Shown: in pieces, positions 1 through 52,198 of the stretch
How positions within the stretch are numbered: position 1 is the first letter of the stretch
How the letters are laid out: each line of letters opens with the position of its first letter
Assembly (NCBI GenBank): GCA_902763865.1
Contig: CACWTR010000013.1
Location: 1 to 52,198 of the forward strand
Length of the DNA stretch: 52,198 nt
From: an uncultured Bacteroidales bacterium
GTDB lineage: Bacteria; Bacteroidota; Bacteroidia; Bacteroidales; Bacteroidaceae
Reading direction: 5' to 3'
The notes under the pieces: generated by a model
What the model saw: only the letters and a program-made list of their open reading frames with translations
Told to the model about the DNA's origin: nothing
The model's database searches: none
Position numbers and translations under genes: made by a program

Positions 1-465
1 CTTGGGGGCTTACTTTTGAAAAATACAACTCGCTATCGCATATAATCAGCGATTGAAAGCCATTTCTTTGGCAATAAAAAGTTTTAGCGGACAGTAATAT
101 AATTCTTTACATCATTTAGCCAGGGAAAGTGACTCGGGGCCGAACACGTCTGGAACCGGAAGCCGAAAGGACGTGAGGCGCGGGGCAAGACGTCACGTTG
201 TCTTGCCCCGCGCCTCACGTTCTTCTGGGCGAAGGGACACGATGTTTTTCGGGGAAGTTTATTCTTTATTTTGCCACGGTTCGTTTGCTTCTGACACTAC
301 GGAAACATCTCCCTCGAAATTTCTTCGTCGTAATCCATTGACAATCAGGCGGCATTCGATTTAAGCCACTTTTTTCTTCTCCGTGCAGGATAGTGCCAGC
401 CGAGCCAAAATATCGCCTCAGAAGAGGCTTGCGGACGAAATCTTCTGACACTTTGACTTCTGTTT
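1..465. other. Non-coding stretch at left edge
   Basis: I see no convincing gene here; the short frames lack family features and overlap a strong inverted repeat. The stretch lies downstream of the GH10 gene, which ends at 466 on the minus strand. The first 120 bases are AT-rich and resemble intergenic DNA; the middle holds the hairpin listed separately. A gene running in from the left edge cannot be excluded. Confidence 0.5.
171..220. repeat. Perfect 21-bp inverted repeat, 8-nt loop
   Basis: The left arm (171-191, beginning ACGTGAGGCGCGGGG) is the exact reverse complement of the right arm (200-220); the loop at 192-199 is gtcacgtt. The stem is very GC-rich. No T-run follows directly, so it is not a textbook intrinsic terminator, but it could stop or stabilise transcripts arriving from the GH10 operon. 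It may also be a copy of a dispersed palindromic repeat. Confidence 0.85.
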
Positions 466-1509
466 CTACTTTTCCTTCCCGACGAGGCGGTAGTAGGCGG
501 GCTTGGGCTGGAGGGCCTTGTCGAAGAGGAGGGGATAGTTCTTCTCGCCGAGCCAGGAACAGCCGTCGTGCAGGTTCCAGAAGGTGACGCAGTCTATCTT
601 GTCGCGATACTTGCGGAAGGTGCGGAACAGGCGCTCGTACTGCTCGGCGTGCAGCGACTGGATGCTGTCGCTGACGTTAGCACCTTCGCGGCTGAACTGC
701 AGCTGGCCTCCCATCTCACGGTTCACGCGCACGTCAAGCTCCGTGACGTGGATATGCTCCACGAGCGGTGCATAGAGGGCCAGGGCATTCTCCAGTTCCT
801 GGACGCTGGGGCCGTAGATGTTGTAGTGTCCCTGCATGCCGATGCCGTCGATGGGCACGCCTTCGCTCCGCATGCGCAGCACCATCTCGTAGATGTTGCG
901 GCTCTTGCGGGGGTCGGTCTCGTTGTAGTCGTTGTAGAAGAGGATGGCCTTGGGGTCGGCTTCGCGGGCGAACTGGAAGGCTTTGGCGATGAATTCGTCG
1001 CCGCAGAGCTGGTAGAGCTTGGACTTCCGGTAGGGGTTCTCGCCGCCGTCGGACATTGCTTCGTTCACCACATCCCAGGCGTAGGTGATGTCGCTGTAGC
1101 GCTTCATGACGGTGTGGATATGGTCGCGCAGCCTTTCGTAGAACACTTCCTTGGCGACGAACTCGCCTTTGTCGTCGTAGAGCATCCAGTTGGCAAACTG
1201 CGTGTGCCAGACGAGGCAGTGCCCGCGCATCTTGATGCCGTTCTCGCGGCAGAAATTGGCGATGCGGTCTGCTTCTTCCCATTTCCAGACGCCCGGAGCA
1301 GGATGAATCTCGCCGGGCTTCATGACGTTCTCGCAGGTCACACTGTTGAACTGCTGCCGGATGAGGTCCTGCTCGGCAGCATTACGCACGTTTCTCGGGT
1401 TGAGTGACACGCCTATGAGGAAGTCTTTTGCAAACACTTCCTTGAGGCTCTCGGCAGAGCCCTGCAGGGTCAGGGCTGAAAGAAGGAGGAGAAGGGAAAT
1501 CTTTTTCAT
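466..1509 (-). CDS. Endo-1,4-beta-xylanase, glycosyl hydrolase family 10
   Basis: Predicted secreted retaining xylanase of family GH10, 347 residues, cutting internal beta-1,4 bonds of xylan. I chose the ATG at 1509 because it opens a clean Sec signal peptide (MKKISLLLLLSALTLQGSAE); a start 10 codons upstream would put a polar tail before it. The single (beta/alpha)8 domain fills the rest of the protein. The acid/base Glu is in WDVVNEAM (E150) and the nucleophile Glu in HVTELDVR (E257); the GHCLVWHTQ substrate motif is also present. No carbohydrate-binding module is visible. It lies 16 bp downstream of fcl and so is probably the last gene of the manC-gmd-fcl transcript, an odd place for a xylanase. 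Confidence 0.95.
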   Translation of the reverse strand: MKKISLLLLLSALTLQGSAESLKEVFAKDFLIGVSLNPRNVRNAAEQDLIRQQFNSVTCENVMKPGEIHPAPGVWKWEEADRIANFCRENGIKMRGHCLVWHTQFANWMLYDDKGEFVAKEVFYERLRDHIHTVMKRYSDITYAWDVVNEAMSDGGENPYRKSKLYQLCGDEFIAKAFQFAREADPKAILFYNDYNETDPRKSRNIYEMVLRMRSEGVPIDGIGMQGHYNIYGPSVQELENALALYAPLVEHIHVTELDVRVNREMGGQLQFSREGANVSDSIQSLHAEQYERLFRTFRKYRDKIDCVTFWNLHDGCSWLGEKNYPLLFDKALQPKPAYYRLVGKEK

Positions 1510-1525
1510 GATGAGGTGTGGGTTA

Positions 1526-2470
1526 CTATCTCTCGGCACGTATTGGATTGGTCAGGAAATCTTCGTAGCTGAGGCGGATGCCGTCCTCGAGCTCTGTCTT
1601 GTACGTCCAGCCTAACTTTGTGGCCTTCGAAACGTCGAGGAGCTTTCGCGGTGTGCCGTTAGGACGGGTAGTGTCCCATTCTATCCTGCCCTTGTAGCCG
1701 ATTACTTTGGCCACGAGTTCGGTGAGGGCCTTGATGGTGAGCTCTTTGCCGGTGCCGGCGTTGACGGTCTCGTTGCCGCTGTAATTGTTCATCAGGAAGA
1801 CGCAGAGGTTGGCGAGGTCATCGACATAAAGGAATTCGCGGAGCGGACTGCCGTCGCCCCAGCAGGTCACGCTCTCCAGCCCGGCCTCCTTCGCCTCGTG
1901 GAACCGACGGATGAGGGCCGGCAAGACGTGGCTGTGCTCGGGGTGATAGTTGTCGTTGGGACCGTAGAGGTTCGTCGGCATTACGCTGATATAGTCCGTG
2001 CCGTACTGCCGGTTGAGGAACTCGCAGTACTTCAGTCCGCTTATCTTAGCCAGGGCGTAGGCTTCGTTGGTCTTCTCCAGCTCGCCAGTGAGCAGACAGC
2101 TCTCCTGCATGGGCTGCGGAGCCATGCGCGGATAGATACAACTGGAGCCAAGGAACTCCAGCTTCTTGCAGCCGTTCTGCCAGGCAGCGTGGATGACGTT
2201 CATCTCCAATATCATGTTCTCGTACATGAAGTCGGCCAGGGCATTCTGGTTGGCGACGATGCCGCCCACCTTGGCTGCGGCCAGGAACACGTACTCCGGC
2301 TTCTCTTCGGCAAAGAAAGCTTCTACCGCCTCCTGCCGGGTCAGGTCGAGCTCCTTGTGGGTACGCAACACCAAGTTGTTATATCCCTGGCGTTTTAATT
2401 CCCTGACTATTGCACTACCGACCATGCCTCTATGACCGGCCACGTATATCTTTGAATTCTGTTCCATCAT
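1526..2470 (-). CDS. fcl: GDP-L-fucose synthase
   Basis: Bifunctional 3,5-epimerase/4-reductase that turns GDP-4-keto-6-deoxy-mannose into GDP-L-fucose with NADPH; cytoplasmic, 314 residues, normal for the family. It is an extended SDR enzyme: nucleotide-binding glycine motif AGHRGMVG near the N-terminus (residues 11-18), the GSSCIYP segment supplying the catalytic Ser (109/110), and the YALAK motif with Tyr138 and Lys142. The start is one of two adjacent Met codons (2470 or 2467). Only 7 bp separate it from gmd upstream, so the two are surely co-transcribed. Also called wcaG in some annotations. Product likely feeds capsule or surface glycan fucosylation. Confidence 0.97.
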
Positions 2471-2477
2471 TCTTAAA

Positions 2478-3563
2478 CTAATCCTCTATTTGTTCGCGCA
2501 AATAGAGCTTGTGCACTTTCTTCATATCGTGACGCACCATGATGCGGACAAGGTCCTGGAACGAAGTCTTCTGCGGGTTCCAGCCCAGCTTGGCCTTAGC
2601 CTTTGCGGGATTGCCGAGAAGCTGATCGACCTCTGCCGGACGGAAGTACTTCGGATCGACCTCAACCAGCACCTTGCCTGTCTGCTTGTCGTAGCCCTTC
2701 TCATCGACCCCTTCGCCGCGCCATTCCAGCTCTATGCCAACCTCACGGAAAGCCAGCGTAGTGAACTCGCGGACCGTGTGGTACTCGCCCGTAGCAATGA
2801 CGAAATCGTCGGGCTCCGGCTGTTGCAGGATGAGCCACATGCACTCGACGTAGTCCTTGGCATAGCCCCAGTCGCGCAACGAGTTCAGGTTGCCCAGGTA
2901 GAGCTTGTCCTGATGTCCCTGCACGATACGCGCCGCAGCCAGCGTGATCTTGCGCGTCACGAAATTCTCGCCGCGGCGCTCGCTCTCGTGGTTGAAGAGG
3001 ATGCCGTTGCAGCAGTACATGCCGTAGGACTCGCGATAGTTCTTCATTATCCAGAAGCCATAGAGCTTGGCCACGGCATAGGGCGAGCGGGGATAGAACG
3101 GAGTCGTCTCCGACTGAGGCACTTCCTGCACCTTGCCGTACAGCTCGCTGGTCGAGGCCTGATAGAGGCGACAAGACTTCTCCAGGCCGGAGATGCGTAC
3201 AGCTTCCAGCAGACGCAGCACGCCGTCGGCATCCACACCGGCTGTGTATTCCGGTACGTCAAAGGATACCTTCACGTGGCTTTGTGCCGCCAGGTTGTAA
3301 ATCTCCGTCGGCTTCACCTCGCTGATGACGCGTATCAGCGACGACGAATCGGTCATGTCAGCCCAATGGAGATTGACCAGACGCGCCTTCTTCATGTCGC
3401 GCACCCACTCGTCGAGGTAAAGGTGCTCGATGCGCCCCGTGTTGAACGATGACGAGCGCCGCAGCAGGCCGTGAACCTCATAGCCTTTCTCAATCAGGAA
3501 TTCCGCCAGGTACGATCCGTCCTGGCCCGTAATGCCGGTTATCAGTGCTACCTTCCTTTCCAT
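2478..3563 (-). CDS. gmd: GDP-mannose 4,6-dehydratase
   Basis: Converts GDP-D-mannose to GDP-4-keto-6-deoxy-D-mannose, the first dedicated step to GDP-L-fucose. 361 residues. Extended [16 protein letters not shown] cofactor loop at residues 9-21, the [13 protein letters not shown] segment typical of GMD, STSELYG around the catalytic Thr/Glu, and PYAVAK with Tyr162 and Lys166. It sits between manC (19-bp gap) and fcl (7-bp gap), so substrate supply and product use are encoded in order along one transcript. No sign of damage. Confidence 0.98.
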
Positions 3564-3582
3564 GTAGTTCTCTTATTTCTTA

Positions 3583-4647
3583 TTACTTTTCTTCGCTGAA
3601 CTGTTTGATGCGCTGCTCGTCGGAGAGCCGGCAGATGAGCAGCGTATTGTCGCATTCCGCCACGATGTATCCGTCCAGTCCCTGCACCACGACACGCTTC
3701 TCCTGATTGGCATGCACAATGCAGTTCGTGGTCTCATAGACATCAATGTTCTTCCCGATGAGGGCGTTGCCGTAGATGTCGCGCTCGGAGTTCTCGAGCA
3801 GCGAACCCCACGTCCCCAGGTCGCTCCATCCGAAGCTGGCAGGGAAGACATATATCTCTTCGGCCTTCTCCATGACGGCATAGTCGATGGAGATGTTCTC
3901 GCACTTGGGGAAAGCTTCGTTGATAGCTTCCTGCTCGCGGTCAGTCCCATAGACGGGGAGCAAGTCTTCGAATATCTCGGACAGCCCCGGCTGATAGACA
4001 CGCAGGGCATTGACGATGGTGCCGACATTCCAGATGAAGATGCCGGCATTCCAGAAGAAGTTGTTCTTCTGAATGTAGCGCTTGGCTGTGTCGATGTCGG
4101 GCTTCTCCTTGAAGGAATCCACGCGGAATATCTCCTTGTTGCGGGCTGTGGAATAGGAGAGGTCGGCCTGAATGTAGCCATAGCCTGTTTCGGGGCGGTT
4201 GGGCTTCATGCCAAGCGTGACCATTGCGTCGGACTCGGATACAAACTTCAGGCTCGACTCAATGACGCGCTGGTACTCTGCTGTGTCCATGACGATGGCA
4301 TCGCTCGGCGTCACCACGATGTTGGCCCTCGGGTCCTGCGACTTGATGCGCCAGCTGGCATAGGCAATGCAGGGAGCCGTATTGCGGCGGCATGGTTCCA
4401 GCAAAACATGGTTCCAAGGAACTTCCGGCAACTGTTCCCGTACAATATCGACATACGCTGCCGACGTCACCACCCATGTGTTCTTGGCGGGGACGAGACC
4501 TTTGAAGCGGTCGAAGGTTAACTGAATAAGTGTCCTGCCGCAACCCATCACATCGACGAACTGCTTTGGTCTCTGCGGCGTGCTCATAGGCCAGAAACGG
4601 CTACCTACGCCGCCTGCCATAATAACCAGATGTTTGTGTTCTTCCAT
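3583..4647 (-). CDS. manC: Mannose-1-phosphate guanylyltransferase
   Basis: Makes GDP-mannose from mannose-1-phosphate and GTP; supplies gmd directly downstream. 354 residues from the ATG at 4647, chosen because it starts just before the nucleotidyltransferase motif AGGVGSRFWP...PKQF; the 13 codons upstream are hydrophobic and overlap the promoter box. This is the short form without the C-terminal phosphomannose isomerase domain found in bifunctional enzymes, so an isomerase must be encoded elsewhere. A Bacteroidota promoter with both boxes lies just upstream (4675-4706). First gene of the GDP-fucose operon. Confidence 0.95.
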   Translation of the reverse strand: MEEHKHLVIMAGGVGSRFWPMSTPQRPKQFVDVMGCGRTLIQLTFDRFKGLVPAKNTWVVTSAAYVDIVREQLPEVPWNHVLLEPCRRNTAPCIAYASWRIKSQDPRANIVVTPSDAIVMDTAEYQRVIESSLKFVSESDAMVTLGMKPNRPETGYGYIQADLSYSTARNKEIFRVDSFKEKPDIDTAKRYIQKNNFFWNAGIFIWNVGTIVNALRVYQPGLSEIFEDLLPVYGTDREQEAINEAFPKCENISIDYAVMEKAEEIYVFPASFGWSDLGTWGSLLENSERDIYGNALIGKNIDVYETTNCIVHANQEKRVVVQGLDGYIVAECDNTLLICRLSDEQRIKQFSEEK

Positions 4648-4674
4648 AGGAAGTATGCTTTTTAGAATGAGTGG

Positions 4675-4706
4675 CAAAGGTAGCATTTTCTGCGCAATCG
4701 GACAAA
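4675..4706 (-). promoter_or_regulatory. Promoter of manC-gmd-fcl-GH10 operon
   Basis: Reading on the minus strand, a TTTG box (4703-4706) is followed after 20 bp by TACCTTTG (4675-4682), a good match to the Bacteroidota -33/-7 pattern. The ATG of manC lies 27 bases further on. Confidence 0.75.
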
Positions 4707-4749
4707 GAAAGAAGGCGAAAAATATGCTTATGGGGGCAGAAACGGCATC

Positions 4750-6000
4750 CTACGGCATGCTAAGCAGGGAGAAAGGCGTCGTGTAGGTAGTCCGAATGCG
4801 CCAAGCTTCGGGGTAGAGATTGTTGATTCGGCTGCCTACGCCTTTACCCGGACCGAGCGCCAGGCCGCGGTAGCAGAGCGTGACCGGACCGCGCGGTGCC
4901 TCCAGCCGGAGTGCCTCGCGACGCAGGTATTGCAGGGCCTCGCCGTAGGAGAGTTCGATGCGTGTCCCTTCGGGGAATGCCGGCTGACGCGAATCGTACA
5001 GAACATTCAGGCCTCTCACCCCATGCTCCATGCTCCATACTCCTTGCTCCATGCCCCTTGCTCCATGCTCCTTGCCCCATGCTCCATGCCCCTTGCTCCA
5101 TGCCCCTTGCTCCATGCTCCATGCCACATGCCCCTTGACAATCCCTGCCACATAGAATCCTTCGCCTCTGTCCAGGCCAGGCAGGAAGTGGCGTTCCGCG
5201 AACAGCTGGCCGCCCAGTTCGCTGCAAATCCATCGGGCGTTGTCTTCGTCCTCGTAGCGATTGAAGGTGCAGGTGCTGTAGATGAGCAATCCGCCGGGCT
5301 TGAGTACGTGCCAAGCGTCGGAAAGGATGTCCCGTTGCCGTTGCTGGCAGTGCGCCACATTCGCCAGGCTCCACTCCTGTCTTGCCCCTTCGTCCTTGCG
5401 GAACATGCCTTCGCCGGAACAGGGCACATCGGTCAGGAGGATGTCCGCCTGTCCTGTCAAGGCCCCGAACTCTGCCGGGTAGTTCTGGGTGACGATGCTC
5501 CGCGGTGCCTGGGCAGGCTGTCCGGTCATCCACTTCTGCATGTTCTCCGACAGGACCTGTGCCCGCTTTGCTATCGGTTCGTTACTGATGAGGAGCGAGC
5601 CTTCGGGCAGGAGACTTTGCAGGAGCGTGCTCTTGCCGCCCGGGGCAGCACAGAGGTCGATGGCAAGAAGGGGCTCCCCCGTCTCATGCTCCGTCATAAC
5701 TTGGGCAATATACATTGAGGCGGCCTCCTGAACATAGTAGGCTCCGGCATGAAGCAGGGGGTCGAAGGTGAAGGCGGGCCTGTCGGGAAGGTAAAAGGCA
5801 TTGGGGCACCAAGGCACCTCCTCCAGGCCGGGATTGCTGGCCAGCACTTCCTCGGCTGAAAGCTTTCGCGGATTGAGGCGGACGGACACGTCGGGCTCCG
5901 TCGTTTCCAGGGCAGAGCAGAGCGCATCCGCCGTGGCAACGTCGTAATGTTCGCGCATGAGCTGCACGAACTCCTTCGGTAGTCCCATTTGCATCTTCAT
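4750..6000 (-). CDS. RsmF/NOL1-NOP2-sun family rRNA m5C methyltransferase
   Basis: Predicted SAM-dependent cytosine-5 RNA methyltransferase, 416 residues, probably acting on 16S rRNA like E. coli RsmF. The SAM-binding motif DLCAAPGGK is at 115-123, the two catalytic cysteines are in DVPCSG (C194) and YSTCTF (C244), and the C-terminus from about residue 330 looks like the PUA-like domain of this subfamily. Between them, residues about 293-327 are a low-complexity insert rich in Gly, Met, Trp, His and Lys, encoded by 16 tandem heptamers (5023-5134). The insert falls at the junction between catalytic and C-terminal domains, where it may be tolerated. Monocistronic; its -7 box TACCTTTG is at 6028-6035. 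Confidence 0.92.
   Translation of the reverse strand: MKMQMGLPKEFVQLMREHYDVATADALCSALETTEPDVSVRLNPRKLSAEEVLASNPGLEEVPWCPNAFYLPDRPAFTFDPLLHAGAYYVQEAASMYIAQVMTEHETGEPLLAIDLCAAPGGKSTLLQSLLPEGSLLISNEPIAKRAQVLSENMQKWMTGQPAQAPRSIVTQNYPAEFGALTGQADILLTDVPCSGEGMFRKDEGARQEWSLANVAHCQQRQRDILSDAWHVLKPGGLLIYSTCTFNRYEDEDNARWICSELGGQLFAERHFLPGLDRGEGFYVAGIVKGHVAWSMEQGAWSKGHGAWGKEHGARGMEQGVWSMEHGVRGLNVLYDSRQPAFPEGTRIELSYGEALQYLRREALRLEAPRGPVTLCYRGLALGPGKGVGSRINNLYPEAWRIRTTYTTPFSLLSMP
5023..5134. repeat. 16 tandem heptanucleotides inside the RsmF-type gene
   Basis: Sixteen uninterrupted 7-bp units of the form (A/T)TGC(T/C)CC on the plus strand; variants are ATACTCC at unit 3 and ATGCCAC at unit 15. On the coding strand the units read GGAGCAT, GGAGCAA, GGGGCAT, GGGGCAA. 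Because 7 is not a multiple of 3, gain or loss of one or two units would shift the reading frame; the present copy number keeps the gene open. Related units occur in three other genes of the window. Confidence 0.95.
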
Positions 6001-6027
6001 CAGTCGTCCGGATTAATCTTTCCGCTG

Positions 6028-6035
6028 CAAAGGTA
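6028..6035 (-). promoter_or_regulatory. -7 box of the RsmF-type gene
   Basis: TACCTTTG on the minus strand, 27 bases before the ATG at 6000. No clear TTTG -33 partner at the usual distance. Confidence 0.55.
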
Positions 6036-6121
6036 CGAAGAAAAATGGAATCTGGAAAGAAGAATTGCAGAATTAGCGCAAGTTTCATCCGTAAAGTCTT
6101 GGCGGTTTCACCAAAAAGAGC

Positions 6122-6129
6122 TAACTTTG
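6122..6129 (+). promoter_or_regulatory. -7 box of the oxidoreductase/DUF1080 operon
   Basis: TAACTTTG, 36 bases before the ATG at 6166, with a weak TTGG at 6099-6102 as possible -33 box (19-bp spacing). Confidence 0.55.
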
Positions 6130-6165
6130 GGTGCAATTTAGTGAAACTAACAAACCATATTTACC

Positions 6166-7470
6166 ATGAAACTGAACAGACGTTCCTTTATCTCGAAGAG
6201 TGCGGCAGGCTTCGCCCTCTTCAGCATCATGCCCCGCGAAGTGTTGGGCAAGATGGGGGGCAAGAACAACTTCATTGCTCCCAGCGACCAGCTGACACGA
6301 GGCTTGATTGGCGTGGGCGGCATCGGTCGCTCCAGCTCACACTTCGTCAGCGACCAGCAGTGCCGTCTCGTTGCTCTCTGCGACGTTGACCAGAAGCACC
6401 TTGACTCCGCCTTCTCTGCTGCCAAGCAGAAATGGGGCGAAGAGCTGAAAACCTACCACGACTTCCGCGAGCTCATCCACGACCCCAACGTGGATATCGT
6501 ACACATCGCCACCCCGCCCCACTGGCACGGCATCATGTCGGTCGAGGCAGCCAACGCCGGCAAGGACATCTTCTGCGAAAAGCCCATGACACGCACCATC
6601 GGCGAGGGCAAGCGCGTGGAAGAAGCCGTGAAGCGCAATGCCCGCGTCTTCCGCCTGAACACTTGGTTCCGTTTCAAGGACACGTTCTACGGCCTCGGCA
6701 CTGAGGTGAAGCCCTTGAAGAAGCTCGTCGATAGCGGACTGCTCGGCTGGCCTCTCACGGTGCGCATCTCCGGTGCTACAGGCTTCGCTTGGAAGTTCTT
6801 CTGGGTGGGTAAGGAGAACCTGGAAGTGCAGCCCATTCCCAAAGAACTCGACTACGACCTCTGGCTCGGCCCGGCTCCCTACAAGCCCTACAACATACAC
6901 CGCACGCACCAGACCTTCCGCGGCTACTTCGACTACGACGGCGGCGGACTGGCCGACATGGGTCAGCACTACATCGACCCCGTGCAGTACATTCTGGGCA
7001 AGGACGACGACTTCCCCGTCAAGGTGGAGATCGACGCTCCGCAGCAGCACCCCGATGCAGTCGGCATCTGGCGCAGCGTCACCTACACCTACGCCGACGG
7101 CTGCAAGATTATCCTCGAGGGCGAAGGCTTCGAGAGCCAGGGCAAGGTGCCCTACATAGAAGGCCCGAAGGGTAAAGTCTATAAGGGATTCGAGTGCACC
7201 ATCCCCAATGTGCAGCAGATCATCAACGAACTGCCAGACCCCGAGGAGCGCAACACCGACTTCCTCGAGTGCGTACGCACACGCCGCCAGTTCGCCCTCA
7301 ACGAGAGCAACGGCCACCACAGCGCCACCATCGTCAACATGGGCGTCTGCGCTCTGCGACTGAACCGCACGCTCAACTTCGACCCGAAGACGCAGACCTT
7401 CATCGGCGACGACGAGGCCAACCGCCTCATCGACCAGCCCATGCGCGGCGAGTGGGGAAAGCTCATATAA
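6166..7470 (+). CDS. Tat-exported Gfo/Idh/MocA family oxidoreductase
   Basis: NAD(P)-dependent sugar oxidoreductase, 434 residues. The N-terminus MKLNRRSFISKSAAGFALFS is a twin-arginine signal, so the folded, cofactor-loaded enzyme is exported to the periplasm. The Rossmann domain has GVGGIGR (49-55), and the family EKP motif is at 138-140. The second domain carries GGGLADMGQHYIDP with Asp264 and His268, the likely catalytic pair. The gene is followed after 37 bp by a DUF1080 protein; the two families are known partners in the pathway in which a sugar C3 hydroxyl is oxidised to a ketone so that the glycosidic bond becomes easy to break. The sugar substrate cannot be told from sequence. Confidence 0.92.
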   Translation: MKLNRRSFISKSAAGFALFSIMPREVLGKMGGKNNFIAPSDQLTRGLIGVGGIGRSSSHFVSDQQCRLVALCDVDQKHLDSAFSAAKQKWGEELKTYHDFRELIHDPNVDIVHIATPPHWHGIMSVEAANAGKDIFCEKPMTRTIGEGKRVEEAVKRNARVFRLNTWFRFKDTFYGLGTEVKPLKKLVDSGLLGWPLTVRISGATGFAWKFFWVGKENLEVQPIPKELDYDLWLGPAPYKPYNIHRTHQTFRGYFDYDGGGLADMGQHYIDPVQYILGKDDDFPVKVEIDAPQQHPDAVGIWRSVTYTYADGCKIILEGEGFESQGKVPYIEGPKGKVYKGFECTIPNVQQIINELPDPEERNTDFLECVRTRRQFALNESNGHHSATIVNMGVCALRLNRTLNFDPKTQTFIGDDEANRLIDQPMRGEWGKLI

Positions 7471-7507
7471 TCCTTCTTTCTTAACTCTTAATCTTTAATC
7501 TTCTAAC

Positions 7508-9874
7508 ATGAAACGTACATTATATATTATTATAGCAGCGATGTTGCTCAGCCTGTCCTCCTTTGCACAGGATGCACGCAATCGCTCTACAGAGACCATC
7601 GTTCAGGATGTGCTCGCCATCGTGCCTATACAGAAGCAGGCCGACTTCAACAGTGAGATGCAGCCCCTCGTTTCGGCTGCGCCGAAGTCCATTACCATGC
7701 TTGCCGCCATGCTCAAGCCGGCAGCACAGCGCGTCAACGCCAAGGTGGAATATGCCATCCACGGTGCCGTAGCCTTTGCCGGCACCAACGAAGCCTGGGC
7801 TGCCAAGGTTCGCGAAGGACTCAAGCAGGCCATTGCCGCCCAGACGGACAAGGATGCCAAGCAGTTCCTCGAGAACGAGCTGCGCCTTCTCTCCAAGGAG
7901 AACGACGTCACCTACACCGCTCAGGAGGGTGCCAAGCCCTACGCCAAGGCATACGACAAGCTCGTCAGCCTCGGAGCCGGCGCCACAGGCGAAATCGTGA
8001 AAGCCGTCAAGGGTAAGGACCACGCCCTGCGCATGCAGGCCCTGAAATTCGCCACGGCCCGCGGCCTCGTCACCGACCAACTCGTTGCCGGCGTCGTGAA
8101 GAAATACAAGTCCCTCAGCGAGGAAGCCAAGTGCGACGTCCTCGGATGGCTCGGCGACAACAAGGTGCAGAGCCAGAAGGCATTGCTCGCCGACGCTGCT
8201 GCTCAGGGCGGCAAGGTCGGCAAGGTTGCCATCGAGACCCTGGGCAAGATAGGCGGCGAGGATGCACAGAAAGTGCTCATCGGCCAGCTCGGTGGAGAGA
8301 ACGACGCCGCTGCCTTCAGCGCACTCCGCTCCTTCCCCGGCAAGCTGAACCTGATGGATGCCCTCCAGTCGGCAGGCGGCGAGAAGAAACTCTCCCTGCT
8401 GAAGCTCGCTTCCGCACGCCACTACACTGAGGCTGCGCCCTACATCTTCAAGCTGACAGCCGACAACGTCTGCGGCGACGCAGCGCTCGACGCACTGCCC
8501 GGAGTAGTCACACCGCAGCAGTCGAAACAGGTCATCGCTGCCCTCACCACACAGAAGGACGCCAAGAACGTCGGCAAATGGCAGAAAGCTGCTGCTGCCT
8601 GCCTGCAGACACTCTCTGCCGACGACCAGTACAAGGAGATTGCACAGTTCGTGAACCAGCCACAGATGCCCAACAAGGACCGACTCTATCCCCTGCTCGC
8701 CGCAACAGGCACCGATGCCTCCGTTGCTGACCTGGAGAAGATAGGCGATGCCGCTGCCGTCAGCGCACTCGGCTCAAGCAGCAACTACAAGGCCGCCAAG
8801 CCTCTCCTCGCTGCCGCCAAGAAGGGCGACGAGAAAGCTCTCATGAGCTACGTCAGCCTCGTCAGCAGCAAGGAACGCAGTCTCGACAACCGCTCGGCAA
8901 GGCTCAGCGAAGCCTTCGCCCTGACCAAGACAACCGAGAACAAGAAGGCCATCATCGAAAAGCTCGGACAGACACCCACGCGCAACGCCTTCCTGCTCGT
9001 CAGCAAACAGCTCGCCGACAAGGACCTCAGCTACGCAGCTGCCACAGCTGCCAAGAACATCATCTCCAAGACCAACGAGGACATCGAGTATGACGCCGTG
9101 AAGGAGAACCTCGAAAAGTGCATCGGCATCTTCAAGGCAACAGGCGACGCCGACGACGGCTACGCTGTCGATGCACTCCGGCAGAAACTCTCCGAGCTCA
9201 AGCCCGTAGAGCCCTACGTCCTTTCCGACGAAGAAAAGAAGCAGGGCTTCGAACTGCTCTTCGACGGCACCAACCTCGACAACTTCGTGGGCAACAAGGT
9301 CAACTACGTACCCATCAACGGCTGCATCAACGTCACCGCAGGCTACGGCAGCCAAGGCAACCTCTACACCCAGAAGGAATACCGCGACTTCGTCTTCCGC
9401 TTCGAGTTCTGCTTCCTGCGTCCCGGCGTGAACAACGGCGTAGGCATCCGTACCCCGATGGGCGTCGATGCAGCCTACGACGGCATGTGCGAAGTGCAGA
9501 TCCTCGACCACGACGACCCCATCTATGCCGGACTGCGCGAGTATCAGGTACACGGCTCCGTCTATGGCGTCATACCCGCCAAGCGCATCAAGCACAAGCC
9601 CCTGGGCGAGTGGAGCGAAGAGGAAATCCGCGTACAGGGCAATCACATCACCGTCACCGTCAACGGCGAAGTCATCGTCGATGGCGACATCAAGGAAGCC
9701 TGCAAGGGACACAACGTAGCACCCGACGGCTCCGACAACAACCCCTACACCGTTGACCACCGCAACCACCCCGGCATGTTCAACAAGACGGGTCACATCG
9801 GCTTCCTCGGCCACGGTGCCGGCCTCAAGTTCCGCGCCGTGCGCGTGCTCGACCTCACGAAGAAGAAGAAATAA
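7508..9874 (+). CDS. HEAT-like repeat protein with C-terminal DUF1080 (3-keto-disaccharide hydrolase) domain
   Basis: Secreted 788-residue protein with a Sec signal (MKRTLYIIIAAMLLSLSSFAQ). Residues about 25-560 are Ala/Lys/Leu-rich helical repeats resembling HEAT repeats, with recurring phrases such as ALKFA, AIETLGKIGG and ALRSF. From about residue 575 (GFELLFDGTNLDNFVG) to the end lies a DUF1080 laminin-G-like fold, the family now linked to hydrolysis of 3-keto-glycosides. Strong lysine content at the C-terminus. The helical region may bind a partner or glycan; that is inference. Co-transcribed with the upstream oxidoreductase, and a good terminator follows at 9900-9934. Confidence 0.9.
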   Translation: MKRTLYIIIAAMLLSLSSFAQDARNRSTETIVQDVLAIVPIQKQADFNSEMQPLVSAAPKSITMLAAMLKPAAQRVNAKVEYAIHGAVAFAGTNEAWAAKVREGLKQAIAAQTDKDAKQFLENELRLLSKENDVTYTAQEGAKPYAKAYDKLVSLGAGATGEIVKAVKGKDHALRMQALKFATARGLVTDQLVAGVVKKYKSLSEEAKCDVLGWLGDNKVQSQKALLADAAAQGGKVGKVAIETLGKIGGEDAQKVLIGQLGGENDAAAFSALRSFPGKLNLMDALQSAGGEKKLSLLKLASARHYTEAAPYIFKLTADNVCGDAALDALPGVVTPQQSKQVIAALTTQKDAKNVGKWQKAAAACLQTLSADDQYKEIAQFVNQPQMPNKDRLYPLLAATGTDASVADLEKIGDAAAVSALGSSSNYKAAKPLLAAAKKGDEKALMSYVSLVSSKERSLDNRSARLSEAFALTKTTENKKAIIEKLGQTPTRNAFLLVSKQLADKDLSYAAATAAKNIISKTNEDIEYDAVKENLEKCIGIFKATGDADDGYAVDALRQKLSELKPVEPYVLSDEEKKQGFELLFDGTNLDNFVGNKVNYVPINGCINVTAGYGSQGNLYTQKEYRDFVFRFEFCFLRPGVNNGVGIRTPMGVDAAYDGMCEVQILDHDDPIYAGLREYQVHGSVYGVIPAKRIKHKPLGEWSEEEIRVQGNHITVTVNGEVIVDGDIKEACKGHNVAPDGSDNNPYTVDHRNHPGMFNKTGHIGFLGHGAGLKFRAVRVLDLTKKKK

Positions 9875-9899
9875 GCGTAAGCTCTACATCAAATCAAAT

Positions 9900-9934
9900 C
9901 CGCAGCACCGGCAAACAAGGTGCTGCGGTTTTTT
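9900..9934 (+). terminator. Intrinsic terminator after the DUF1080 gene
   Basis: A perfect 10-bp stem CCGCAGCACC / GGTGCTGCGG with a 9-nt loop, followed by a run of six T. It sits between convergent genes; on the minus strand it is not followed by a clear T-run. Confidence 0.93.
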
Positions 9935-9937
9935 ATT

Positions 9938-11611
9938 TCACAGGGCAGAGAGGCTTGGGGAAATCAGGTCGCCACATGCGGCTTCTGCACGTTTCACGCG
10001 GTTCCATGCCGTCTGCTTCTTCGTGTCCATCACCTGAGCTATCTCCATCGGCTTCATGCCTATCTTCATCAGACATATCGTGCGTAGCAGCGGTTCGCGC
10101 AACTGTCCCTGCAAACGTCCCTGCACTGCTTCATGGAATCCCGGGTAGAGGGTTTCAATCGCTGCCATCAGCTCTTTCCACGAATCCTCTTCCAATCTTG
10201 CCTGACCGACGGCAGCCTTGCGAAATTGCGCTATGATGTTTTCCACATCGTCTGCCGTATTGTTCATCAGGGCTATCTGCGTCAGCTCCCTGTTTATCTT
10301 CTCCCTTTGCCTCAGCTCCCTCACACGTTCCTGCAGCTCCCTGTCCTTGCTGACAATCTCCTCCATGAGCGCCTTCCTCCTATAGTAATAGAAGGCTGTC
10401 AGTCCCATCAGGATGCTTAGCAGCGCGAGACCCGCCATGACGGAGATGGATATGATGCGCTCGTCCCGCTGCACGAGGGCCTGCTCTTTTTCTTTGTCGC
10501 GGTAATAGATGTAGGAGTCTTTGGCTCTCTGCGTCTCCTCGAATGCGCGTTGGGCGATGATGCTGTCGTTGGTGTCGTACAGCAGACAGCCCCACTCAGC
10601 CGCCTGCCGGAAATCCTTCTTTTGCCGATAACACCGCTGCAGGCCTGCGGCTGCCTCGTACCTGCCGGACAGCGTCTCCTCCTTGTCGTAGTAGGCTTTG
10701 TATTGAAGGATGGCCGAGTCTGTCCTGTTTGCATGTTCGTGGAGCAAGGCGAGGCTCAGCTCGTAGTTGTATGGCCTCTGTCCCTCGGGCAGCTTCGCCA
10801 AATGCTGCAGCAGTGTATCTGTCTTGCCGCTATATTGTAAAAACATGAGATTGTCATGTTGTGGAATCGTGAGATTAGAATAGATGGTCAGCATGTGTGC
10901 CAGGACATCTCCGTATTTTGCGGGGAAGCCTTCCTCCTGGATAGCCTGATATGCCTGGTCGCAGTATTGGAGGCAGCGAAGCGTATCGTTCAGATGTTTG
11001 TATGCAGACGCGGCATCCATCAGATACCATCCCATGTTTCGCCTCACTCCTCCTGCGGGGGGGATGGGGGATGCCTTTGCCAATGCCACAGCCTGCAGCG
11101 CCACATTCAGCTCTTCCTCATAGTTGAGCTGCAGCATGTAGAGGAACCTCAGTTGGGAGAGCGCGTTCTGCCATATCAGGGTGTCGGCATCCCCTGCTTT
11201 CTCCGCTTCATCTACAGCTTTGAGGAAAAAACTCACAGCCCTCGGGTAGTCCTTCAGGTCGCGATAGGCACTGCCCGCATAGTAGTAGGCGCGTTCCTTG
11301 TCAACATCATCCTTCCGGATTTCAAAGTAGGATGTCACCTGCAAGGCGGAGTCTGGCGATGACGGCATCATGTCGCACTTGTCACGCAGGCGAATCGTCA
11401 GCAGGTCGTACTTCTGCCGGACGTATTCGGACGATTCCCGTACCGAGTCTCTCAGGCCCTCAGCATGTGCCTGAGCCTCTGGCAAGGCGGTCTCGCCCAA
11501 CTGCCACGCCTGTTCGATGCTGTTCAGCAACTGCTGCTCCTCTTCGCTACTGCCACAGGAGCATAGCAGGGACAGCGATACAATAATAATAAATAATGTC
11601 TTTCTCTTCAT
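9938..11611 (-). CDS. TPR lipoprotein with transmembrane helix and C-terminal HTH-like domain
   Basis: A Bacteroidota-type membrane regulator of 557 residues. The start at 11611 gives a lipoprotein signal (MKRKTLFIIIVSLSLLCSCG) with Cys in the lipobox; longer starts overlap the promoter. The N-terminal half holds TPR-like helical pairs, followed by a transmembrane helix (VMAGLALLSILMGLTAFYYY), a coiled coil (LQERVRELRQREKINREL), and a C-terminal segment (LLRTICLMKIGMKPMEIAQV) that looks like a LuxR/sigma-type HTH. This plan suggests an outside sensor joined to a cytoplasmic DNA-binding end. It is divergent from the BspA-like gene, its probable target. A short stretch SPIPPAGGVRR is encoded by a GC-rich palindrome (11041-11073). 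Confidence 0.75.
   Translation of the reverse strand: MKRKTLFIIIVSLSLLCSCGSSEEEQQLLNSIEQAWQLGETALPEAQAHAEGLRDSVRESSEYVRQKYDLLTIRLRDKCDMMPSSPDSALQVTSYFEIRKDDVDKERAYYYAGSAYRDLKDYPRAVSFFLKAVDEAEKAGDADTLIWQNALSQLRFLYMLQLNYEEELNVALQAVALAKASPIPPAGGVRRNMGWYLMDAASAYKHLNDTLRCLQYCDQAYQAIQEEGFPAKYGDVLAHMLTIYSNLTIPQHDNLMFLQYSGKTDTLLQHLAKLPEGQRPYNYELSLALLHEHANRTDSAILQYKAYYDKEETLSGRYEAAAGLQRCYRQKKDFRQAAEWGCLLYDTNDSIIAQRAFEETQRAKDSYIYYRDKEKEQALVQRDERIISISVMAGLALLSILMGLTAFYYYRRKALMEEIVSKDRELQERVRELRQREKINRELTQIALMNNTADDVENIIAQFRKAAVGQARLEEDSWKELMAAIETLYPGFHEAVQGRLQGQLREPLLRTICLMKIGMKPMEIAQVMDTKKQTAWNRVKRAEAACGDLISPSLSAL
11041..11073. repeat. GC-rich palindromic element within the TPR/HTH gene
   Basis: A C-run/G-run sequence (CTCCTCCTGCGGGGGGGATG in its core) of the same style as those in the DEAD-box and LRR genes. 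It encodes a Pro/Gly-rich patch in the TPR region without breaking the frame. Confidence 0.45.
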
Positions 11612-11704
11612 AACTTTTTCCTTGTACATGGACTTATCGGATTGAACAGAGGTACCATTTGTATTCAGTTTAATCATGCTAACCCATGTTCGTATTGTTC
11701 GCTG

Positions 11705-11736
11705 CAAAATTATGTCTTTTATCCATAACAAGCAAA
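11705..11736 (-). promoter_or_regulatory. Promoter of the TPR/HTH gene
   Basis: Minus-strand TTTG (11733-11736), 20-bp spacer, TAATTTTG (11705-11712): both Bacteroidota boxes at the ideal spacing. The leader to the chosen ATG is about 90 nt. Confidence 0.7.
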
Positions 11737-11771
11737 CGCTCCACGCGCAATTATGGTATTTTTTCCCTGAG

Positions 11772-11789
11772 TTGGGACTACTTGGGACT
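11772..11789 (+). promoter_or_regulatory. Direct repeat TTGGGACT x2, candidate activator site
   Basis: TTGGGACT occurs at 11772-11779 and 11782-11789, exactly one helical turn apart and on the same face. It lies about 32 bp upstream of the -7 box of the BspA-like gene, where an activator contacting RNA polymerase would bind, and in the divergent region shared with the TPR/HTH regulator. Confidence 0.45.
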
Positions 11790-11796
11790 CATTTTC

Positions 11797-11828
11797 CTTG
11801 CTTTGCTTGCAAAAACCACATAACTTTG
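11797..11828 (+). promoter_or_regulatory. Promoter of the BspA-like gene
   Basis: -7 box TAACTTTG at 11821-11828; a weak -33 box CTTG at 11797-11800 with a 20-bp spacer. The poor -33 box fits a promoter needing an activator. Confidence 0.6.
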
Positions 11829-11862
11829 CAGCCAGAAACACGTAATTTAAACAGATATTACT

Positions 11863-14800
11863 ATGAAAAACAAATTTCTATTTTTGGCGTTGATGCTCCT
11901 GATTGGGACACAGGTTGCCGTTGATGCACAGGAGTTGACATTGTCTGATGTTCAGAACAGTGGCTGCTTGGATAGCAAGCATGCACGTGCCAACGGACAC
12001 GCCAACATTAATGAAGACAATAGAAGACCGACAATCATCCTGACTAAAGAAGGAACCATCCTTACGGTACAACTGTATAATTACGAAGCCAACTGCGGCA
12101 CAACAGACTTTGAAGTGACGCCCAGCATAAGTGGTGGCAGCAATGGTGCGCCCTATTCTGTGTCTATCCAAGTAATACCAATAGGTGATGAAGAGGATTG
12201 CATCTGTCCATACAACATATCATTTACTATTCATGATCTGGAAGCCACAGATTTCTTCTTTTCGTGCTGCTGGTTCCAAGGACTGGTAACTCTGACAGAG
12301 AACAAACCATTGGTGCTGGGGGACATTAATGAGGTTGTTATGGCGGAGGTCAACATCGACGGTTTGAATTATACCCTTGAAAATATAACAAACACGGCCA
12401 AACTAATAGCCGCGAAACGTGGATACGACATAAAGGGAGAACTGGACATCCCATCGGAAATAAACTATGAAGGGCAGAAATACAGAGTAACGAGCCTCGA
12501 CGAAATTGTTTTCCTTGGTTGCTACGACTTAACCTCTGTCGACATCCCTTATAGCGTGACGAGCATTGGCGATGCGGCGTTTATGGGATGTAGCAGTCTG
12601 ACAGATGTTTATTGCCATGCAGAGGATGTCCCAAACACAAGCAACAGTGTTTTCACAAGCACTCCCATTGCTTCTGCAACGCTTCATGTGCCGGCAGGTT
12701 CTATAGACAAGTACAAAACAACCTCGCCTTGGAGCGACTTCGGGAGCATCGTGGCTCTGCCTCAACTGTATTTCCCAGAGGGGACGAAGTGGACAGAGAT
12801 ACGTTTAGATACCTTGAAGTACGACAGCTGGTATTCAAAGGTCGGCGACGAATGGGTACCGAACTTTGAAACGATTGAATATCGTGTTCAGGGAGAATAC
12901 GGTGGAGAGGGTAATCCCTATTCTAATGACCCATATAAATGTGTATATACTAATAGCTCCGAATGGACAGACTCACTCACTCTCCTAATATCGGAAGGGG
13001 AACTCAATGGATTCCCCACAGGTATTCTGGTAACGGTCTATGATAATGAAATTGACCAACCTCTTGTACCCAGCTCGTATCCGTTTGAATGGGAAGTAGG
13101 AACAATGATAAGATTTAAGGATATATTAGCTGCCAACATGACGGCTTTATTCCCTCGTGACCTGTTTGATTTCGGAGTTGTTGAAGAAATAAAAGAGGCG
13201 TACTTTGGAGGGGTAAGACTCCTGAAGTATTCTGATGTAAAAGGTGTTCGAATGATTCAAGGAATAGGTGTAGTAACGTGGAATGATGGCGAATGCATCT
13301 TCGGACCATTAAAGCCATATGATGCCTTGCCTCTGCCTCATGAAGAATCACGTCACTATCGTTCCATGCTTGTCCATTTCGAGCGTAATGGTGAGGTGCT
13401 GTATGATGTTTGGCCTCGGAAGGGAAGCACTGTTGAGGTAGCTATCGATGGGCTGAACTATTTCCTGTATTTAGATACCCATGAGGCTGTTATTATTACT
13501 AATCGCACTTGCTCCGGTGAGTTAGACATCCCGTCGGAGGTCACTTATGAAGGAGAAACATTTGTCGTGAAGAGTATGACTTGGAGTGCCTTCCACAATA
13601 ATCCCGAACTGACAAAGGTAAAGATACCCAAGACCATTGAGAGTATCAGACATTCTTATCCCGCAGATCCAGACGAGGATGTAGAAACAACACTTATCAA
13701 CCCTATTTACATGAACCCATTCAGAGGATGCACAGCCCTCGAATCCATAGAGGTAGATGAAGAGAACCCAAGCTTGAAGTCTGTTGATGGAGTGCTCTTC
13801 AGCCAAGATGGAGTAGGTCAATACTATTATAGAACAGGCAATTATTCTGGTACAGGGCTGTATTGCTATCCCGAAGGAGCACGACAAAAGTCTTACACCA
13901 TTCCAGAGAACGTGGAATGGATTGCTGGAGCAGCTTGCGCCAATAACCAGTATCTTACTGTGTTGACAATACCGAACAGCACAAAACATATATGTTATGA
14001 TGCATTCTCGGGCTGTTGCAATCTGACGGATGTTTATTGCAAGGCAGAGAATGTCCCTGTTGCATGGGATGGCGCATTTAGAGATGCTCCCATCGCTTCT
14101 GCTACGCTCCATGTGCCGGCAGGTTCTATAGACAAGTACAAAGCAACTTCGCCCTGGAGCGAATTTGGGAACATTGTGGAAATGACAACATCAAAGGGAA
14201 TTATGCCTTTTGTACAAGATGGTAAAGTCTGGACTTACGAGGCCAGTAATTTTATCTATGACTGTGAAGAGACATTTAGCCTGGAAGGAGACACCCTGAT
14301 AAGTTCTCGCAAATGCTTGAAGCTTTATTATACTTGCCAGTTTTATCACCAAGAACATCTATATAAAGGGGCGATGTTTGAAGAAGAAGGAAAAGTCTAT
14401 TTCTTTGCATCGGGCAGTACCACACCTGTCCTCTTGTATGATTTTTCCTATGAACCTGGAACAATTATCAAGGTGGGTGATTTTGAACTAAGAATCAATG
14501 AAACGAGGCTTGCAATATATCGCAGCGAATACTTGAAGGTTATTGATTATTGTATTCTTGGAGATGAATATTATCCTTTCAAAGGAATTGAAGGTATCGG
14601 ATTCCTCGGGGGAGGTTTAACGTGCCTCATAGATGGTTACACTCCAGTGAACACCGGTGGGGAAAGATCTCTAAAAACGTGTACAGTGAAGGGCGAAGTC
14701 GTCTTTGACACAGATGAATTCTTGGCTTCGGCACAATATATAAATGAGAATGAAATTCCCTTCACCCAAGATCAGATGGCAACCATTATTCTGCCAACTG

Positions 14801-15384
14801 CACCCAATGCAAGCAAGGGGAAATACTACAGGCTCGACAGGGTTGAGAACGGCCAGATTGTCTTCGAGCAGGAGAAGCAGCCTCGCGCACACGTTCCTTA
14901 TATCATTGTGCCGAGCGAGGACTTCAGCATCGACATCAGCTCTTTGGACCTGGAGGGCTTGCAAGCCGACACGGTTACCGTCGGTGGCGTTTCCTTCATC
15001 GGCTCATACGTCCGAAAGGAACTCCCCGCCCTTACGGGAGGGGACGGGGGAGGGTCTTTGTACTATGACATCATCGACACCACGCCCGACTGCGGCTTCC
15101 TCTCCACTGCGGAAACGGGAAAGGAGGCTTTCCGCATCGGTGCCCTGCGAGCCTACCTGACCGTCAACTGGGATGACCCCTACAACCATCATGGCTCAAA
15201 GGGCCCGGAAGACAAACTGGACATCGTACTGAAAGACGATGGAACAGGCAGCCTCACCCCTACCCCCTCTCCGGGGAGAGGGGAAATCTACGACTTGAGC
15301 GGCAGGAAATGGTCAATGATTAATGGTCAATTTTCAATGCCTAAAGGAATCTACATACAGAATAACAGAAAACTCGTAAAGTAA
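11863..15384 (+). CDS. BspA-like leucine-rich repeat surface protein
   Basis: Large secreted protein, 1173 residues, with a Sec signal (MKNKFLFLALMLLIGTQVAV). It has two LRR_5/BspA-type blocks: one around residues 185-300 and a second around 550-775. Both end in nearly the same phrase (PIASATLHVPAGSIDKYK followed by SPWS-FG), a clear internal duplication. The C-terminus (IYDLSGRK...KGIYIQNNRKLVK) matches the short tail seen on many Prevotella/Bacteroides secreted proteins. Base composition is more AT-rich than its neighbours until about 14,800, which suggests acquisition. Two GC-rich palindromes encode the patches LTGGDGGGS and PTPSPGRGE near the end. Function is probably adhesion; ligand unknown. 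Confidence 0.85.
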   Translation: MKNKFLFLALMLLIGTQVAVDAQELTLSDVQNSGCLDSKHARANGHANINEDNRRPTIILTKEGTILTVQLYNYEANCGTTDFEVTPSISGGSNGAPYSVSIQVIPIGDEEDCICPYNISFTIHDLEATDFFFSCCWFQGLVTLTENKPLVLGDINEVVMAEVNIDGLNYTLENITNTAKLIAAKRGYDIKGELDIPSEINYEGQKYRVTSLDEIVFLGCYDLTSVDIPYSVTSIGDAAFMGCSSLTDVYCHAEDVPNTSNSVFTSTPIASATLHVPAGSIDKYKTTSPWSDFGSIVALPQLYFPEGTKWTEIRLDTLKYDSWYSKVGDEWVPNFETIEYRVQGEYGGEGNPYSNDPYKCVYTNSSEWTDSLTLLISEGELNGFPTGILVTVYDNEIDQPLVPSSYPFEWEVGTMIRFKDILAANMTALFPRDLFDFGVVEEIKEAYFGGVRLLKYSDVKGVRMIQGIGVVTWNDGECIFGPLKPYDALPLPHEESRHYRSMLVHFERNGEVLYDVWPRKGSTVEVAIDGLNYFLYLDTHEAVIITNRTCSGELDIPSEVTYEGETFVVKSMTWSAFHNNPELTKVKIPKTIESIRHSYPADPDEDVETTLINPIYMNPFRGCTALESIEVDEENPSLKSVDGVLFSQDGVGQYYYRTGNYSGTGLYCYPEGARQKSYTIPENVEWIAGAACANNQYLTVLTIPNSTKHICYDAFSGCCNLTDVYCKAENVPVAWDGAFRDAPIASATLHVPAGSIDKYKATSPWSEFGNIVEMTTSKGIMPFVQDGKVWTYEASNFIYDCEETFSLEGDTLISSRKCLKLYYTCQFYHQEHLYKGAMFEEEGKVYFFASGSTTPVLLYDFSYEPGTIIKVGDFELRINETRLAIYRSEYLKVIDYCILGDEYYPFKGIEGIGFLGGGLTCLIDGYTPVNTGGERSLKTCTVKGEVVFDTDEFLASAQYINENEIPFTQDQMATIILPTAPNASKGKYYRLDRVENGQIVFEQEKQPRAHVPYIIVPSEDFSIDISSLDLEGLQADTVTVGGVSFIGSYVRKELPALTGGDGGGSLYYDIIDTTPDCGFLSTAETGKEAFRIGALRAYLTVNWDDPYNHHGSKGPEDKLDIVLKDDGTGSLTPTPSPGRGEIYDLSGRKWSMINGQFSMPKGIYIQNNRKLVK
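15021..15056. repeat. GC-rich palindromic element in the LRR gene, copy 1
   Basis: ACTCCCCGCCCTTACGGGAG and the G-run that follows can form a hairpin. It is inserted in frame and encodes LPALTGGDGGGSL. Confidence 0.65.
15252..15284. repeat. GC-rich palindromic element in the LRR gene, copy 2
   Basis: Contains a perfect 9-bp stem CCCCTCTCC / GGAGAGGGG (15264-15272 and 15275-15283). It is read in frame as LTPTPSPGRGE, just before the conserved C-terminal tail. Confidence 0.7.
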
Positions 15385-15425
15385 ACACCTGTTCCCAGGG
15401 GCGCGTCAGAATACAATTATTATAA

Positions 15426-15512
15426 AACCACGAATTACACGAATTGCACGAATTTATATTTTTCTGATAATCAGTTGCTGGATAATTCGTGCAATTCGTG
15501 TAATTCGTGGTT
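15426..15512. repeat. Perfect 29-bp inverted repeat built of ACGAATT units
   Basis: Left arm 15426-15454 and right arm 15484-15512 are exact reverse complements, with a 29-nt spacer. Each arm is itself three tandem near-repeats of an 8-9-nt phrase (CACGAATT, ACACGAATT, GCACGAATT). The spacer contains a small palindrome CTGATAATCAG. It could form a large hairpin or cruciform after the LRR gene. Confidence 0.95.
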
Positions 15513-15524
15513 AAAGAAAGAAGA

Positions 15525-15553
15525 AATCCGTCAAATCCGTTTAATCCGTTGTT
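15525..15553. repeat. Triple AATCCGT repeat (half of a hairpin element)
   Basis: AAATCCGTC, AAATCCGTTT and AATCCGTTGTTG follow each other. The same phrase forms the arms of the inverted repeat at 39311-39393, so this looks like a single arm or decayed copy. Confidence 0.6.
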
Positions 15554-15801
15554 GATTAGAAGAAAATCAATGTGTTGTCAAGGAATTTCGCATTTCAGCC
15601 TCTTCTGAGAGCTTGTCTTGGCTGTCGTGGGCTTTAGTGTCACAGAACGCAAGAAAAACCCTCAAATCGAATCTGCACTGACAATCAAGGTATTACGAAG
15701 CCGCAATACATAAGAAAAGGTTAAGATAACATCTACAGAGGTGAGTAGAATGTTAATTGAAGCACAATTTGTGCACAAATCAGACGTGTAGCGACGGCAG
15801 G

Positions 15802-15881
15802 AAGTTCGTGGACTTATGGCGATAAGTACACGTACTTACCGTCATAAGTACTGGGAGTTTTGACGGGAACTGCATGAAGTT
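15802..15881. repeat. Four-unit palindrome array, AAGT...ACTT type, 22-bp period
   Basis: Units AAGTTCGTGGACTT (15802), AAGTACACGTACTT (15824), AAGTACTGGGAGTT (15846) and AACTGCATGAAGTT (15868) start exactly 22 bp apart, each an imperfect 14-bp palindrome, with 8-nt linkers. Half-units 1 and 3 also pair around unit 2 as a longer inverted repeat (15812-15849). It lies between convergent genes. Confidence 0.75.
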
Positions 15882-15955
15882 GGGTCGGAGGCACCGTTGT
15901 CTTGTCGCTTTTGATGTCAAGAGTTTTCTGTCCATAACACAGTCTGCCTGACTGG

Positions 15956-16807
15956 TCAGCGCACCTCAAGGAACTGCTCTATCTGGGGCAACATCGTCTC
16001 GCCTGCCTGGCGGCCCATCGCATAGACGCGGCGCATCTTGGCCTCGTTCTGTTCGGTGCGGCCAATGGGCAGCGTGTCCTGCGGATAGATGAGCAGGATG
16101 TTTCCCCGTCGCTCCTGTTCCGCGAGGTAGGTCAACTCGTCGTTGTACATCAGGTGACGGCGACTCATGGCACGGACGATGGCAGGATAGCGGCGCATGA
16201 AAAGATGGAAGAGGGGCATGAGACGCGTCTTCTTCTTGTAAAAGCCCTTGGGCTGCGTCAGGATGACCATGTTGCGCCCGAAGCCCTGCCCCTGGAAATA
16301 CCGCAGAGGGATGGAGTCGGCAATGCCGCCGTCGAGCAGCAGACGGCCATCGAGCGGGACGGGACGCGAGACAAGCGGCATGGAAGCTGAGGCACGTATC
16401 CAGTCGAAAGCCTCATCGTCCACCTGATCGATGCGGTGATAGACGGGTTCGCCTGTCAAGGCATCTGTACAGACGACATGAAACTCAGTTGGGTCGCTAT
16501 GGAATGCTTCGGCGTCGAAGACATCCAGCTCCTTCGGCAATGTATGGTAGCTGAACTCCGCCCCCACGAGGTCGCCCGTGCGAAGCAGGCAGCGGAGCCC
16601 CATGTAGCGGGGGTCATCCTTGAAGCGTACATTGTAGCGCAGCACACGCCCAGGCTGGTGCGATTTGTAGTTGCAGCCAAACGTCGCACCTGCCGACACG
16701 CCCACGATGCCGTCGAAGCGGACGCCGTGCTCCATCATCACGTCCATCACGCCGGCGGAAAACAAACCGCGCATCCCGCCGCCCTCAAGTACCAGTCCTG
16801 TCTTCAT
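15956..16807 (-). CDS. Patatin-like phospholipase
   Basis: Predicted cytoplasmic serine acyl hydrolase, 283 residues. The start at 16807 is chosen because the protein then begins MKTGLVLEGGGMRGLFSAG, the classic N-terminus of the family; a longer start would include the promoter. The oxyanion loop is GGGMRG, the nucleophile elbow GVSAG, and the catalytic Asp lies in DGGIADS. No signal peptide. Similar to the short bacterial patatins (RssA/YchK group) acting on phospholipids or lysophospholipids; the true substrate is unknown. Its -7 box sits only 8 nt before the ATG. It is transcribed divergently from the first DUF4160/DUF2442 pair. Confidence 0.93.
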   Translation of the reverse strand: MKTGLVLEGGGMRGLFSAGVMDVMMEHGVRFDGIVGVSAGATFGCNYKSHQPGRVLRYNVRFKDDPRYMGLRCLLRTGDLVGAEFSYHTLPKELDVFDAEAFHSDPTEFHVVCTDALTGEPVYHRIDQVDDEAFDWIRASASMPLVSRPVPLDGRLLLDGGIADSIPLRYFQGQGFGRNMVILTQPKGFYKKKTRLMPLFHLFMRRYPAIVRAMSRRHLMYNDELTYLAEQERRGNILLIYPQDTLPIGRTEQNEAKMRRVYAMGRQAGETMLPQIEQFLEVR

Positions 16808-16815
16808 TTGCGCTG

Positions 16816-16823
16816 CAAAGTTA
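16816..16823 (-). promoter_or_regulatory. -7 box of the patatin gene, 8 nt from ATG
   Basis: TAACTTTG on the minus strand, then CAGCGCAA, then the ATG. The transcript is expected to be leaderless or nearly so. The -33 box is weak (GTTG at 16846-16849). Confidence 0.6.
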
Positions 16824-16865
16824 CGTTTTTTTTCGCTTCCCCACACAACTTTTCCCCTTCTTTTC

Positions 16866-16896
16866 TTTGTCGTTCCCTCAGTTTTTCATAACTTTG
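16866..16896 (+). promoter_or_regulatory. Promoter of the first DUF4160/DUF2442 pair
   Basis: TTTG (16866-16869), 19-bp spacer, TAACTTTG (16889-16896). The -33 region TTTTCTTTGT is shared with the promoter of the second pair. Confidence 0.7.
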
Positions 16897-16924
16897 CAGT
16901 GTGTTTTCCCTTGGAATGGGATGC

Positions 16925-17248
16925 ATGAAGCTTTTAAGTATAAATACGGTGCCTAAAATTCTGCTATACATTACTGCCAAAGTCATCTGGAACTTCCTTT
17001 TCTGGAACACGGACTACCATGAGAACAGGGCACATGTCCATGTCGGCAAGCGGAGTACCGAGCATCTCTGCAAAATCTGGTTGGAGCCTAACGTGGAACT
17101 GGCAGACAAAGGCGACTTGACCGATTCGCAAGTCAAGCAAGTCCTTGGCATCGCCGCCGAATACCGCGAAAGGATGCTTCGACAGTGGGAGCAGTTTAAG
17201 CAAGGCAAGCACATCAGAGTTATCAAGGCAAAAAAAACAAAAGGATAG
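16925..17248 (+). CDS. DUF4160 family protein, copy 1
   Basis: Small protein of 107 residues related to DUF4160. The family hallmark (acidic/polar residue, His, then H-x-H-V) is present as YHENRAHVHVG, followed by a C-terminal helix pair ending EYRERMLRQWEQFKQGKHI. Start codon uncertain: ATG at 16925 or 16916; a GTG at 16901 is too near the promoter box. Three bases separate it from the DUF2442 gene, so they form an operon. The family is often found next to DUF2442 and has been suggested to be part of a toxin-antitoxin-like module; activity is unproven. A second, diverged pair is present 8 kb away. Confidence 0.75.
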   Translation: MKLLSINTVPKILLYITAKVIWNFLFWNTDYHENRAHVHVGKRSTEHLCKIWLEPNVELADKGDLTDSQVKQVLGIAAEYRERMLRQWEQFKQGKHIRVIKAKKTKG

Positions 17249-17251
17249 ACT

Positions 17252-17524
17252 ATGTACAAGACGGAAGGATATTGGAATGTGAAGCCGAAAATCAGGCGGC
17301 TCTCTTTTCCTCGTAGGGGTAAGTTCCAAGTTGACCTGTACGACGGGCGCTCCATCGTGATGCCCGTGTCTGCGTTTCCCTCGTTGAAGCGTGTTCCCGT
17401 GAAAGAACGTGAGCACTGGTATCTGATGGGGGGCGGAGTGACTTGGGATTCCTGCTCTGAGGTCATCCACATAGAGCAAATCCTGGGTAACTTCCAGAAC
17501 TATGCCCACGAAAGTGACGAATAG
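17252..17524 (+). CDS. DUF2442 family protein, copy 1
   Basis: Small 90-residue protein. The core FQVDLYDGRSIVMPVSAFP is the expected DUF2442 pattern (a beta-rich segment in which DGR leads to a hydrophobic strand), followed by HWYLMGGGVTWDSCSEVIHIEQIL, the usual end in which a target or operator-binding role is suspected. Starts 3 bp after the DUF4160 stop. Likely the antitoxin-like partner if the pair is a toxin-antitoxin system; that role is inference from pairing only. Confidence 0.8.
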   Translation: MYKTEGYWNVKPKIRRLSFPRRGKFQVDLYDGRSIVMPVSAFPSLKRVPVKEREHWYLMGGGVTWDSCSEVIHIEQILGNFQNYAHESDE

Positions 17525-17760
17525 GCATTGAAGGAAAGCCGCATCCTGCCCGGCACCCGTAGGCAGGACCGTTGAGGCCGTTGCCGCAAGGTGGGCTGCA
17601 AGGCAAAAGGTTTATTTATCCGCATGCGGAAGGAGGCGCTTGTCACCGGACAGAGTGGGCGGTTTGCTTAACCTGCAAAGCTCTTTTAGCATAGAAAGCC
17701 AAATAAATCTTCTTCCTTCTTCCTTAATTCTTAATTATTTGTCGTACCTTTGCGCCCGAA
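17525..17760. other. Intergenic region with small palindromes
   Basis: No gene seen. It contains hairpins CCTGCC...GGCAGG (17545-17567), CCGCATGCGG (17620-17629) and TGTCACCGGACA (17641-17652). The last two are centred 22 bp apart, but a full four-unit array cannot be supported. Confidence 0.4.
17745..17752 (+). promoter_or_regulatory. -7 box of the DEAD-box helicase, 8 nt from ATG
   Basis: TACCTTTG, then CGCCCGAA, then the ATG at 17761. No TTTG box at the usual -33 position. Confidence 0.6.
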
Positions 17761-19761
17761 ATGAAGAACTTTAACGAACTTGGGCTTGCCGAACCTTTGT
17801 TGCAGGCCATCGAAGAGCTGGGCTACGAACGCCCGATGCCCGTGCAGGAGGAAGTGATTCCCTATCTGCTGAGTAATGAAACCGACCTTGTGGCCTTGGC
17901 GCAGACAGGCACCGGCAAGACGGCAGCCTACGGCCTGCCGCTGCTGCAAAAGATAGTCAAGACCAAGACCCCCTCTGACTCACCTCAGACCCTCTCTGAC
18001 TCACCCTTAAAGGGGGAGGATCAGGGGAAGGAAGCCTCCACTTTAAGGGGAGGTTTGGTAGGGTCTGTCATCCTGAGCCCTACGCGCGAGCTGTGCCTGC
18101 AGATTGCCGACGACCTGGAGGGCTTCAGCAAGTACCTGCCCGAGGTGCGCATCCTGGCCGTCTATGGCGGCACGAACATCGAGCCGCAGATTCGCGCCCT
18201 TAGGCACGGGGTTGACATCATCGTGGCTACTCCGGGCCGCCTCATGGACCTGATGAAGCGCGGCGTGGCCGACCTGTCGGGAGTGCAATACGTGGTGCTC
18301 GACGAGGCGGACGAGATGCTATCGATGGGCTTCCAGGAGGACCTCGACAGCATCCTGGCTGGCATCCCGAGCGAGCACCGCACGCTGCTCTTCAGTGCCA
18401 CGATGAGCCGCGAGATAGAACGCATTGCGCAGAACTACCTGACGGATGCCAAGCAGATACAGGTGGGCAGCCGCAACGAGGGAGCCGAGAACGTGAACCA
18501 CATATATTATATGGTACACGCGCGCGACAAGTACTATGCCCTGAAGCGGCTGGTGGATTTCTATCCGCGCATCTATGCCATCATCTTCTGCCGCACGAGG
18601 CTGGAGACGCAGGAGGTGGCCGACAACCTCATCCGCGACGGCTACAATGCCGACGCGCTGCACGGCGACCTCTCGCAGCAGCAGCGCGACCTGACGATGC
18701 AGCGCTTCCGACAGCACCGCATACAGCTTCTCGTGGCAACCGACGTGGCAGCCCGCGGCCTCGACGTTGATGACCTGACGCACGTCATCAACTACGGCAT
18801 GCCGGACGACGTGGAGAACTACACCCACCGCTCCGGACGCACGGGTCGCGCGGGCAAGAAGGGCACCAGCATCTGCATCATCGGCATGCGCGAGCGCTCG
18901 AAGATAAAGCAGGTGGAGAAGGAGATACAGAAGACCTTCGAGCAGGGCAAACTGCCCGAGCCGCGCGACATCTGCACGAAGCAGCTCTACCATGTCATCG
19001 ACGACATAGAGCGCGTCGTGGTCGATGAGGAGGAGATTGCTCCCTTCATGGACGAGGTGCAGAAGCGCTGGGCGTGGCTCGACAAGGACGACCTCATCCG
19101 CCGCGTCCTCTCGCGCGAGTTCGGTCGCTTCCTCCAGTACTATGCCAATGCACCCGAGATAGAGATTCCCGGGAGGGGAGCAGGAAGCAAGGAGCAGGGG
19201 ACAAGGAGCAGGGGACAAGGAGCAAGGGGCAAGGGTTCCCGCGTGGCCGAGGAAGGCTATGTACGCCTCTTCCTGAACGTAGGCAAGATAGACGGCATGT
19301 ATGCCCGCGAGATCATCGGCATGCTGAACAAGAACGTGCAGGGCGACAAGGTGGCCGTCGGGCGCATCGACCTGATGAAGAACTTCTCGTTCATCGAGGT
19401 GAAGCAGGACGACCTGAACCGCGTGCTAAAGGGTTTGAAGCACGGCGTGACGGTGAAAGGCCGCAGCGTGGTGGTCGATGTGGCAACAGAGACCCCCTCT
19501 AACTCCACCGTAAAGGGGGAGAAACCAAACGAGAACTCCCTCCCCTCAAGGGAGGGCAGAGAAGGGTCTGCGAAGAAGAAGGTCCGCCCTTCCCGCGAAG
19601 AGCGCGGCTACACTGCTCCGCGGGGGCGCAAGTACCAGAAGGAGGAATGGATGAAGTTCCTCCACCCCGAAGGACCCACCAAGAAGAGCCGGAAGCTGAT
19701 GGGTGAGATGCCCGACTTCAGCGAGGAAGGCTGGGCAAGAAGAAAACCAAAGAAGAAATAA
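17761..19761 (+). CDS. DEAD-box ATP-dependent RNA helicase with DbpA-like C-terminal domain
   Basis: RNA helicase of the DeaD/CsdA type, 666 residues, likely acting in ribosome assembly or mRNA turnover. Motif I AQTGTGKT (47-54), Ia PTREL (107-111), DEAD (181-184), SAT (212-214), then ARGLD and HRSGRTGRAG in the second RecA domain. A DbpA-type RNA-binding domain (RLFLNVGKIDG...FSFIEV) follows near 505-580. Three foreign-looking inserts interrupt it: residues 69-101 between motifs I and Ia (GC-rich palindrome), about 472-492 before the DbpA domain (nine heptamers), and about 580-605 in the basic tail (GC-rich palindrome). All keep the frame and avoid the motifs. Confidence 0.93.
   Translation: MKNFNELGLAEPLLQAIEELGYERPMPVQEEVIPYLLSNETDLVALAQTGTGKTAAYGLPLLQKIVKTKTPSDSPQTLSDSPLKGEDQGKEASTLRGGLVGSVILSPTRELCLQIADDLEGFSKYLPEVRILAVYGGTNIEPQIRALRHGVDIIVATPGRLMDLMKRGVADLSGVQYVVLDEADEMLSMGFQEDLDSILAGIPSEHRTLLFSATMSREIERIAQNYLTDAKQIQVGSRNEGAENVNHIYYMVHARDKYYALKRLVDFYPRIYAIIFCRTRLETQEVADNLIRDGYNADALHGDLSQQQRDLTMQRFRQHRIQLLVATDVAARGLDVDDLTHVINYGMPDDVENYTHRSGRTGRAGKKGTSICIIGMRERSKIKQVEKEIQKTFEQGKLPEPRDICTKQLYHVIDDIERVVVDEEEIAPFMDEVQKRWAWLDKDDLIRRVLSREFGRFLQYYANAPEIEIPGRGAGSKEQGTRSRGQGARGKGSRVAEEGYVRLFLNVGKIDGMYAREIIGMLNKNVQGDKVAVGRIDLMKNFSFIEVKQDDLNRVLKGLKHGVTVKGRSVVVDVATETPSNSTVKGEKPNENSLPSREGREGSAKKKVRPSREERGYTAPRGRKYQKEEWMKFLHPEGPTKKSRKLMGEMPDFSEEGWARRKPKKK
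17966..18066. repeat. GC-rich palindromic insert 1 in the DEAD-box gene
   Basis: Bounded by AGACCC (17966-17971) and its complement GGGTCT (18061-18066), with inner phrases CTCTGACTCACC repeated and a CCCTTAAAGGGGGAG hairpin. It encodes about 33 residues inserted between helicase motifs I and Ia. Confidence 0.75.
19175..19237. repeat. Nine tandem heptamers in the DEAD-box gene
   Basis: Units GGGGAGC, AGGAAGC, AAGGAGC, AGGGGAC (x2), AAGGAGC (x3 in all), AAGGGGC and AAGGGTT run without gaps; total 63 bp, so the frame is kept. It encodes GAGSKEQGTRSRGQGARGKG. Confidence 0.9.
19490..19568. repeat. GC-rich palindromic insert 2 in the DEAD-box gene
   Basis: CCCCCTCTAACTCCACCGTA is followed by an AAAGGGGGAG block and a CTCCCTCCCCTCAAGGGAGG block. 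It is read in frame in the basic C-terminal tail. Confidence 0.7.
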
Positions 19762-19788
19762 TAACAATCTGAATAATCAGAAAGACCT

Positions 19789-21930
19789 ATGAAGAAACTC
19801 TTTCTTTGCGCACTGTGCGCTATTTCACTCCTTTCCCGTGCCGACGAAGGCATGTGGATGCTGAACAACATTGACCCGGAGACGGCAAAGGCCATGCGCA
19901 GCCTCGGCCTCAAGCTCTCGCCCGACCAGCTCTACAGCACCGAGCACGCCAGCCTGAAGGACTGCGTGGTCGATTTCGGCGACTTCTGCTCGGGCGTCGT
20001 GGTGAGCCGCGACGGGCTGGTCTTCACCAACCACCACTGCGGCTACGGCGCCATACAAGCTCTCTCCACACCGGAGGACGACATCCTCACCAACGGTTTT
20101 GTGGCCCATACGCGTCAGGAGGAACGTCCGGCAGAGGGGCTCTTCGTGAAGTTCCTGCAGCGCACCGAGGACTGCACCGAGCGCATCGTGCAGGCCCTCA
20201 ACGCCATCTATGCGGCACACCCCGGCGAGACAATCATGGAGCTTGACTGGCAATACACCGACAGCATCATGACTGCCGTGGAGAAGGAGCTGCAGGAGGC
20301 CAACCCGGGCCTGGAGTGCGCCGTCAAGGCCTACTACGAGCAGAATGCCTTCTACGCAAGCTTCTACAAGGTCTATCGCGACGTGCGCCTCGTCTTCACC
20401 GCAACGGAGACGCTGGGCAAGTTCGGCGGCGACACCGACAACTGGATGTGGCCGCGCCAGACGTGCGACTTCAGCGTCTTCCGCATCTATGCCGACAAGG
20501 ATGGACAGCCCGCCGACTACAGCGAGGAGAACGTGCCCCTCCGCTGCGACAAGTATGCCCGCATCGCCACCAAGGGCTACCGCCCCGGCGACTTCTGCAT
20601 GACCGTAGGCTACCCCGGTAGCACCAGCCGATACATGAGCTCATGGGGCATCGACGAGCGCGTCAACGCCATCAACGTCAGCATGATTCAGGTGCGGGGC
20701 AAGAAGCAGGACGTCTGGAAACGCTTCATGGATGCCGACCGCGCCGTAGGCATCAAGTACGCCAGCAAGTGGGCCAGCAGCAGCAACTACTGGAAGAACA
20801 GCATCGGCATGAACAAGGCCATCGCCGACCTCGGCATCATCGAGCAGAAACGGATGCTCGAGAACAAAATCTGCGACTGGTACGGAAGCCGCAAGGACCT
20901 CAGCGACCGTTTCGGCATGATGTTCGGCAGGCTCAAGGAGGCCTACGGAAAGCGTCACAACGACGTCTATGCTATGGGCTTCTTCCGCGAGACCTTCGTG
21001 CGCGGCATCGAGCTCTACCGCGTGGCCCACATGCTCAACTCCATGCCGCAGGATGCCGACAGCACCGAGGCCGCCGCTGTGCGCACGCGCATGCAATCCT
21101 TCTTTGAGGACTATGACGCACGGCTCGACGAGGCAACGATGGCCGCACTGCTCCGCAACTACCGCGAACAGGTGAAGGACAGCTGCTACTGGCCCGACTG
21201 CTACGCCACCATCGACAGCCTCTACGGAGGCGACGAGGCAGCCTACGCCCGCGACGTCTTCGCCCGCACCATCTGCCTGGACACGACGGCAGTAAGCAAA
21301 GTACTGGCCGACAGCACCCTGCGCGACACCGACCCCGCCCTGCTCTATGCCGCCGCCATCCCCACGATGATACAGGAGATAGGAGGCCGGAGCCGCGATG
21401 CCACAACCGTCATCGACTACAACGAGCACCTGCTCACCCAGGCCCTGCTCGAAATGGAACAGGGGAACCCCCACTACAGCGACGCCAACTTCACCATGCG
21501 CCTCTCCTACGGCTACATTCAGGACTACACGGCCAGCGGCGTGCACCACCAGTACTACACCAACGCACAGAGCCTGCTCGACAAAGCCGCCAAGCAAGCC
21601 GAGATAGAGGACTACAAACTGGAGGACGACATCGTCAGCCTGATGCAGAAAGGCGATTGGGGACGCTATGCCGACCGCAGGACAGGCGACATGCACCTGT
21701 GCTTCCTCTCCAACAACGACATCACGGGCGGCAACTCCGGCTCGCCCATGTTCAACGGCAAAGGCGAACTGCTCGGCCTGGCCTTCGACGGCAACTGGGA
21801 CGCCATGTCGGGCGACATCTCCTTCGACAGCAACCTGCAGCGCTGCATCGGCGTAGATGTCCGCTTCATGCTCTTCATCATCGATAAATGGGGCAAGGCC
21901 GACAACATCATCAAGGAACTGCTGGACTGA
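19789..21930 (+). CDS. S46 family dipeptidyl peptidase, DPP7-like
   Basis: Periplasmic serine exopeptidase of 713 residues that removes dipeptides from peptide N-termini, typical of asaccharolytic and gut Bacteroidota. Sec signal at the N-terminus (MKKLFLCALCAISLLSRADE). The catalytic His is in TNHHCGY (80-86), the Ser in GGNSGSP (S652). The specificity position reads FDGNW (Gly668); DPP11 enzymes carry Arg there (FDRNW), so this copy should prefer hydrophobic rather than acidic P1 residues. Length is normal. It begins 27 bp after the helicase gene and may be read through from it. A four-unit palindrome array follows the stop codon. Confidence 0.95.
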   Translation: MKKLFLCALCAISLLSRADEGMWMLNNIDPETAKAMRSLGLKLSPDQLYSTEHASLKDCVVDFGDFCSGVVVSRDGLVFTNHHCGYGAIQALSTPEDDILTNGFVAHTRQEERPAEGLFVKFLQRTEDCTERIVQALNAIYAAHPGETIMELDWQYTDSIMTAVEKELQEANPGLECAVKAYYEQNAFYASFYKVYRDVRLVFTATETLGKFGGDTDNWMWPRQTCDFSVFRIYADKDGQPADYSEENVPLRCDKYARIATKGYRPGDFCMTVGYPGSTSRYMSSWGIDERVNAINVSMIQVRGKKQDVWKRFMDADRAVGIKYASKWASSSNYWKNSIGMNKAIADLGIIEQKRMLENKICDWYGSRKDLSDRFGMMFGRLKEAYGKRHNDVYAMGFFRETFVRGIELYRVAHMLNSMPQDADSTEAAAVRTRMQSFFEDYDARLDEATMAALLRNYREQVKDSCYWPDCYATIDSLYGGDEAAYARDVFARTICLDTTAVSKVLADSTLRDTDPALLYAAAIPTMIQEIGGRSRDATTVIDYNEHLLTQALLEMEQGNPHYSDANFTMRLSYGYIQDYTASGVHHQYYTNAQSLLDKAAKQAEIEDYKLEDDIVSLMQKGDWGRYADRRTGDMHLCFLSNNDITGGNSGSPMFNGKGELLGLAFDGNWDAMSGDISFDSNLQRCIGVDVRFMLFIIDKWGKADNIIKELLD

Positions 21931-21979
21931 ACAGAAGTCACCTCAACAAAAGCCTCCCGACGCAGTGGAAAAGTCATCG

Positions 21980-22101
21980 CGTCACGACATAAAACTATTT
22001 TCACGTCATGAAAATCTTTTTTCACGTCATGAAAATAGATTTTCAAAGCTTGAAAATTAATTTTCACGTCGTGAAAATAGTTTTATGTCACGTTGGCGAA
22101 G
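21980..22101. repeat. Four-unit palindrome array, TTTTCA...TGAAAA type, 21-bp period (copy A)
   Basis: Units start at 21998, 22019, 22040 and 22061: TTTTCACGTCATGAAAA (twice), TTTTCAAAGCTTGAAAA and TTTTCACGTCGTGAAAA. Each is 17 bp with 4-bp linkers (TCTT, TAGA, TTAA), giving an exact 21-bp period. The flanks pair over 20 bp (GACATAAAACTATTTTCACG on the left and its complement on the right), so the whole array is itself an inverted repeat. It lies between the convergent S46 and upp genes. Confidence 0.95.
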
Positions 22102-22103
22102 TT

Positions 22104-22766
22104 TTAGAGCTTCCCTCCGAAAGCTAGGTCACCCGCGTCACCAAGCCCCGGGACGATGTAGCTCTGCTCGTTCAGGACAGGGTCGATGGCAGCACACCAC
22201 AGCTCGGCACCTTCCCATCCGCCAAAGCGCCCGGCAATATGGTCCACACCCTCCTGAGCCGCGATGACACACGCCATGATGAGGCGGCGCGGCTTACCAT
22301 TCCCGAGGAAGGCATCGACAGCCATTTCCAGGCTGTAGCCCTTAGCCAGCATCGGATCAACCAGGATGAGCGTCTTGCCCGTCAGGTCGGGCGAAACCAT
22401 GTACTCCACGTGCACAGCCACCTCGCGACGCTCCTTGTCCTTGAAATAGCGATAGGCACTGACGAAGGCATTCTCCGCACGGTCGAAAACATTGAGGAAC
22501 CCCTGATGCAATGGCAGGCCGGCACGGAAGACGGTAGCCAGCACGATGTCGTCCTTCAGACATTGGCATTTGCACTCCGCCAGCGGCGTCTGCACCGTCA
22601 CCTCCTCATACTTGAGGCTCTTGCTGATTTCGTAAGCCTGAAGCTCGCCGATGCGCTCCAGGTTGCGGCGGAAACGCAGGCGGTCCCGCTGGATGCCTAC
22701 GTCGCGAAGCTCGCTCACATACTGATTAATGATGCCGGGCATCTCACTCAGATTCACTATTTTCAT
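22104..22766 (-). CDS. upp: Uracil phosphoribosyltransferase
   Basis: Salvages uracil with PRPP to UMP; cytoplasmic, 220 residues, close to the family norm. The PRPP-binding loop reads LVDPMLAKGYS, where many homologues have DPMLATGGS, and the C-terminal uracil-binding region ends YIVPGLGDAGDLAFGGK. Starts at the only ATG giving a full N-terminus. It is transcribed away from pckA; a -7 box TACCTTTG lies at 22816-22823. Confidence 0.96.
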   Translation of the reverse strand: MKIVNLSEMPGIINQYVSELRDVGIQRDRLRFRRNLERIGELQAYEISKSLKYEEVTVQTPLAECKCQCLKDDIVLATVFRAGLPLHQGFLNVFDRAENAFVSAYRYFKDKERREVAVHVEYMVSPDLTGKTLILVDPMLAKGYSLEMAVDAFLGNGKPRRLIMACVIAAQEGVDHIAGRFGGWEGAELWCAAIDPVLNEQSYIVPGLGDAGDLAFGGKL

Positions 22767-22815
22767 GGTATTCTGCTAGTTTTCGGAAACACTTGTTTCC
22801 ATGTTAACTTCCCTA

Positions 22816-22823
22816 CAAAGGTA
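22816..22823 (-). promoter_or_regulatory. -7 box of upp
   Basis: TACCTTTG on the minus strand, 49 bases before the ATG. No clear -33 box. Confidence 0.55.
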
Positions 22824-22941
22824 CGAAAAAAATCCACAATCGGGAGCATCTGATGCAGATTTTTTGCAAACTTAGCATTGCAAACAACGAAGCAAAGGAA
22901 AAACTGTTGGCAGTGAACGATGAACTATGGACTTTTTTTCG

Positions 22942-22949
22942 TACCTTTG
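22942..22949 (+). promoter_or_regulatory. -7 box of pckA
   Basis: TACCTTTG with a 55-nt leader to the ATG at 23005. No clear -33 box. Confidence 0.6.
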
Positions 22950-23004
22950 CACCCGCTAATGAAGAAAAGCATATAAAGTTAACTCAATAATAATCATCAA
23001 CAAC

Positions 23005-24618
23005 ATGGCAACATTAGATTTGACAAAGTATGGCATCACCGGCAGCACCGTGATTGCTCACAACCCCTCGTATGAATTCCTCTTCGAGGAAGAGACAAAA
23101 GCCGGTCTCACAGGCTTCGACAAGGGACAGAACACAGAACTCAATGCCGTCAACGTCATGACCGGCATCTACACTGGCCGCAGCCCCAAGGACAAGTACA
23201 TCGTATGCGACGAGCAGAGCAAGGACAAAGTGTGGTGGACAACCGAAGAATACAAGAACGACAACCACCCCATGAGCGAAGAAGTCTGGGCAAAAGTCAA
23301 GGACATCGCCATCAAGGAACTCTCCGGCAAGAAGCTCTACGTAGTCGATGCTTTCTGCGGCGCAAACGAAGCAACACGCCTGGCCGTACGCTTCATCGTA
23401 GAAGTAGCATGGCAAGCACACTTCGTGAAGAACATGTTCATCCAGCCCACAGAAGAAGAGCTGAAGAACTTCGAGCCCAACTTCGTCATCTACAACGCCA
23501 GCAAGGCTAAGGTAGAGAACTACAAGGAACTCGGCCTCAACAGCGAAACCTGCGTAGCCTTCAACACCACCAGCCGCGAACAGTGCATCATCAACACATG
23601 GTACGGCGGCGAAATGAAGAAAGGCATGTTCTCCATGCAGAACTACTACCTGCCCCTCCAGGGCATCGCCTCCATGCACTGCTCCGCCAACACCGACATG
23701 CAGGGCAAGAACACCGCCATCTTCTTCGGACTGAGCGGCACAGGCAAGACAACCCTCTCCACCGACCCGAAGCGCCTGCTCATCGGCGACGACGAGCACG
23801 GATGGGACGACGAAGGCGTCTTCAACCTCGAAGGCGGCTGCTACGCCAAGGTCATCAACCTCTCCAAGGAGAACGAACCCGACATCTACGGCGCCATCAA
23901 GCGCAACGCACTGCTCGAGAACGTCACCGTTGACGAAAAGGGCAAGATTGACTTCGCCGACAAGAGCGTCACAGAGAACACACGCGTCAGCTACCCCATC
24001 GAGCACATCGAGAAGATAGCCAAGAAAGTGAACGGCAAGAGCGCAGGACCCGACGCCAAGAACGTCATCTTCCTCAGCGCCGACGCATTCGGCGTGCTGC
24101 CTCCCGTCAGCATCCTCACACCCGAGCAGACCAAGTACTACTTCCTCAGCGGCTTCACAGCCAAGCTCGCCGGCACAGAACGCGGCATCACCGAGCCCAC
24201 ACCCACCTTCTCAGCCTGCTTCGGACAGGCATTCCTCGAGCTGCATCCCACAAAGTATGCCGAAGAGCTCGTCAAGAAGATGGAAAAGAGCGGAGCTAAG
24301 GCCTACCTCGTCAACACCGGCTGGAACGGCACAGGCAAGCGCATCTCCATCCCCGACACACGCGGCATCATCGACGCCATCCTCGACGGCAGCATCCTGA
24401 AGGCACCCACCAAGAAGATCCCCTTCTTCGACTTCGAAGTGCCCACAAACCTGCCCAACGTCAACCCCGCCATTCTCGACCCCCGCGACACCTACGCCGA
24501 GGCCAGCATCTGGGAGGAGAAGGCAAAGGACCTCGCAGGCCGCTTCATCAAGAACTTCAAGAAGTACGAAGGCAACGAAGCAGGCAAAGCCCTCGTCGCC
24601 GCCGGCCCGAAGCTCTAA
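23005..24618 (+). CDS. pckA: Phosphoenolpyruvate carboxykinase (ATP)
   Basis: Interconverts oxaloacetate and phosphoenolpyruvate with ATP/ADP; in Bacteroidales it mainly fixes CO2 on the route to succinate and propionate and conserves energy. 537 residues, family-typical. The P-loop [12 protein letters not shown] is at about 243-254; the substrate-binding stretches [11 protein letters not shown] and MHCSANTDM near the N-terminal half, and the GTGKRISI segment near residue 445, are intact. Codon use is strongly biased, as in highly expressed genes. Own promoter (22942) and a long terminator hairpin (24647-24692). Confidence 0.98.
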
Positions 24619-24646
24619 AAGCAACCTCTTATACACACATGCAAGA

Positions 24647-24692
24647 AGAGGGTGCATCCCTTCGCCAATCACGGCGAAGAGGTGCACCCTCT
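24647..24692 (+). terminator. Terminator hairpin after pckA
   Basis: A 20-bp stem with two mismatches (AGAGGGTGCA...TTCGCC pairing with GGCGAA...TGCACCCTCT) and a 6-nt loop AATCAC. An AT-rich tail follows instead of a pure T-run. Confidence 0.8.
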
Positions 24693-24741
24693 ATATTAAA
24701 TAAAATATAATATGTACTGACAAACTTTTTTCTCCCTTTTC

Positions 24742-24772
24742 TTTGTTCGTAAGGAAATAATCCCTAACTTTG
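24742..24772 (+). promoter_or_regulatory. Promoter of the second DUF4160/DUF2442 pair
   Basis: TTTG (24742-24745), 19-bp spacer, TAACTTTG (24765-24772). The phrase TTTTCTTTGT at the -33 box matches the first pair's promoter. Confidence 0.75.
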
Positions 24773-24794
24773 CGGCAGAAATACACACGGAACC

Positions 24795-25100
24795 ATGCCT
24801 GACATCTATAGATATTTTGGATTTGTGTTCTTCTTTCACTCCAATGAACATGACCCCATACATGTTCATGTACAACACGACCATAAAGAGTCTGTGTTTG
24901 ACATTATCATGGAGGATGGCAAGGTCAAAGAAGTCACCATGCGGGAGAAGAAAGGAGTTCCACCTCTTACTTCAAAAGATCAGCACGTGGCAGAACAGTT
25001 CGTAAGACAGTATGCTAACAACATCATAGACAAGTGGACCAATTACTTCATAAAGAAGAAGAGAGTTGTTTGCACTACAATAAAAAAGAGATTGAAATGA
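24795..25100 (+). CDS. DUF4160 family protein, copy 2
   Basis: Canonical DUF4160 protein of 101 residues. It begins MPDIYRYFGFVFFFHSNEHD, and the hallmark NEHDPIHVHV is complete, followed by an acidic strand (DIIMEDGKVKEV) and a long C-terminal helix. The basic tail (KKKRVVCTTIKKRLK) is unusual. Its stop overlaps the start of the DUF2442 gene in an ATGA, so translation of the two is coupled. AT-rich compared with pckA next door, suggesting recent arrival. Little sequence similarity to copy 1 beyond the His motif. Confidence 0.88.
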   Translation: MPDIYRYFGFVFFFHSNEHDPIHVHVQHDHKESVFDIIMEDGKVKEVTMREKKGVPPLTSKDQHVAEQFVRQYANNIIDKWTNYFIKKKRVVCTTIKKRLK

Positions 25101-25354
25101 AATACCTGAGAATAGAGAAAGCCGATTACATGGGGAAGCTTACGGTAATGCTAACCTTTAACGATGGAGCAGTAGTAACCATCAACTTCGGTTCGTGGAT
25201 TGCGGCAAACCCTCATCCTCAGTACAATCGCTACCTTGACGAGAAGAAGTTCAAGAAGTTTTATATCGACGACATGGGCAACATTGCCTGGGGCAAAAAC
25301 CGCGACCTGTACTTCCCTATCGACGAGCTCCATAATGGAAGCTTCGCAACATAA
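25097..25354 (+). CDS. DUF2442 family protein, copy 2
   Basis: 85-residue partner of the DUF4160 protein. The start at 25097 is chosen because the ATG overlaps the upstream TGA (ATGA) and gives MKYLRIEKADYMGKLTVMLT, the usual DUF2442 N-terminus; a longer frame upstream only overlaps the neighbour. The central FNDGAVVTINFGSW and the closing NIAWGKNRDLYFPIDEL fit the family. Probable second half of a two-gene module. Confidence 0.82.
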   Translation: MKYLRIEKADYMGKLTVMLTFNDGAVVTINFGSWIAANPHPQYNRYLDEKKFKKFYIDDMGNIAWGKNRDLYFPIDELHNGSFAT

Positions 25355-25399
25355 CAAGCAAGACAGAAAGAAATATGACATAGACAACAAAACACAACC

Positions 25400-25578
25400 A
25401 GTGCTCCCAAAGCGGAGCATGACATTTTATTTGCTCAAATTCCCACTCGAACTAGCACCTCGGCAAGGAGTTTATACGAGCATAATCTACATGTGTTTGA
25501 AGTACGCACCAAGAGTGTACTTCACCATAACATGTAGAGGCTGTGCTAGGCCTGAGTGGGATATGGCAGGAGCGCACT
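25400..25578. ncRNA. Candidate structured RNA or long imperfect inverted repeat
   Basis: Nested arms pair in order: CCCACTC (25442-25448) with GAGTGGG (25554-25560); CTAGCAC (25452-25458) with GTGCTAG (25543-25549); CTACATGT (25487-25494) with ACATGTAG (25530-25537); TGAAGTAC (25498-25505) with GTACTTCA (25517-25524), closing an 11-nt loop. A weaker outer stem (AGTG/GCTCC at 25400-25407 with GGAGC/CACT at 25569-25578) extends it. About 30 exact base pairs in the core. It lies between the DUF2442 gene and a secreted-protein gene, so it could be a leader RNA, an independent RNA, or a small mobile hairpin element. Confidence 0.5.
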
Positions 25579-25656
25579 CTTTTCATATCCGAAAGAAAGT
25601 GCTAACTTGTTAAAAGGGAAAAAGGAATGTTAGTACTAACTTTAAAAGCAAATAAA

Positions 25657-26361
25657 ATGAAAAATTTATTAGTTCTTTTGTTACTCCTGTGCTCGATAGG
25701 CGTTACGGCACAGGACGTGATTGTGAAGAAAGACGGCAAGACCGAAGTCTGCCGCGTGGAGAAGGTCAGCGACACGGATGTCACCTACAAGAAGTGGAGT
25801 GACCTTAAAGGACCAAGTTATATCATGGATATTTCCCTTGTCGCGTCAATTAACTATGAGAACGGGGAGAAGAAAACCTTCGGTGAGAGAATCGAGGTGG
25901 AAGATTCTGGTGAAGGAAAACCATCTATGAGCGATGCGGAGCTGCTTGAAATGGATAAAAAACTACATCCAACTATGCCTTTTGTAATATCAATAAATGA
26001 GAAAGAATTGATGTACAAAAAAGTGAAGCGGCTTAAGACATGGGGATGGATAGGAGGTGGTGTTTTGGTAACAGGAGGAGTTATATTAGTTGCGGGAAAT
26101 ATCAAAAGATTCATTTATGGTGATGGGGCATTGGTAGCTGGAATAGGAGCTATAGGCGCAGGTGTAGGCCTCACAACCACCTGCCTTGTCATCGCCCACA
26201 AGCAAAAGAAGAAGCTTGATGCTGTCCTTGGCACTTCCTCCATCTACCGCTACGACATTCCTTTCTCCAACGGCTCGCAGCTTTCTGTCGGTGCCGATAT
26301 GCTTCACGACCGCATCATGGACAAGCGCACCATAGGCCTCGGACTGAGCTATAATTTCTAA
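25657..26361 (+). CDS. Secreted/membrane protein of unknown function
   Basis: Not recognised. 234 residues from the ATG at 25657, which starts a Sec signal (MKNLLVLLLLLCSIGVTAQ); an ATG 30 bp upstream would add a polar tail. The segment DVIVKKDGKTEVCRVEKVSDTDVTYKK is a beta-rich pattern common in small Bacteroidales envelope proteins. Two hydrophobic stretches follow at about 140-180 (GWIGGGVLVTGGVILVAG and LVAGIGAIGAGVGLTTTCLV). The C-terminal phrase ends GLGLSYNF, which resembles a terminal outer-membrane beta strand. Followed 19 bp later by a lipoprotein gene, so probably an operon. Confidence 0.7.
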   Translation: MKNLLVLLLLLCSIGVTAQDVIVKKDGKTEVCRVEKVSDTDVTYKKWSDLKGPSYIMDISLVASINYENGEKKTFGERIEVEDSGEGKPSMSDAELLEMDKKLHPTMPFVISINEKELMYKKVKRLKTWGWIGGGVLVTGGVILVAGNIKRFIYGDGALVAGIGAIGAGVGLTTTCLVIAHKQKKKLDAVLGTSSIYRYDIPFSNGSQLSVGADMLHDRIMDKRTIGLGLSYNF

Positions 26362-26380
26362 CTCCATAAACCGCAACAAT

Positions 26381-26815
26381 ATGAAACACACATTATATAT
26401 AATGGCTCTCACAGCCGTCACTTCCCTTTTGCTCTCCTCGTGCAGTATCTATCACACTGGGACATACACGCCACCCAGTTACCCAAGCGTAGCGACTACT
26501 GGCACCCTTGGTGGCAGGACAAGCGTAACAATCCGGAATGGGCATGAAAGTAATAACGATTATGACCTTGTACCTGTGGGCGACATCATCACCTATACCA
26601 TTGATAGCGGAACGAAGGAAGGCAGGCAAAAGCTACAAGGTCTTACTCTTGAAGAAGCCCAAAAGCTTGTTGAAACTCTTGCTTTGCGCAAATACAAATG
26701 CAACACTTTCGTTGGGGATACTCACGTCACCTATTTGTTGAGCGAGGATGGTAAGCGAATCCTTAGCATCACTATTGACGGGCAACCGGGCAAATACAAG
26801 ATGATGAGCAAATAA
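26381..26815 (+). CDS. Small lipoprotein of unknown function
   Basis: 144 residues with a lipoprotein signal (MKHTLYIMALTAVTSLLLSSC), so anchored in the membrane by the Cys. The mature part starts with a Tyr/Pro/Thr-rich linker (YHTGTYTPPSYPS) and then a small domain with DLVPVGDIITYTIDSG and ILSITIDGQPGKY. I do not recognise the family. Second gene after the unknown secreted protein; it converges on rsmD. Confidence 0.7.
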   Translation: MKHTLYIMALTAVTSLLLSSCSIYHTGTYTPPSYPSVATTGTLGGRTSVTIRNGHESNNDYDLVPVGDIITYTIDSGTKEGRQKLQGLTLEEAQKLVETLALRKYKCNTFVGDTHVTYLLSEDGKRILSITIDGQPGKYKMMSK

Positions 26816-26897
26816 TATGACCAGAAAACGCGTCAGGAGATAGACCTCAACATCCGACGTTAGATGGAAGCAGAAGTTCTGCCTGCAGATGAGGTTT

Positions 26898-27431
26898 TTA
26901 CTGGAAGAAGGAGAAGTTGACGCTGCCGTAGGCGCGATGCTCCACGAAGCGGGGATGCTGGGAGAAGTCGTTTGACTTGCCGTGCTCGAGGACGAAGAGA
27001 CCGTCTTCCTTTAGCAGCCCTCGCGAGAGGATGATGTCGGGCAGTTCAGGAATTTGCGGCAGGACGTAAGGCGGGTCGGCAAAGATGAAGTCGAACTGCT
27101 CGCGGCATTTAGCCACGAACTGGAAGACGTCGGCACGCACAGGCAATGCCGTCGTGTCGCCAAGCTTGTCAAGGAACTGCTTGATGAGACGATGGTGACG
27201 CTGGTCAAGCTCCACGCTGATGACACGTCCGCAGCCACGGCTCACAAGCTCCAGCGTAATACTTCCCGTGCCGGAGAAAAGGTCGAGAGCCGCCGGTGCC
27301 TCGCTGAAGTCGATGTAAGCCTGCAGGACATTAAAGAGGTTCTCCTTGGCAAAGTCCGTCGTGGGACGTGCCGAGAAGCTGCGCGGCACCTCGAAGTGCC
27401 TGCCCTTGTATTTGCCGGTAATGATTCGCAT
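26898..27431 (-). CDS. rsmD: 16S rRNA (guanine966-N2)-methyltransferase
   Basis: Methylates G966 of 16S rRNA in the small subunit. 177 residues. Opens MRIITGKYKGRHFEVP with the RPTTDFAKENLFNVL substrate loop, then the SAM-binding DLFSGTGSITLE and the catalytic DPPY motif. Last gene of a minus-strand run with DUF3822 and a membrane-anchored protein; rsmD next to DUF3822 is a common arrangement in Bacteroidales. Confidence 0.95.
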   Translation of the reverse strand: MRIITGKYKGRHFEVPRSFSARPTTDFAKENLFNVLQAYIDFSEAPAALDLFSGTGSITLELVSRGCGRVISVELDQRHHRLIKQFLDKLGDTTALPVRADVFQFVAKCREQFDFIFADPPYVLPQIPELPDIILSRGLLKEDGLFVLEHGKSNDFSQHPRFVEHRAYGSVNFSFFQ

Positions 27432-27433
27432 AG

Positions 27434-27467
27434 GCCCCTCTCTAACTCCCCCACTAAAGGGAGAGGA
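27434..27467. repeat. GC-rich palindromic element between DUF3822 and rsmD
   Basis: GCCCCTCTCTAACTCCCCCA followed by CTAAAGGGAGAGG; CCTCTC can pair with GAGAGG, or CTCCC with GGGAG. Same type as the elements inside the DEAD-box and LRR genes, here in the 42-bp gap of an operon. Confidence 0.7.
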
Positions 27468-27473
27468 ACAAAA

Positions 27474-28211
27474 TCATTCAACGTTAAGTATATATTCCGA
27501 TATGGTCTTTAGCAGCTCCCCCGATGCACCTTCCAGGTGACAGACATCGTGCTCGGGCCGCAGATTGAGAGCCTTCCAGATGCCAAGCAAGAGGAATGTG
27601 CGGTCGCTGTCGTTGTCCGCCGTCTGCGAACAGGCATACTGCAGCTTGTTGCGATGGAACACGGCAATGAAGAAACGCTTCTCCCCGAAACAGGTGTATG
27701 CATGTCGCAGCCCGGCATCGGCTGGGGCGGGACGCTTCTCCTGCTCCGATGCGAAACGCTCCAACAGTCTGGCATCGTCGCAGCTCACCTTCACGTCGGG
27801 ATAGAACTCCTGTACTGTGCGCAGAATGTCCTGGTCGAGGCAGAAGACCATGACCGCCTCGACAGGCGACAGTATCTGGTACTGCATGTCGGAGACGCTG
27901 ACCGGCTGTCCGGGGAAGCAGAGACGGTAGAAGGCCAGCATGTCGCCCTTGCTGAAATGCTCAAGGGGGACGATGGTTGCCGGCGTATCAGCCACGAGCT
28001 CCACGCCCTGGAAGTGATAGTCCATCAGGTAAGGCTTCTGCAAAGCTTTCCGCAGAACATCGTCCGATGCCATCCCTTCCTGTACGGGAAAATGGTCGGC
28101 CTGCACAGTCGAACCGTCGAGAGTGCTGCTTACAGAAAAAGAAAATCCATCCGCACCGAAGCGGATGGATAGTCTATAGCCGGTGAGAGTATTACTCCCA
28201 GTTGCCAGCAT
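27474..28211 (-). CDS. DUF3822 family protein
   Basis: 245 residues from the ATG at 28211 (MLATGSNTLTGYRLSIRFGA); an upstream ATG at 28241 is possible but deeper in the neighbour. Central features are an ASKHA-like pattern: strands such as YRLSIRFGADGFSFSV, a middle EAVMVFCLDQD region and RHAYTCFGEKRFFIAVFH. The family is found almost only in Bacteroidota and next to rsmD; its role is unknown. It overlaps the end of the upstream gene by about 20 bp. Confidence 0.8.
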   Translation of the reverse strand: MLATGSNTLTGYRLSIRFGADGFSFSVSSTLDGSTVQADHFPVQEGMASDDVLRKALQKPYLMDYHFQGVELVADTPATIVPLEHFSKGDMLAFYRLCFPGQPVSVSDMQYQILSPVEAVMVFCLDQDILRTVQEFYPDVKVSCDDARLLERFASEQEKRPAPADAGLRHAYTCFGEKRFFIAVFHRNKLQYACSQTADNDSDRTFLLLGIWKALNLRPEHDVCHLEGASGELLKTISEYILNVE

Positions 28212-28881
28212 TGTTGTTCCAGTTGTTACCCGCATCGCCAATCTTCAAGCCGGGATAGGCACCCTTGGCATTGGCTTCTTCGCTGCGGTTGTAGATGAGT
28301 CGTTTTCCGGCCTTGCCCATGCCCTTGAGGAAGCTGCTGTCGGGAGCATTGCACTCCATCACCTGAATGATAGTGCCCGAGCGAGTCGTGTTGGGACAGG
28401 CGATGAGCTCGAAGGTGTCGCCCTGAGAGAAGGGGATGTAGCGCAACGAGTCGGCTGCGAAACCATCATAGGCATAGAGGGAGTCCTGCAGGGAAACCCA
28501 AATGGTGTCGCGACGGAAGCTCTGCAGTCCGTTGGCTGCAATGGCTGCCTGGTCGCCGCTGTTGACGATGGCAGCTGCCTTTGCTTCGGTCAGGCCCTGG
28601 TTCATCTGCTCCTCGGTGAGCAGACCTTGCTTCATGACGACGGGCAGCTTGCCGTTCTTGACAAAGTCAATCAGTACGGACCAGTCTGCACAATATACGC
28701 CGTCGTGTTGAGCCTTGTAAGCTTCTTCCGCGCTGCGTATCTCCATCAGGCGAGCCTTAACTACGTTCTCTCTGGCTGCGACTGTTGCGTCGAAGTCTTC
28801 GGTATCGCGAATGCTACGCCAGCAAATGAAGAGTAAACCGACGGCACAGATACCTAAAATAACATTTATTACCTTTTTCAT
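28192..28881 (-). CDS. Membrane-anchored protein of unknown function, pseudopilin-like N-terminus
   Basis: 229 residues. One N-terminal membrane helix (MKKVINVILGICAVGLLFIC) leads into a long helix (RENVVKARLMEIRSAEEAYK) and then QHDGVYCADWSVLIDFVKNG, which recalls the early part of type IV pilin-like proteins, although no prepilin peptidase site is evident. The C-terminus is Asn-rich (GNNWNNNAGNWE). First gene of the run with DUF3822 and rsmD. A -7-like box TACTTTTG is at 28918-28925. Function unknown. Confidence 0.7.
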   Translation of the reverse strand: MKKVINVILGICAVGLLFICWRSIRDTEDFDATVAARENVVKARLMEIRSAEEAYKAQHDGVYCADWSVLIDFVKNGKLPVVMKQGLLTEEQMNQGLTEAKAAAIVNSGDQAAIAANGLQSFRRDTIWVSLQDSLYAYDGFAADSLRYIPFSQGDTFELIACPNTTRSGTIIQVMECNAPDSSFLKGMGKAGKRLIYNRSEEANAKGAYPGLKIGDAGNNWNNNAGNWE

Positions 28882-28917
28882 GACGTTATATGTGATTTAT
28901 TTTGTAATTTCGCATCG

Positions 28918-28925
28918 CAAAAGTA
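28918..28925 (-). promoter_or_regulatory. -7 box of the 28881-26898 operon
   Basis: TACTTTTG on the minus strand, 36 bases before the ATG at 28881. A TTTG (28949-28952) is 23 bp upstream, a little far. Confidence 0.45.
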
Positions 28926-28974
28926 AAAAGAATTATTCACATTTCCGACAAAAGGGGCTTTTTTTTATTAAAGA

Positions 28975-30489
28975 ATGACGATAACTGAAGATTTAGGGGC
29001 TCTTATTGGGGAGAACTTCGCCCATAATCCGACAAAAGAGCAGGAAAAAGCCATCTCCATGCTCAGTGACTTCCTGCTGTCGCGGGAACGCGACTCAGTT
29101 TTCCTGCTCAAGGGGTATGCCGGCACCGGAAAGACGTCGTTGCTGGCTGCCCTGGTGCACACTTTGCAGATGCTTCAGCAGCGTTTCATGTTGCTGGCAC
29201 CGACGGGACGCGCCGCGAAGGTGCTCTCCTCCTATGCAGGGGCGCCGGCCTACACGATTCACCGCAAGATATATCGGCAGAAGTCCATCACCGACATAGA
29301 TGTGTTCCAAAACGACATCAACCTCAGGCAGGACACGCTCTTCATCGTTGACGAGGCTTCGATGATAGCCAACGATGCTCACGACCATACCATCTTCGGC
29401 ACGGGACGGCTGCTGGATGACCTCATGCACTACGTCTATTCCTGCGAGGGGTGTCGGCTCATCCTTGTGGGCGACACGGCGCAGCTGCCGCCTGTGGGCG
29501 AGGAAGAAAGTCCTGCCTTGAACCGCACAATGCTGGAGGGCTACGGCATGGAGGTGACGGAACTATGTCTGACTCAGGTAGTCAGGCAGCTTGAAGAATC
29601 CGGCATCCTGTGGAACGCCACGATGCTGCGCCGCCTCATACAGGACGGTGCCGTGTATGAATTCCCGAAGCTCAGGGGCAAGAGTTTCCCGGATGTGCGC
29701 GTGCTTCCCGGCGACGAACTCATCGACGCGCTCAGCGACAGCTACCGCAAGTACGGCACAGACGGCACCATCGTGGTGACACGCAGCAACAAACGCGCCA
29801 ACATCTTTAATAATGGTATTCGCACGCGTATTCTCGACCAGGAAGAGGAGCTGTCCTGCGGCGACCTCATCATGGTGGCGAAGAACAATTACTACTGGGT
29901 GGACAAAGAAATGGAGCAAGGGGCAAGGGGCAGGGGGCAAGAGAATTCCATAGAAGAGCAAGGAAACAGCAATCCTCTTGCTCCCTGCCCCCTGCCCCCT
30001 GCCCCCTTGTCCTTCATTGCCAACGGCGATGTGGCTGTCGTGCGGCGGCTTCGCAACGAGCGCAGCTTCTATGGGTTCCGCTTTGCTGACGCCACCCTTC
30101 GGTTCACGGACTACGACAACAGGGAGCTGGACGCTACGGTGCTGCTTGACACGCTCCAGAGCGAGGCTCCCGCACTGACGCGCCAACAGCAGGAGATGCT
30201 CTTCAACGGTGTATGGGACGACTATCCCGAGCTGACGAACAAACGCGACCGCATGAAGCGCCTCAGGCAGGACCCCTACTACAATGCCCTGCAGGTCAAG
30301 TATGCCTACGCCGTCACTTGCCACAAGGCACAGGGCGGACAGTGGCAGCACGTCTATATCGACCAGGGCTACATCACCGAGGAGATGCTCTCGCCCGACT
30401 ACTTCCGATGGCTCTACACGGCTATCACCCGTGCCACGGAGCAGGTCTATCTCGTGAACTGGCCGGACAGTGCCTTGGAGGATGCCTGA
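28975..30489 (+). CDS. SF1 helicase, RecD2/Dda-like, AAA ATPase
   Basis: 504-residue ATP-dependent DNA helicase lacking the long N-terminal domains of RecD2. Walker A KGYAGTGKTS (about 47-56), motif Ia APTGRAAKVL, Walker B VDEASM, motif III GDTAQLPPVG, and near the C-terminus the UvrD_C_2-type YAVTCHKAQGGQW and the motif VI YTAITRATEQVYLVN. Common in Bacteroidota. Residues about 313-345 (starting [10 protein letters not shown] and ending NPLAPCPLPPAP) are an in-frame heptamer element placed in the linker before the SH3-like insert (FIANGDVAVVRRL). Likely role in repair or conflict resolution. Confidence 0.92.
   Translation: MTITEDLGALIGENFAHNPTKEQEKAISMLSDFLLSRERDSVFLLKGYAGTGKTSLLAALVHTLQMLQQRFMLLAPTGRAAKVLSSYAGAPAYTIHRKIYRQKSITDIDVFQNDINLRQDTLFIVDEASMIANDAHDHTIFGTGRLLDDLMHYVYSCEGCRLILVGDTAQLPPVGEEESPALNRTMLEGYGMEVTELCLTQVVRQLEESGILWNATMLRRLIQDGAVYEFPKLRGKSFPDVRVLPGDELIDALSDSYRKYGTDGTIVVTRSNKRANIFNNGIRTRILDQEEELSCGDLIMVAKNNYYWVDKEMEQGARGRGQENSIEEQGNSNPLAPCPLPPAPLSFIANGDVAVVRRLRNERSFYGFRFADATLRFTDYDNRELDATVLLDTLQSEAPALTRQQQEMLFNGVWDDYPELTNKRDRMKRLRQDPYYNALQVKYAYAVTCHKAQGGQWQHVYIDQGYITEEMLSPDYFRWLYTAITRATEQVYLVNWPDSALEDA
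29912..30010. repeat. Palindromic heptamer element in the RecD2-like helicase gene
   Basis: Left arm GGAGCAA-GGGGCAA-GGGGCAG-GGGGCAA, a centre with GAGAATTCC and AACAGCAATCCTCTTGC, then right arm of CTCCCTG/CCCCCTG units, complementary to the left. The centre is shared with the alaS element, so the two copies have one origin. Confidence 0.85.
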
Positions 30490-30588
30490 GGCTGTCGCGT
30501 CCGCCTGCCAGCACCCCTATCCTGCCTTTCTCGTACTGATAAAGGGAAAAAAAAAGAGCCAAACGGTGCTAATTTACCTTTTATTTAC

Positions 30589-30596
30589 TACCTTTG
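30589..30596 (+). promoter_or_regulatory. -7 box of rfbDCB
   Basis: TACCTTTG, 29 bases before the ATG of rfbD at 30626. Confidence 0.6.
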
Positions 30597-30625
30597 TACC
30601 CGAAACACATAACAGAACACACCAC

Positions 30626-31516
30626 ATGAATATCCTTGTGACAGGAGCAAACGGGCAGTTGGGCAACGAGATGCGCATCGTGGCCCGTGGCTCGTCAGAC
30701 AATTTTATCTTCACAGATGTCAGTCAGCAGGAGGGTGTGGCGACCACCTATCTGGACATCACCGACCTGGAGGCCGTCCGCGCCTTTGTCAAGGAGCACA
30801 AGGTGGATGCCACCGTGAACTGTGCCGCCTGGACAAACGTCGATGCAGCCGAGGCTCCGGAGAACCGTGCGCTGGTTGAGAAGCTGAATGCCACGGCCCC
30901 CGAGAACCTGGCAAAGGCCATGAAGGAGGCTGGCGGCTGGCTGATACACATCTCTACCGACTACGTCTTCGGGGCCGAGCCCTACAACACTCCCTGCCGT
31001 CCCGACCAGAAGGGCACGCCCACCGGCGTCTATGGCGAGACGAAGAAGGAAGGAGAGGAGAGGATAAGGAAGACCCTCTCTCAGTTCATCATCATCCGCA
31101 CGGCATGGCTCTACAGCGAGTTCGGCAAGAACTTCTGCAAGACGATGCTGCAGCTCACGGCCACGAAGCCGCAACTGAAGGTTGTCTTCGACCAGTGCGG
31201 CACCCCCACCTATGCCCTCGACCTGGCCCGTGCCATTATGGTCATCCTCTCGAAGCCCGTCCAGGGCATCTACCACTTCTCCAACGAGGGAGTCTGCTCC
31301 TGGTACGACTTCACGCAGATGATAGCGCGTATCGCCGGACACACCGCTTGCGACATCAGACCCTGCTACTCATCGGAGTTCCCCAGCCCTGTCCGCCGTC
31401 CTGCCTACTCTGTGCTGGACAAGCGAAGCATCCGCGAGACCTTCGGCGTTGAAGTCCCCTACTGGGTCGATTCGCTGGAGAAGTGCATCGCCAACATCAA
31501 CGGAAAAAGGAGGTGA
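30626..31516 (+). CDS. rfbD: dTDP-4-dehydrorhamnose reductase
   Basis: Last step of dTDP-L-rhamnose synthesis, NAD(P)H-dependent. 296 residues from the ATG at 30626, which directly opens MNILVTGANGQLGNEMR; the frame further upstream is non-coding. SDR features: glycine loop GANGQLG, HISTDYVFG, and YGETKKEGEE with the catalytic Tyr and Lys. First gene of rfbD-rfbC-rfbB. No rfbA (the thymidylyltransferase) is in the window, so it must lie elsewhere. Confidence 0.96.
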   Translation: MNILVTGANGQLGNEMRIVARGSSDNFIFTDVSQQEGVATTYLDITDLEAVRAFVKEHKVDATVNCAAWTNVDAAEAPENRALVEKLNATAPENLAKAMKEAGGWLIHISTDYVFGAEPYNTPCRPDQKGTPTGVYGETKKEGEERIRKTLSQFIIIRTAWLYSEFGKNFCKTMLQLTATKPQLKVVFDQCGTPTYALDLARAIMVILSKPVQGIYHFSNEGVCSWYDFTQMIARIAGHTACDIRPCYSSEFPSPVRRPAYSVLDKRSIRETFGVEVPYWVDSLEKCIANINGKRR

Positions 31517-31607
31517 GAAGTTAGGGGTTAGAGGTTAGAGAAATACCTTTGGCCCCGAATTGCAAGCTACCAAATCAATCCTCTAACCCCTAACCTCTAC
31601 CCTAACC
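31517..31607. repeat. TTAGGGG/CCCCTAA inverted repeat between rfbD and rfbC
   Basis: GTTAGGGGTTAGAGG (31520-31534) pairs perfectly with CCTCTAACCCCTAAC (31580-31594); the right side continues with CTCTACCCTAACC, a degenerate repeat of the same phrase. It fills most of the 108-bp gap and ends 18 bases before rfbC. Confidence 0.85.
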
Positions 31608-31624
31608 ACAAAAAGAACAACTAC

Positions 31625-32191
31625 ATGCAAGTAATCAAGACCCCCATCGAGGGTTTGCTCATCATCGAGCCAAGAGTATTCCTGGACGCCCGCGGCTATT
31701 TCTTCGAGTCCTTCTCGCAAAGGGAGTTCGACGAGAAGGTCGGCCCCGTCCGCTTCGTGCAGGACAACGAGAGCATGTCCAGCTATGGCGTCATGCGCGG
31801 CCTGCACTTCCAGCGTCCGCCCTTCACCCAGAGCAAGCTGGTGCGCTGCGTGAAAGGTGCCGTGCTGGACGTGGCCGTCGATATCCGCAAGGGCTCTCCA
31901 ACCTACGGACAGCACGTGGCAGTGGAGCTGACGGAGGACAACCACCGGCAGTTCTTCATCTCCAAAGGTTTTGCCCACGGCTTCTCCGTGCTGAGCGAGA
32001 CAGCCGTCTTCCAGTACAAGTGCGACGAGTTCTATCATCCCGAAGCCGACGACGGCATCTCCATCCTGGACGAAAGCCTCGGCATCGACTGGCGCATCCC
32101 CACCGACAAAGCCATCCTCAGCGAGAAGGACACCAAGCATCTATTGCTCAAAGACTTTGAGACACCGTTCACCTTCAATGATAACATATAA
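31625..32191 (+). CDS. rfbC: dTDP-4-dehydrorhamnose 3,5-epimerase
   Basis: Cupin-fold epimerase, 188 residues, that makes dTDP-4-keto-L-rhamnose for rfbD. RVFLDARGYFFESF at the N-terminus, the catalytic His in RGLHFQ, and the VRCVKGAVLDVAVDIRKGSP and KGFAHGFSVLS segments are all intact. 15 bp before rfbB. Confidence 0.97.
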   Translation: MQVIKTPIEGLLIIEPRVFLDARGYFFESFSQREFDEKVGPVRFVQDNESMSSYGVMRGLHFQRPPFTQSKLVRCVKGAVLDVAVDIRKGSPTYGQHVAVELTEDNHRQFFISKGFAHGFSVLSETAVFQYKCDEFYHPEADDGISILDESLGIDWRIPTDKAILSEKDTKHLLLKDFETPFTFNDNI

Positions 32192-32206
32192 TAAATCCTA
32201 TAATAT

Positions 32207-33343
32207 ATGACTCGTACTATCGTCATCACCGGCGGGGCCGGATTCATCGGGAGCCACGTCGTGCGACTCTTCGTCAACAAGTACCCTGAGTACAAAATCA
32301 TCAACCTCGACAAGCTGACCTACGCCGGCAACCTGGCCAACCTCAAGGACATTGAGGACCGCCCGAACTATAAGTTCGTCAAGATGGACATCTGCGACTT
32401 CGATGCCTTCTACCGCCTCATGCAGGAGGAGAAGGTTGACGGCATCATCCACCTGGCCGCAGAGAGCCACGTGGATCGCAGCATCAAGGACCCCTTCACC
32501 TTCGCCCGCACCAACGTCATGGGCACACTCTCCCTGCTGCAGGCTGCCAAGCTCTACTGGGAAAGCCTGCCCGAGAAGTACGAGGGCAAGCGCTTCTATC
32601 ACATCTCCACCGACGAGGTCTATGGCGCACTCGAGATGACGAACCCCGAAGGCATCGAGCCGCCCTTCACCACCACAGCCAGCAGCTCGGAGCACCATCT
32701 GGCCTACGGAAAGGACTTCTTCTACGAGACCACGAAGTACAACCCCCACAGCCCTTATTCGGCTTCGAAGGCATCGAGCGACCACTTCGTCCGCGCCTTC
32801 CATGACACCTACGGCATGCCCACCATCGTCACCAACTGCTCCAACAACTACGGCCCCTACCAGTTCCCCGAGAAACTCATCCCGCTTTTCATCAACAACA
32901 TTCGCCACCGCAAGCCTCTGCCCGTCTATGGCAAGGGCGAGAACGTACGCGACTGGCTCTACGTGGAGGACCACGCCCGTGCCATCGACACCATCTTCCA
33001 CCGCGGCACCATCGCCGAGACCTACAACATCGGAGGCTTCAACGAATGGAAGAACATCGACATCATCCGCACGGTCATCCGCACGGTTGACCGCCTGCTG
33101 GTGCGCCCCGAAGGAGCCGACCTCGACCTCATTACCTACGTCACAGACCGCCTCGGCCACGACGCACGCTATGCTATCGACTCCACAAAGCTGCAGAAGG
33201 AACTCGGATGGGAACCTTCCCTCCAGTTCGAGGAAGGCATCGAAAGGACCGTCAGATGGTATCTCGACAACGAAGCCTGGATGGACAACATCACCAGCGG
33301 CGACTACGAGAAGTACTACGACGACATGTACAAAAACCGCTAA
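32207..33343 (+). CDS. rfbB: dTDP-glucose 4,6-dehydratase
   Basis: First committed dehydration toward dTDP-L-rhamnose, NAD-dependent, 378 residues. ITGGAGFIGSHVV glycine motif, HLAAESHVDRSI, the STDEVYG catalytic segment, and PYSASKAS with Tyr/Lys. It carries the longer insert (residues about 140-185, YWESLPEKYEGKRFYHIS and GIEPPFTTTASSSEHH) seen in Bacteroidota RfbB. Last gene of the operon; the palindrome array at 33405 lies just downstream and could end transcripts. Confidence 0.97.
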   Translation: MTRTIVITGGAGFIGSHVVRLFVNKYPEYKIINLDKLTYAGNLANLKDIEDRPNYKFVKMDICDFDAFYRLMQEEKVDGIIHLAAESHVDRSIKDPFTFARTNVMGTLSLLQAAKLYWESLPEKYEGKRFYHISTDEVYGALEMTNPEGIEPPFTTTASSSEHHLAYGKDFFYETTKYNPHSPYSASKASSDHFVRAFHDTYGMPTIVTNCSNNYGPYQFPEKLIPLFINNIRHRKPLPVYGKGENVRDWLYVEDHARAIDTIFHRGTIAETYNIGGFNEWKNIDIIRTVIRTVDRLLVRPEGADLDLITYVTDRLGHDARYAIDSTKLQKELGWEPSLQFEEGIERTVRWYLDNEAWMDNITSGDYEKYYDDMYKNR

Positions 33344-33389
33344 GGCGAAGCTGAAACCCTTCCGGAAGGGCAACAGAAACCTTTCCCTA

Positions 33390-33490
33390 CACGTTGCAAA
33401 ACTATTTTCACGTCATGAAAATCTATTTTCATGACGTGAAAATTAATTTTCATGGTTTGAAAATTGATTTTCAAACCATGAAAATAGTTA
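33390..33490. repeat. Four-unit palindrome array, TTTTCA...TGAAAA type, 21-bp period (copy B)
   Basis: Units start at 33405, 33426, 33447 and 33468: TTTTCACGTCATGAAAA, TTTTCATGACGTGAAAA, TTTTCATGGTTTGAAAA, TTTTCAAACCATGAAAA. Unit 2 is the exact reverse complement of unit 1, and unit 4 of unit 3, so the array folds as two perfect 17-bp stems with 4-nt loops (TCTA, TTGA). The centres differ between copies A and B but the TTTTCA/TGAAAA frame and spacing do not. It lies between the convergent rfbB and GH35 genes. Confidence 0.97.
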
Positions 33491-33500
33491 TATGATGCTT

Positions 33501-35939
33501 CTAATACACAAAGACCTTGTAGTCCTTGATGCTTCCCGGTGCGCCCTGCTCGGCTCGGGGAAGGTACTCAAGGGCGGTGACGGTCTGTTCGCTCCCCAGG
33601 TCTATGACGAGCAGATGGGGGCCCGACTGACCGCGTTCCGTCTGCCAGTATGTGCTCTCCTGCAGGTCGAATACCTTGTCGCCGAGGTTGTTGCCGGCCT
33701 CGTCTTCGGAGTTGGCATACTTCGTCTTCCAGGGTTCGCGAGAGAGTCGTTTGCCGTCCTGACCTTGCAGGTAAAGCTCGGCTATGGCGGTACGGTCGCC
33801 CTGCTTCTGCGTGGAGAGGCATTCCAGAGCAAGGTAGCGGCCCTTCTTCTGAGCACCGAACCTAACGGTCTGCCAGCCGTTGCCGGCCTTGAAGCTGCCG
33901 GTAGCGACGGGAGTGGCTGAGTTCAGGTCGGGCTTGTCGCCGATGTTGTTGTGCTTGTTGCTCTTCTCGAGCTGCAGTTTGTTCAGCTCGGGCTCGGCCT
34001 GACCCCAGACGACAGCTTCCTTCGGGCCGACGATGTCGAGGACAATCACCTCGTTCTTACCCTTCTTGAGCCAGCAGCCGGGCACATAGAGCGTCTGCTG
34101 CGGACCTATCGACCAGATGCGGCCCATGGCATGACCGTTCACCCAGACTTGTCCTTTGCCCCACTTTTCGAAGTTGAGGAACGTGTCGCCCACCTTCCGG
34201 AGGTCGAAGTAACCGCGATAGTAGCCACGACCGAAGATGAGGTCTTCGCTGTCCCTGGCATAGCGCATGGTGCGGCCGAGACGCATCATGCTGATGGACT
34301 CGCGAGTGTTAGGCTTCTCCTTCTGCCACTCAAATGCCCTGACAGCTACCTCGTAGTCATCAGGGATGCGCATGTTCTCCCACATCGTCGGGGTATAGAC
34401 AATCTCCGCGCCGTCGATGCCGAAATGTGACTTCACGTTGACCGTGATAGTAGGTTTGCCGACCAGTCCTTTGAAATCCTTGATGGCTCGACCAAAGTTG
34501 ATGCGCCCCATTCCTTCGACAAGTATTTGCAGTTCCTGCCCCCGACTGACAGGTGGCAAGGAGAGCGACTTCTCGTTCTTCACGCGGTCAATCTTGCCGA
34601 TGTACTTGCCGTCGATAAAGACTTGTGCAAAGTCGTGAGCGTCAAGCGTAAGCGTGGCAGTCCAATCCGCTTCTTCTGGCTTCGGAATCTCAGGCAGACG
34701 GGTACTGTAGAGTACAGCACCCCATCCCATGTCCATCTCCTCGAAAGTCTGCGGCATTACTTCGTGCCAACGACCTTCATATCCAAAGTCGAAGCCATTA
34801 TAGAGCGGGGCAAACTCCGTCAACTCGAACTTTGGAACGGTGATGATAGGCATCGGAGCCTTGGGGACGGCGGGCATCTTCTTGCCGTCGTTGTATTTCT
34901 CCATCATCTTGCGCAGTTCCCAAAACTTGGGGGTAGGGAGGCCCCATTCGTTGATGGGGGCGTCGTAGTCATAGGAGGTCACGTCTGGCGCAAAGCCCGG
35001 ACTGTTGGCACCGGCCCAGTGGCCGAAGCTGGTTCCGCCGTGGGTCATGTAGAGCGAGAAAGAGATTCCCTTCGAGAGCATTTCGTCCATGCCCTCCACC
35101 ATGTCCTTGGCGGGACGTGTCTCGTGGCGGGCACCCCACTTGTCGAACCAACCGCTCCAGAACTCGGAGCACATCTTCGGGGCCTTGGGGCGCAGCTCGC
35201 CGAGGCGACGGAACTGCTGGTCGATGTTGGCGCCCGTGCCGAAGTTCATCGTCCAGGTCAGGTCCTCCAGGCCGTTCTTCTCGAAATTGCTCGACCAGTC
35301 GCACTGGAACAGCTCAAGCTCCTTGCCGTAGATGGAGCGCAGGCAGTCGCGAATCTCGCTGACGTAGGGTTTGTCCTCGCCATAGGAGCCGTACTCGTTC
35401 TCCACCTGCACCATGATGATGGGGCCGCCGTTCTGTATGGTCAGAGGCTTCAGCTGCTCGCCCACCTTCTCCTCGAAGATTTTCACGCGCTCCATGAAGT
35501 AGGGGTCGCGCTCGCGCAGACGGATGTCCTTCTTCTTGAGCAACCACCAGGGTAGGCCGCCCATCTCCCATTCGGCGCAGACGTACGGACCGGGACGCAC
35601 GATGACGTACATGCCGTTCTTCTGAGCCAGGCGGCAGAACTCGGCCACGTCGTTGTTCTCCGTGAAGTCGAACACGCCCTCTTGTTGCTCGTGTATGTTC
35701 CAGAAGATGTAGATGCAGACGGCATTCATGCCCAGCGCCTTGCACATCTGGATGCGATGCTCCCAGTAGGGGCGCGGGATGCGGGGATAGTGCACCTCGG
35801 CTGCCTTCACGGTGAAGGGCTGGCCGTTCAGCAGGAAGGTATTCTCTCCGACGGTAAAGGTGCCGGCACTCTGCGCGGCAAAGGCCGTCAGGTTCAACAT
35901 GGCGGCTAAGGTCAGTATAATCAGGTTTCTTCTTCTCAT
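33501..35939 (-). CDS. Beta-galactosidase, glycosyl hydrolase family 35
   Basis: Secreted exo-beta-galactosidase, 812 residues, with a signal peptide (MRRRNLIILTLAAMLNLTAF...). Catalytic (beta/alpha)8 domain at about 28-350; acid/base Glu182 in VENEYGSYG and nucleophile Glu259 in SEFWSGWFDKWG. Two beta-sandwich domains follow (jelly-roll region with VNGHAMGRIW near 660), and a C-terminal discoidin/F5_8-type module (about 690-812, GSFKAGNGWQTVRFG... LLVIDLGSEQTVTALEYLPR) likely binds glycans. It begins 39 bp after the merR-type gene, in the same direction. Confidence 0.95.
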   Translation of the reverse strand: MRRRNLIILTLAAMLNLTAFAAQSAGTFTVGENTFLLNGQPFTVKAAEVHYPRIPRPYWEHRIQMCKALGMNAVCIYIFWNIHEQQEGVFDFTENNDVAEFCRLAQKNGMYVIVRPGPYVCAEWEMGGLPWWLLKKKDIRLRERDPYFMERVKIFEEKVGEQLKPLTIQNGGPIIMVQVENEYGSYGEDKPYVSEIRDCLRSIYGKELELFQCDWSSNFEKNGLEDLTWTMNFGTGANIDQQFRRLGELRPKAPKMCSEFWSGWFDKWGARHETRPAKDMVEGMDEMLSKGISFSLYMTHGGTSFGHWAGANSPGFAPDVTSYDYDAPINEWGLPTPKFWELRKMMEKYNDGKKMPAVPKAPMPIITVPKFELTEFAPLYNGFDFGYEGRWHEVMPQTFEEMDMGWGAVLYSTRLPEIPKPEEADWTATLTLDAHDFAQVFIDGKYIGKIDRVKNEKSLSLPPVSRGQELQILVEGMGRINFGRAIKDFKGLVGKPTITVNVKSHFGIDGAEIVYTPTMWENMRIPDDYEVAVRAFEWQKEKPNTRESISMMRLGRTMRYARDSEDLIFGRGYYRGYFDLRKVGDTFLNFEKWGKGQVWVNGHAMGRIWSIGPQQTLYVPGCWLKKGKNEVIVLDIVGPKEAVVWGQAEPELNKLQLEKSNKHNNIGDKPDLNSATPVATGSFKAGNGWQTVRFGAQKKGRYLALECLSTQKQGDRTAIAELYLQGQDGKRLSREPWKTKYANSEDEAGNNLGDKVFDLQESTYWQTERGQSGPHLLVIDLGSEQTVTALEYLPRAEQGAPGSIKDYKVFVY

Positions 35940-35978
35940 CGTGTAGTGTATAATAGTTGTTAGTGAATTGTATCGTTC

Positions 35979-36323
35979 CTAAAGTTCTCCCAACTCGCGG
36001 TTGATTTCCCGCAGCTCGCCCAGCACCGACTGGAGGCGGTTGATGATCTCCGATGTGTCGCTGGCTGCCTTGCGGTTCTTGTTCAGGACCTGCTTCGCGG
36101 CTGCTATCTTCATGCCGCGCACCTTGAGCAGGTTATAGACGAGGCGCACCTCCTCGATGTCCTCCTTCGTGTATTGACGCACGCCCCTGTTGCTCTTGCG
36201 GGGCTTGATGTTAGGGAACTCCTTCTCCCAATAACGCAACAGTGACTCTGCAACTCCAAATTGCTCCGCCACTTCTGCAATGCCGTAGTATTTCTTCAGC
36301 TCTTTGTTCGGGTTGTATGCCAT
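35979..36323 (-). CDS. MerR-family transcriptional regulator
   Basis: 114-residue regulator. The N-terminal winged helix is complete (YYGIAEVAEQFGVAESLLRY then WEKEFPNIKPRKSNRGVRQY), followed by a helix and a short coiled coil (IINRLQSVLGELREINREL). No effector domain or Cys cluster is present, so it is the short Bacteroidota form often found near alaS or M23 peptidase genes. Its promoter box TACATTTG is at 36376-36383, and the GH35 gene follows in the same direction; co-transcription is possible. Confidence 0.93.
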   Translation of the reverse strand: MAYNPNKELKKYYGIAEVAEQFGVAESLLRYWEKEFPNIKPRKSNRGVRQYTKEDIEEVRLVYNLLKVRGMKIAAAKQVLNKNRKAASDTSEIINRLQSVLGELREINRELGEL

Positions 36324-36375
36324 CTTTTATCAGTTCATAATTCACGATTCTGCATGCATAAAGCTTAATTCTCTG

Positions 36376-36383
36376 CAAATGTA
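36376..36383 (-). promoter_or_regulatory. -7 box of the MerR gene
   Basis: TACATTTG on the minus strand, 52 bases before the ATG; divergent from the alaS box. Confidence 0.5.
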
Positions 36384-36427
36384 CAAAGAAAATAGCAATT
36401 AAGAAAGAAGAATTGAGAATTATTTCG

Positions 36428-36435
36428 TACATTTG
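36428..36435 (+). promoter_or_regulatory. -7 box of alaS
   Basis: TACATTTG; the leader to the alaS ATG is about 110 nt and contains the 22-bp tandem repeat. Confidence 0.5.
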
Positions 36436-36501
36436 CACGCATTTTACCACACATATATATAATAAATATGTATAGTAAAGACACCCTACCCTATGGAAAA
36501 C

Positions 36502-36550
36502 AAATGGTAAATGATTAAATAGTAAATGGTAAATGTTTAAATAGTAAATG
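36502..36550 (+). repeat. 22-bp tandem repeat in the alaS leader
   Basis: AAATGGTAAATG(A/T)TTAAATAGT is repeated at 36502-36523 and 36524-36545 with one difference, and a partial third unit (AAATGAT) runs to the alaS start. It contains several short start-stop combinations in the leader. Confidence 0.9.
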
Positions 36551-36552
36551 AT

Positions 36553-39261
36553 ATGATGACAGCAAAAGAAATACGCGAATCGTTCAAGAGATTCTTTGAG
36601 ACGAAAGGACACGCCATCGTTCCCTCAGCTCCGATGGTTGTGAAGGACGACCCGACACTGATGTTCACAAATGCAGGTATGAACCAATGGAAGGACATCA
36701 TCCTGGGCCAGCGCGACCCCGAGCCGCGCCGCCGTGCCGACAGCCAGAAGTGCCTCCGCGTCAGCGGCAAGCACAACGACCTGGAGGAAGTGGGCCACGA
36801 CACCTACCACCACACCATGTTCGAGATGCTGGGCAACTGGTCCTTCGGCGACTACTTCAAGGAAGGCGCCATTGACATGGCCTGGGAATACCTCGTCGAT
36901 GTCCTGAAGCTCGACCCCAAGGACCTCTACGTCACCGTCTTCGAAGGCAGCCCCGAAGAGAACCTCGTCCGCGACGACGAGGCCGCTGGCTACTGGCTGA
37001 AGCACGTCCCCGCCGACCACATCATCAACGGCAACAAGCACGACAACTTCTGGGAGATGGGCGACACAGGTCCATGCGGCCCATGCTCGGAGATACACCT
37101 CGACAGCCGCACACCCGAAGAGAAAGCTCAGGTGCCCGGACGCGAACTGGTGAACAAGGACAACCCGCAGGTCATCGAGATATGGAACATCGTCTTCATG
37201 CAGTACGAGCGCAAGGCCGACGGCCACCTCGAACCGCTCGGCATGAACGTCATCGACACGGGCATGGGCTTCGAGCGACTCGTCCGCGCCATCCAAGGCA
37301 AGCACTCCAACTACGACACCGACGTCTTCCAGCCCATCATCAAGGCCATCGGCGACCTGAGCGGCTACCGCTACGGCGAAAAGGAGGAAACGGACGTTGC
37401 CATGCGCGTCATCGCCGACCACCTGCGTGCCATCGCCTTCTCCATCGCCGACGGACAGCTGCCCGGAAATGCCAAGGCCGGCTACGTCATCCGCCGCATC
37501 CTGCGCCGTGCCGTCCGCTATGCCTATACGTTCCTCGGGCAGAAGCAAGCCTTCATCTACCGTCTGCTGCCCGTACTCATCCAGGAGATGGGCGACGCCT
37601 ATCCCGAACTCCAGGGACAGCGCGAACTCATCACAAAGGTCATGAAGGAGGAGGAGGAAAGCTTCCTCCGCACGCTCGAGACAGGCATCAAGCTCCTTGA
37701 CGGCGTCATGAAGGAGACGAAGGCTGCTGGGCAGACAGAGATTGCCGGCGAGAAGGCATTTACCCTGTTCGACACCTACGGCTTCCCACTCGACCTCACC
37801 GAACTCATCTGCCGCGAGAACGGACTCACCGTTGACGAGGCCGGCTTCAACGTCGAGATGCAGAAGCAAAAGGAACGCGCCCGCGGAGCCGCCAAGGTGG
37901 AAGCCGGCGACTGGATTGTCATTGAAAGTAAGGAGCAAGGAGCAAGGGGCAAGGGACAGGAGAATACTGCATGCCCCGACAACAGCAATCCTCTTGCCCC
38001 CTGCCCCTCGCCCCTTGCCCCCGAAGAACAGAAGTTCGTCGGCTACGACTTCACGGAATACACCTGCCACATCGTCAAGTATCGCGAGGTGAAGCAGAAG
38101 AAAGGCGTCATCTATGAAGCCATCTTCGACCAGACGCCCTTCTACGGAGAAATGGGCGGCGAAGTAGGCGACACCGGCGTCATCGTGAACGAAGCAGAGA
38201 CCATCCGTGTGCTCGACACCAAGAAGGAGAACGGCGTGACCGTCCACCTGCTGGAGCGCATCCCGCAGAATCCCGCAGCCGAGTTCATGGCCTGCGTCGA
38301 TGTGGAACGCCGTCGCGCCATCGAAGCCAACCACACCTGCACGCACCTCCTCGACCAGGCTCTCAAGGAAGTCCTCGGCGACCATGTAGAGCAGAAAGGC
38401 TCGCTCGTCACACCCGACTACCTGCGCTTCGACTTCTCGCACTTCGAGAAGGTAACGCCCGAACAACTGCGCGAAGTGGAACACATCGTCAACGACCGCA
38501 TCCGCCAGAACCTGCCGCTGCAGGAGTATCGCGACACCCCCATCGAGGAAGCCAAGAAGCTCGGCGCCATCGCCCTCTTCGGCGAGAAGTACGGCGACAA
38601 GGTGCGCGTCATCCAGTTCGGCACGAGCGTTGAGTTCTGCGGCGGCTGTCACGCCAGCAGCACAGGCTGCATCGGCATGGTGCGCATCCTCTCGGAAAGC
38701 AGCGTAGCAGCAGGCGTGCGCCGCATCGAAGCCATCACCGGCAAAGCCGTAGAGGAAGCCATCGACAAGCAGCAGGACATGATTTGCAGCCTCCGCGCCC
38801 TCTTCAACAATGCCCCCGACCTCATCGGCACCATCCAGAAAGCCATCAACGACAACGCCGAGCTGCGCAAGCAGGTGGAGGACACCATGCGCGAGAAGGC
38901 TGCCGACCTGAAGAAGGAGATGATAGCCAAGCAAAAGACGATGAACGGCATCACAGTGCTGAGTGCCATCACACCGCTCAGTGCCGAGTTCGTCAAGGAC
39001 ATCGCCTTCCAGCTCCGCGCCGAGATGGAGAACAGCCTTGTCATCATCGGCTCCCTTGCCGACGGCAAGCCCCTCCTCACCGCAGCCGCCTCGGATAGCA
39101 TCGTGGCCGCAGGCGTCAACGTCGGGAAGAACATCCGCGAGGCAGCCAAGCTCATGCAGGGCGGCGGCGGCGGTCAGCCCCACTTCGCCACTGCTGGCGG
39201 CAAGAACCCCGACGGCCTCCACGCCGCCGTCCAGAAGCTCATCGAGCTGCTCACCGCGTAA
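36553..39261 (+). CDS. alaS: Alanyl-tRNA synthetase
   Basis: Charges tRNA-Ala; 902 residues, about 25-30 longer than usual because of an insert. Catalytic core: [10 protein letters not shown] and [13 protein letters not shown]; editing domain: the zinc-binding HTCTHLL and, further on, [14 protein letters not shown], where many homologues have CGGTH. C-terminal C-Ala domain ends with [14 protein letters not shown]. Residues about 460-490 are an in-frame heptamer element (starting [11 protein letters not shown] and ending [12 protein letters not shown]) lying in the linker before the editing-side segment [11 protein letters not shown] second Met (36556) could be the true start. Confidence 0.97.
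37931..38021. repeat. Palindromic heptamer element in alaS
   Basis: Left arm AGGAGCA-AGGAGCA-AGGGGCA-AGGGACA, centre ending AACAGCAATCCTCTTGC, right arm CTTGCCC-CCTGCCC-CTCGCCC-CTTGCCC. The centre and arms match the element in the RecD2-like helicase gene at 29912. Confidence 0.9.
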
Positions 39262-39607
39262 AGCAGCCAGCACAAGAAGGCTTACTCCTATACCATTATA
39301 TATAATATAACAACGGATTCCACAGATTCGACGGATTCGAAACATACTGCTGTTCAGTATCTCAGTTAATCCGCCAGTCTGTGAAATCCGTTGTCGTCTG
39401 TTGCGCTCATTTATGCTTTTGGCATTCTTTCGGATTGGAAAGAATGTTGAGCCTGTTCTGTTAGCCAACTGTTACTTCAGTTACTGCATTTGCTGACTGA
39501 GACTCGAGCTTCACTCGTCGAAAAACACATGGTGAAAACATGGAAATATGCACAGAATTTTATTCCTTACCTTCCAAGGGATTTGCCGTGAAACTTCGTG
39601 ATGAGAC
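39262..39607. other. Convergent intergenic region with large hairpin
   Basis: No gene seen between alaS and the convergent DUF4249 gene. Besides the inverted repeat at 39311-39393 there is a small hairpin ATTCTTTC...GAAAGAAT (39424-39445) and AACTG...CAGTT (39467-39482). The rest shows nothing recognisable. Confidence 0.6.
39311..39393. repeat. Near-perfect 26-bp inverted repeat of CAACGGATT type
   Basis: The left arm (39311-39337, CAACGGATTCCACAGATTCG...) and right arm (39368-39393, ending GTGAAATCCGTTG) are complementary apart from a few positions. A smaller hairpin ATACTG...CAGTAT sits in the loop. The AATCCGT phrase recurs at 15525. Confidence 0.85.
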
Positions 39608-40465
39608 TCACTTTGCATCGCGCACGTCGGCGTACCGGAAGACGATGGTGTCGGCATGGGTGACGCTGGCTGCCATGAAGTAACCCAGGCAGGGGTCGCC
39701 CTTGATGTTGCCAATGGGGTTGGCTCCGTTTCTCTGTCCCGTGCTCAGCGAGCGGAGGTAGTCGAAGGTCGGCTGGTCAATGACCATTAGGCGCATGGTG
39801 ATGGTGTCGCCCTCGTATAGGATTTTGTCCCAGTTGTCCTTGTCGTCCTCCGTTGCAACCTTCTCGCTCATGCACATCACGTCGCGGAAGACACGTCCCG
39901 GGGGGCATCCGCGGTCATCGAAGACATTCCATCGATAGGCATCGTGGGTGGTCTTCTCGGCAAAGTGCGGATGATGGTACGTGCGGTCCAGGCGGTACCA
40001 GTAGTGGTTGCGCACATCGGGCTGCGGGTCGGTGGCCCACAGCTCATAGACCAGCGTGCGTTCCTGGTTGATGGGCTGCCAGAGGAACTCAGCCGAGAGC
40101 AGCGGTGCCGGCGGGTACATGAAGGAGGTGGCTTCGTAGTGGTGCCCCTCCAGGTCCACCGTCAGGCGGTAGGTGGTCCCGGGCTGACCCTTCAGGGGCG
40201 AGCGGTAGAAGCCCGTGGCCTCGTCGTAGGTCAGATGCTCCTGCAGTCCGTCGGCACTGACGATGACCTGTGCTCCGGGCAGTCCCTTGGGCTTCGCCGC
40301 GTCATAGACGGAGCGCGAGCGCGTGAGGAGGACTTCTGTGCCCTCGTCTGTCACGCGGCCTTCTATCGTCAGGATAGGCTCCACCTCGCGAAAGTCGAAG
40401 TCTATCTCCCTCTTACAGGCAGCCAGTGCCGCTATACATATTATTATATACAGATACTTTCTCAT
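39608..40465 (-). CDS. DUF4249 lipoprotein, TonB-receptor partner
   Basis: 285-residue lipoprotein (lipobox in MRKYLYIIICIAALAAC). The mature N-terminus has a carboxypeptidase-D-like segment (ILTIEGRVTDEGTEVLLTRS, then GAQVIVSADG), then the longer DUF4249 domain. Eight bases separate it from the TonB-dependent receptor, its usual partner, so the two likely form an outer-membrane uptake or surface complex. Ligand unknown. Confidence 0.88.
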   Translation of the reverse strand: MRKYLYIIICIAALAACKREIDFDFREVEPILTIEGRVTDEGTEVLLTRSRSVYDAAKPKGLPGAQVIVSADGLQEHLTYDEATGFYRSPLKGQPGTTYRLTVDLEGHHYEATSFMYPPAPLLSAEFLWQPINQERTLVYELWATDPQPDVRNHYWYRLDRTYHHPHFAEKTTHDAYRWNVFDDRGCPPGRVFRDVMCMSEKVATEDDKDNWDKILYEGDTITMRLMVIDQPTFDYLRSLSTGQRNGANPIGNIKGDPCLGYFMAASVTHADTIVFRYADVRDAK

Positions 40466-40472
40466 GCTCTCA

Positions 40473-42557
40473 TCAGTATTTCAGTGTGAAGGAGACGGAC
40501 GGAATGATGCCGAAGAGCGATGTCTGCTCGACCTTGGTGCCCGTGGGCTTCTCGTCGTCGTTCTTGAATCGGATAACGTAGGGGTTGTAGTGGCAGTAGG
40601 CGTTGTAGATACCGAAGGACCAGATGCGGGTGACACGGCGCAGCTTCTTGGTGTGGGTGGCACTGATGTCCAGGCGGTGATAGGCCGGAGCGCGGTATCC
40701 GTTGCGCTCGGCATAATAGTAGAAGGAGGTGCCATCTACCTCGTATTTCGCGCTGGGGGCAGTCAGTGCCTGTCCTGTATTGTAACGCCATACTGCCGAC
40801 AGTTCCCATGTCGGCGTCAGCCGGTAGATGCCTACGACGGCAATGTCGTGGCGGCGGTCGTTAGCTGCGGTGTACCATCGGCCTTGGTTGATGCCCTCGA
40901 TTTTGTTCTCCGACCACGACAGCGTATATGAGAGCCATCCCGTCAGGCGTCCGGTGTTCTTGTGTGCACAGAGTTCCAGGCCGTAGGCACGTCCTTTGCC
41001 GCCAAGGAGCAGACGTTCAATCTCTATCTCGGAGAATGGTGACTTGCCGTCGCGGTAGTCATAGACGTTGTTGATGTGCTTGTAGTAAGTCTCGGCGGAG
41101 AAGTCGTAGTGTCCTCCGCTTGTGATGCCCGTCCAGCCCAGTGCCACCTGGTCCGCGCGCTCGGGCGAGACGATGTTGCTGGTCATGGTGTAGCGGTCGA
41201 AGGGCATCGACATGGTTCCGGCGCTGATGGCATGTACGTCCTGCGAGGTGCGGCTGTAGCCTACCCTCAGGCTGTTCCTCTCGTTGATGCTCCATTTCAG
41301 GCTGAGTCGCGGTTCCGGTTCGACGTAACTCTTCACGATGCTGCCGCACGAGGGGTTGGTGGTATCGGTGATGTTGCCGTCCGAGTCGATGCTGTAGTAG
41401 GGAGCACCGCCCAGCACGGAGAAATGGTGGAGGCGCAGCCCGGCTGAGACGGTGAGCCACGGGGTCGCCTTCCATTCGTCGCTCACCCACAGTGCCGAGG
41501 TCCAGGCGTTGCGTTTCTCGCGCTGGTGGAGCAGGATGATGTCCCATTCAGCCGACTGCAACTGCAGGAAGGTTGACTCCAGCCCGTAGTTCAGCTGGTG
41601 GCGGGGCAGCGTCAGTATCTGGCGATGGCGCAGCGTGGCATGGCGGATGAATCCTTTCAGCCTGTAATTGAAGCTGAGCATGTCAACGCCGACATCGTTC
41701 GAGAAGTCGCTATAGACGAGCTGCGTGCTGGCATAGAACGACGGACTGAAGGTGTGCAGCCAATTGGCTACTGCCGTGGTGTTGCCCCATCCCATGTCCA
41801 TCAGGTCCTCGAGCCCCATGTTGTCGCGCCCGCGGAAGAAGGACAGCGACAGGTGGTCGCGCGGTGAGAGGCGGAAGTTCAGGCGCAGGTTGACGTCGTA
41901 GAAGTTCATGGTGTTGTTGCGGTACTTCTTCGACATTTTCATGAAGAGGTCGAGATAGGAGCGGCGGCCTGCCATGAAGAATGATGCCCGGTCTCGCTTG
42001 ATGGGGCCTTCGGCCATAATCTTGGCCGACAGCAGGCCGATGGTTCCGCCGAAGTGGTAGTCGTGGAAGTTGCCGGGCCGTGTGGTGGCATCGAACACCG
42101 ACGAGGAGCCGCCGCCCAGATGTGCGGGCACGAGTCCCTTGTAGAGCGAAGCGCCCGACAGGGCATCGTCGTTGAAGGTAGAGAAGAGTCCCATGAGGTG
42201 GCCGGCGTTATAGACGGTGGCACCGTCGAGCAGCATCAGGTTCTGTGCCGCAGTGCCGCCGCGCACCTGATAGCCGCTGGTACCGTCGCTCTCGCTCTTC
42301 ACGCCGGGCAGCAGCTGCAGACTTCTGATGATGTCCCTCTCGCCAAACAGCGACGGCACCTTAGACAGCGTAGTGACATCCACCTTCTCCACGCCTATCT
42401 GCACCTCGTCGATGCGCTTTTGGGGCGAGTGCAAGGTGACAGTCACTTCGCTCAGCGTGTCCCTGCGCACGGTGCCGGACGTCTGTGCGAATGTTGCTGA
42501 GGCCCACAGCAGGAGGGCGAGCCATGTCATTGCCTTTCTTGTTTCCTTTTTTCTCAT
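40473..42557 (-). CDS. TonB-dependent outer-membrane receptor
   Basis: 694 residues from the ATG at 42557 (MRKKETRKAMTWLALLLWASATFAQ signal); longer starts cross the promoter. Plug domain with ERDIIRSLQLLPGVKSESDG and GYQVRGGTAAQNLMLLDGATVYN, then a beta-barrel ending in SVSFTLKY. It has no long N-terminal CarboxypepD domain, unlike SusC-type receptors. Upstream partner of the DUF4249 lipoprotein. Its -7 box TATCTTTG is 8 nt from the ATG, and a CCCGACA/TGTCGGG inverted repeat overlaps the -33 region. Confidence 0.93.
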   Translation of the reverse strand: MRKKETRKAMTWLALLLWASATFAQTSGTVRRDTLSEVTVTLHSPQKRIDEVQIGVEKVDVTTLSKVPSLFGERDIIRSLQLLPGVKSESDGTSGYQVRGGTAAQNLMLLDGATVYNAGHLMGLFSTFNDDALSGASLYKGLVPAHLGGGSSSVFDATTRPGNFHDYHFGGTIGLLSAKIMAEGPIKRDRASFFMAGRRSYLDLFMKMSKKYRNNTMNFYDVNLRLNFRLSPRDHLSLSFFRGRDNMGLEDLMDMGWGNTTAVANWLHTFSPSFYASTQLVYSDFSNDVGVDMLSFNYRLKGFIRHATLRHRQILTLPRHQLNYGLESTFLQLQSAEWDIILLHQREKRNAWTSALWVSDEWKATPWLTVSAGLRLHHFSVLGGAPYYSIDSDGNITDTTNPSCGSIVKSYVEPEPRLSLKWSINERNSLRVGYSRTSQDVHAISAGTMSMPFDRYTMTSNIVSPERADQVALGWTGITSGGHYDFSAETYYKHINNVYDYRDGKSPFSEIEIERLLLGGKGRAYGLELCAHKNTGRLTGWLSYTLSWSENKIEGINQGRWYTAANDRRHDIAVVGIYRLTPTWELSAVWRYNTGQALTAPSAKYEVDGTSFYYYAERNGYRAPAYHRLDISATHTKKLRRVTRIWSFGIYNAYCHYNPYVIRFKNDDEKPTGTKVEQTSLFGIIPSVSFTLKY

Positions 42558-42565
42558 TTCGCCGG

Positions 42566-42573
42566 CAAAGATA
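42566..42573 (-). promoter_or_regulatory. -7 box of the TonB receptor, 8 nt from ATG
   Basis: TATCTTTG, CCGGCGAA, ATG on the minus strand; the transcript is expected to be almost leaderless. Confidence 0.6.
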
Positions 42574-42582
42574 CGAAGAATT

Positions 42583-42603
42583 CCCGACACTTCCATTGTC
42601 GGG
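42583..42603. promoter_or_regulatory. Inverted repeat CCCGACA-N7-TGTCGGG, candidate operator
   Basis: A perfect 7-bp inverted repeat centred about 20 bp upstream of the -7 box of the TonB receptor, where a repressor would block the polymerase. There is no T-run, so it is not a terminator. Confidence 0.5.
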
Positions 42604-42675
42604 CTGCGGAAATGAGCAGAAATTTGATGGTCTGCTGAAGTGAAAGCCGGGGGCGGCCCTCTGCAGGGGGCGGAA

Positions 42676-42759
42676 AACACCTCGTGAGCTTTCGGGCATA
42701 AGCTCGCGAGCTTATGGGCAACACCTCGTGAGCTTATGGGCAGAAGCTCGTGAGGTGTT
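42676..42759. repeat. Four-unit palindrome array, CTCGTGAG type, 22-bp period
   Basis: CTCGTGAG (42681), CTCGCGAG (42703), CTCGTGAG (42725) and CTCGTGAG (42747) are exactly 22 bp apart. Unit 2 extends to a perfect 18-bp palindrome ATAAGCTCGCGAGCTTAT (42698-42715). Units 1 and 3 share AACACCTCGTGAGCTT; unit 4 is inverted (AAGCTCGTGAGGTGTT). It lies between the divergent TonB-receptor and GH78 genes. Confidence 0.95.
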
Positions 42760-42896
42760 ATCCGTAACTTTGGCGGAGCCGGGTAAAGCGGGAAAGGAGT
42801 CCCCTCCCCCCTCTATATATATAATAATGTATATGGATTTGCCATTTTCTTACATACTTCTGCCACTTTTTCTCTTCTTATTCGGAAGAAAAGTAA

Positions 42897-42904
42897 TATC
42901 TTTG
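42897..42904 (+). promoter_or_regulatory. -7 box of the GH78 gene
   Basis: TATCTTTG, 41 bases before the ATG at 42946. Another TAACTTTG at 42765-42772, just after the palindrome array, could be an alternative start. Confidence 0.5.
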
Positions 42905-42945
42905 CAGACGGAATACCTCATTACTAACCAAATTATCTCACAAAC

Positions 42946-45537
42946 ATGAAAGCAAGCAGAAACCTAATGACCGGAATGGCAATGGCCATTGCCGCACTGA
43001 CGGCGGGATGCAGCAGCAGCTCTCAAAGTGCAGGACAGCGTACCGCAGCCCTCGACGATGCCGCATGGGAAGCATCGCAGTGGATTTCCGTAGTGGATGC
43101 CCCCGTAGTGGAGGGACGCATTGACAACATCGAGAAGGAACTGGCTGCCGACGGAGCGAGCTGGTTCGCCTGGACCAAGGCCAACGACAAAAGCGTGAAG
43201 AAGGCCGTCTGGATGACCACCGGCCTCGGCGTCTATGAGCTCTACGTCAACGGTAAACTCGTGGGCGAGGAAGTCCTCAAGCCGGGCTTCACTCACCACG
43301 ACAAGACGAAGCGCTCGTTCACCTACGACATCACCGATGCCTTCAACCTGGGCAGCGGCGCAGAGAACCAGCTGGCCGCACAGGTTACGCCGGGATGGTG
43401 GGCCGACAAAATTGTCACGCCCTGGGGCAACGAGGGCATGATAGGCCGCAAGTGCGCCTTCCGCAGTGTGCTGCAGCTGACCTATTCCGACGGCACGACG
43501 GAGTGCTTCGGCACGGACACCGAGACGTGGAAGGCTGGCATAGCCGGCCCCGTGAAGCACGCCGGCATCTTCGACGGCGAGACCTACGATGCCCGCGAAC
43601 CCTTAGGATTTGAGACACCGGAGAAGCTCACCACGCCCGAAGTGAACACCGAGTTCAAGGGCGAAATTCTGCCGTCCGAGGGTGCAGAAGTCTATCTGCG
43701 CACCGACCTTGCCCTCAATCCCGTGGAAGCCTACACATGGGAAGGCGTGGAGGGCGCCAAGGAAGAGGAGGATGCCAAGGAGTTCGGCAAGGTCATCGTA
43801 AAGGAGACGTTTGCCCCCGGCACGCCCATGACGGTAAAGCCCGGACAGACACTCGTCGTGGATTTCGGCCAGAACTGTGCCGCCGTTCCCTCATTCGTTT
43901 TCAAAGCCGCAGAGGGCACTGTGCTCACCTGTCTGCCCGGCGAACTGCTGAACGACGGCAACGGAGCCCGCAAGCGCGGCATGGACGGACCCGAGGGCAG
44001 TGTGCACCGCGACAACTTGCGCCAGGGTAGCAATGCCATGCGACTGGTCTATACCTTCAAGGGTGAGGAAGGACAGAGCGAGAAGTTCTGCCCCCGCTGC
44101 ACCTTCTTCGGCTACCGCTTCGTCTCCATCACAGCCACCGACGAAGTGACCATCCAGAGCCTGCAGTCCGTGCCCGTCACCTCCATTGCCAAGAACCTCG
44201 AGACGGGTGTCATCAGCACCGGCGACAGCCTCATCAACAAACTCATCTCGAACACCATCTGGGGCCAGCGCTCCAACTACCTGAGCGTTCCCACCGACTG
44301 CCCGCAGCGCAACGAGCGCCTGGGCTGGACAGCCGACACGCAGGTATTCACCGAGACGGGCACCTTCTTCGCCAACACCGACGGCTTCTTCCACAAGTGG
44401 ATGCGCGACATGCGCGACTCGCAGGGCGAGCTCGGCGGCTTCCCCGGCGTGGCGCCACTGGCACAGTACGGTGCCGAGAAGATGCGACTGGGCTGGACCG
44501 ACGCCGGAATCATCGTGCCCTGGACCATCTGGAAGCAGTTCGGCGACACAGACATCATTGCCGAAAACTGGGAGTCGATGAACCTCTTCATGAGCCACAT
44601 CTACGAGACGAAGTACGACCACAATGCGCTGCTCTCAGAGAACGGCAACTACCAATGGGCCGACTGGCTGAGCTACGAACCCTTGGAGAGCTGCAGCGGA
44701 CGCGGCTTCGCCGACGGCCAGCCCCTGCCCGAAGCCGTGCAGTACTGGAACTACCTGAGCGCCTGCTATTGGGTCATCGACGCCGACATGATGGCTGACA
44801 TGGCTGCCGCCACCGGTCGCGACGCAGCTCCCTACCGCAAGATGGCCGGGGAGGGACGCGACTACATCAAGCAGAACTTCATCAACGAGGACGGCACCTT
44901 CCGCACCGAAATCCTCAACACGATGCAGACACCCGCACTCTTCGCCCTGAAGACAGGCGTCGTAGAGGGCGAGGCACGCCAGGGCACCATCGCCCGCCTG
45001 CGCCAGAACTTTGCCGACCACGACAACTGCCTGCAGACAGGTTTCCTCGGCACCTCCATCCTCATGCAGACGCTCACCGACAACGGCATGAGCGACATCG
45101 CCTATGAAGTGCTCTTCCAGCACAAGAATCCCTCCTGGCTCTACTCTATCGACAACGGTGCAACAACCATCTGGGAGCGCTGGAACAGCTACATGGTCGA
45201 TGAAGGCATGGGACCGCAGGGCATGAACTCCTTCAACCATTACGCCTACGGTGCCGTCTGCCAGTGGATATGGGAGACCGTGGCAGGCATCGCTGCCGAC
45301 ACCGCAGAACCCGGCTTCCGCCACATCATCATGCGCCCCGTGCCCGACAAGCGCCTGGGCCACCTCGACGCAGAGTTCCAGTCGGCAGCCGGACTCATCA
45401 AGAGCAGCTGGAAGTATGAAGGCGAACAGTGGACCTGGACCTTCACCATTCCCGAAGGCGCAACGGCCACCGTCACCCTGCCCGGTGAGACGGAAAGCAA
45501 GGCCTACGGCTCAGGCACTTACACCGTGACGAAATAA
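42946..45537 (+). CDS. Alpha-L-rhamnosidase, glycosyl hydrolase family 78
   Basis: Surface or periplasmic lipoprotein, 863 residues, with a lipobox in the first 25 residues (AIAALTAGC). It inverts alpha-L-rhamnosidic bonds in plant or microbial glycans. Domains: N-terminal beta-sandwich (GVYELYVNGKLVGEEVLKPG), concanavalin-like region, and (alpha/alpha)6 barrel with the signature VPTDCPQRNERLGWTADTQV near 445-465 that holds the general acid Glu. The second half keeps GATTIWERWNSY, and a C-terminal beta domain ends the protein. Ends just before the terminator-array; neighbours are otherwise unrelated. Confidence 0.94.
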   Translation: MKASRNLMTGMAMAIAALTAGCSSSSQSAGQRTAALDDAAWEASQWISVVDAPVVEGRIDNIEKELAADGASWFAWTKANDKSVKKAVWMTTGLGVYELYVNGKLVGEEVLKPGFTHHDKTKRSFTYDITDAFNLGSGAENQLAAQVTPGWWADKIVTPWGNEGMIGRKCAFRSVLQLTYSDGTTECFGTDTETWKAGIAGPVKHAGIFDGETYDAREPLGFETPEKLTTPEVNTEFKGEILPSEGAEVYLRTDLALNPVEAYTWEGVEGAKEEEDAKEFGKVIVKETFAPGTPMTVKPGQTLVVDFGQNCAAVPSFVFKAAEGTVLTCLPGELLNDGNGARKRGMDGPEGSVHRDNLRQGSNAMRLVYTFKGEEGQSEKFCPRCTFFGYRFVSITATDEVTIQSLQSVPVTSIAKNLETGVISTGDSLINKLISNTIWGQRSNYLSVPTDCPQRNERLGWTADTQVFTETGTFFANTDGFFHKWMRDMRDSQGELGGFPGVAPLAQYGAEKMRLGWTDAGIIVPWTIWKQFGDTDIIAENWESMNLFMSHIYETKYDHNALLSENGNYQWADWLSYEPLESCSGRGFADGQPLPEAVQYWNYLSACYWVIDADMMADMAAATGRDAAPYRKMAGEGRDYIKQNFINEDGTFRTEILNTMQTPALFALKTGVVEGEARQGTIARLRQNFADHDNCLQTGFLGTSILMQTLTDNGMSDIAYEVLFQHKNPSWLYSIDNGATTIWERWNSYMVDEGMGPQGMNSFNHYAYGAVCQWIWETVAGIAADTAEPGFRHIIMRPVPDKRLGHLDAEFQSAAGLIKSSWKYEGEQWTWTFTIPEGATATVTLPGETESKAYGSGTYTVTK

Positions 45538-45544
45538 ACAGAAA

Positions 45545-45631
45545 AACACGGCATGCCGCATCGGACAAATCGGCATGCCGTGTTAACCAAATCGGCGTGT
45601 CGCGTCAGTCAACGCAGCACGCCGATTTTTG
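45545..45631. terminator. Four-unit palindrome array, CGGCATGCCG type, 22-bp period, ending as a terminator
   Basis: Cores CGGCATGCCG (45549), CGGCATGCCG (45571), CGGCGTGTCG (45593) and CAGCACGCCG (45615) are exactly 22 bp apart. Units 1 and 2 form a 14-bp stem AACACGGCATGCCG / CGGCATGCCGTGTT. Units 3 and 4 form AAATCGGCGTG / CACGCCGATTT, followed by TT, so the second hairpin works as an intrinsic terminator for GH78. It lies between convergent genes. Confidence 0.9.
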
Positions 45632-45651
45632 TATGCAGCGAGGTCTTCGCC

Positions 45652-46530
45652 TCAGTCCTGAATGACAAGGTAACGGGTGAGGCTCCAGAACTCCACCTCG
45701 TCAAGGATTTCCAGTGTCGTGGTGTCGCTCTTCTTGTCAGTCGTAATCTTATAGGAGCTCGACGGATGCTGCGACTTGATGGTAATCTTCTTGCTCGGGA
45801 TGTTCAGCTGCCGGAAGTTGCGGATGTCAATCTGATTGAAGAGGCTTGCATCAATCTGGTCTGCATTGATCTTGGACTTGCCCAGGAACTTGCTGCTCAA
45901 CACGCCGGCCTTCTTCAGCTCCTTGCTGCTGCCCACGATGTAGTAGGCCTCGTTCAGCATCTCCTGCGCAGCCTTGATGGTCTCCGACTGCGCCTTGTTT
46001 TCCTGCTTCAGGCTTGCCACCTTCGTATTGAGCTTGTTGACTTCGTCCAGGAGCATGGCTACGTTGAAGCCCTGCGTCTCGATCTTCTCCTGCAGCTTCT
46101 GAATCTTGGCATCCTTCTCCTCGATCTGCTTGTTCAGCATGTCAATGAGGCCGCGCAAGCGTTCCCGCTCCTTGCCTCCCTGAGCCATCTGCTGCTCCAG
46201 CTGTCCGATGCGCTCACGCTGGCGGGTCAGTAGGTCCGCGTAGGCATTCAGGTCCTGCTTGATGCTTTCCCGCGTAACGGTCTTCTCCTTGTTCGTTGCG
46301 GCAACCATCAGGTTGTCGTCGGCCTTGGCAATGCTGTCCAAGCCGTCGGAAATCAGGAACAGACAGCTCTGGTAGAAGTCCAGGTCCTGGCTCTGCTGCT
46401 CGATGGTAGCCGTCAGTGAATCAACTTGTGATTGAAGGGCCTCGGTCTGGTTTCCTCCGCATGCCTGGAAGGAGAGGACAACAGCACCCGAAAAAGCCGC
46501 ACTTAGAATCAGATGGAAATAATTCTTCAT
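45652..46530 (-). CDS. Coiled-coil lipoprotein, possible Cbp1-family adhesin
   Basis: 292 residues. The N-terminus (MKNYFHLILSAAFSGAVVLS then FQACGG) is a lipoprotein signal with Cys24. Residues about 30-200 are almost all heptad-rich coiled coil (ALQSQVDSLTATIEQQ, RERIGQLEQQMAQGGKERE, DAKIQKLQEKIETQG). The C-terminal 90 residues form a small globular domain (IKSQHPSSSYKITTDKKS... VEFWSLTRYLVIQD). This plan resembles the Bacteroidota proteins annotated as Cbp1 collagen-binding adhesins, from memory; binding is not shown here. -7 box TAAATTTG at 46572-46579. Confidence 0.72.
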   Translation of the reverse strand: MKNYFHLILSAAFSGAVVLSFQACGGNQTEALQSQVDSLTATIEQQSQDLDFYQSCLFLISDGLDSIAKADDNLMVAATNKEKTVTRESIKQDLNAYADLLTRQRERIGQLEQQMAQGGKERERLRGLIDMLNKQIEEKDAKIQKLQEKIETQGFNVAMLLDEVNKLNTKVASLKQENKAQSETIKAAQEMLNEAYYIVGSSKELKKAGVLSSKFLGKSKINADQIDASLFNQIDIRNFRQLNIPSKKITIKSQHPSSSYKITTDKKSDTTTLEILDEVEFWSLTRYLVIQD

Positions 46531-46571
46531 GATGGAATGGGTTTTAATGAGTTTTCACAGTAATTTCAGTG

Positions 46572-46579
46572 CAAATTTA
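46572..46579 (-). promoter_or_regulatory. -7 box of the coiled-coil lipoprotein gene
   Basis: TAAATTTG on the minus strand, 41 bases before the ATG at 46530. No -33 match. Confidence 0.4.
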
Positions 46580-46650
46580 TAGAAAAAAGCAAAGCCAACC
46601 TATTTCCAAACAACAAAAAAGAGGGCAAAAGTGTTTTTTTTTGTATAAAA

Positions 46651-46682
46651 ATTGCAACATATTAAAATATATCATAACTTTG
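46651..46682 (+). promoter_or_regulatory. Promoter of the OmpA-like/caspase/DUF4384 cluster
   Basis: ATTG (46651-46654), 20-bp spacer, TAACTTTG (46675-46682). The leader is 46 nt. Confidence 0.65.
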
Positions 46683-46728
46683 TACGCAAAATGTACTGAA
46701 TAAATCACATAAATTAACATACCACACA

Positions 46729-48516
46729 ATGAAAAGTCTTAAAAATCTCACATTGGTTGCGGCATTCATGGTGACTCCTTTCGTCGTCAATGCCCAAAGC
46801 GTGTCGGACGACAACGGCTTCCGATCTTACACATTCGTACAACCGCAGGGAGGCCTTCACTTCCCGCTCACCTCCGGCTCTGTGTCCGACTTGATGCAGC
46901 CCGCCGTCGGTTTCAACATCGGTCGCTGGTTCGCCCCCGTTGTGGGTGCGCGTATCGGTGCAGAAGGTTTCAAATCTACTTCCTACGTCAACAATGCGTA
47001 TCAAGGATTCAACTTCTTCAATATAAACATCGACGGTTTGTTCAACCTGCTGCCTATCTTTAACAAGAACATCAGCCCCAAATACAACTTCTACCTGATA
47101 GGAGGCTTTGGCTTCAATTATTCGTTTGCTCCCGAAGACGTCTCCCGCTACAACAAGTCCCACTTTGCACACAACCTACGCCTTGGTGCCGGCTTCGAAT
47201 ACCGCATCTTCAAGCCGCTGAGCGTATCGCTGGAATATCGTGTGAACAACACCGCCGACTACTTCAACGGGAACGAAAAGGGCTCCGATGACTGGTACTC
47301 CTCGCTGATGTTGGGCATCTCCTACAACTTCGGCTACTCCAAGAAGGGTTGGAACGAAGGTCGCTTCGTAGAGAAAGCACCTGCCGTCAACCTCACCCTC
47401 AGCGAGAGAAGGGATGCTGCCGTCAACGAGCGCATGAAGTCATGGGTGAAGCGCATGAAGGGCGAAAGCAAGGCCGACTACCTGGCCCGTACGTCTGAGG
47501 AAGCCATCCAGACCCAGCGCCTGAACTTTGGTCGCGAGTTTGCCACAAGAGCCGCTATGGACAGCAACATCGGAATCGCTGGTGGCAATCCCATGTACAA
47601 CGCGGCAACACAGGCCCTCATGATCAACCCCGCAGAGAACATGCCCAGCATCATCCTCGGAGTGCCCTTGGCTGCTGCCGGAACACTCGCCGTCAGCAAC
47701 CTGCGATTCGAGAACACGAAATACGACATCACTCCCGACAACCAGTTCGAGGTTATCTACACGGAAGCCGTCGATGTCAAGACCGGACAGAGGTACATCT
47801 ACAACAAGGCAAACGGTACGCTTGAGACCGACAACGGCTTCATCTCGCTGGAGGACTATCAGCTCAAGCTGAAGCAGGCACAGCTCATGGCCAACAACTC
47901 GCAGCTGGCAGCTCAGACCAATGCCGTGCAGAAGGTAGAGGAACAGACCTTCAACGTCAAGAACACGACCGTCACACGCGAGACGCAGCAGACAAACAAC
48001 CCCAACGGCACATCCGACTTCACCGTCCGCTACAAGTACAACGTCAGGAACGAGTTCAGCGCTGTCGAGGACTTTGCCGTAGGCCAGTTCGATGCTGAAA
48101 AGGCAGCCGGCTCAAAGGCCATGCTCGCTGTCATTGCCAAGCAGCTGTCGGGAGAATTTGCCAAGTACATCGAAGCCGGCAAGCCGGTTGAAATCATCTA
48201 CCACGGCACTGCCGACGCCAAGCCTATTAATAATGGTATAGCATACACCGGCAAGTACGGCGACATCAAGGAGCAGCCTGTCACCATCAACGGCAAGCAG
48301 GAGAAGCTCTCCGTGACGAAGGCAGAAGGCATCACCTCCAACAAGCAGCTGTCACTGCTCCGCGCCATCAGCGTACAGAGGTACATCAAGAAGAATGTCA
48401 CTCCGCTGAAGGACATGAAAGTGAAGGAAAGCTTCGAAGTGGAAGTCTTCCCCGACGAAGGCGGACAGTATCGTCGCGTATCAATTGCCTTCATCTTCCA
48501 CGACACAAAACAGTAA
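46729..48516 (+). CDS. Outer-membrane beta-barrel protein with OmpA-like C-terminus
   Basis: 595 residues, Sec signal (MKSLKNLTLVAAFMVTPFVV then NAQ). Residues about 30-210 are an eight-stranded-type barrel (PQGGLHFPLT, VGFNIGRWFAP, YNFYLIGGFGFNY, SVSLEYRVNN, MLGISYNFGYS). A long middle (210-430) of charged helix and a strand-rich part follows, and the last 150 residues have an OmpA-like arrangement (VEIIYHGTADAKPINN...LSLLRAISVQRYIKKNVTPL...VSIAFIFH), expected to bind peptidoglycan. A strong terminator hairpin follows; some transcripts may read through into the caspase gene. Confidence 0.8.
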   Translation: MKSLKNLTLVAAFMVTPFVVNAQSVSDDNGFRSYTFVQPQGGLHFPLTSGSVSDLMQPAVGFNIGRWFAPVVGARIGAEGFKSTSYVNNAYQGFNFFNINIDGLFNLLPIFNKNISPKYNFYLIGGFGFNYSFAPEDVSRYNKSHFAHNLRLGAGFEYRIFKPLSVSLEYRVNNTADYFNGNEKGSDDWYSSLMLGISYNFGYSKKGWNEGRFVEKAPAVNLTLSERRDAAVNERMKSWVKRMKGESKADYLARTSEEAIQTQRLNFGREFATRAAMDSNIGIAGGNPMYNAATQALMINPAENMPSIILGVPLAAAGTLAVSNLRFENTKYDITPDNQFEVIYTEAVDVKTGQRYIYNKANGTLETDNGFISLEDYQLKLKQAQLMANNSQLAAQTNAVQKVEEQTFNVKNTTVTRETQQTNNPNGTSDFTVRYKYNVRNEFSAVEDFAVGQFDAEKAAGSKAMLAVIAKQLSGEFAKYIEAGKPVEIIYHGTADAKPINNGIAYTGKYGDIKEQPVTINGKQEKLSVTKAEGITSNKQLSLLRAISVQRYIKKNVTPLKDMKVKESFEVEVFPDEGGQYRRVSIAFIFHDTKQ

Positions 48517-48531
48517 GTCACTGCTCCAAGT

Positions 48532-48574
48532 GCCTGCCCTCTCCAATAGCCTGAGGGCAGGCTTTTCTCTTTTC
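48532..48574 (+). terminator. Intrinsic terminator between OmpA-like and caspase genes
   Basis: A perfect 10-bp stem GCCTGCCCTC / GAGGGCAGGC with an 11-nt loop, followed by TTTTCTCTTTT. It should reduce but perhaps not stop expression of the downstream genes, for which I see no clear promoter. Confidence 0.88.
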
Positions 48575-48593
48575 ACCCCCAAAACACATTGAG

Positions 48594-51101
48594 ATGAAAC
48601 GACTCGCAGTTCTTCTCGGCATTCTTGCGTTTTCAGTATATTCGTTTGCACAAACCGAAGCGGTAGCCGACGCAACGGTGCCGGACAGCCTCAGCCAGAC
48701 TCCGTATGCCATGGCGGAGGAAGCATTCGAGCGCTTCTTTGCACTGAAGGCCGAGCCCTCCGTTAATAAGGACTTGCTCTACAAGACGCTGATGGATTGC
48801 TTCCAGAACTACGTGAAGGGCATGGACGACGTCGATGAGACGCAGAAGGCCGACATGAAGGAGAAACTGCGCCGCCTGCGTCCGGAGTTCGAGATAGCAG
48901 GCATCGACTACAGCAGCGGCGGAGACAACCGCAAAGCCTACAAGTATCTCGAGTGCTACCTGAACATTCCGGACCTGCCCATGTTCGCGGGAGAGCGTTT
49001 CCCGAAGAGCGAGCAGTACCCGGCCTATGTATTCATCGTAGCTGCCGAGTCGCACAATTCGCGCGACTACGAGTCCGCCGTGGATTATCTCCATCAGTAC
49101 ATTGAGCTGGGCGAAAAGCAAAACCAGCAGACCTGCTACGAGTTCCTTGCTTCCGACCTTGAGCTGCTGAAGCGCTACGACGAGGAGATGACTGTCCTAG
49201 ACGAGGGAATCATGAACTATCCCAATAGCATAAAGATGCTGAAGCGTGCCATCAGCCTCTACACTCAGTTCGGGGAAAAGGAGAAGTCGAAGGAAATGTT
49301 CCGAAAGGCGATAGCATTGGCGCCGGACGATACCGACCTGCAGCGCTTCAAGGCCGACATCGACTACCAGAACGACCGCTTCGCCGACGCGCTGCCCGTC
49401 TTTGCGGCATACTACGAGCAGAACCCAAGCGACCTGAACCGGGCCAAGAAGCTTGCGCTGTGCCACTACAACCTGGCCGGCGCATTGCTGAACGAGAGTC
49501 AGAAGGAGGCCGACGCCGAAAAGATAAAGACGCTCCGCAACGAGGCCACCGAGCACTTCAACAAAAGCATCACCCTGCTTGAGACGCTCAGCAAGAACCC
49601 CGAGATGGTGAGGGCTGACCCCCTCGTGATTCGGGCCCTGACCGAGGCTCTCACGCAGGTGGGGCGCCGCAGCGAGGCTGACCAGATTCGTCAGCAGGCT
49701 GCAGGCGACATGGCTCTGTCGGTGAACCCGGCCCACGCGAAGAAGGCCATCCCGAACTTCAACGAGTGGTACAAGCCCCGCATGGAAAGGGCCCTGGCGG
49801 AATGGGAACGCCGCGGCGAGTTCGAGCCTGCCGAGGAGTACGTGAGGCGCGTCAATCCCGAGACACGCAAGGAGATGATTGCACAGTCCCGACTCATCCT
49901 GGAACAGGACTTCATCCGCGAGTATAGCGAGATGTACAACCTGGAGGACCTGACCATCAAGCCCTACGACCCCGACCACCAGACATACTGCATCCGCACC
50001 AAGCAGGGCGACATCTACCTGAGGGTGCCCCTGGCCAGCAACGAGGCCAAGAAGTTCAAGGACAACTGGAGCGGCGTGAAGATTCAGTCCCCGCAGTTCA
50101 GGGTGGATAAGGGCGGCAAACTGCTCCTGGCAACAGCCGTCTTTGCTACGCCCGACGGACAATACTACCAGTATGATGCCAACGCCGACCTGGAATACGG
50201 CAAGGTGGCGATAGCCAAACCCGAATGGGGCGACGATCCCTTCGCAGCACTGGCCGTTGCCGACGACAAGCCGACACCGACACCGAAGGAAGAGGAAGCA
50301 GAAGCCATCAACGTGGGCGAATCGACCGTCGATGTCAACGTGCCGAAGACCAAGGAGCAGAACAAGAACACCTTTGCCCTCATCATTGCCAACGAGGACT
50401 ACAAGAAGGTGGAGGGCGTACCCTTTGCAACCAACGACGGACGCTCGTTCAAGCGTTATTGCCAGGACGTGTTCGGCGTGCCCGAGGACAACATCGTCAG
50501 CGCCTTCAATGCCACCTACAGCGACATGATCGAAGCCATAGACCGCATCAAGGAGTACGAGAGGGCCTACGAGGACATGAAGCTGCTGGTCTTCTATTCC
50601 GGCCACGGACAGCCCGACCCGAGCTCCAAGGAAGCCTACCTGCTGCCCGTCGATGCCTCGCCGCGCAACATGTCCACCTCCTACAAGCTCTCCAAGTTCT
50701 ATCAGGAGCTGACAGCCTACAATCCCGGCTCCGTCACCGTCTTCCTGGATGCCTGCTTCAGCGGCGCCAAGAAGGACGGACAGGTGATGGACACCGAGGC
50801 ACGCGGCGTAATCATCGTTCCCCGCGACGAGGCCCCCGTCAGCAACATGGTCATCTTCTCAGCCTGCTCCGGCGACGAGACGGCCTACCCCTACAAGAAC
50901 CAGAAGCACGGACTCTTCACCTACTTCCTGCTCAAGAAGTTGCAGGAGGACAAGGGAAAGACCACCTACAAGCAGCTGGCTGAGTACATCAGCAAAAACG
51001 TCAAGCAACAGAGCATCCGGCTCCAGGGCAAGATTCAGACGCCGACCACCCGCAGCGCCCTGCCCCCGACAGAGTGGGGAGGCTGGAGACTCGACAAATA
51101 A
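48594..51101 (+). CDS. Secreted TPR protein with C-terminal caspase (peptidase C14) domain
   Basis: 835 residues, Sec signal (MKRLAVLLGILAFSVYSFAQ). Residues about 140-370 are TPR-like helical pairs, about 440-545 a beta domain, 555-590 a low-complexity Glu/Pro/Thr linker, and 592-805 a caspase-like p20 fold: LIIANEDYKKVEG, the catalytic His in VFYSGHGQ (H671) and the Cys in VFLDACFSGA (C721), followed by MVIFSACSGDETAY. Bacterial metacaspase-like proteases usually cut after Arg or Lys; many are activated by ligands or partners. Being secreted, it should act in the periplasm or outside. The neighbouring DUF4384 protein is a frequent caspase companion. Confidence 0.9.
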   Translation: MKRLAVLLGILAFSVYSFAQTEAVADATVPDSLSQTPYAMAEEAFERFFALKAEPSVNKDLLYKTLMDCFQNYVKGMDDVDETQKADMKEKLRRLRPEFEIAGIDYSSGGDNRKAYKYLECYLNIPDLPMFAGERFPKSEQYPAYVFIVAAESHNSRDYESAVDYLHQYIELGEKQNQQTCYEFLASDLELLKRYDEEMTVLDEGIMNYPNSIKMLKRAISLYTQFGEKEKSKEMFRKAIALAPDDTDLQRFKADIDYQNDRFADALPVFAAYYEQNPSDLNRAKKLALCHYNLAGALLNESQKEADAEKIKTLRNEATEHFNKSITLLETLSKNPEMVRADPLVIRALTEALTQVGRRSEADQIRQQAAGDMALSVNPAHAKKAIPNFNEWYKPRMERALAEWERRGEFEPAEEYVRRVNPETRKEMIAQSRLILEQDFIREYSEMYNLEDLTIKPYDPDHQTYCIRTKQGDIYLRVPLASNEAKKFKDNWSGVKIQSPQFRVDKGGKLLLATAVFATPDGQYYQYDANADLEYGKVAIAKPEWGDDPFAALAVADDKPTPTPKEEEAEAINVGESTVDVNVPKTKEQNKNTFALIIANEDYKKVEGVPFATNDGRSFKRYCQDVFGVPEDNIVSAFNATYSDMIEAIDRIKEYERAYEDMKLLVFYSGHGQPDPSSKEAYLLPVDASPRNMSTSYKLSKFYQELTAYNPGSVTVFLDACFSGAKKDGQVMDTEARGVIIVPRDEAPVSNMVIFSACSGDETAYPYKNQKHGLFTYFLLKKLQEDKGKTTYKQLAEYISKNVKQQSIRLQGKIQTPTTRSALPPTEWGGWRLDK

Positions 51102-51126
51102 CCCCCAAAACGCCGCCATCCCCGTC

Positions 51127-52017
51127 ATGAAGCATTTCCTTGCCCTTATCCTCCTGTCGCTGGTTTCCGTGTCCGTCCTGGCTCAACGGGATGCCACGGT
51201 GACAGCCACATACGTCTATCACGCCTCCCGCAACGAGAGTCGCCAGCAGGCCGAGCGGAATGCCGTGAACTGTGCCAAGGTCGAAGCCCTGCGCAAGGAA
51301 TTCGGCACGGTTCTGAGCGGAGCCTCAGCCACCAGCCTTATCTCCAAGAACAACATCACGGAGTCGAAGTTCGTCTCCATCGGCGGCGAAGGCGAAGTCA
51401 ACGGGGAGTGGATAGCCGACCTGGAAGAACCACAGATAGCCACAACACTGGAGGATGCCGGATTCTGCGTGACGGCAACCGTGAAGGGAAAAGCACGCGA
51501 AATCACGAACAACCCCATCGGATTCGAAGCAAAAATACTGCGCAACGAACCCGACCTGAAGTATGAGAGCACCGAGTTCACCGCTGGCAACCGGATATTC
51601 ATCCACTTCACATCGCCCGTGGATGGCTTCCTGACCATCTACCTCCTCGACGGCGAGACCGCCTACTGCCTGTTGCCCTACGCCAACGACCCGGACGGCA
51701 CCTATCCCGTCGTACACGGCAAGGAATACACCTTCTTCAGTCGCGACAAATACGATGAGGACGAGAGCGAGCTCGACATTGACGAGTACGCCCTGACAAC
51801 CGAGGACAAGCACCAGGACCTGAACCAGCTCTACTTCATCTTCTCGCCACAGAAGTTCACCAAGGCTTCGGACAAGTTCCGCAAGGCCGACGACGGCACA
51901 ATTTATCCGCGCATGCTTTCCTGGGAGAACTTCCAAAAGTGGATCATGCACACACGCAGCAAGGACAGGGAAATGTCCGTGCAGACAAAGTACATCGTCA
52001 TCAGCCCGATGGAATGA
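51127..52017 (+). CDS. Secreted DUF4384 protein
   Basis: 296 residues with a Sec signal (MKHFLALILLSLVSVSVLAQ). A conserved helical and beta region (ESRQQAERNAVNCAKVEALR) leads into the DUF4384 core at about 150-230 (AGNRIFIHFTSPVDGFLTIY, then LLDGETAYCLLPYANDPDGT, YPVVHGKEYTFFS). Twenty-five bases after the caspase gene, so co-transcribed. DUF4384 often accompanies caspase, protein kinase or TPR domains; a role as binding partner or sensor is inference. The gene is complete within the window. Confidence 0.85.
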   Translation: MKHFLALILLSLVSVSVLAQRDATVTATYVYHASRNESRQQAERNAVNCAKVEALRKEFGTVLSGASATSLISKNNITESKFVSIGGEGEVNGEWIADLEEPQIATTLEDAGFCVTATVKGKAREITNNPIGFEAKILRNEPDLKYESTEFTAGNRIFIHFTSPVDGFLTIYLLDGETAYCLLPYANDPDGTYPVVHGKEYTFFSRDKYDEDESELDIDEYALTTEDKHQDLNQLYFIFSPQKFTKASDKFRKADDGTIYPRMLSWENFQKWIMHTRSKDREMSVQTKYIVISPME

Positions 52018-52198
52018 TTCCCCCTGCGGCATGCAAAGTCCGAACTGCCGTTCCCAAAATCCCATTCAACGCATCAAAAATGGGCAGTATCGATAAATTC
52101 TTATCCTCATGCGAAAACTTAACGGATATCATTTCCGAAGCTTCAAGGATTGGCATTATTTCTAAATGTTTCATGAGACATATCTGCCATTTTCTACA
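52018..52198. other. Right-edge non-coding region
   Basis: No supported gene. A weak imperfect inverted repeat (AAAATGGGCAGTAT at 52077-52090 against ATATCTGCCATTTT at 52182-52195) encloses AT-rich sequence. Confidence 0.4.

Follow-up and report, generated by a model that had tools for sequence, protein, structure and literature searches.

Dispersed four-palindrome arrays with 21-bp spacing in an uncultured Bacteroidales bacterium: a candidate protein-binding repeat

What are the evenly spaced palindromes between the genes of this contig, and what keeps their geometry? The initial annotation described five arrays in the window, by which we mean the whole stretch of 52,198 nucleotides that was analysed. 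Each was said to hold exactly four palindromes at an exact 21 or 22 bp, and the shared property was said to be architecture, not sequence. For arrays 2 and 3 the description is accurate, as both consist of four palindromes at exactly 21 bp (Table 1). Their chain scores are 22.1 and 21.9, and none of 20 window shuffles gave a score of at least 11 at period 21/22, so the shuffled control proposed as a check upholds them. Both belong to a family, here called class A, with 65 perfect four-unit arrays in the own genome against 0 for the control pattern. The class A unit is a 17-bp imperfect inverted repeat, TTTTCA-N5-TGAAAA, with a centre spacing of exactly 21 bp; a count over the genome gives 205 unit pairs and, for the reversed pattern, 0. 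The core of array 2 recurs identically at G000:C31:17146. A chance or low-complexity origin of arrays 2 and 3 is refuted.

Table 1 Coordinates of the arrays and their flanks in the window
Feature	Position	Strand	Description
Array 1	15802..15859	none	about three AAGT..ACTT-type palindromes, 22 bp; marginal
Array 2, left flank	21968..21997	+	inward-pointing A-tract repeat, ending in AAAACTA
Array 2, class A core	21998..22077	none	four TTTTCA-N5-TGAAAA at 21, 21, 21 bp; cores CGTCA, CGTCA, AAGCT, CGTCG; linkers TCTT, TAGA, TTAA
Array 2, right flank	22078..22107	-	A-tract repeat in reverse, starting with TAGTTTTATG
Array 3, left flank	33375..33404	+	A-tract repeat, ending in CAAAACTA
Array 3, class A core	33405..33484	none	four units at 21, 21, 21 bp; cores CGTCA, TGACG, TGGTT, AACCA; linkers TCTA, TTAA, TTGA
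Array 3, right flank	33485..33514	-	degenerate, starting with TAGTTATATGATG
Array 4	42681..42754	none	four CTCRYGAG units at 42681, 42703, 42725, 42747 (22 bp)
Array 5	45545..45628	none	two GC-rich terminator-like hairpins, 45545-45584 and 45589-45628

Array 4: The four units at 22 bp are confirmed, and the confirmation rests on family members. As a chain, the array scores modestly (9.3 in the segment and 11.0 in the whole-window scan, on a shuffle background of 0.3 per window at a score of at least 9 and none at 11). The palindrome is imperfect, and the chain scans missed the other members of this second own family. At its CTCRYGAG-type sites the units, all at 22 bp, number 4-7, with 5 at L017, 6 at L024, 7 at L022 and 7 at L189 (CTCACGAG-type, including one variant unit). 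Hence, four is not a fixed number in this family. Array 4 is flanked by divergent genes.

Array 1: The 22-bp spacing is present, whereas the four units claimed come down to about three. The chain score is 10.2 against a shuffled-window expectation of 0.1 (period 21/22), no relatives were found in 689,570 own-genome bases with a strict pattern, and the same letters also make up a single imperfect hairpin whose arms are 18 bases long (15812-15849). This array is marginal, and chance is possible.

Array 5: The proposed four-unit chain was not recovered. There are two CGGCATGCCG words 22 bp apart, the chain scan found no chain of at least three units, and the region is better read as two strong, terminator-like hairpins. 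On the minus strand, a GC-rich stem followed by a T-tract forms a predicted intrinsic terminator site at 45562-45545. The plus-strand hairpin is also followed by T's, as judged by eye. No Rfam family matched above its gathering score anywhere in the window.

Within class A, unit number and spacing are close to constant. In 452,198 bases, 16 of 19 places were four units at 21, 21, 21 bp with 0 mismatches, in a count that tolerates two mismatches per unit and lists a place if it has at least one perfect unit; the remaining three were a single unit, a pair of units and an array cut by a contig end. No overlaps occur among the 50 of 65 arrays listed; hence, none of those has five units. A pattern shifted by half a unit (at most two mismatches) gave 88 places, left the unit count unchanged and supplied the places for six of the arrays analysed. 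The claim of exactly four units therefore describes the 21-bp family, whereas arrays outside it have 3 to 8 (chain length or count).

The half-sites are constant, and the cores and linkers vary. Across 56 own arrays, 27 of the 80 core columns vary, and for 48 of the 53 that do not the search pattern already dictates the letter. An AAARYTA edge stands before TTTTCA on the left in 53 and on the right in 48 of these arrays (hand count), which gives class A terminal inverted repeats like those of a MITE. Further out, 22-bp A-tract repeats lie on both sides of the core. The A-tracts keep step with the helix (at 10.5 bp the phase vector is 6.72 for 9.8 tracts, compared with 1.28 for shuffled sequence and 2.77 for random phases), so the DNA should be bent, by an estimate that is a simple phase sum. 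Away from class A cores, the flank repeat is no commoner than in the control (154 matches against 165 in the reversed sequence), and we reject it on this ground as a pre-existing target.

The class A pattern is present in 8 of 139 genomes of the genus, with 137 places in the own genome, 34 in G101 and 1-8 in the six others. Four units at 21 bp make up 19 of the 21 class A arrays shown from five other species, some of which have the half-site variants TTATCA and TTTCCA. MAG records with the 21-bp family are labelled RGIG7992 'Bacteroidaceae bacterium' and UBA3734. Some class A cores of G101 lie within a MITE with ends CAAATCGGTCATTAGA. A phage origin was rejected, as the relaxed pattern had 0 matches in viral_contigs. 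Four array strings of 17-19 bases had no match in the open-licence PMC literature.

Does the geometry extend beyond one sequence? A sequence-free scan over samples of 12 genus genomes, own included, detected evenly spaced palindromes chiefly at 21 or 22 bp in the own genome and in related species, where the unit sequences differ among arrays. The scan of 249 kb from other families showed no evenly spaced 21/22-bp palindromes. At an orthologous site, a relative carries four units at 22 bp with the unrelated sequence CCGCRYGCGG. These data suggest that geometry, and not the letters, is the conserved property; the architecture claim holds, and a class set apart by its spacing is real. The sequence-independent scan suggested as its check bears out the periods and not a uniform unit number. 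One could go further and posit a genus-wide element class defined by geometry alone (several dyads, most often four, exactly two turns apart), with lineage-replaced sequence, a fast-changing binding protein for each lineage and boundary-like spacing. We consider this extension unlikely. Under it, the sequence would be replaced even at a shared orthologous site, and the own arrays, which lie about 9 kb or more apart, would resemble domain boundary elements.

Class A is high-copy, intergenic and dispersed, as REPs and REPINs are. Gene orientation was taken from a codon-usage gene caller, and three own arrays called inside genes rest on weak ORFs. Fifty-one of the 56 own arrays could be placed: 16 between convergent, 25 between tandem and 10 between divergent genes. 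The convergent share (31% versus 19% of placeable bases) is a mild enrichment and not a defining feature. The convergent location noted initially thus applies to four of the five window regions and is not a rule. Facing start codons lie at a median distance of 240 bp.

Changes in the two halves of a unit hardly ever go together within a species. Variants in both halves were found in 0 of 122 own C-type units (22.5 expected, shuffle minimum 12) and in 1 of 96 G101 units (9.3 expected, minimum 2), and an own C-type unit has at most one weakened half. The paired stem-half changes of the initial annotation are therefore nearly missing within species. From one species to another, the inner pair does look compensated, with AA..TT common in own A-type units and AG..CT common in G101. 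Inner positions within units form Watson-Crick or wobble pairs in 407 of 448 cases (344 shuffled). Pairing also exceeds the shuffled expectation between left half 1 and right half 2 and, likewise, between 3 and 4. Folding of the whole array as one dyad (unit 1 with 4, 2 with 3) was rejected because this pairing is below that expectation. Single-link clustering puts 45 of the 56 own arrays in one cluster, and a few founders may have handed down both the one-weak-half rule and the unit composition.

Some class A cores recur at different places. Seven pairs among 11 own arrays share an identical core with a sharp identity boundary, and beyond 30 bp their flanks are 30-42% alike. As identical 80-bp cores sit in unrelated flanks, we take the core itself to be what is copied. 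For the three of the 56 own arrays that are comparable with both flanks, the array is absent at the orthologous site. L186 is a core-less copy that lacks 86 bp relative to filled copies. No target-site duplication was seen by eye in the flanks. The Y1 transposase (PF01797) has a match in 6 of 14 genomes, which are incomplete, and was not found in the incomplete genomes of five carriers of class A or other-family arrays (G075, G008, G015, G109, G068). No class A units lie near the Y1 genes at the six loci examined, which include L189 and not C18 of the two own matches; near the Y1 gene of L189 there are GCCCTGAAAGGGC-type repeats and a CTCACGAG array. An assignment of class A to the RAYT/REPIN system was rejected, as Y1_Tnp was not tied to class A in these genomes and loci.

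Our preferred reading, held tentatively, is that class A is a dispersed repeat whose copied core acts as a protein-binding and bending array at the DNA level rather than as an RNA hairpin. We think that protein dimers on one DNA face, an option raised at the outset, are what the data favour. The element is high-copy, dispersed and non-coding, with a cassette of ~94 bp at its heart, in which an AAARYTA edge and its mirror image enclose the four imperfect 17-bp inverted repeats, spaced by exactly 21 bp. Eight TGAAAAT half-sites thus alternate in orientation along one helix face. A putative dimeric DNA-binding protein would fill the four sites together as one bent complex of fixed size, and we propose that unit number and spacing do not drift for this reason. 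Transposition or gene conversion between copies would carry the core to new places. Protein binding, bending or chromosome organisation and the copying route are what we infer from the sequences. Counting against binding are the compensated-looking inner pair between own and G101 units, the above-shuffle pairing within units and between halves, which a hairpin also predicts, the convergent enrichment and the RNA fold of array 3, which is two perfect hairpins.

A doubtful but substantial competitor is a purely selfish REPIN- or MITE-like miniature element, in which a transposase acting in trans would use the inverted units as its substrate and the geometry would be kept only because other forms do not move. 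The uneven, species-limited copy number, the identical cores in unrelated flanks, the absence from the three comparable orthologous sites, the G101 cores inside a MITE and the places away from starts all speak for it. The mobile-element option of the initial annotation is to this extent supported, because identical cores occur in unrelated flanks. The lack of a visible target duplication, the carriers in which PF01797 was not found and the Y1 loci without class A units, the own one being beside another repeat, speak against it, and a geometry common to unrelated arrays would not be explained by one transposase. The arrays might instead terminate transcription, or form hairpins for RNA processing, where genes end, and would then work in both directions in convergent regions. 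A T-tract beside a stop closes both array 5 and the array that G075 has at the 21998 site, class A is enriched in convergent regions, and arrays 2 and 3 fold well as RNA (z = -8.0 to -11.3). However, class A does not keep to gene ends, as shown by the divergent placements, its stems are almost entirely A-T, compensating changes are nearly absent within species and the wobble form has no clear sense-strand preference (27 to 18). We regard this role as improbable for the family.

More improbable still are chromosome-domain or boundary elements, each organising its own part of the chromosome and for that reason widely separated. Between 48 own arrays, which lie on 23 contigs, there are 25 gaps; 0 are below 8.7 kb, where 6.9 are expected given the per-contig counts, and 0 of 5000 simulations were as low; four short or cut own copies add no closer gap. 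The 8.7 kb threshold was picked after data inspection, though, and at 5 kb the count is 0 versus 4.1 (P 0.008). In G101, 0 of 9 gaps among the matches listed (29 places on 20 contigs, with 12 listed places on contigs of unknown size left out) fall below 8.7 kb, with 1.84 expected (P 0.12), which agrees with the own-array spacing without confirming it. Near pairs could also have been lost when close copies recombined. Chance or a low-complexity artefact, which may apply to array 1 and has nothing in its favour for the 21-bp family, is hardly credible as a general explanation: the pattern controls gave 0, and shuffles fail to reproduce the arrays.

Among regulatory sites, ArgR boxes are multi-site operators of 18-bp palindromes with 21-bp centres that are bound by an oligomer. 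Class A shares the palindromes two turns apart but has dozens of sites, mostly not promoter-proximal, and four sites rather than two. The nearest known kinds are REP/BIME, REPIN and MITE. REP/BIME sequences are palindromic units that lie between genes in high copy number, grouped into small mosaic clusters and present in some species only (PMC3733652). Class A is likewise high-copy, intergenic, palindromic, clustered and species-limited; it differs from that description in its fixed four units, its 21-bp one-face spacing, its 17-bp TGAAAAT units and its 10 of 51 divergent placements. By eye, CGTC occurs inside many class A cores and not as a tag beside a stem. In REPINs, the replicative unit exceeds one palindrome, with conserved ends, a variable inside and a dispersed extragenic location (PMC3116915), all of which class A shares. 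REPINs are described there as doublets in which compensatory changes are common and which are accompanied by a RAYT that has matching repeats close by (PMC3116915), whereas class A has four units, little within-species compensation and no RAYT link that we found. BrickBuilt, a MITE of Porphyromonas gingivalis, is also from Bacteroidales and intergenic, and its tandem repeats, each about two turns long, are enclosed by flanking parts (PMC4596501), as in class A. The same account gives it 1 to 22.8 direct 23-nt repeats, a leader and a tail, and IS5-type ends (PMC4596501); class A has near-constant four palindromes of other sequence at 21 bp in place of 23-nt repeats of variable number.

Bacterial dispersed palindromic repeats are usually classed by sequence, whereas here the spacing and, in one family, the unit number are conserved and are common to unrelated sequences within a single genus. 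Arrays filled by a protein would point to a new system of chromosome binding in a lineage that has been little studied, and arrays acted on by a transposase would be a miniature element whose four-site substrate is unusual. In both cases, the rule of geometry offers a sequence-independent search.

Class A is the 21-bp family to which the window arrays at 21998 and 33405 belong: four TTTTCA-N5-TGAAAA units, 21 bp apart, in an 80-bp core. In the source genome (2.91 Mb, 75 contigs; the window is C13, 1-52198), the two-unit pattern with a 4-base linker matched 205 places and the four-unit pattern 65, against 0 and 0 for the reversed-pattern control. The four-unit arrays account for 195 of the 205 unit pairs (65 x 3). 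Because none of the 50 four-unit matches listed out of 65 overlaps another, no five-unit array is present among them. We also searched 452,198 source-genome bases (the window plus 20 stretches), allowing two mismatches per unit and listing places with one perfect unit. Of the 19 class A places found, 16 have four units at 21, 21, 21 bp with 0 mismatches; the others are a two-unit place, a single-unit place and one cut by a contig end. The stretches were drawn from contigs with two-unit matches, some because arrays lie there, so the density in this sample is biased upward. Hence, the description of this type in the initial annotation, four palindromes at exactly 21 bp, is borne out, and the control argues against chance.

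The core begins with AAARYTA in 53 of 56 source-genome arrays, with the mirror at the right edge in 48. Flanking it are one to four direct repeats of ~22 bp that point inward and are headed by an A-tract (judged by eye in 11 elements, and by TRF in locus L130). A profile of these repeats gave 52 matches near cores and 154 elsewhere, versus 165 in reversed sequence. Across the 56 arrays, 27 of the 80 core columns vary; 48 of the invariant columns are fixed by the search pattern, and the mismatch-tolerant search also saw none changed. Unit cores are drawn from a small set. Two C-type and two A-type units occur in 46 of 56 arrays and three plus one in 10, which may be explained by common descent, as 45 of 56 arrays fall in one cluster. 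At a period of 10.25-10.5 bp the A-tracts add up in phase, with a sum of 6.72 from 9.8 tracts, vs 1.28 shuffled and 2.77 for random phases.

The exact two-unit pattern occurred in one of 61 genomes, the source genome. Under a one-mismatch tolerance, 8 of 139 genomes of the genus matched, the relative G101 at 34 places. In G101, G105, G109, G068 and G074, 19 of the 21 arrays shown have four units at 21 bp; the other two, both in G109, have two units at the search stringency used. Three exact units were found in two contigs of a one-genome-per-species set of 84,980 species, a scan that may omit very near records. Viral contigs gave 0 matches to the relaxed pattern.

Geometry was also scanned without regard to sequence. 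Evenly spaced triplets of palindromes (centre-to-centre periods of 12-40 bp, 452-kb source-genome sample, five shuffles) were found 16 times at 21 bp and 8 times at 22 bp, vs 0.6 and 0.6 in shuffles, and 0-3 times at each other period; at least one of the eight 22-bp matches looks coding. With a second scorer, 29 chains of at least three units were found at score 12, vs 1 in a single shuffle. Eleven related genomes (1,245,100 bases, partly picked for known arrays, namely G101 and part of G074 and G075) yielded 44 chains vs 5 in one shuffle: 16 at 21 bp, 21 at 22 bp and 7 elsewhere. In 40 array-blind stretches (800 kb), 15 chains were found vs 4 in a shuffle, and 12 of the 15 have a 21- or 22-bp period; some are weak, and the stretches of G030 and G077 had none. 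Other Bacteroidales families (249,107 bases, 10 genomes, 15 loci) showed no 21- or 22-bp chains and 6 chains in total vs 5 in three shuffles.

The units differ between relatives: TACATGTA-centred and CCGCRYGCGG in G075, TTACAC..GTGTAA in the sequence-free scan of G101, TGGCAC..GTGCCA, AAGACGCGCGTCTT and TTCGATGCGCATCGAA in G016, ATCCACACGTGGAT in G026, CGACCGGTCG in G015 and TAACGTGTTA in G008. Outside class A, four units are commonest by eye, with a range of 3 to 8. The proposal that architecture rather than sequence is shared thus holds for the 21/22-bp periods, which predominate above shuffles in source and relatives' samples, and fails for a fixed four outside class A. A further source-genome family, with units TTGCTTCATCGCGATGAAGCAA and TTGCACGTACATGTACGTGCAA, is built of 22-bp palindromes that directly abut; most of its arrays have three units, and some mix the two sequences. 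Its G075 counterpart is TACATGTA-centred, with three units.

The remaining window arrays fared unequally. The array at 42681 has its four units and belongs to a second source-genome family, CTCRYGAG at 22 bp, which has 5 units at locus L017, 6 at L024, 7 at L022 and 7 at L189 counting one variant, so exactly four per array is not its rule; palindrome-chain scans missed its other members. At 15802, there is a marginal chain at 22 bp of about three units instead of four (score 10.2; shuffled windows give 0.1 such chains each at period 21/22), and a strict pattern found no relatives in 689,570 source-genome bases. At 45549, no equally spaced palindrome chain was found in place of the four claimed; as RNA the stretch forms two hairpins (-50.5 kcal/mol, z -8.4), one of which, with a T-tract, scored terminator-like on the minus strand. 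Locus L189 also carries a small Y1 transposase gene with GCCCTGAAAGGGC / CCCAGGGC repeats around it; the CTCACGAG-type array of seven units, spaced 22 bp, lies close by.

Positions of families, elements and sites
Feature	Genome	Position
TTGCTTCATCGCGATGAAGCAA/TTGCACGTACATGTACGTGCAA family	source	L017:840, L023:8780, L025:9400, L028:7114, L029:11960, L030:14590, L034:19400, L224:1380
CAAATCGGTCATTAGA-ended MITE	G101	L161, L163, L165, L171
CAAATCGGTCATTAGA-ended MITE	source	C12, C11, C25, C54 (L179-L182)
Site orthologous to 21998	G101	C52 ~5990-6110 (L148)
Two-unit array	source	C25:35592-35946 (L181)
Y1 transposase locus	source	C4, ~16.2-19.6 kb (L189)
Scattered-match segment	source	window 22913-22987

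Seven pairs among 11 source-genome arrays have identical 80-bp cores, and the linker TCTT is confined among the 56 to the array at 21998 and C31:17146. Identity ends within ~10 bp of the core in the four identical-core pairs shown; farther out than 30 bp, the seven pairs have 30-42% identity, vs ~30% for unrelated pairs. Both flanks could be matched in a relative for three of the 56 arrays; none of these three orthologous sites has a class A array. The site of 21998 holds a ATTCATAATTC inverted repeat in G101 and four CCGCRYGCGG units at 22 bp in G075. At L206 and its G101 counterpart L120 (right flank only compared), both species have an array, each of its own sequence type, consistent with gene conversion or repeated insertion. 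Some G101 cores sit within a MITE with ends CAAATCGGTCATTAGA, ~150-190 bp alone and ~350-362 bp in G101 copies with a central class A array; one copy, L186, lacks 86 bp, the core plus six bases. The two-unit array L181 looks orthologous to UBA3734 locus L067 (flanks 55/59 and 276/320 columns identical), which has more units and an N gap; the difference may be real variation or assembly collapse. The scattered-match segment recurs at many G075 places and one in G101, and is perhaps a common promoter-region sequence.

The palindromes could act as hairpins or as half-sites. Pairing within units, wobble included, is 407/448 vs 344 shuffled. Both halves are changed in 0 of 122 source-genome C units vs 22.5 expected and in 1 of 96 G101 units vs 9.3 expected, that one not in compensated form. 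The compensated forms TG..CA and AG..CT were not seen in source-genome arrays, nor TTATCA..TGATAA in G101. The suggested paired changes in stem halves are nearly absent within species; between species one is likely, because the commonest inner pair is AG..CT in G101 (29/96 units) and AA..TT among source-genome A-type units. Left half 1 matches right half 2, and likewise 3 and 4, above shuffled, and whole-array dyad matching is below shuffled. In tandem contexts, the wobble-forming orientation has no clear sense-strand preference (27 to 18). On balance, these patterns weigh towards half-site recognition in double-stranded DNA, which shared descent could also imitate.

The 56 source-genome arrays lie in 16 convergent, 25 tandem and 10 divergent contexts, 3 inside weak ORFs and 2 at edges; in the 452-kb sample, placeable bases divide into 19% convergent, 49% tandem and 32% divergent. 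A facing start codon is a median 240 bp away (5/45 under 100), and a facing stop 83 bp. Given these counts and distances, class A shows mild convergent enrichment and avoids promoter regions; the predicted location between convergent genes is a tendency only. A set of 45 class A arrays from several species, including many source-genome arrays already counted, has 16 convergent, 16 tandem, 11 divergent, 1 inside an ORF and 1 at an edge. Among 48 source-genome class A arrays on 23 contigs of known length, the closest are at least 8.75 kb apart, with fewer near pairs than under random placement. With a threshold chosen post hoc (counts per contig kept), 0 of 25 gaps are below 8.7 kb vs 6.9 expected, and 0 of 5000 simulations were as low; at 5 kb, 0 vs 4.1 (P 0.008). 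G101 gave 0 of 9 vs 1.84 (P 0.12; 29 places among those listed on 20 contigs, omitting 12 further listed places on contigs of unknown length). A distance rule is a lead, not an established result.

The nearest known kinds are REP/BIME, REPIN, MITE and BrickBuilt (PMC3733652, PMC3116915, PMC4596501, PMC8040213). Like them, class A is high in copy number, intergenic and mosaic; it differs in its fixed four units, exact helical spacing and little within-species compensation, and at six Y1 loci examined a link to RAYT, the Y1 transposase tied to REP/REPIN, was not found. Class A is filed here as a variant of the dispersed palindromic repeats, outside these four kinds.
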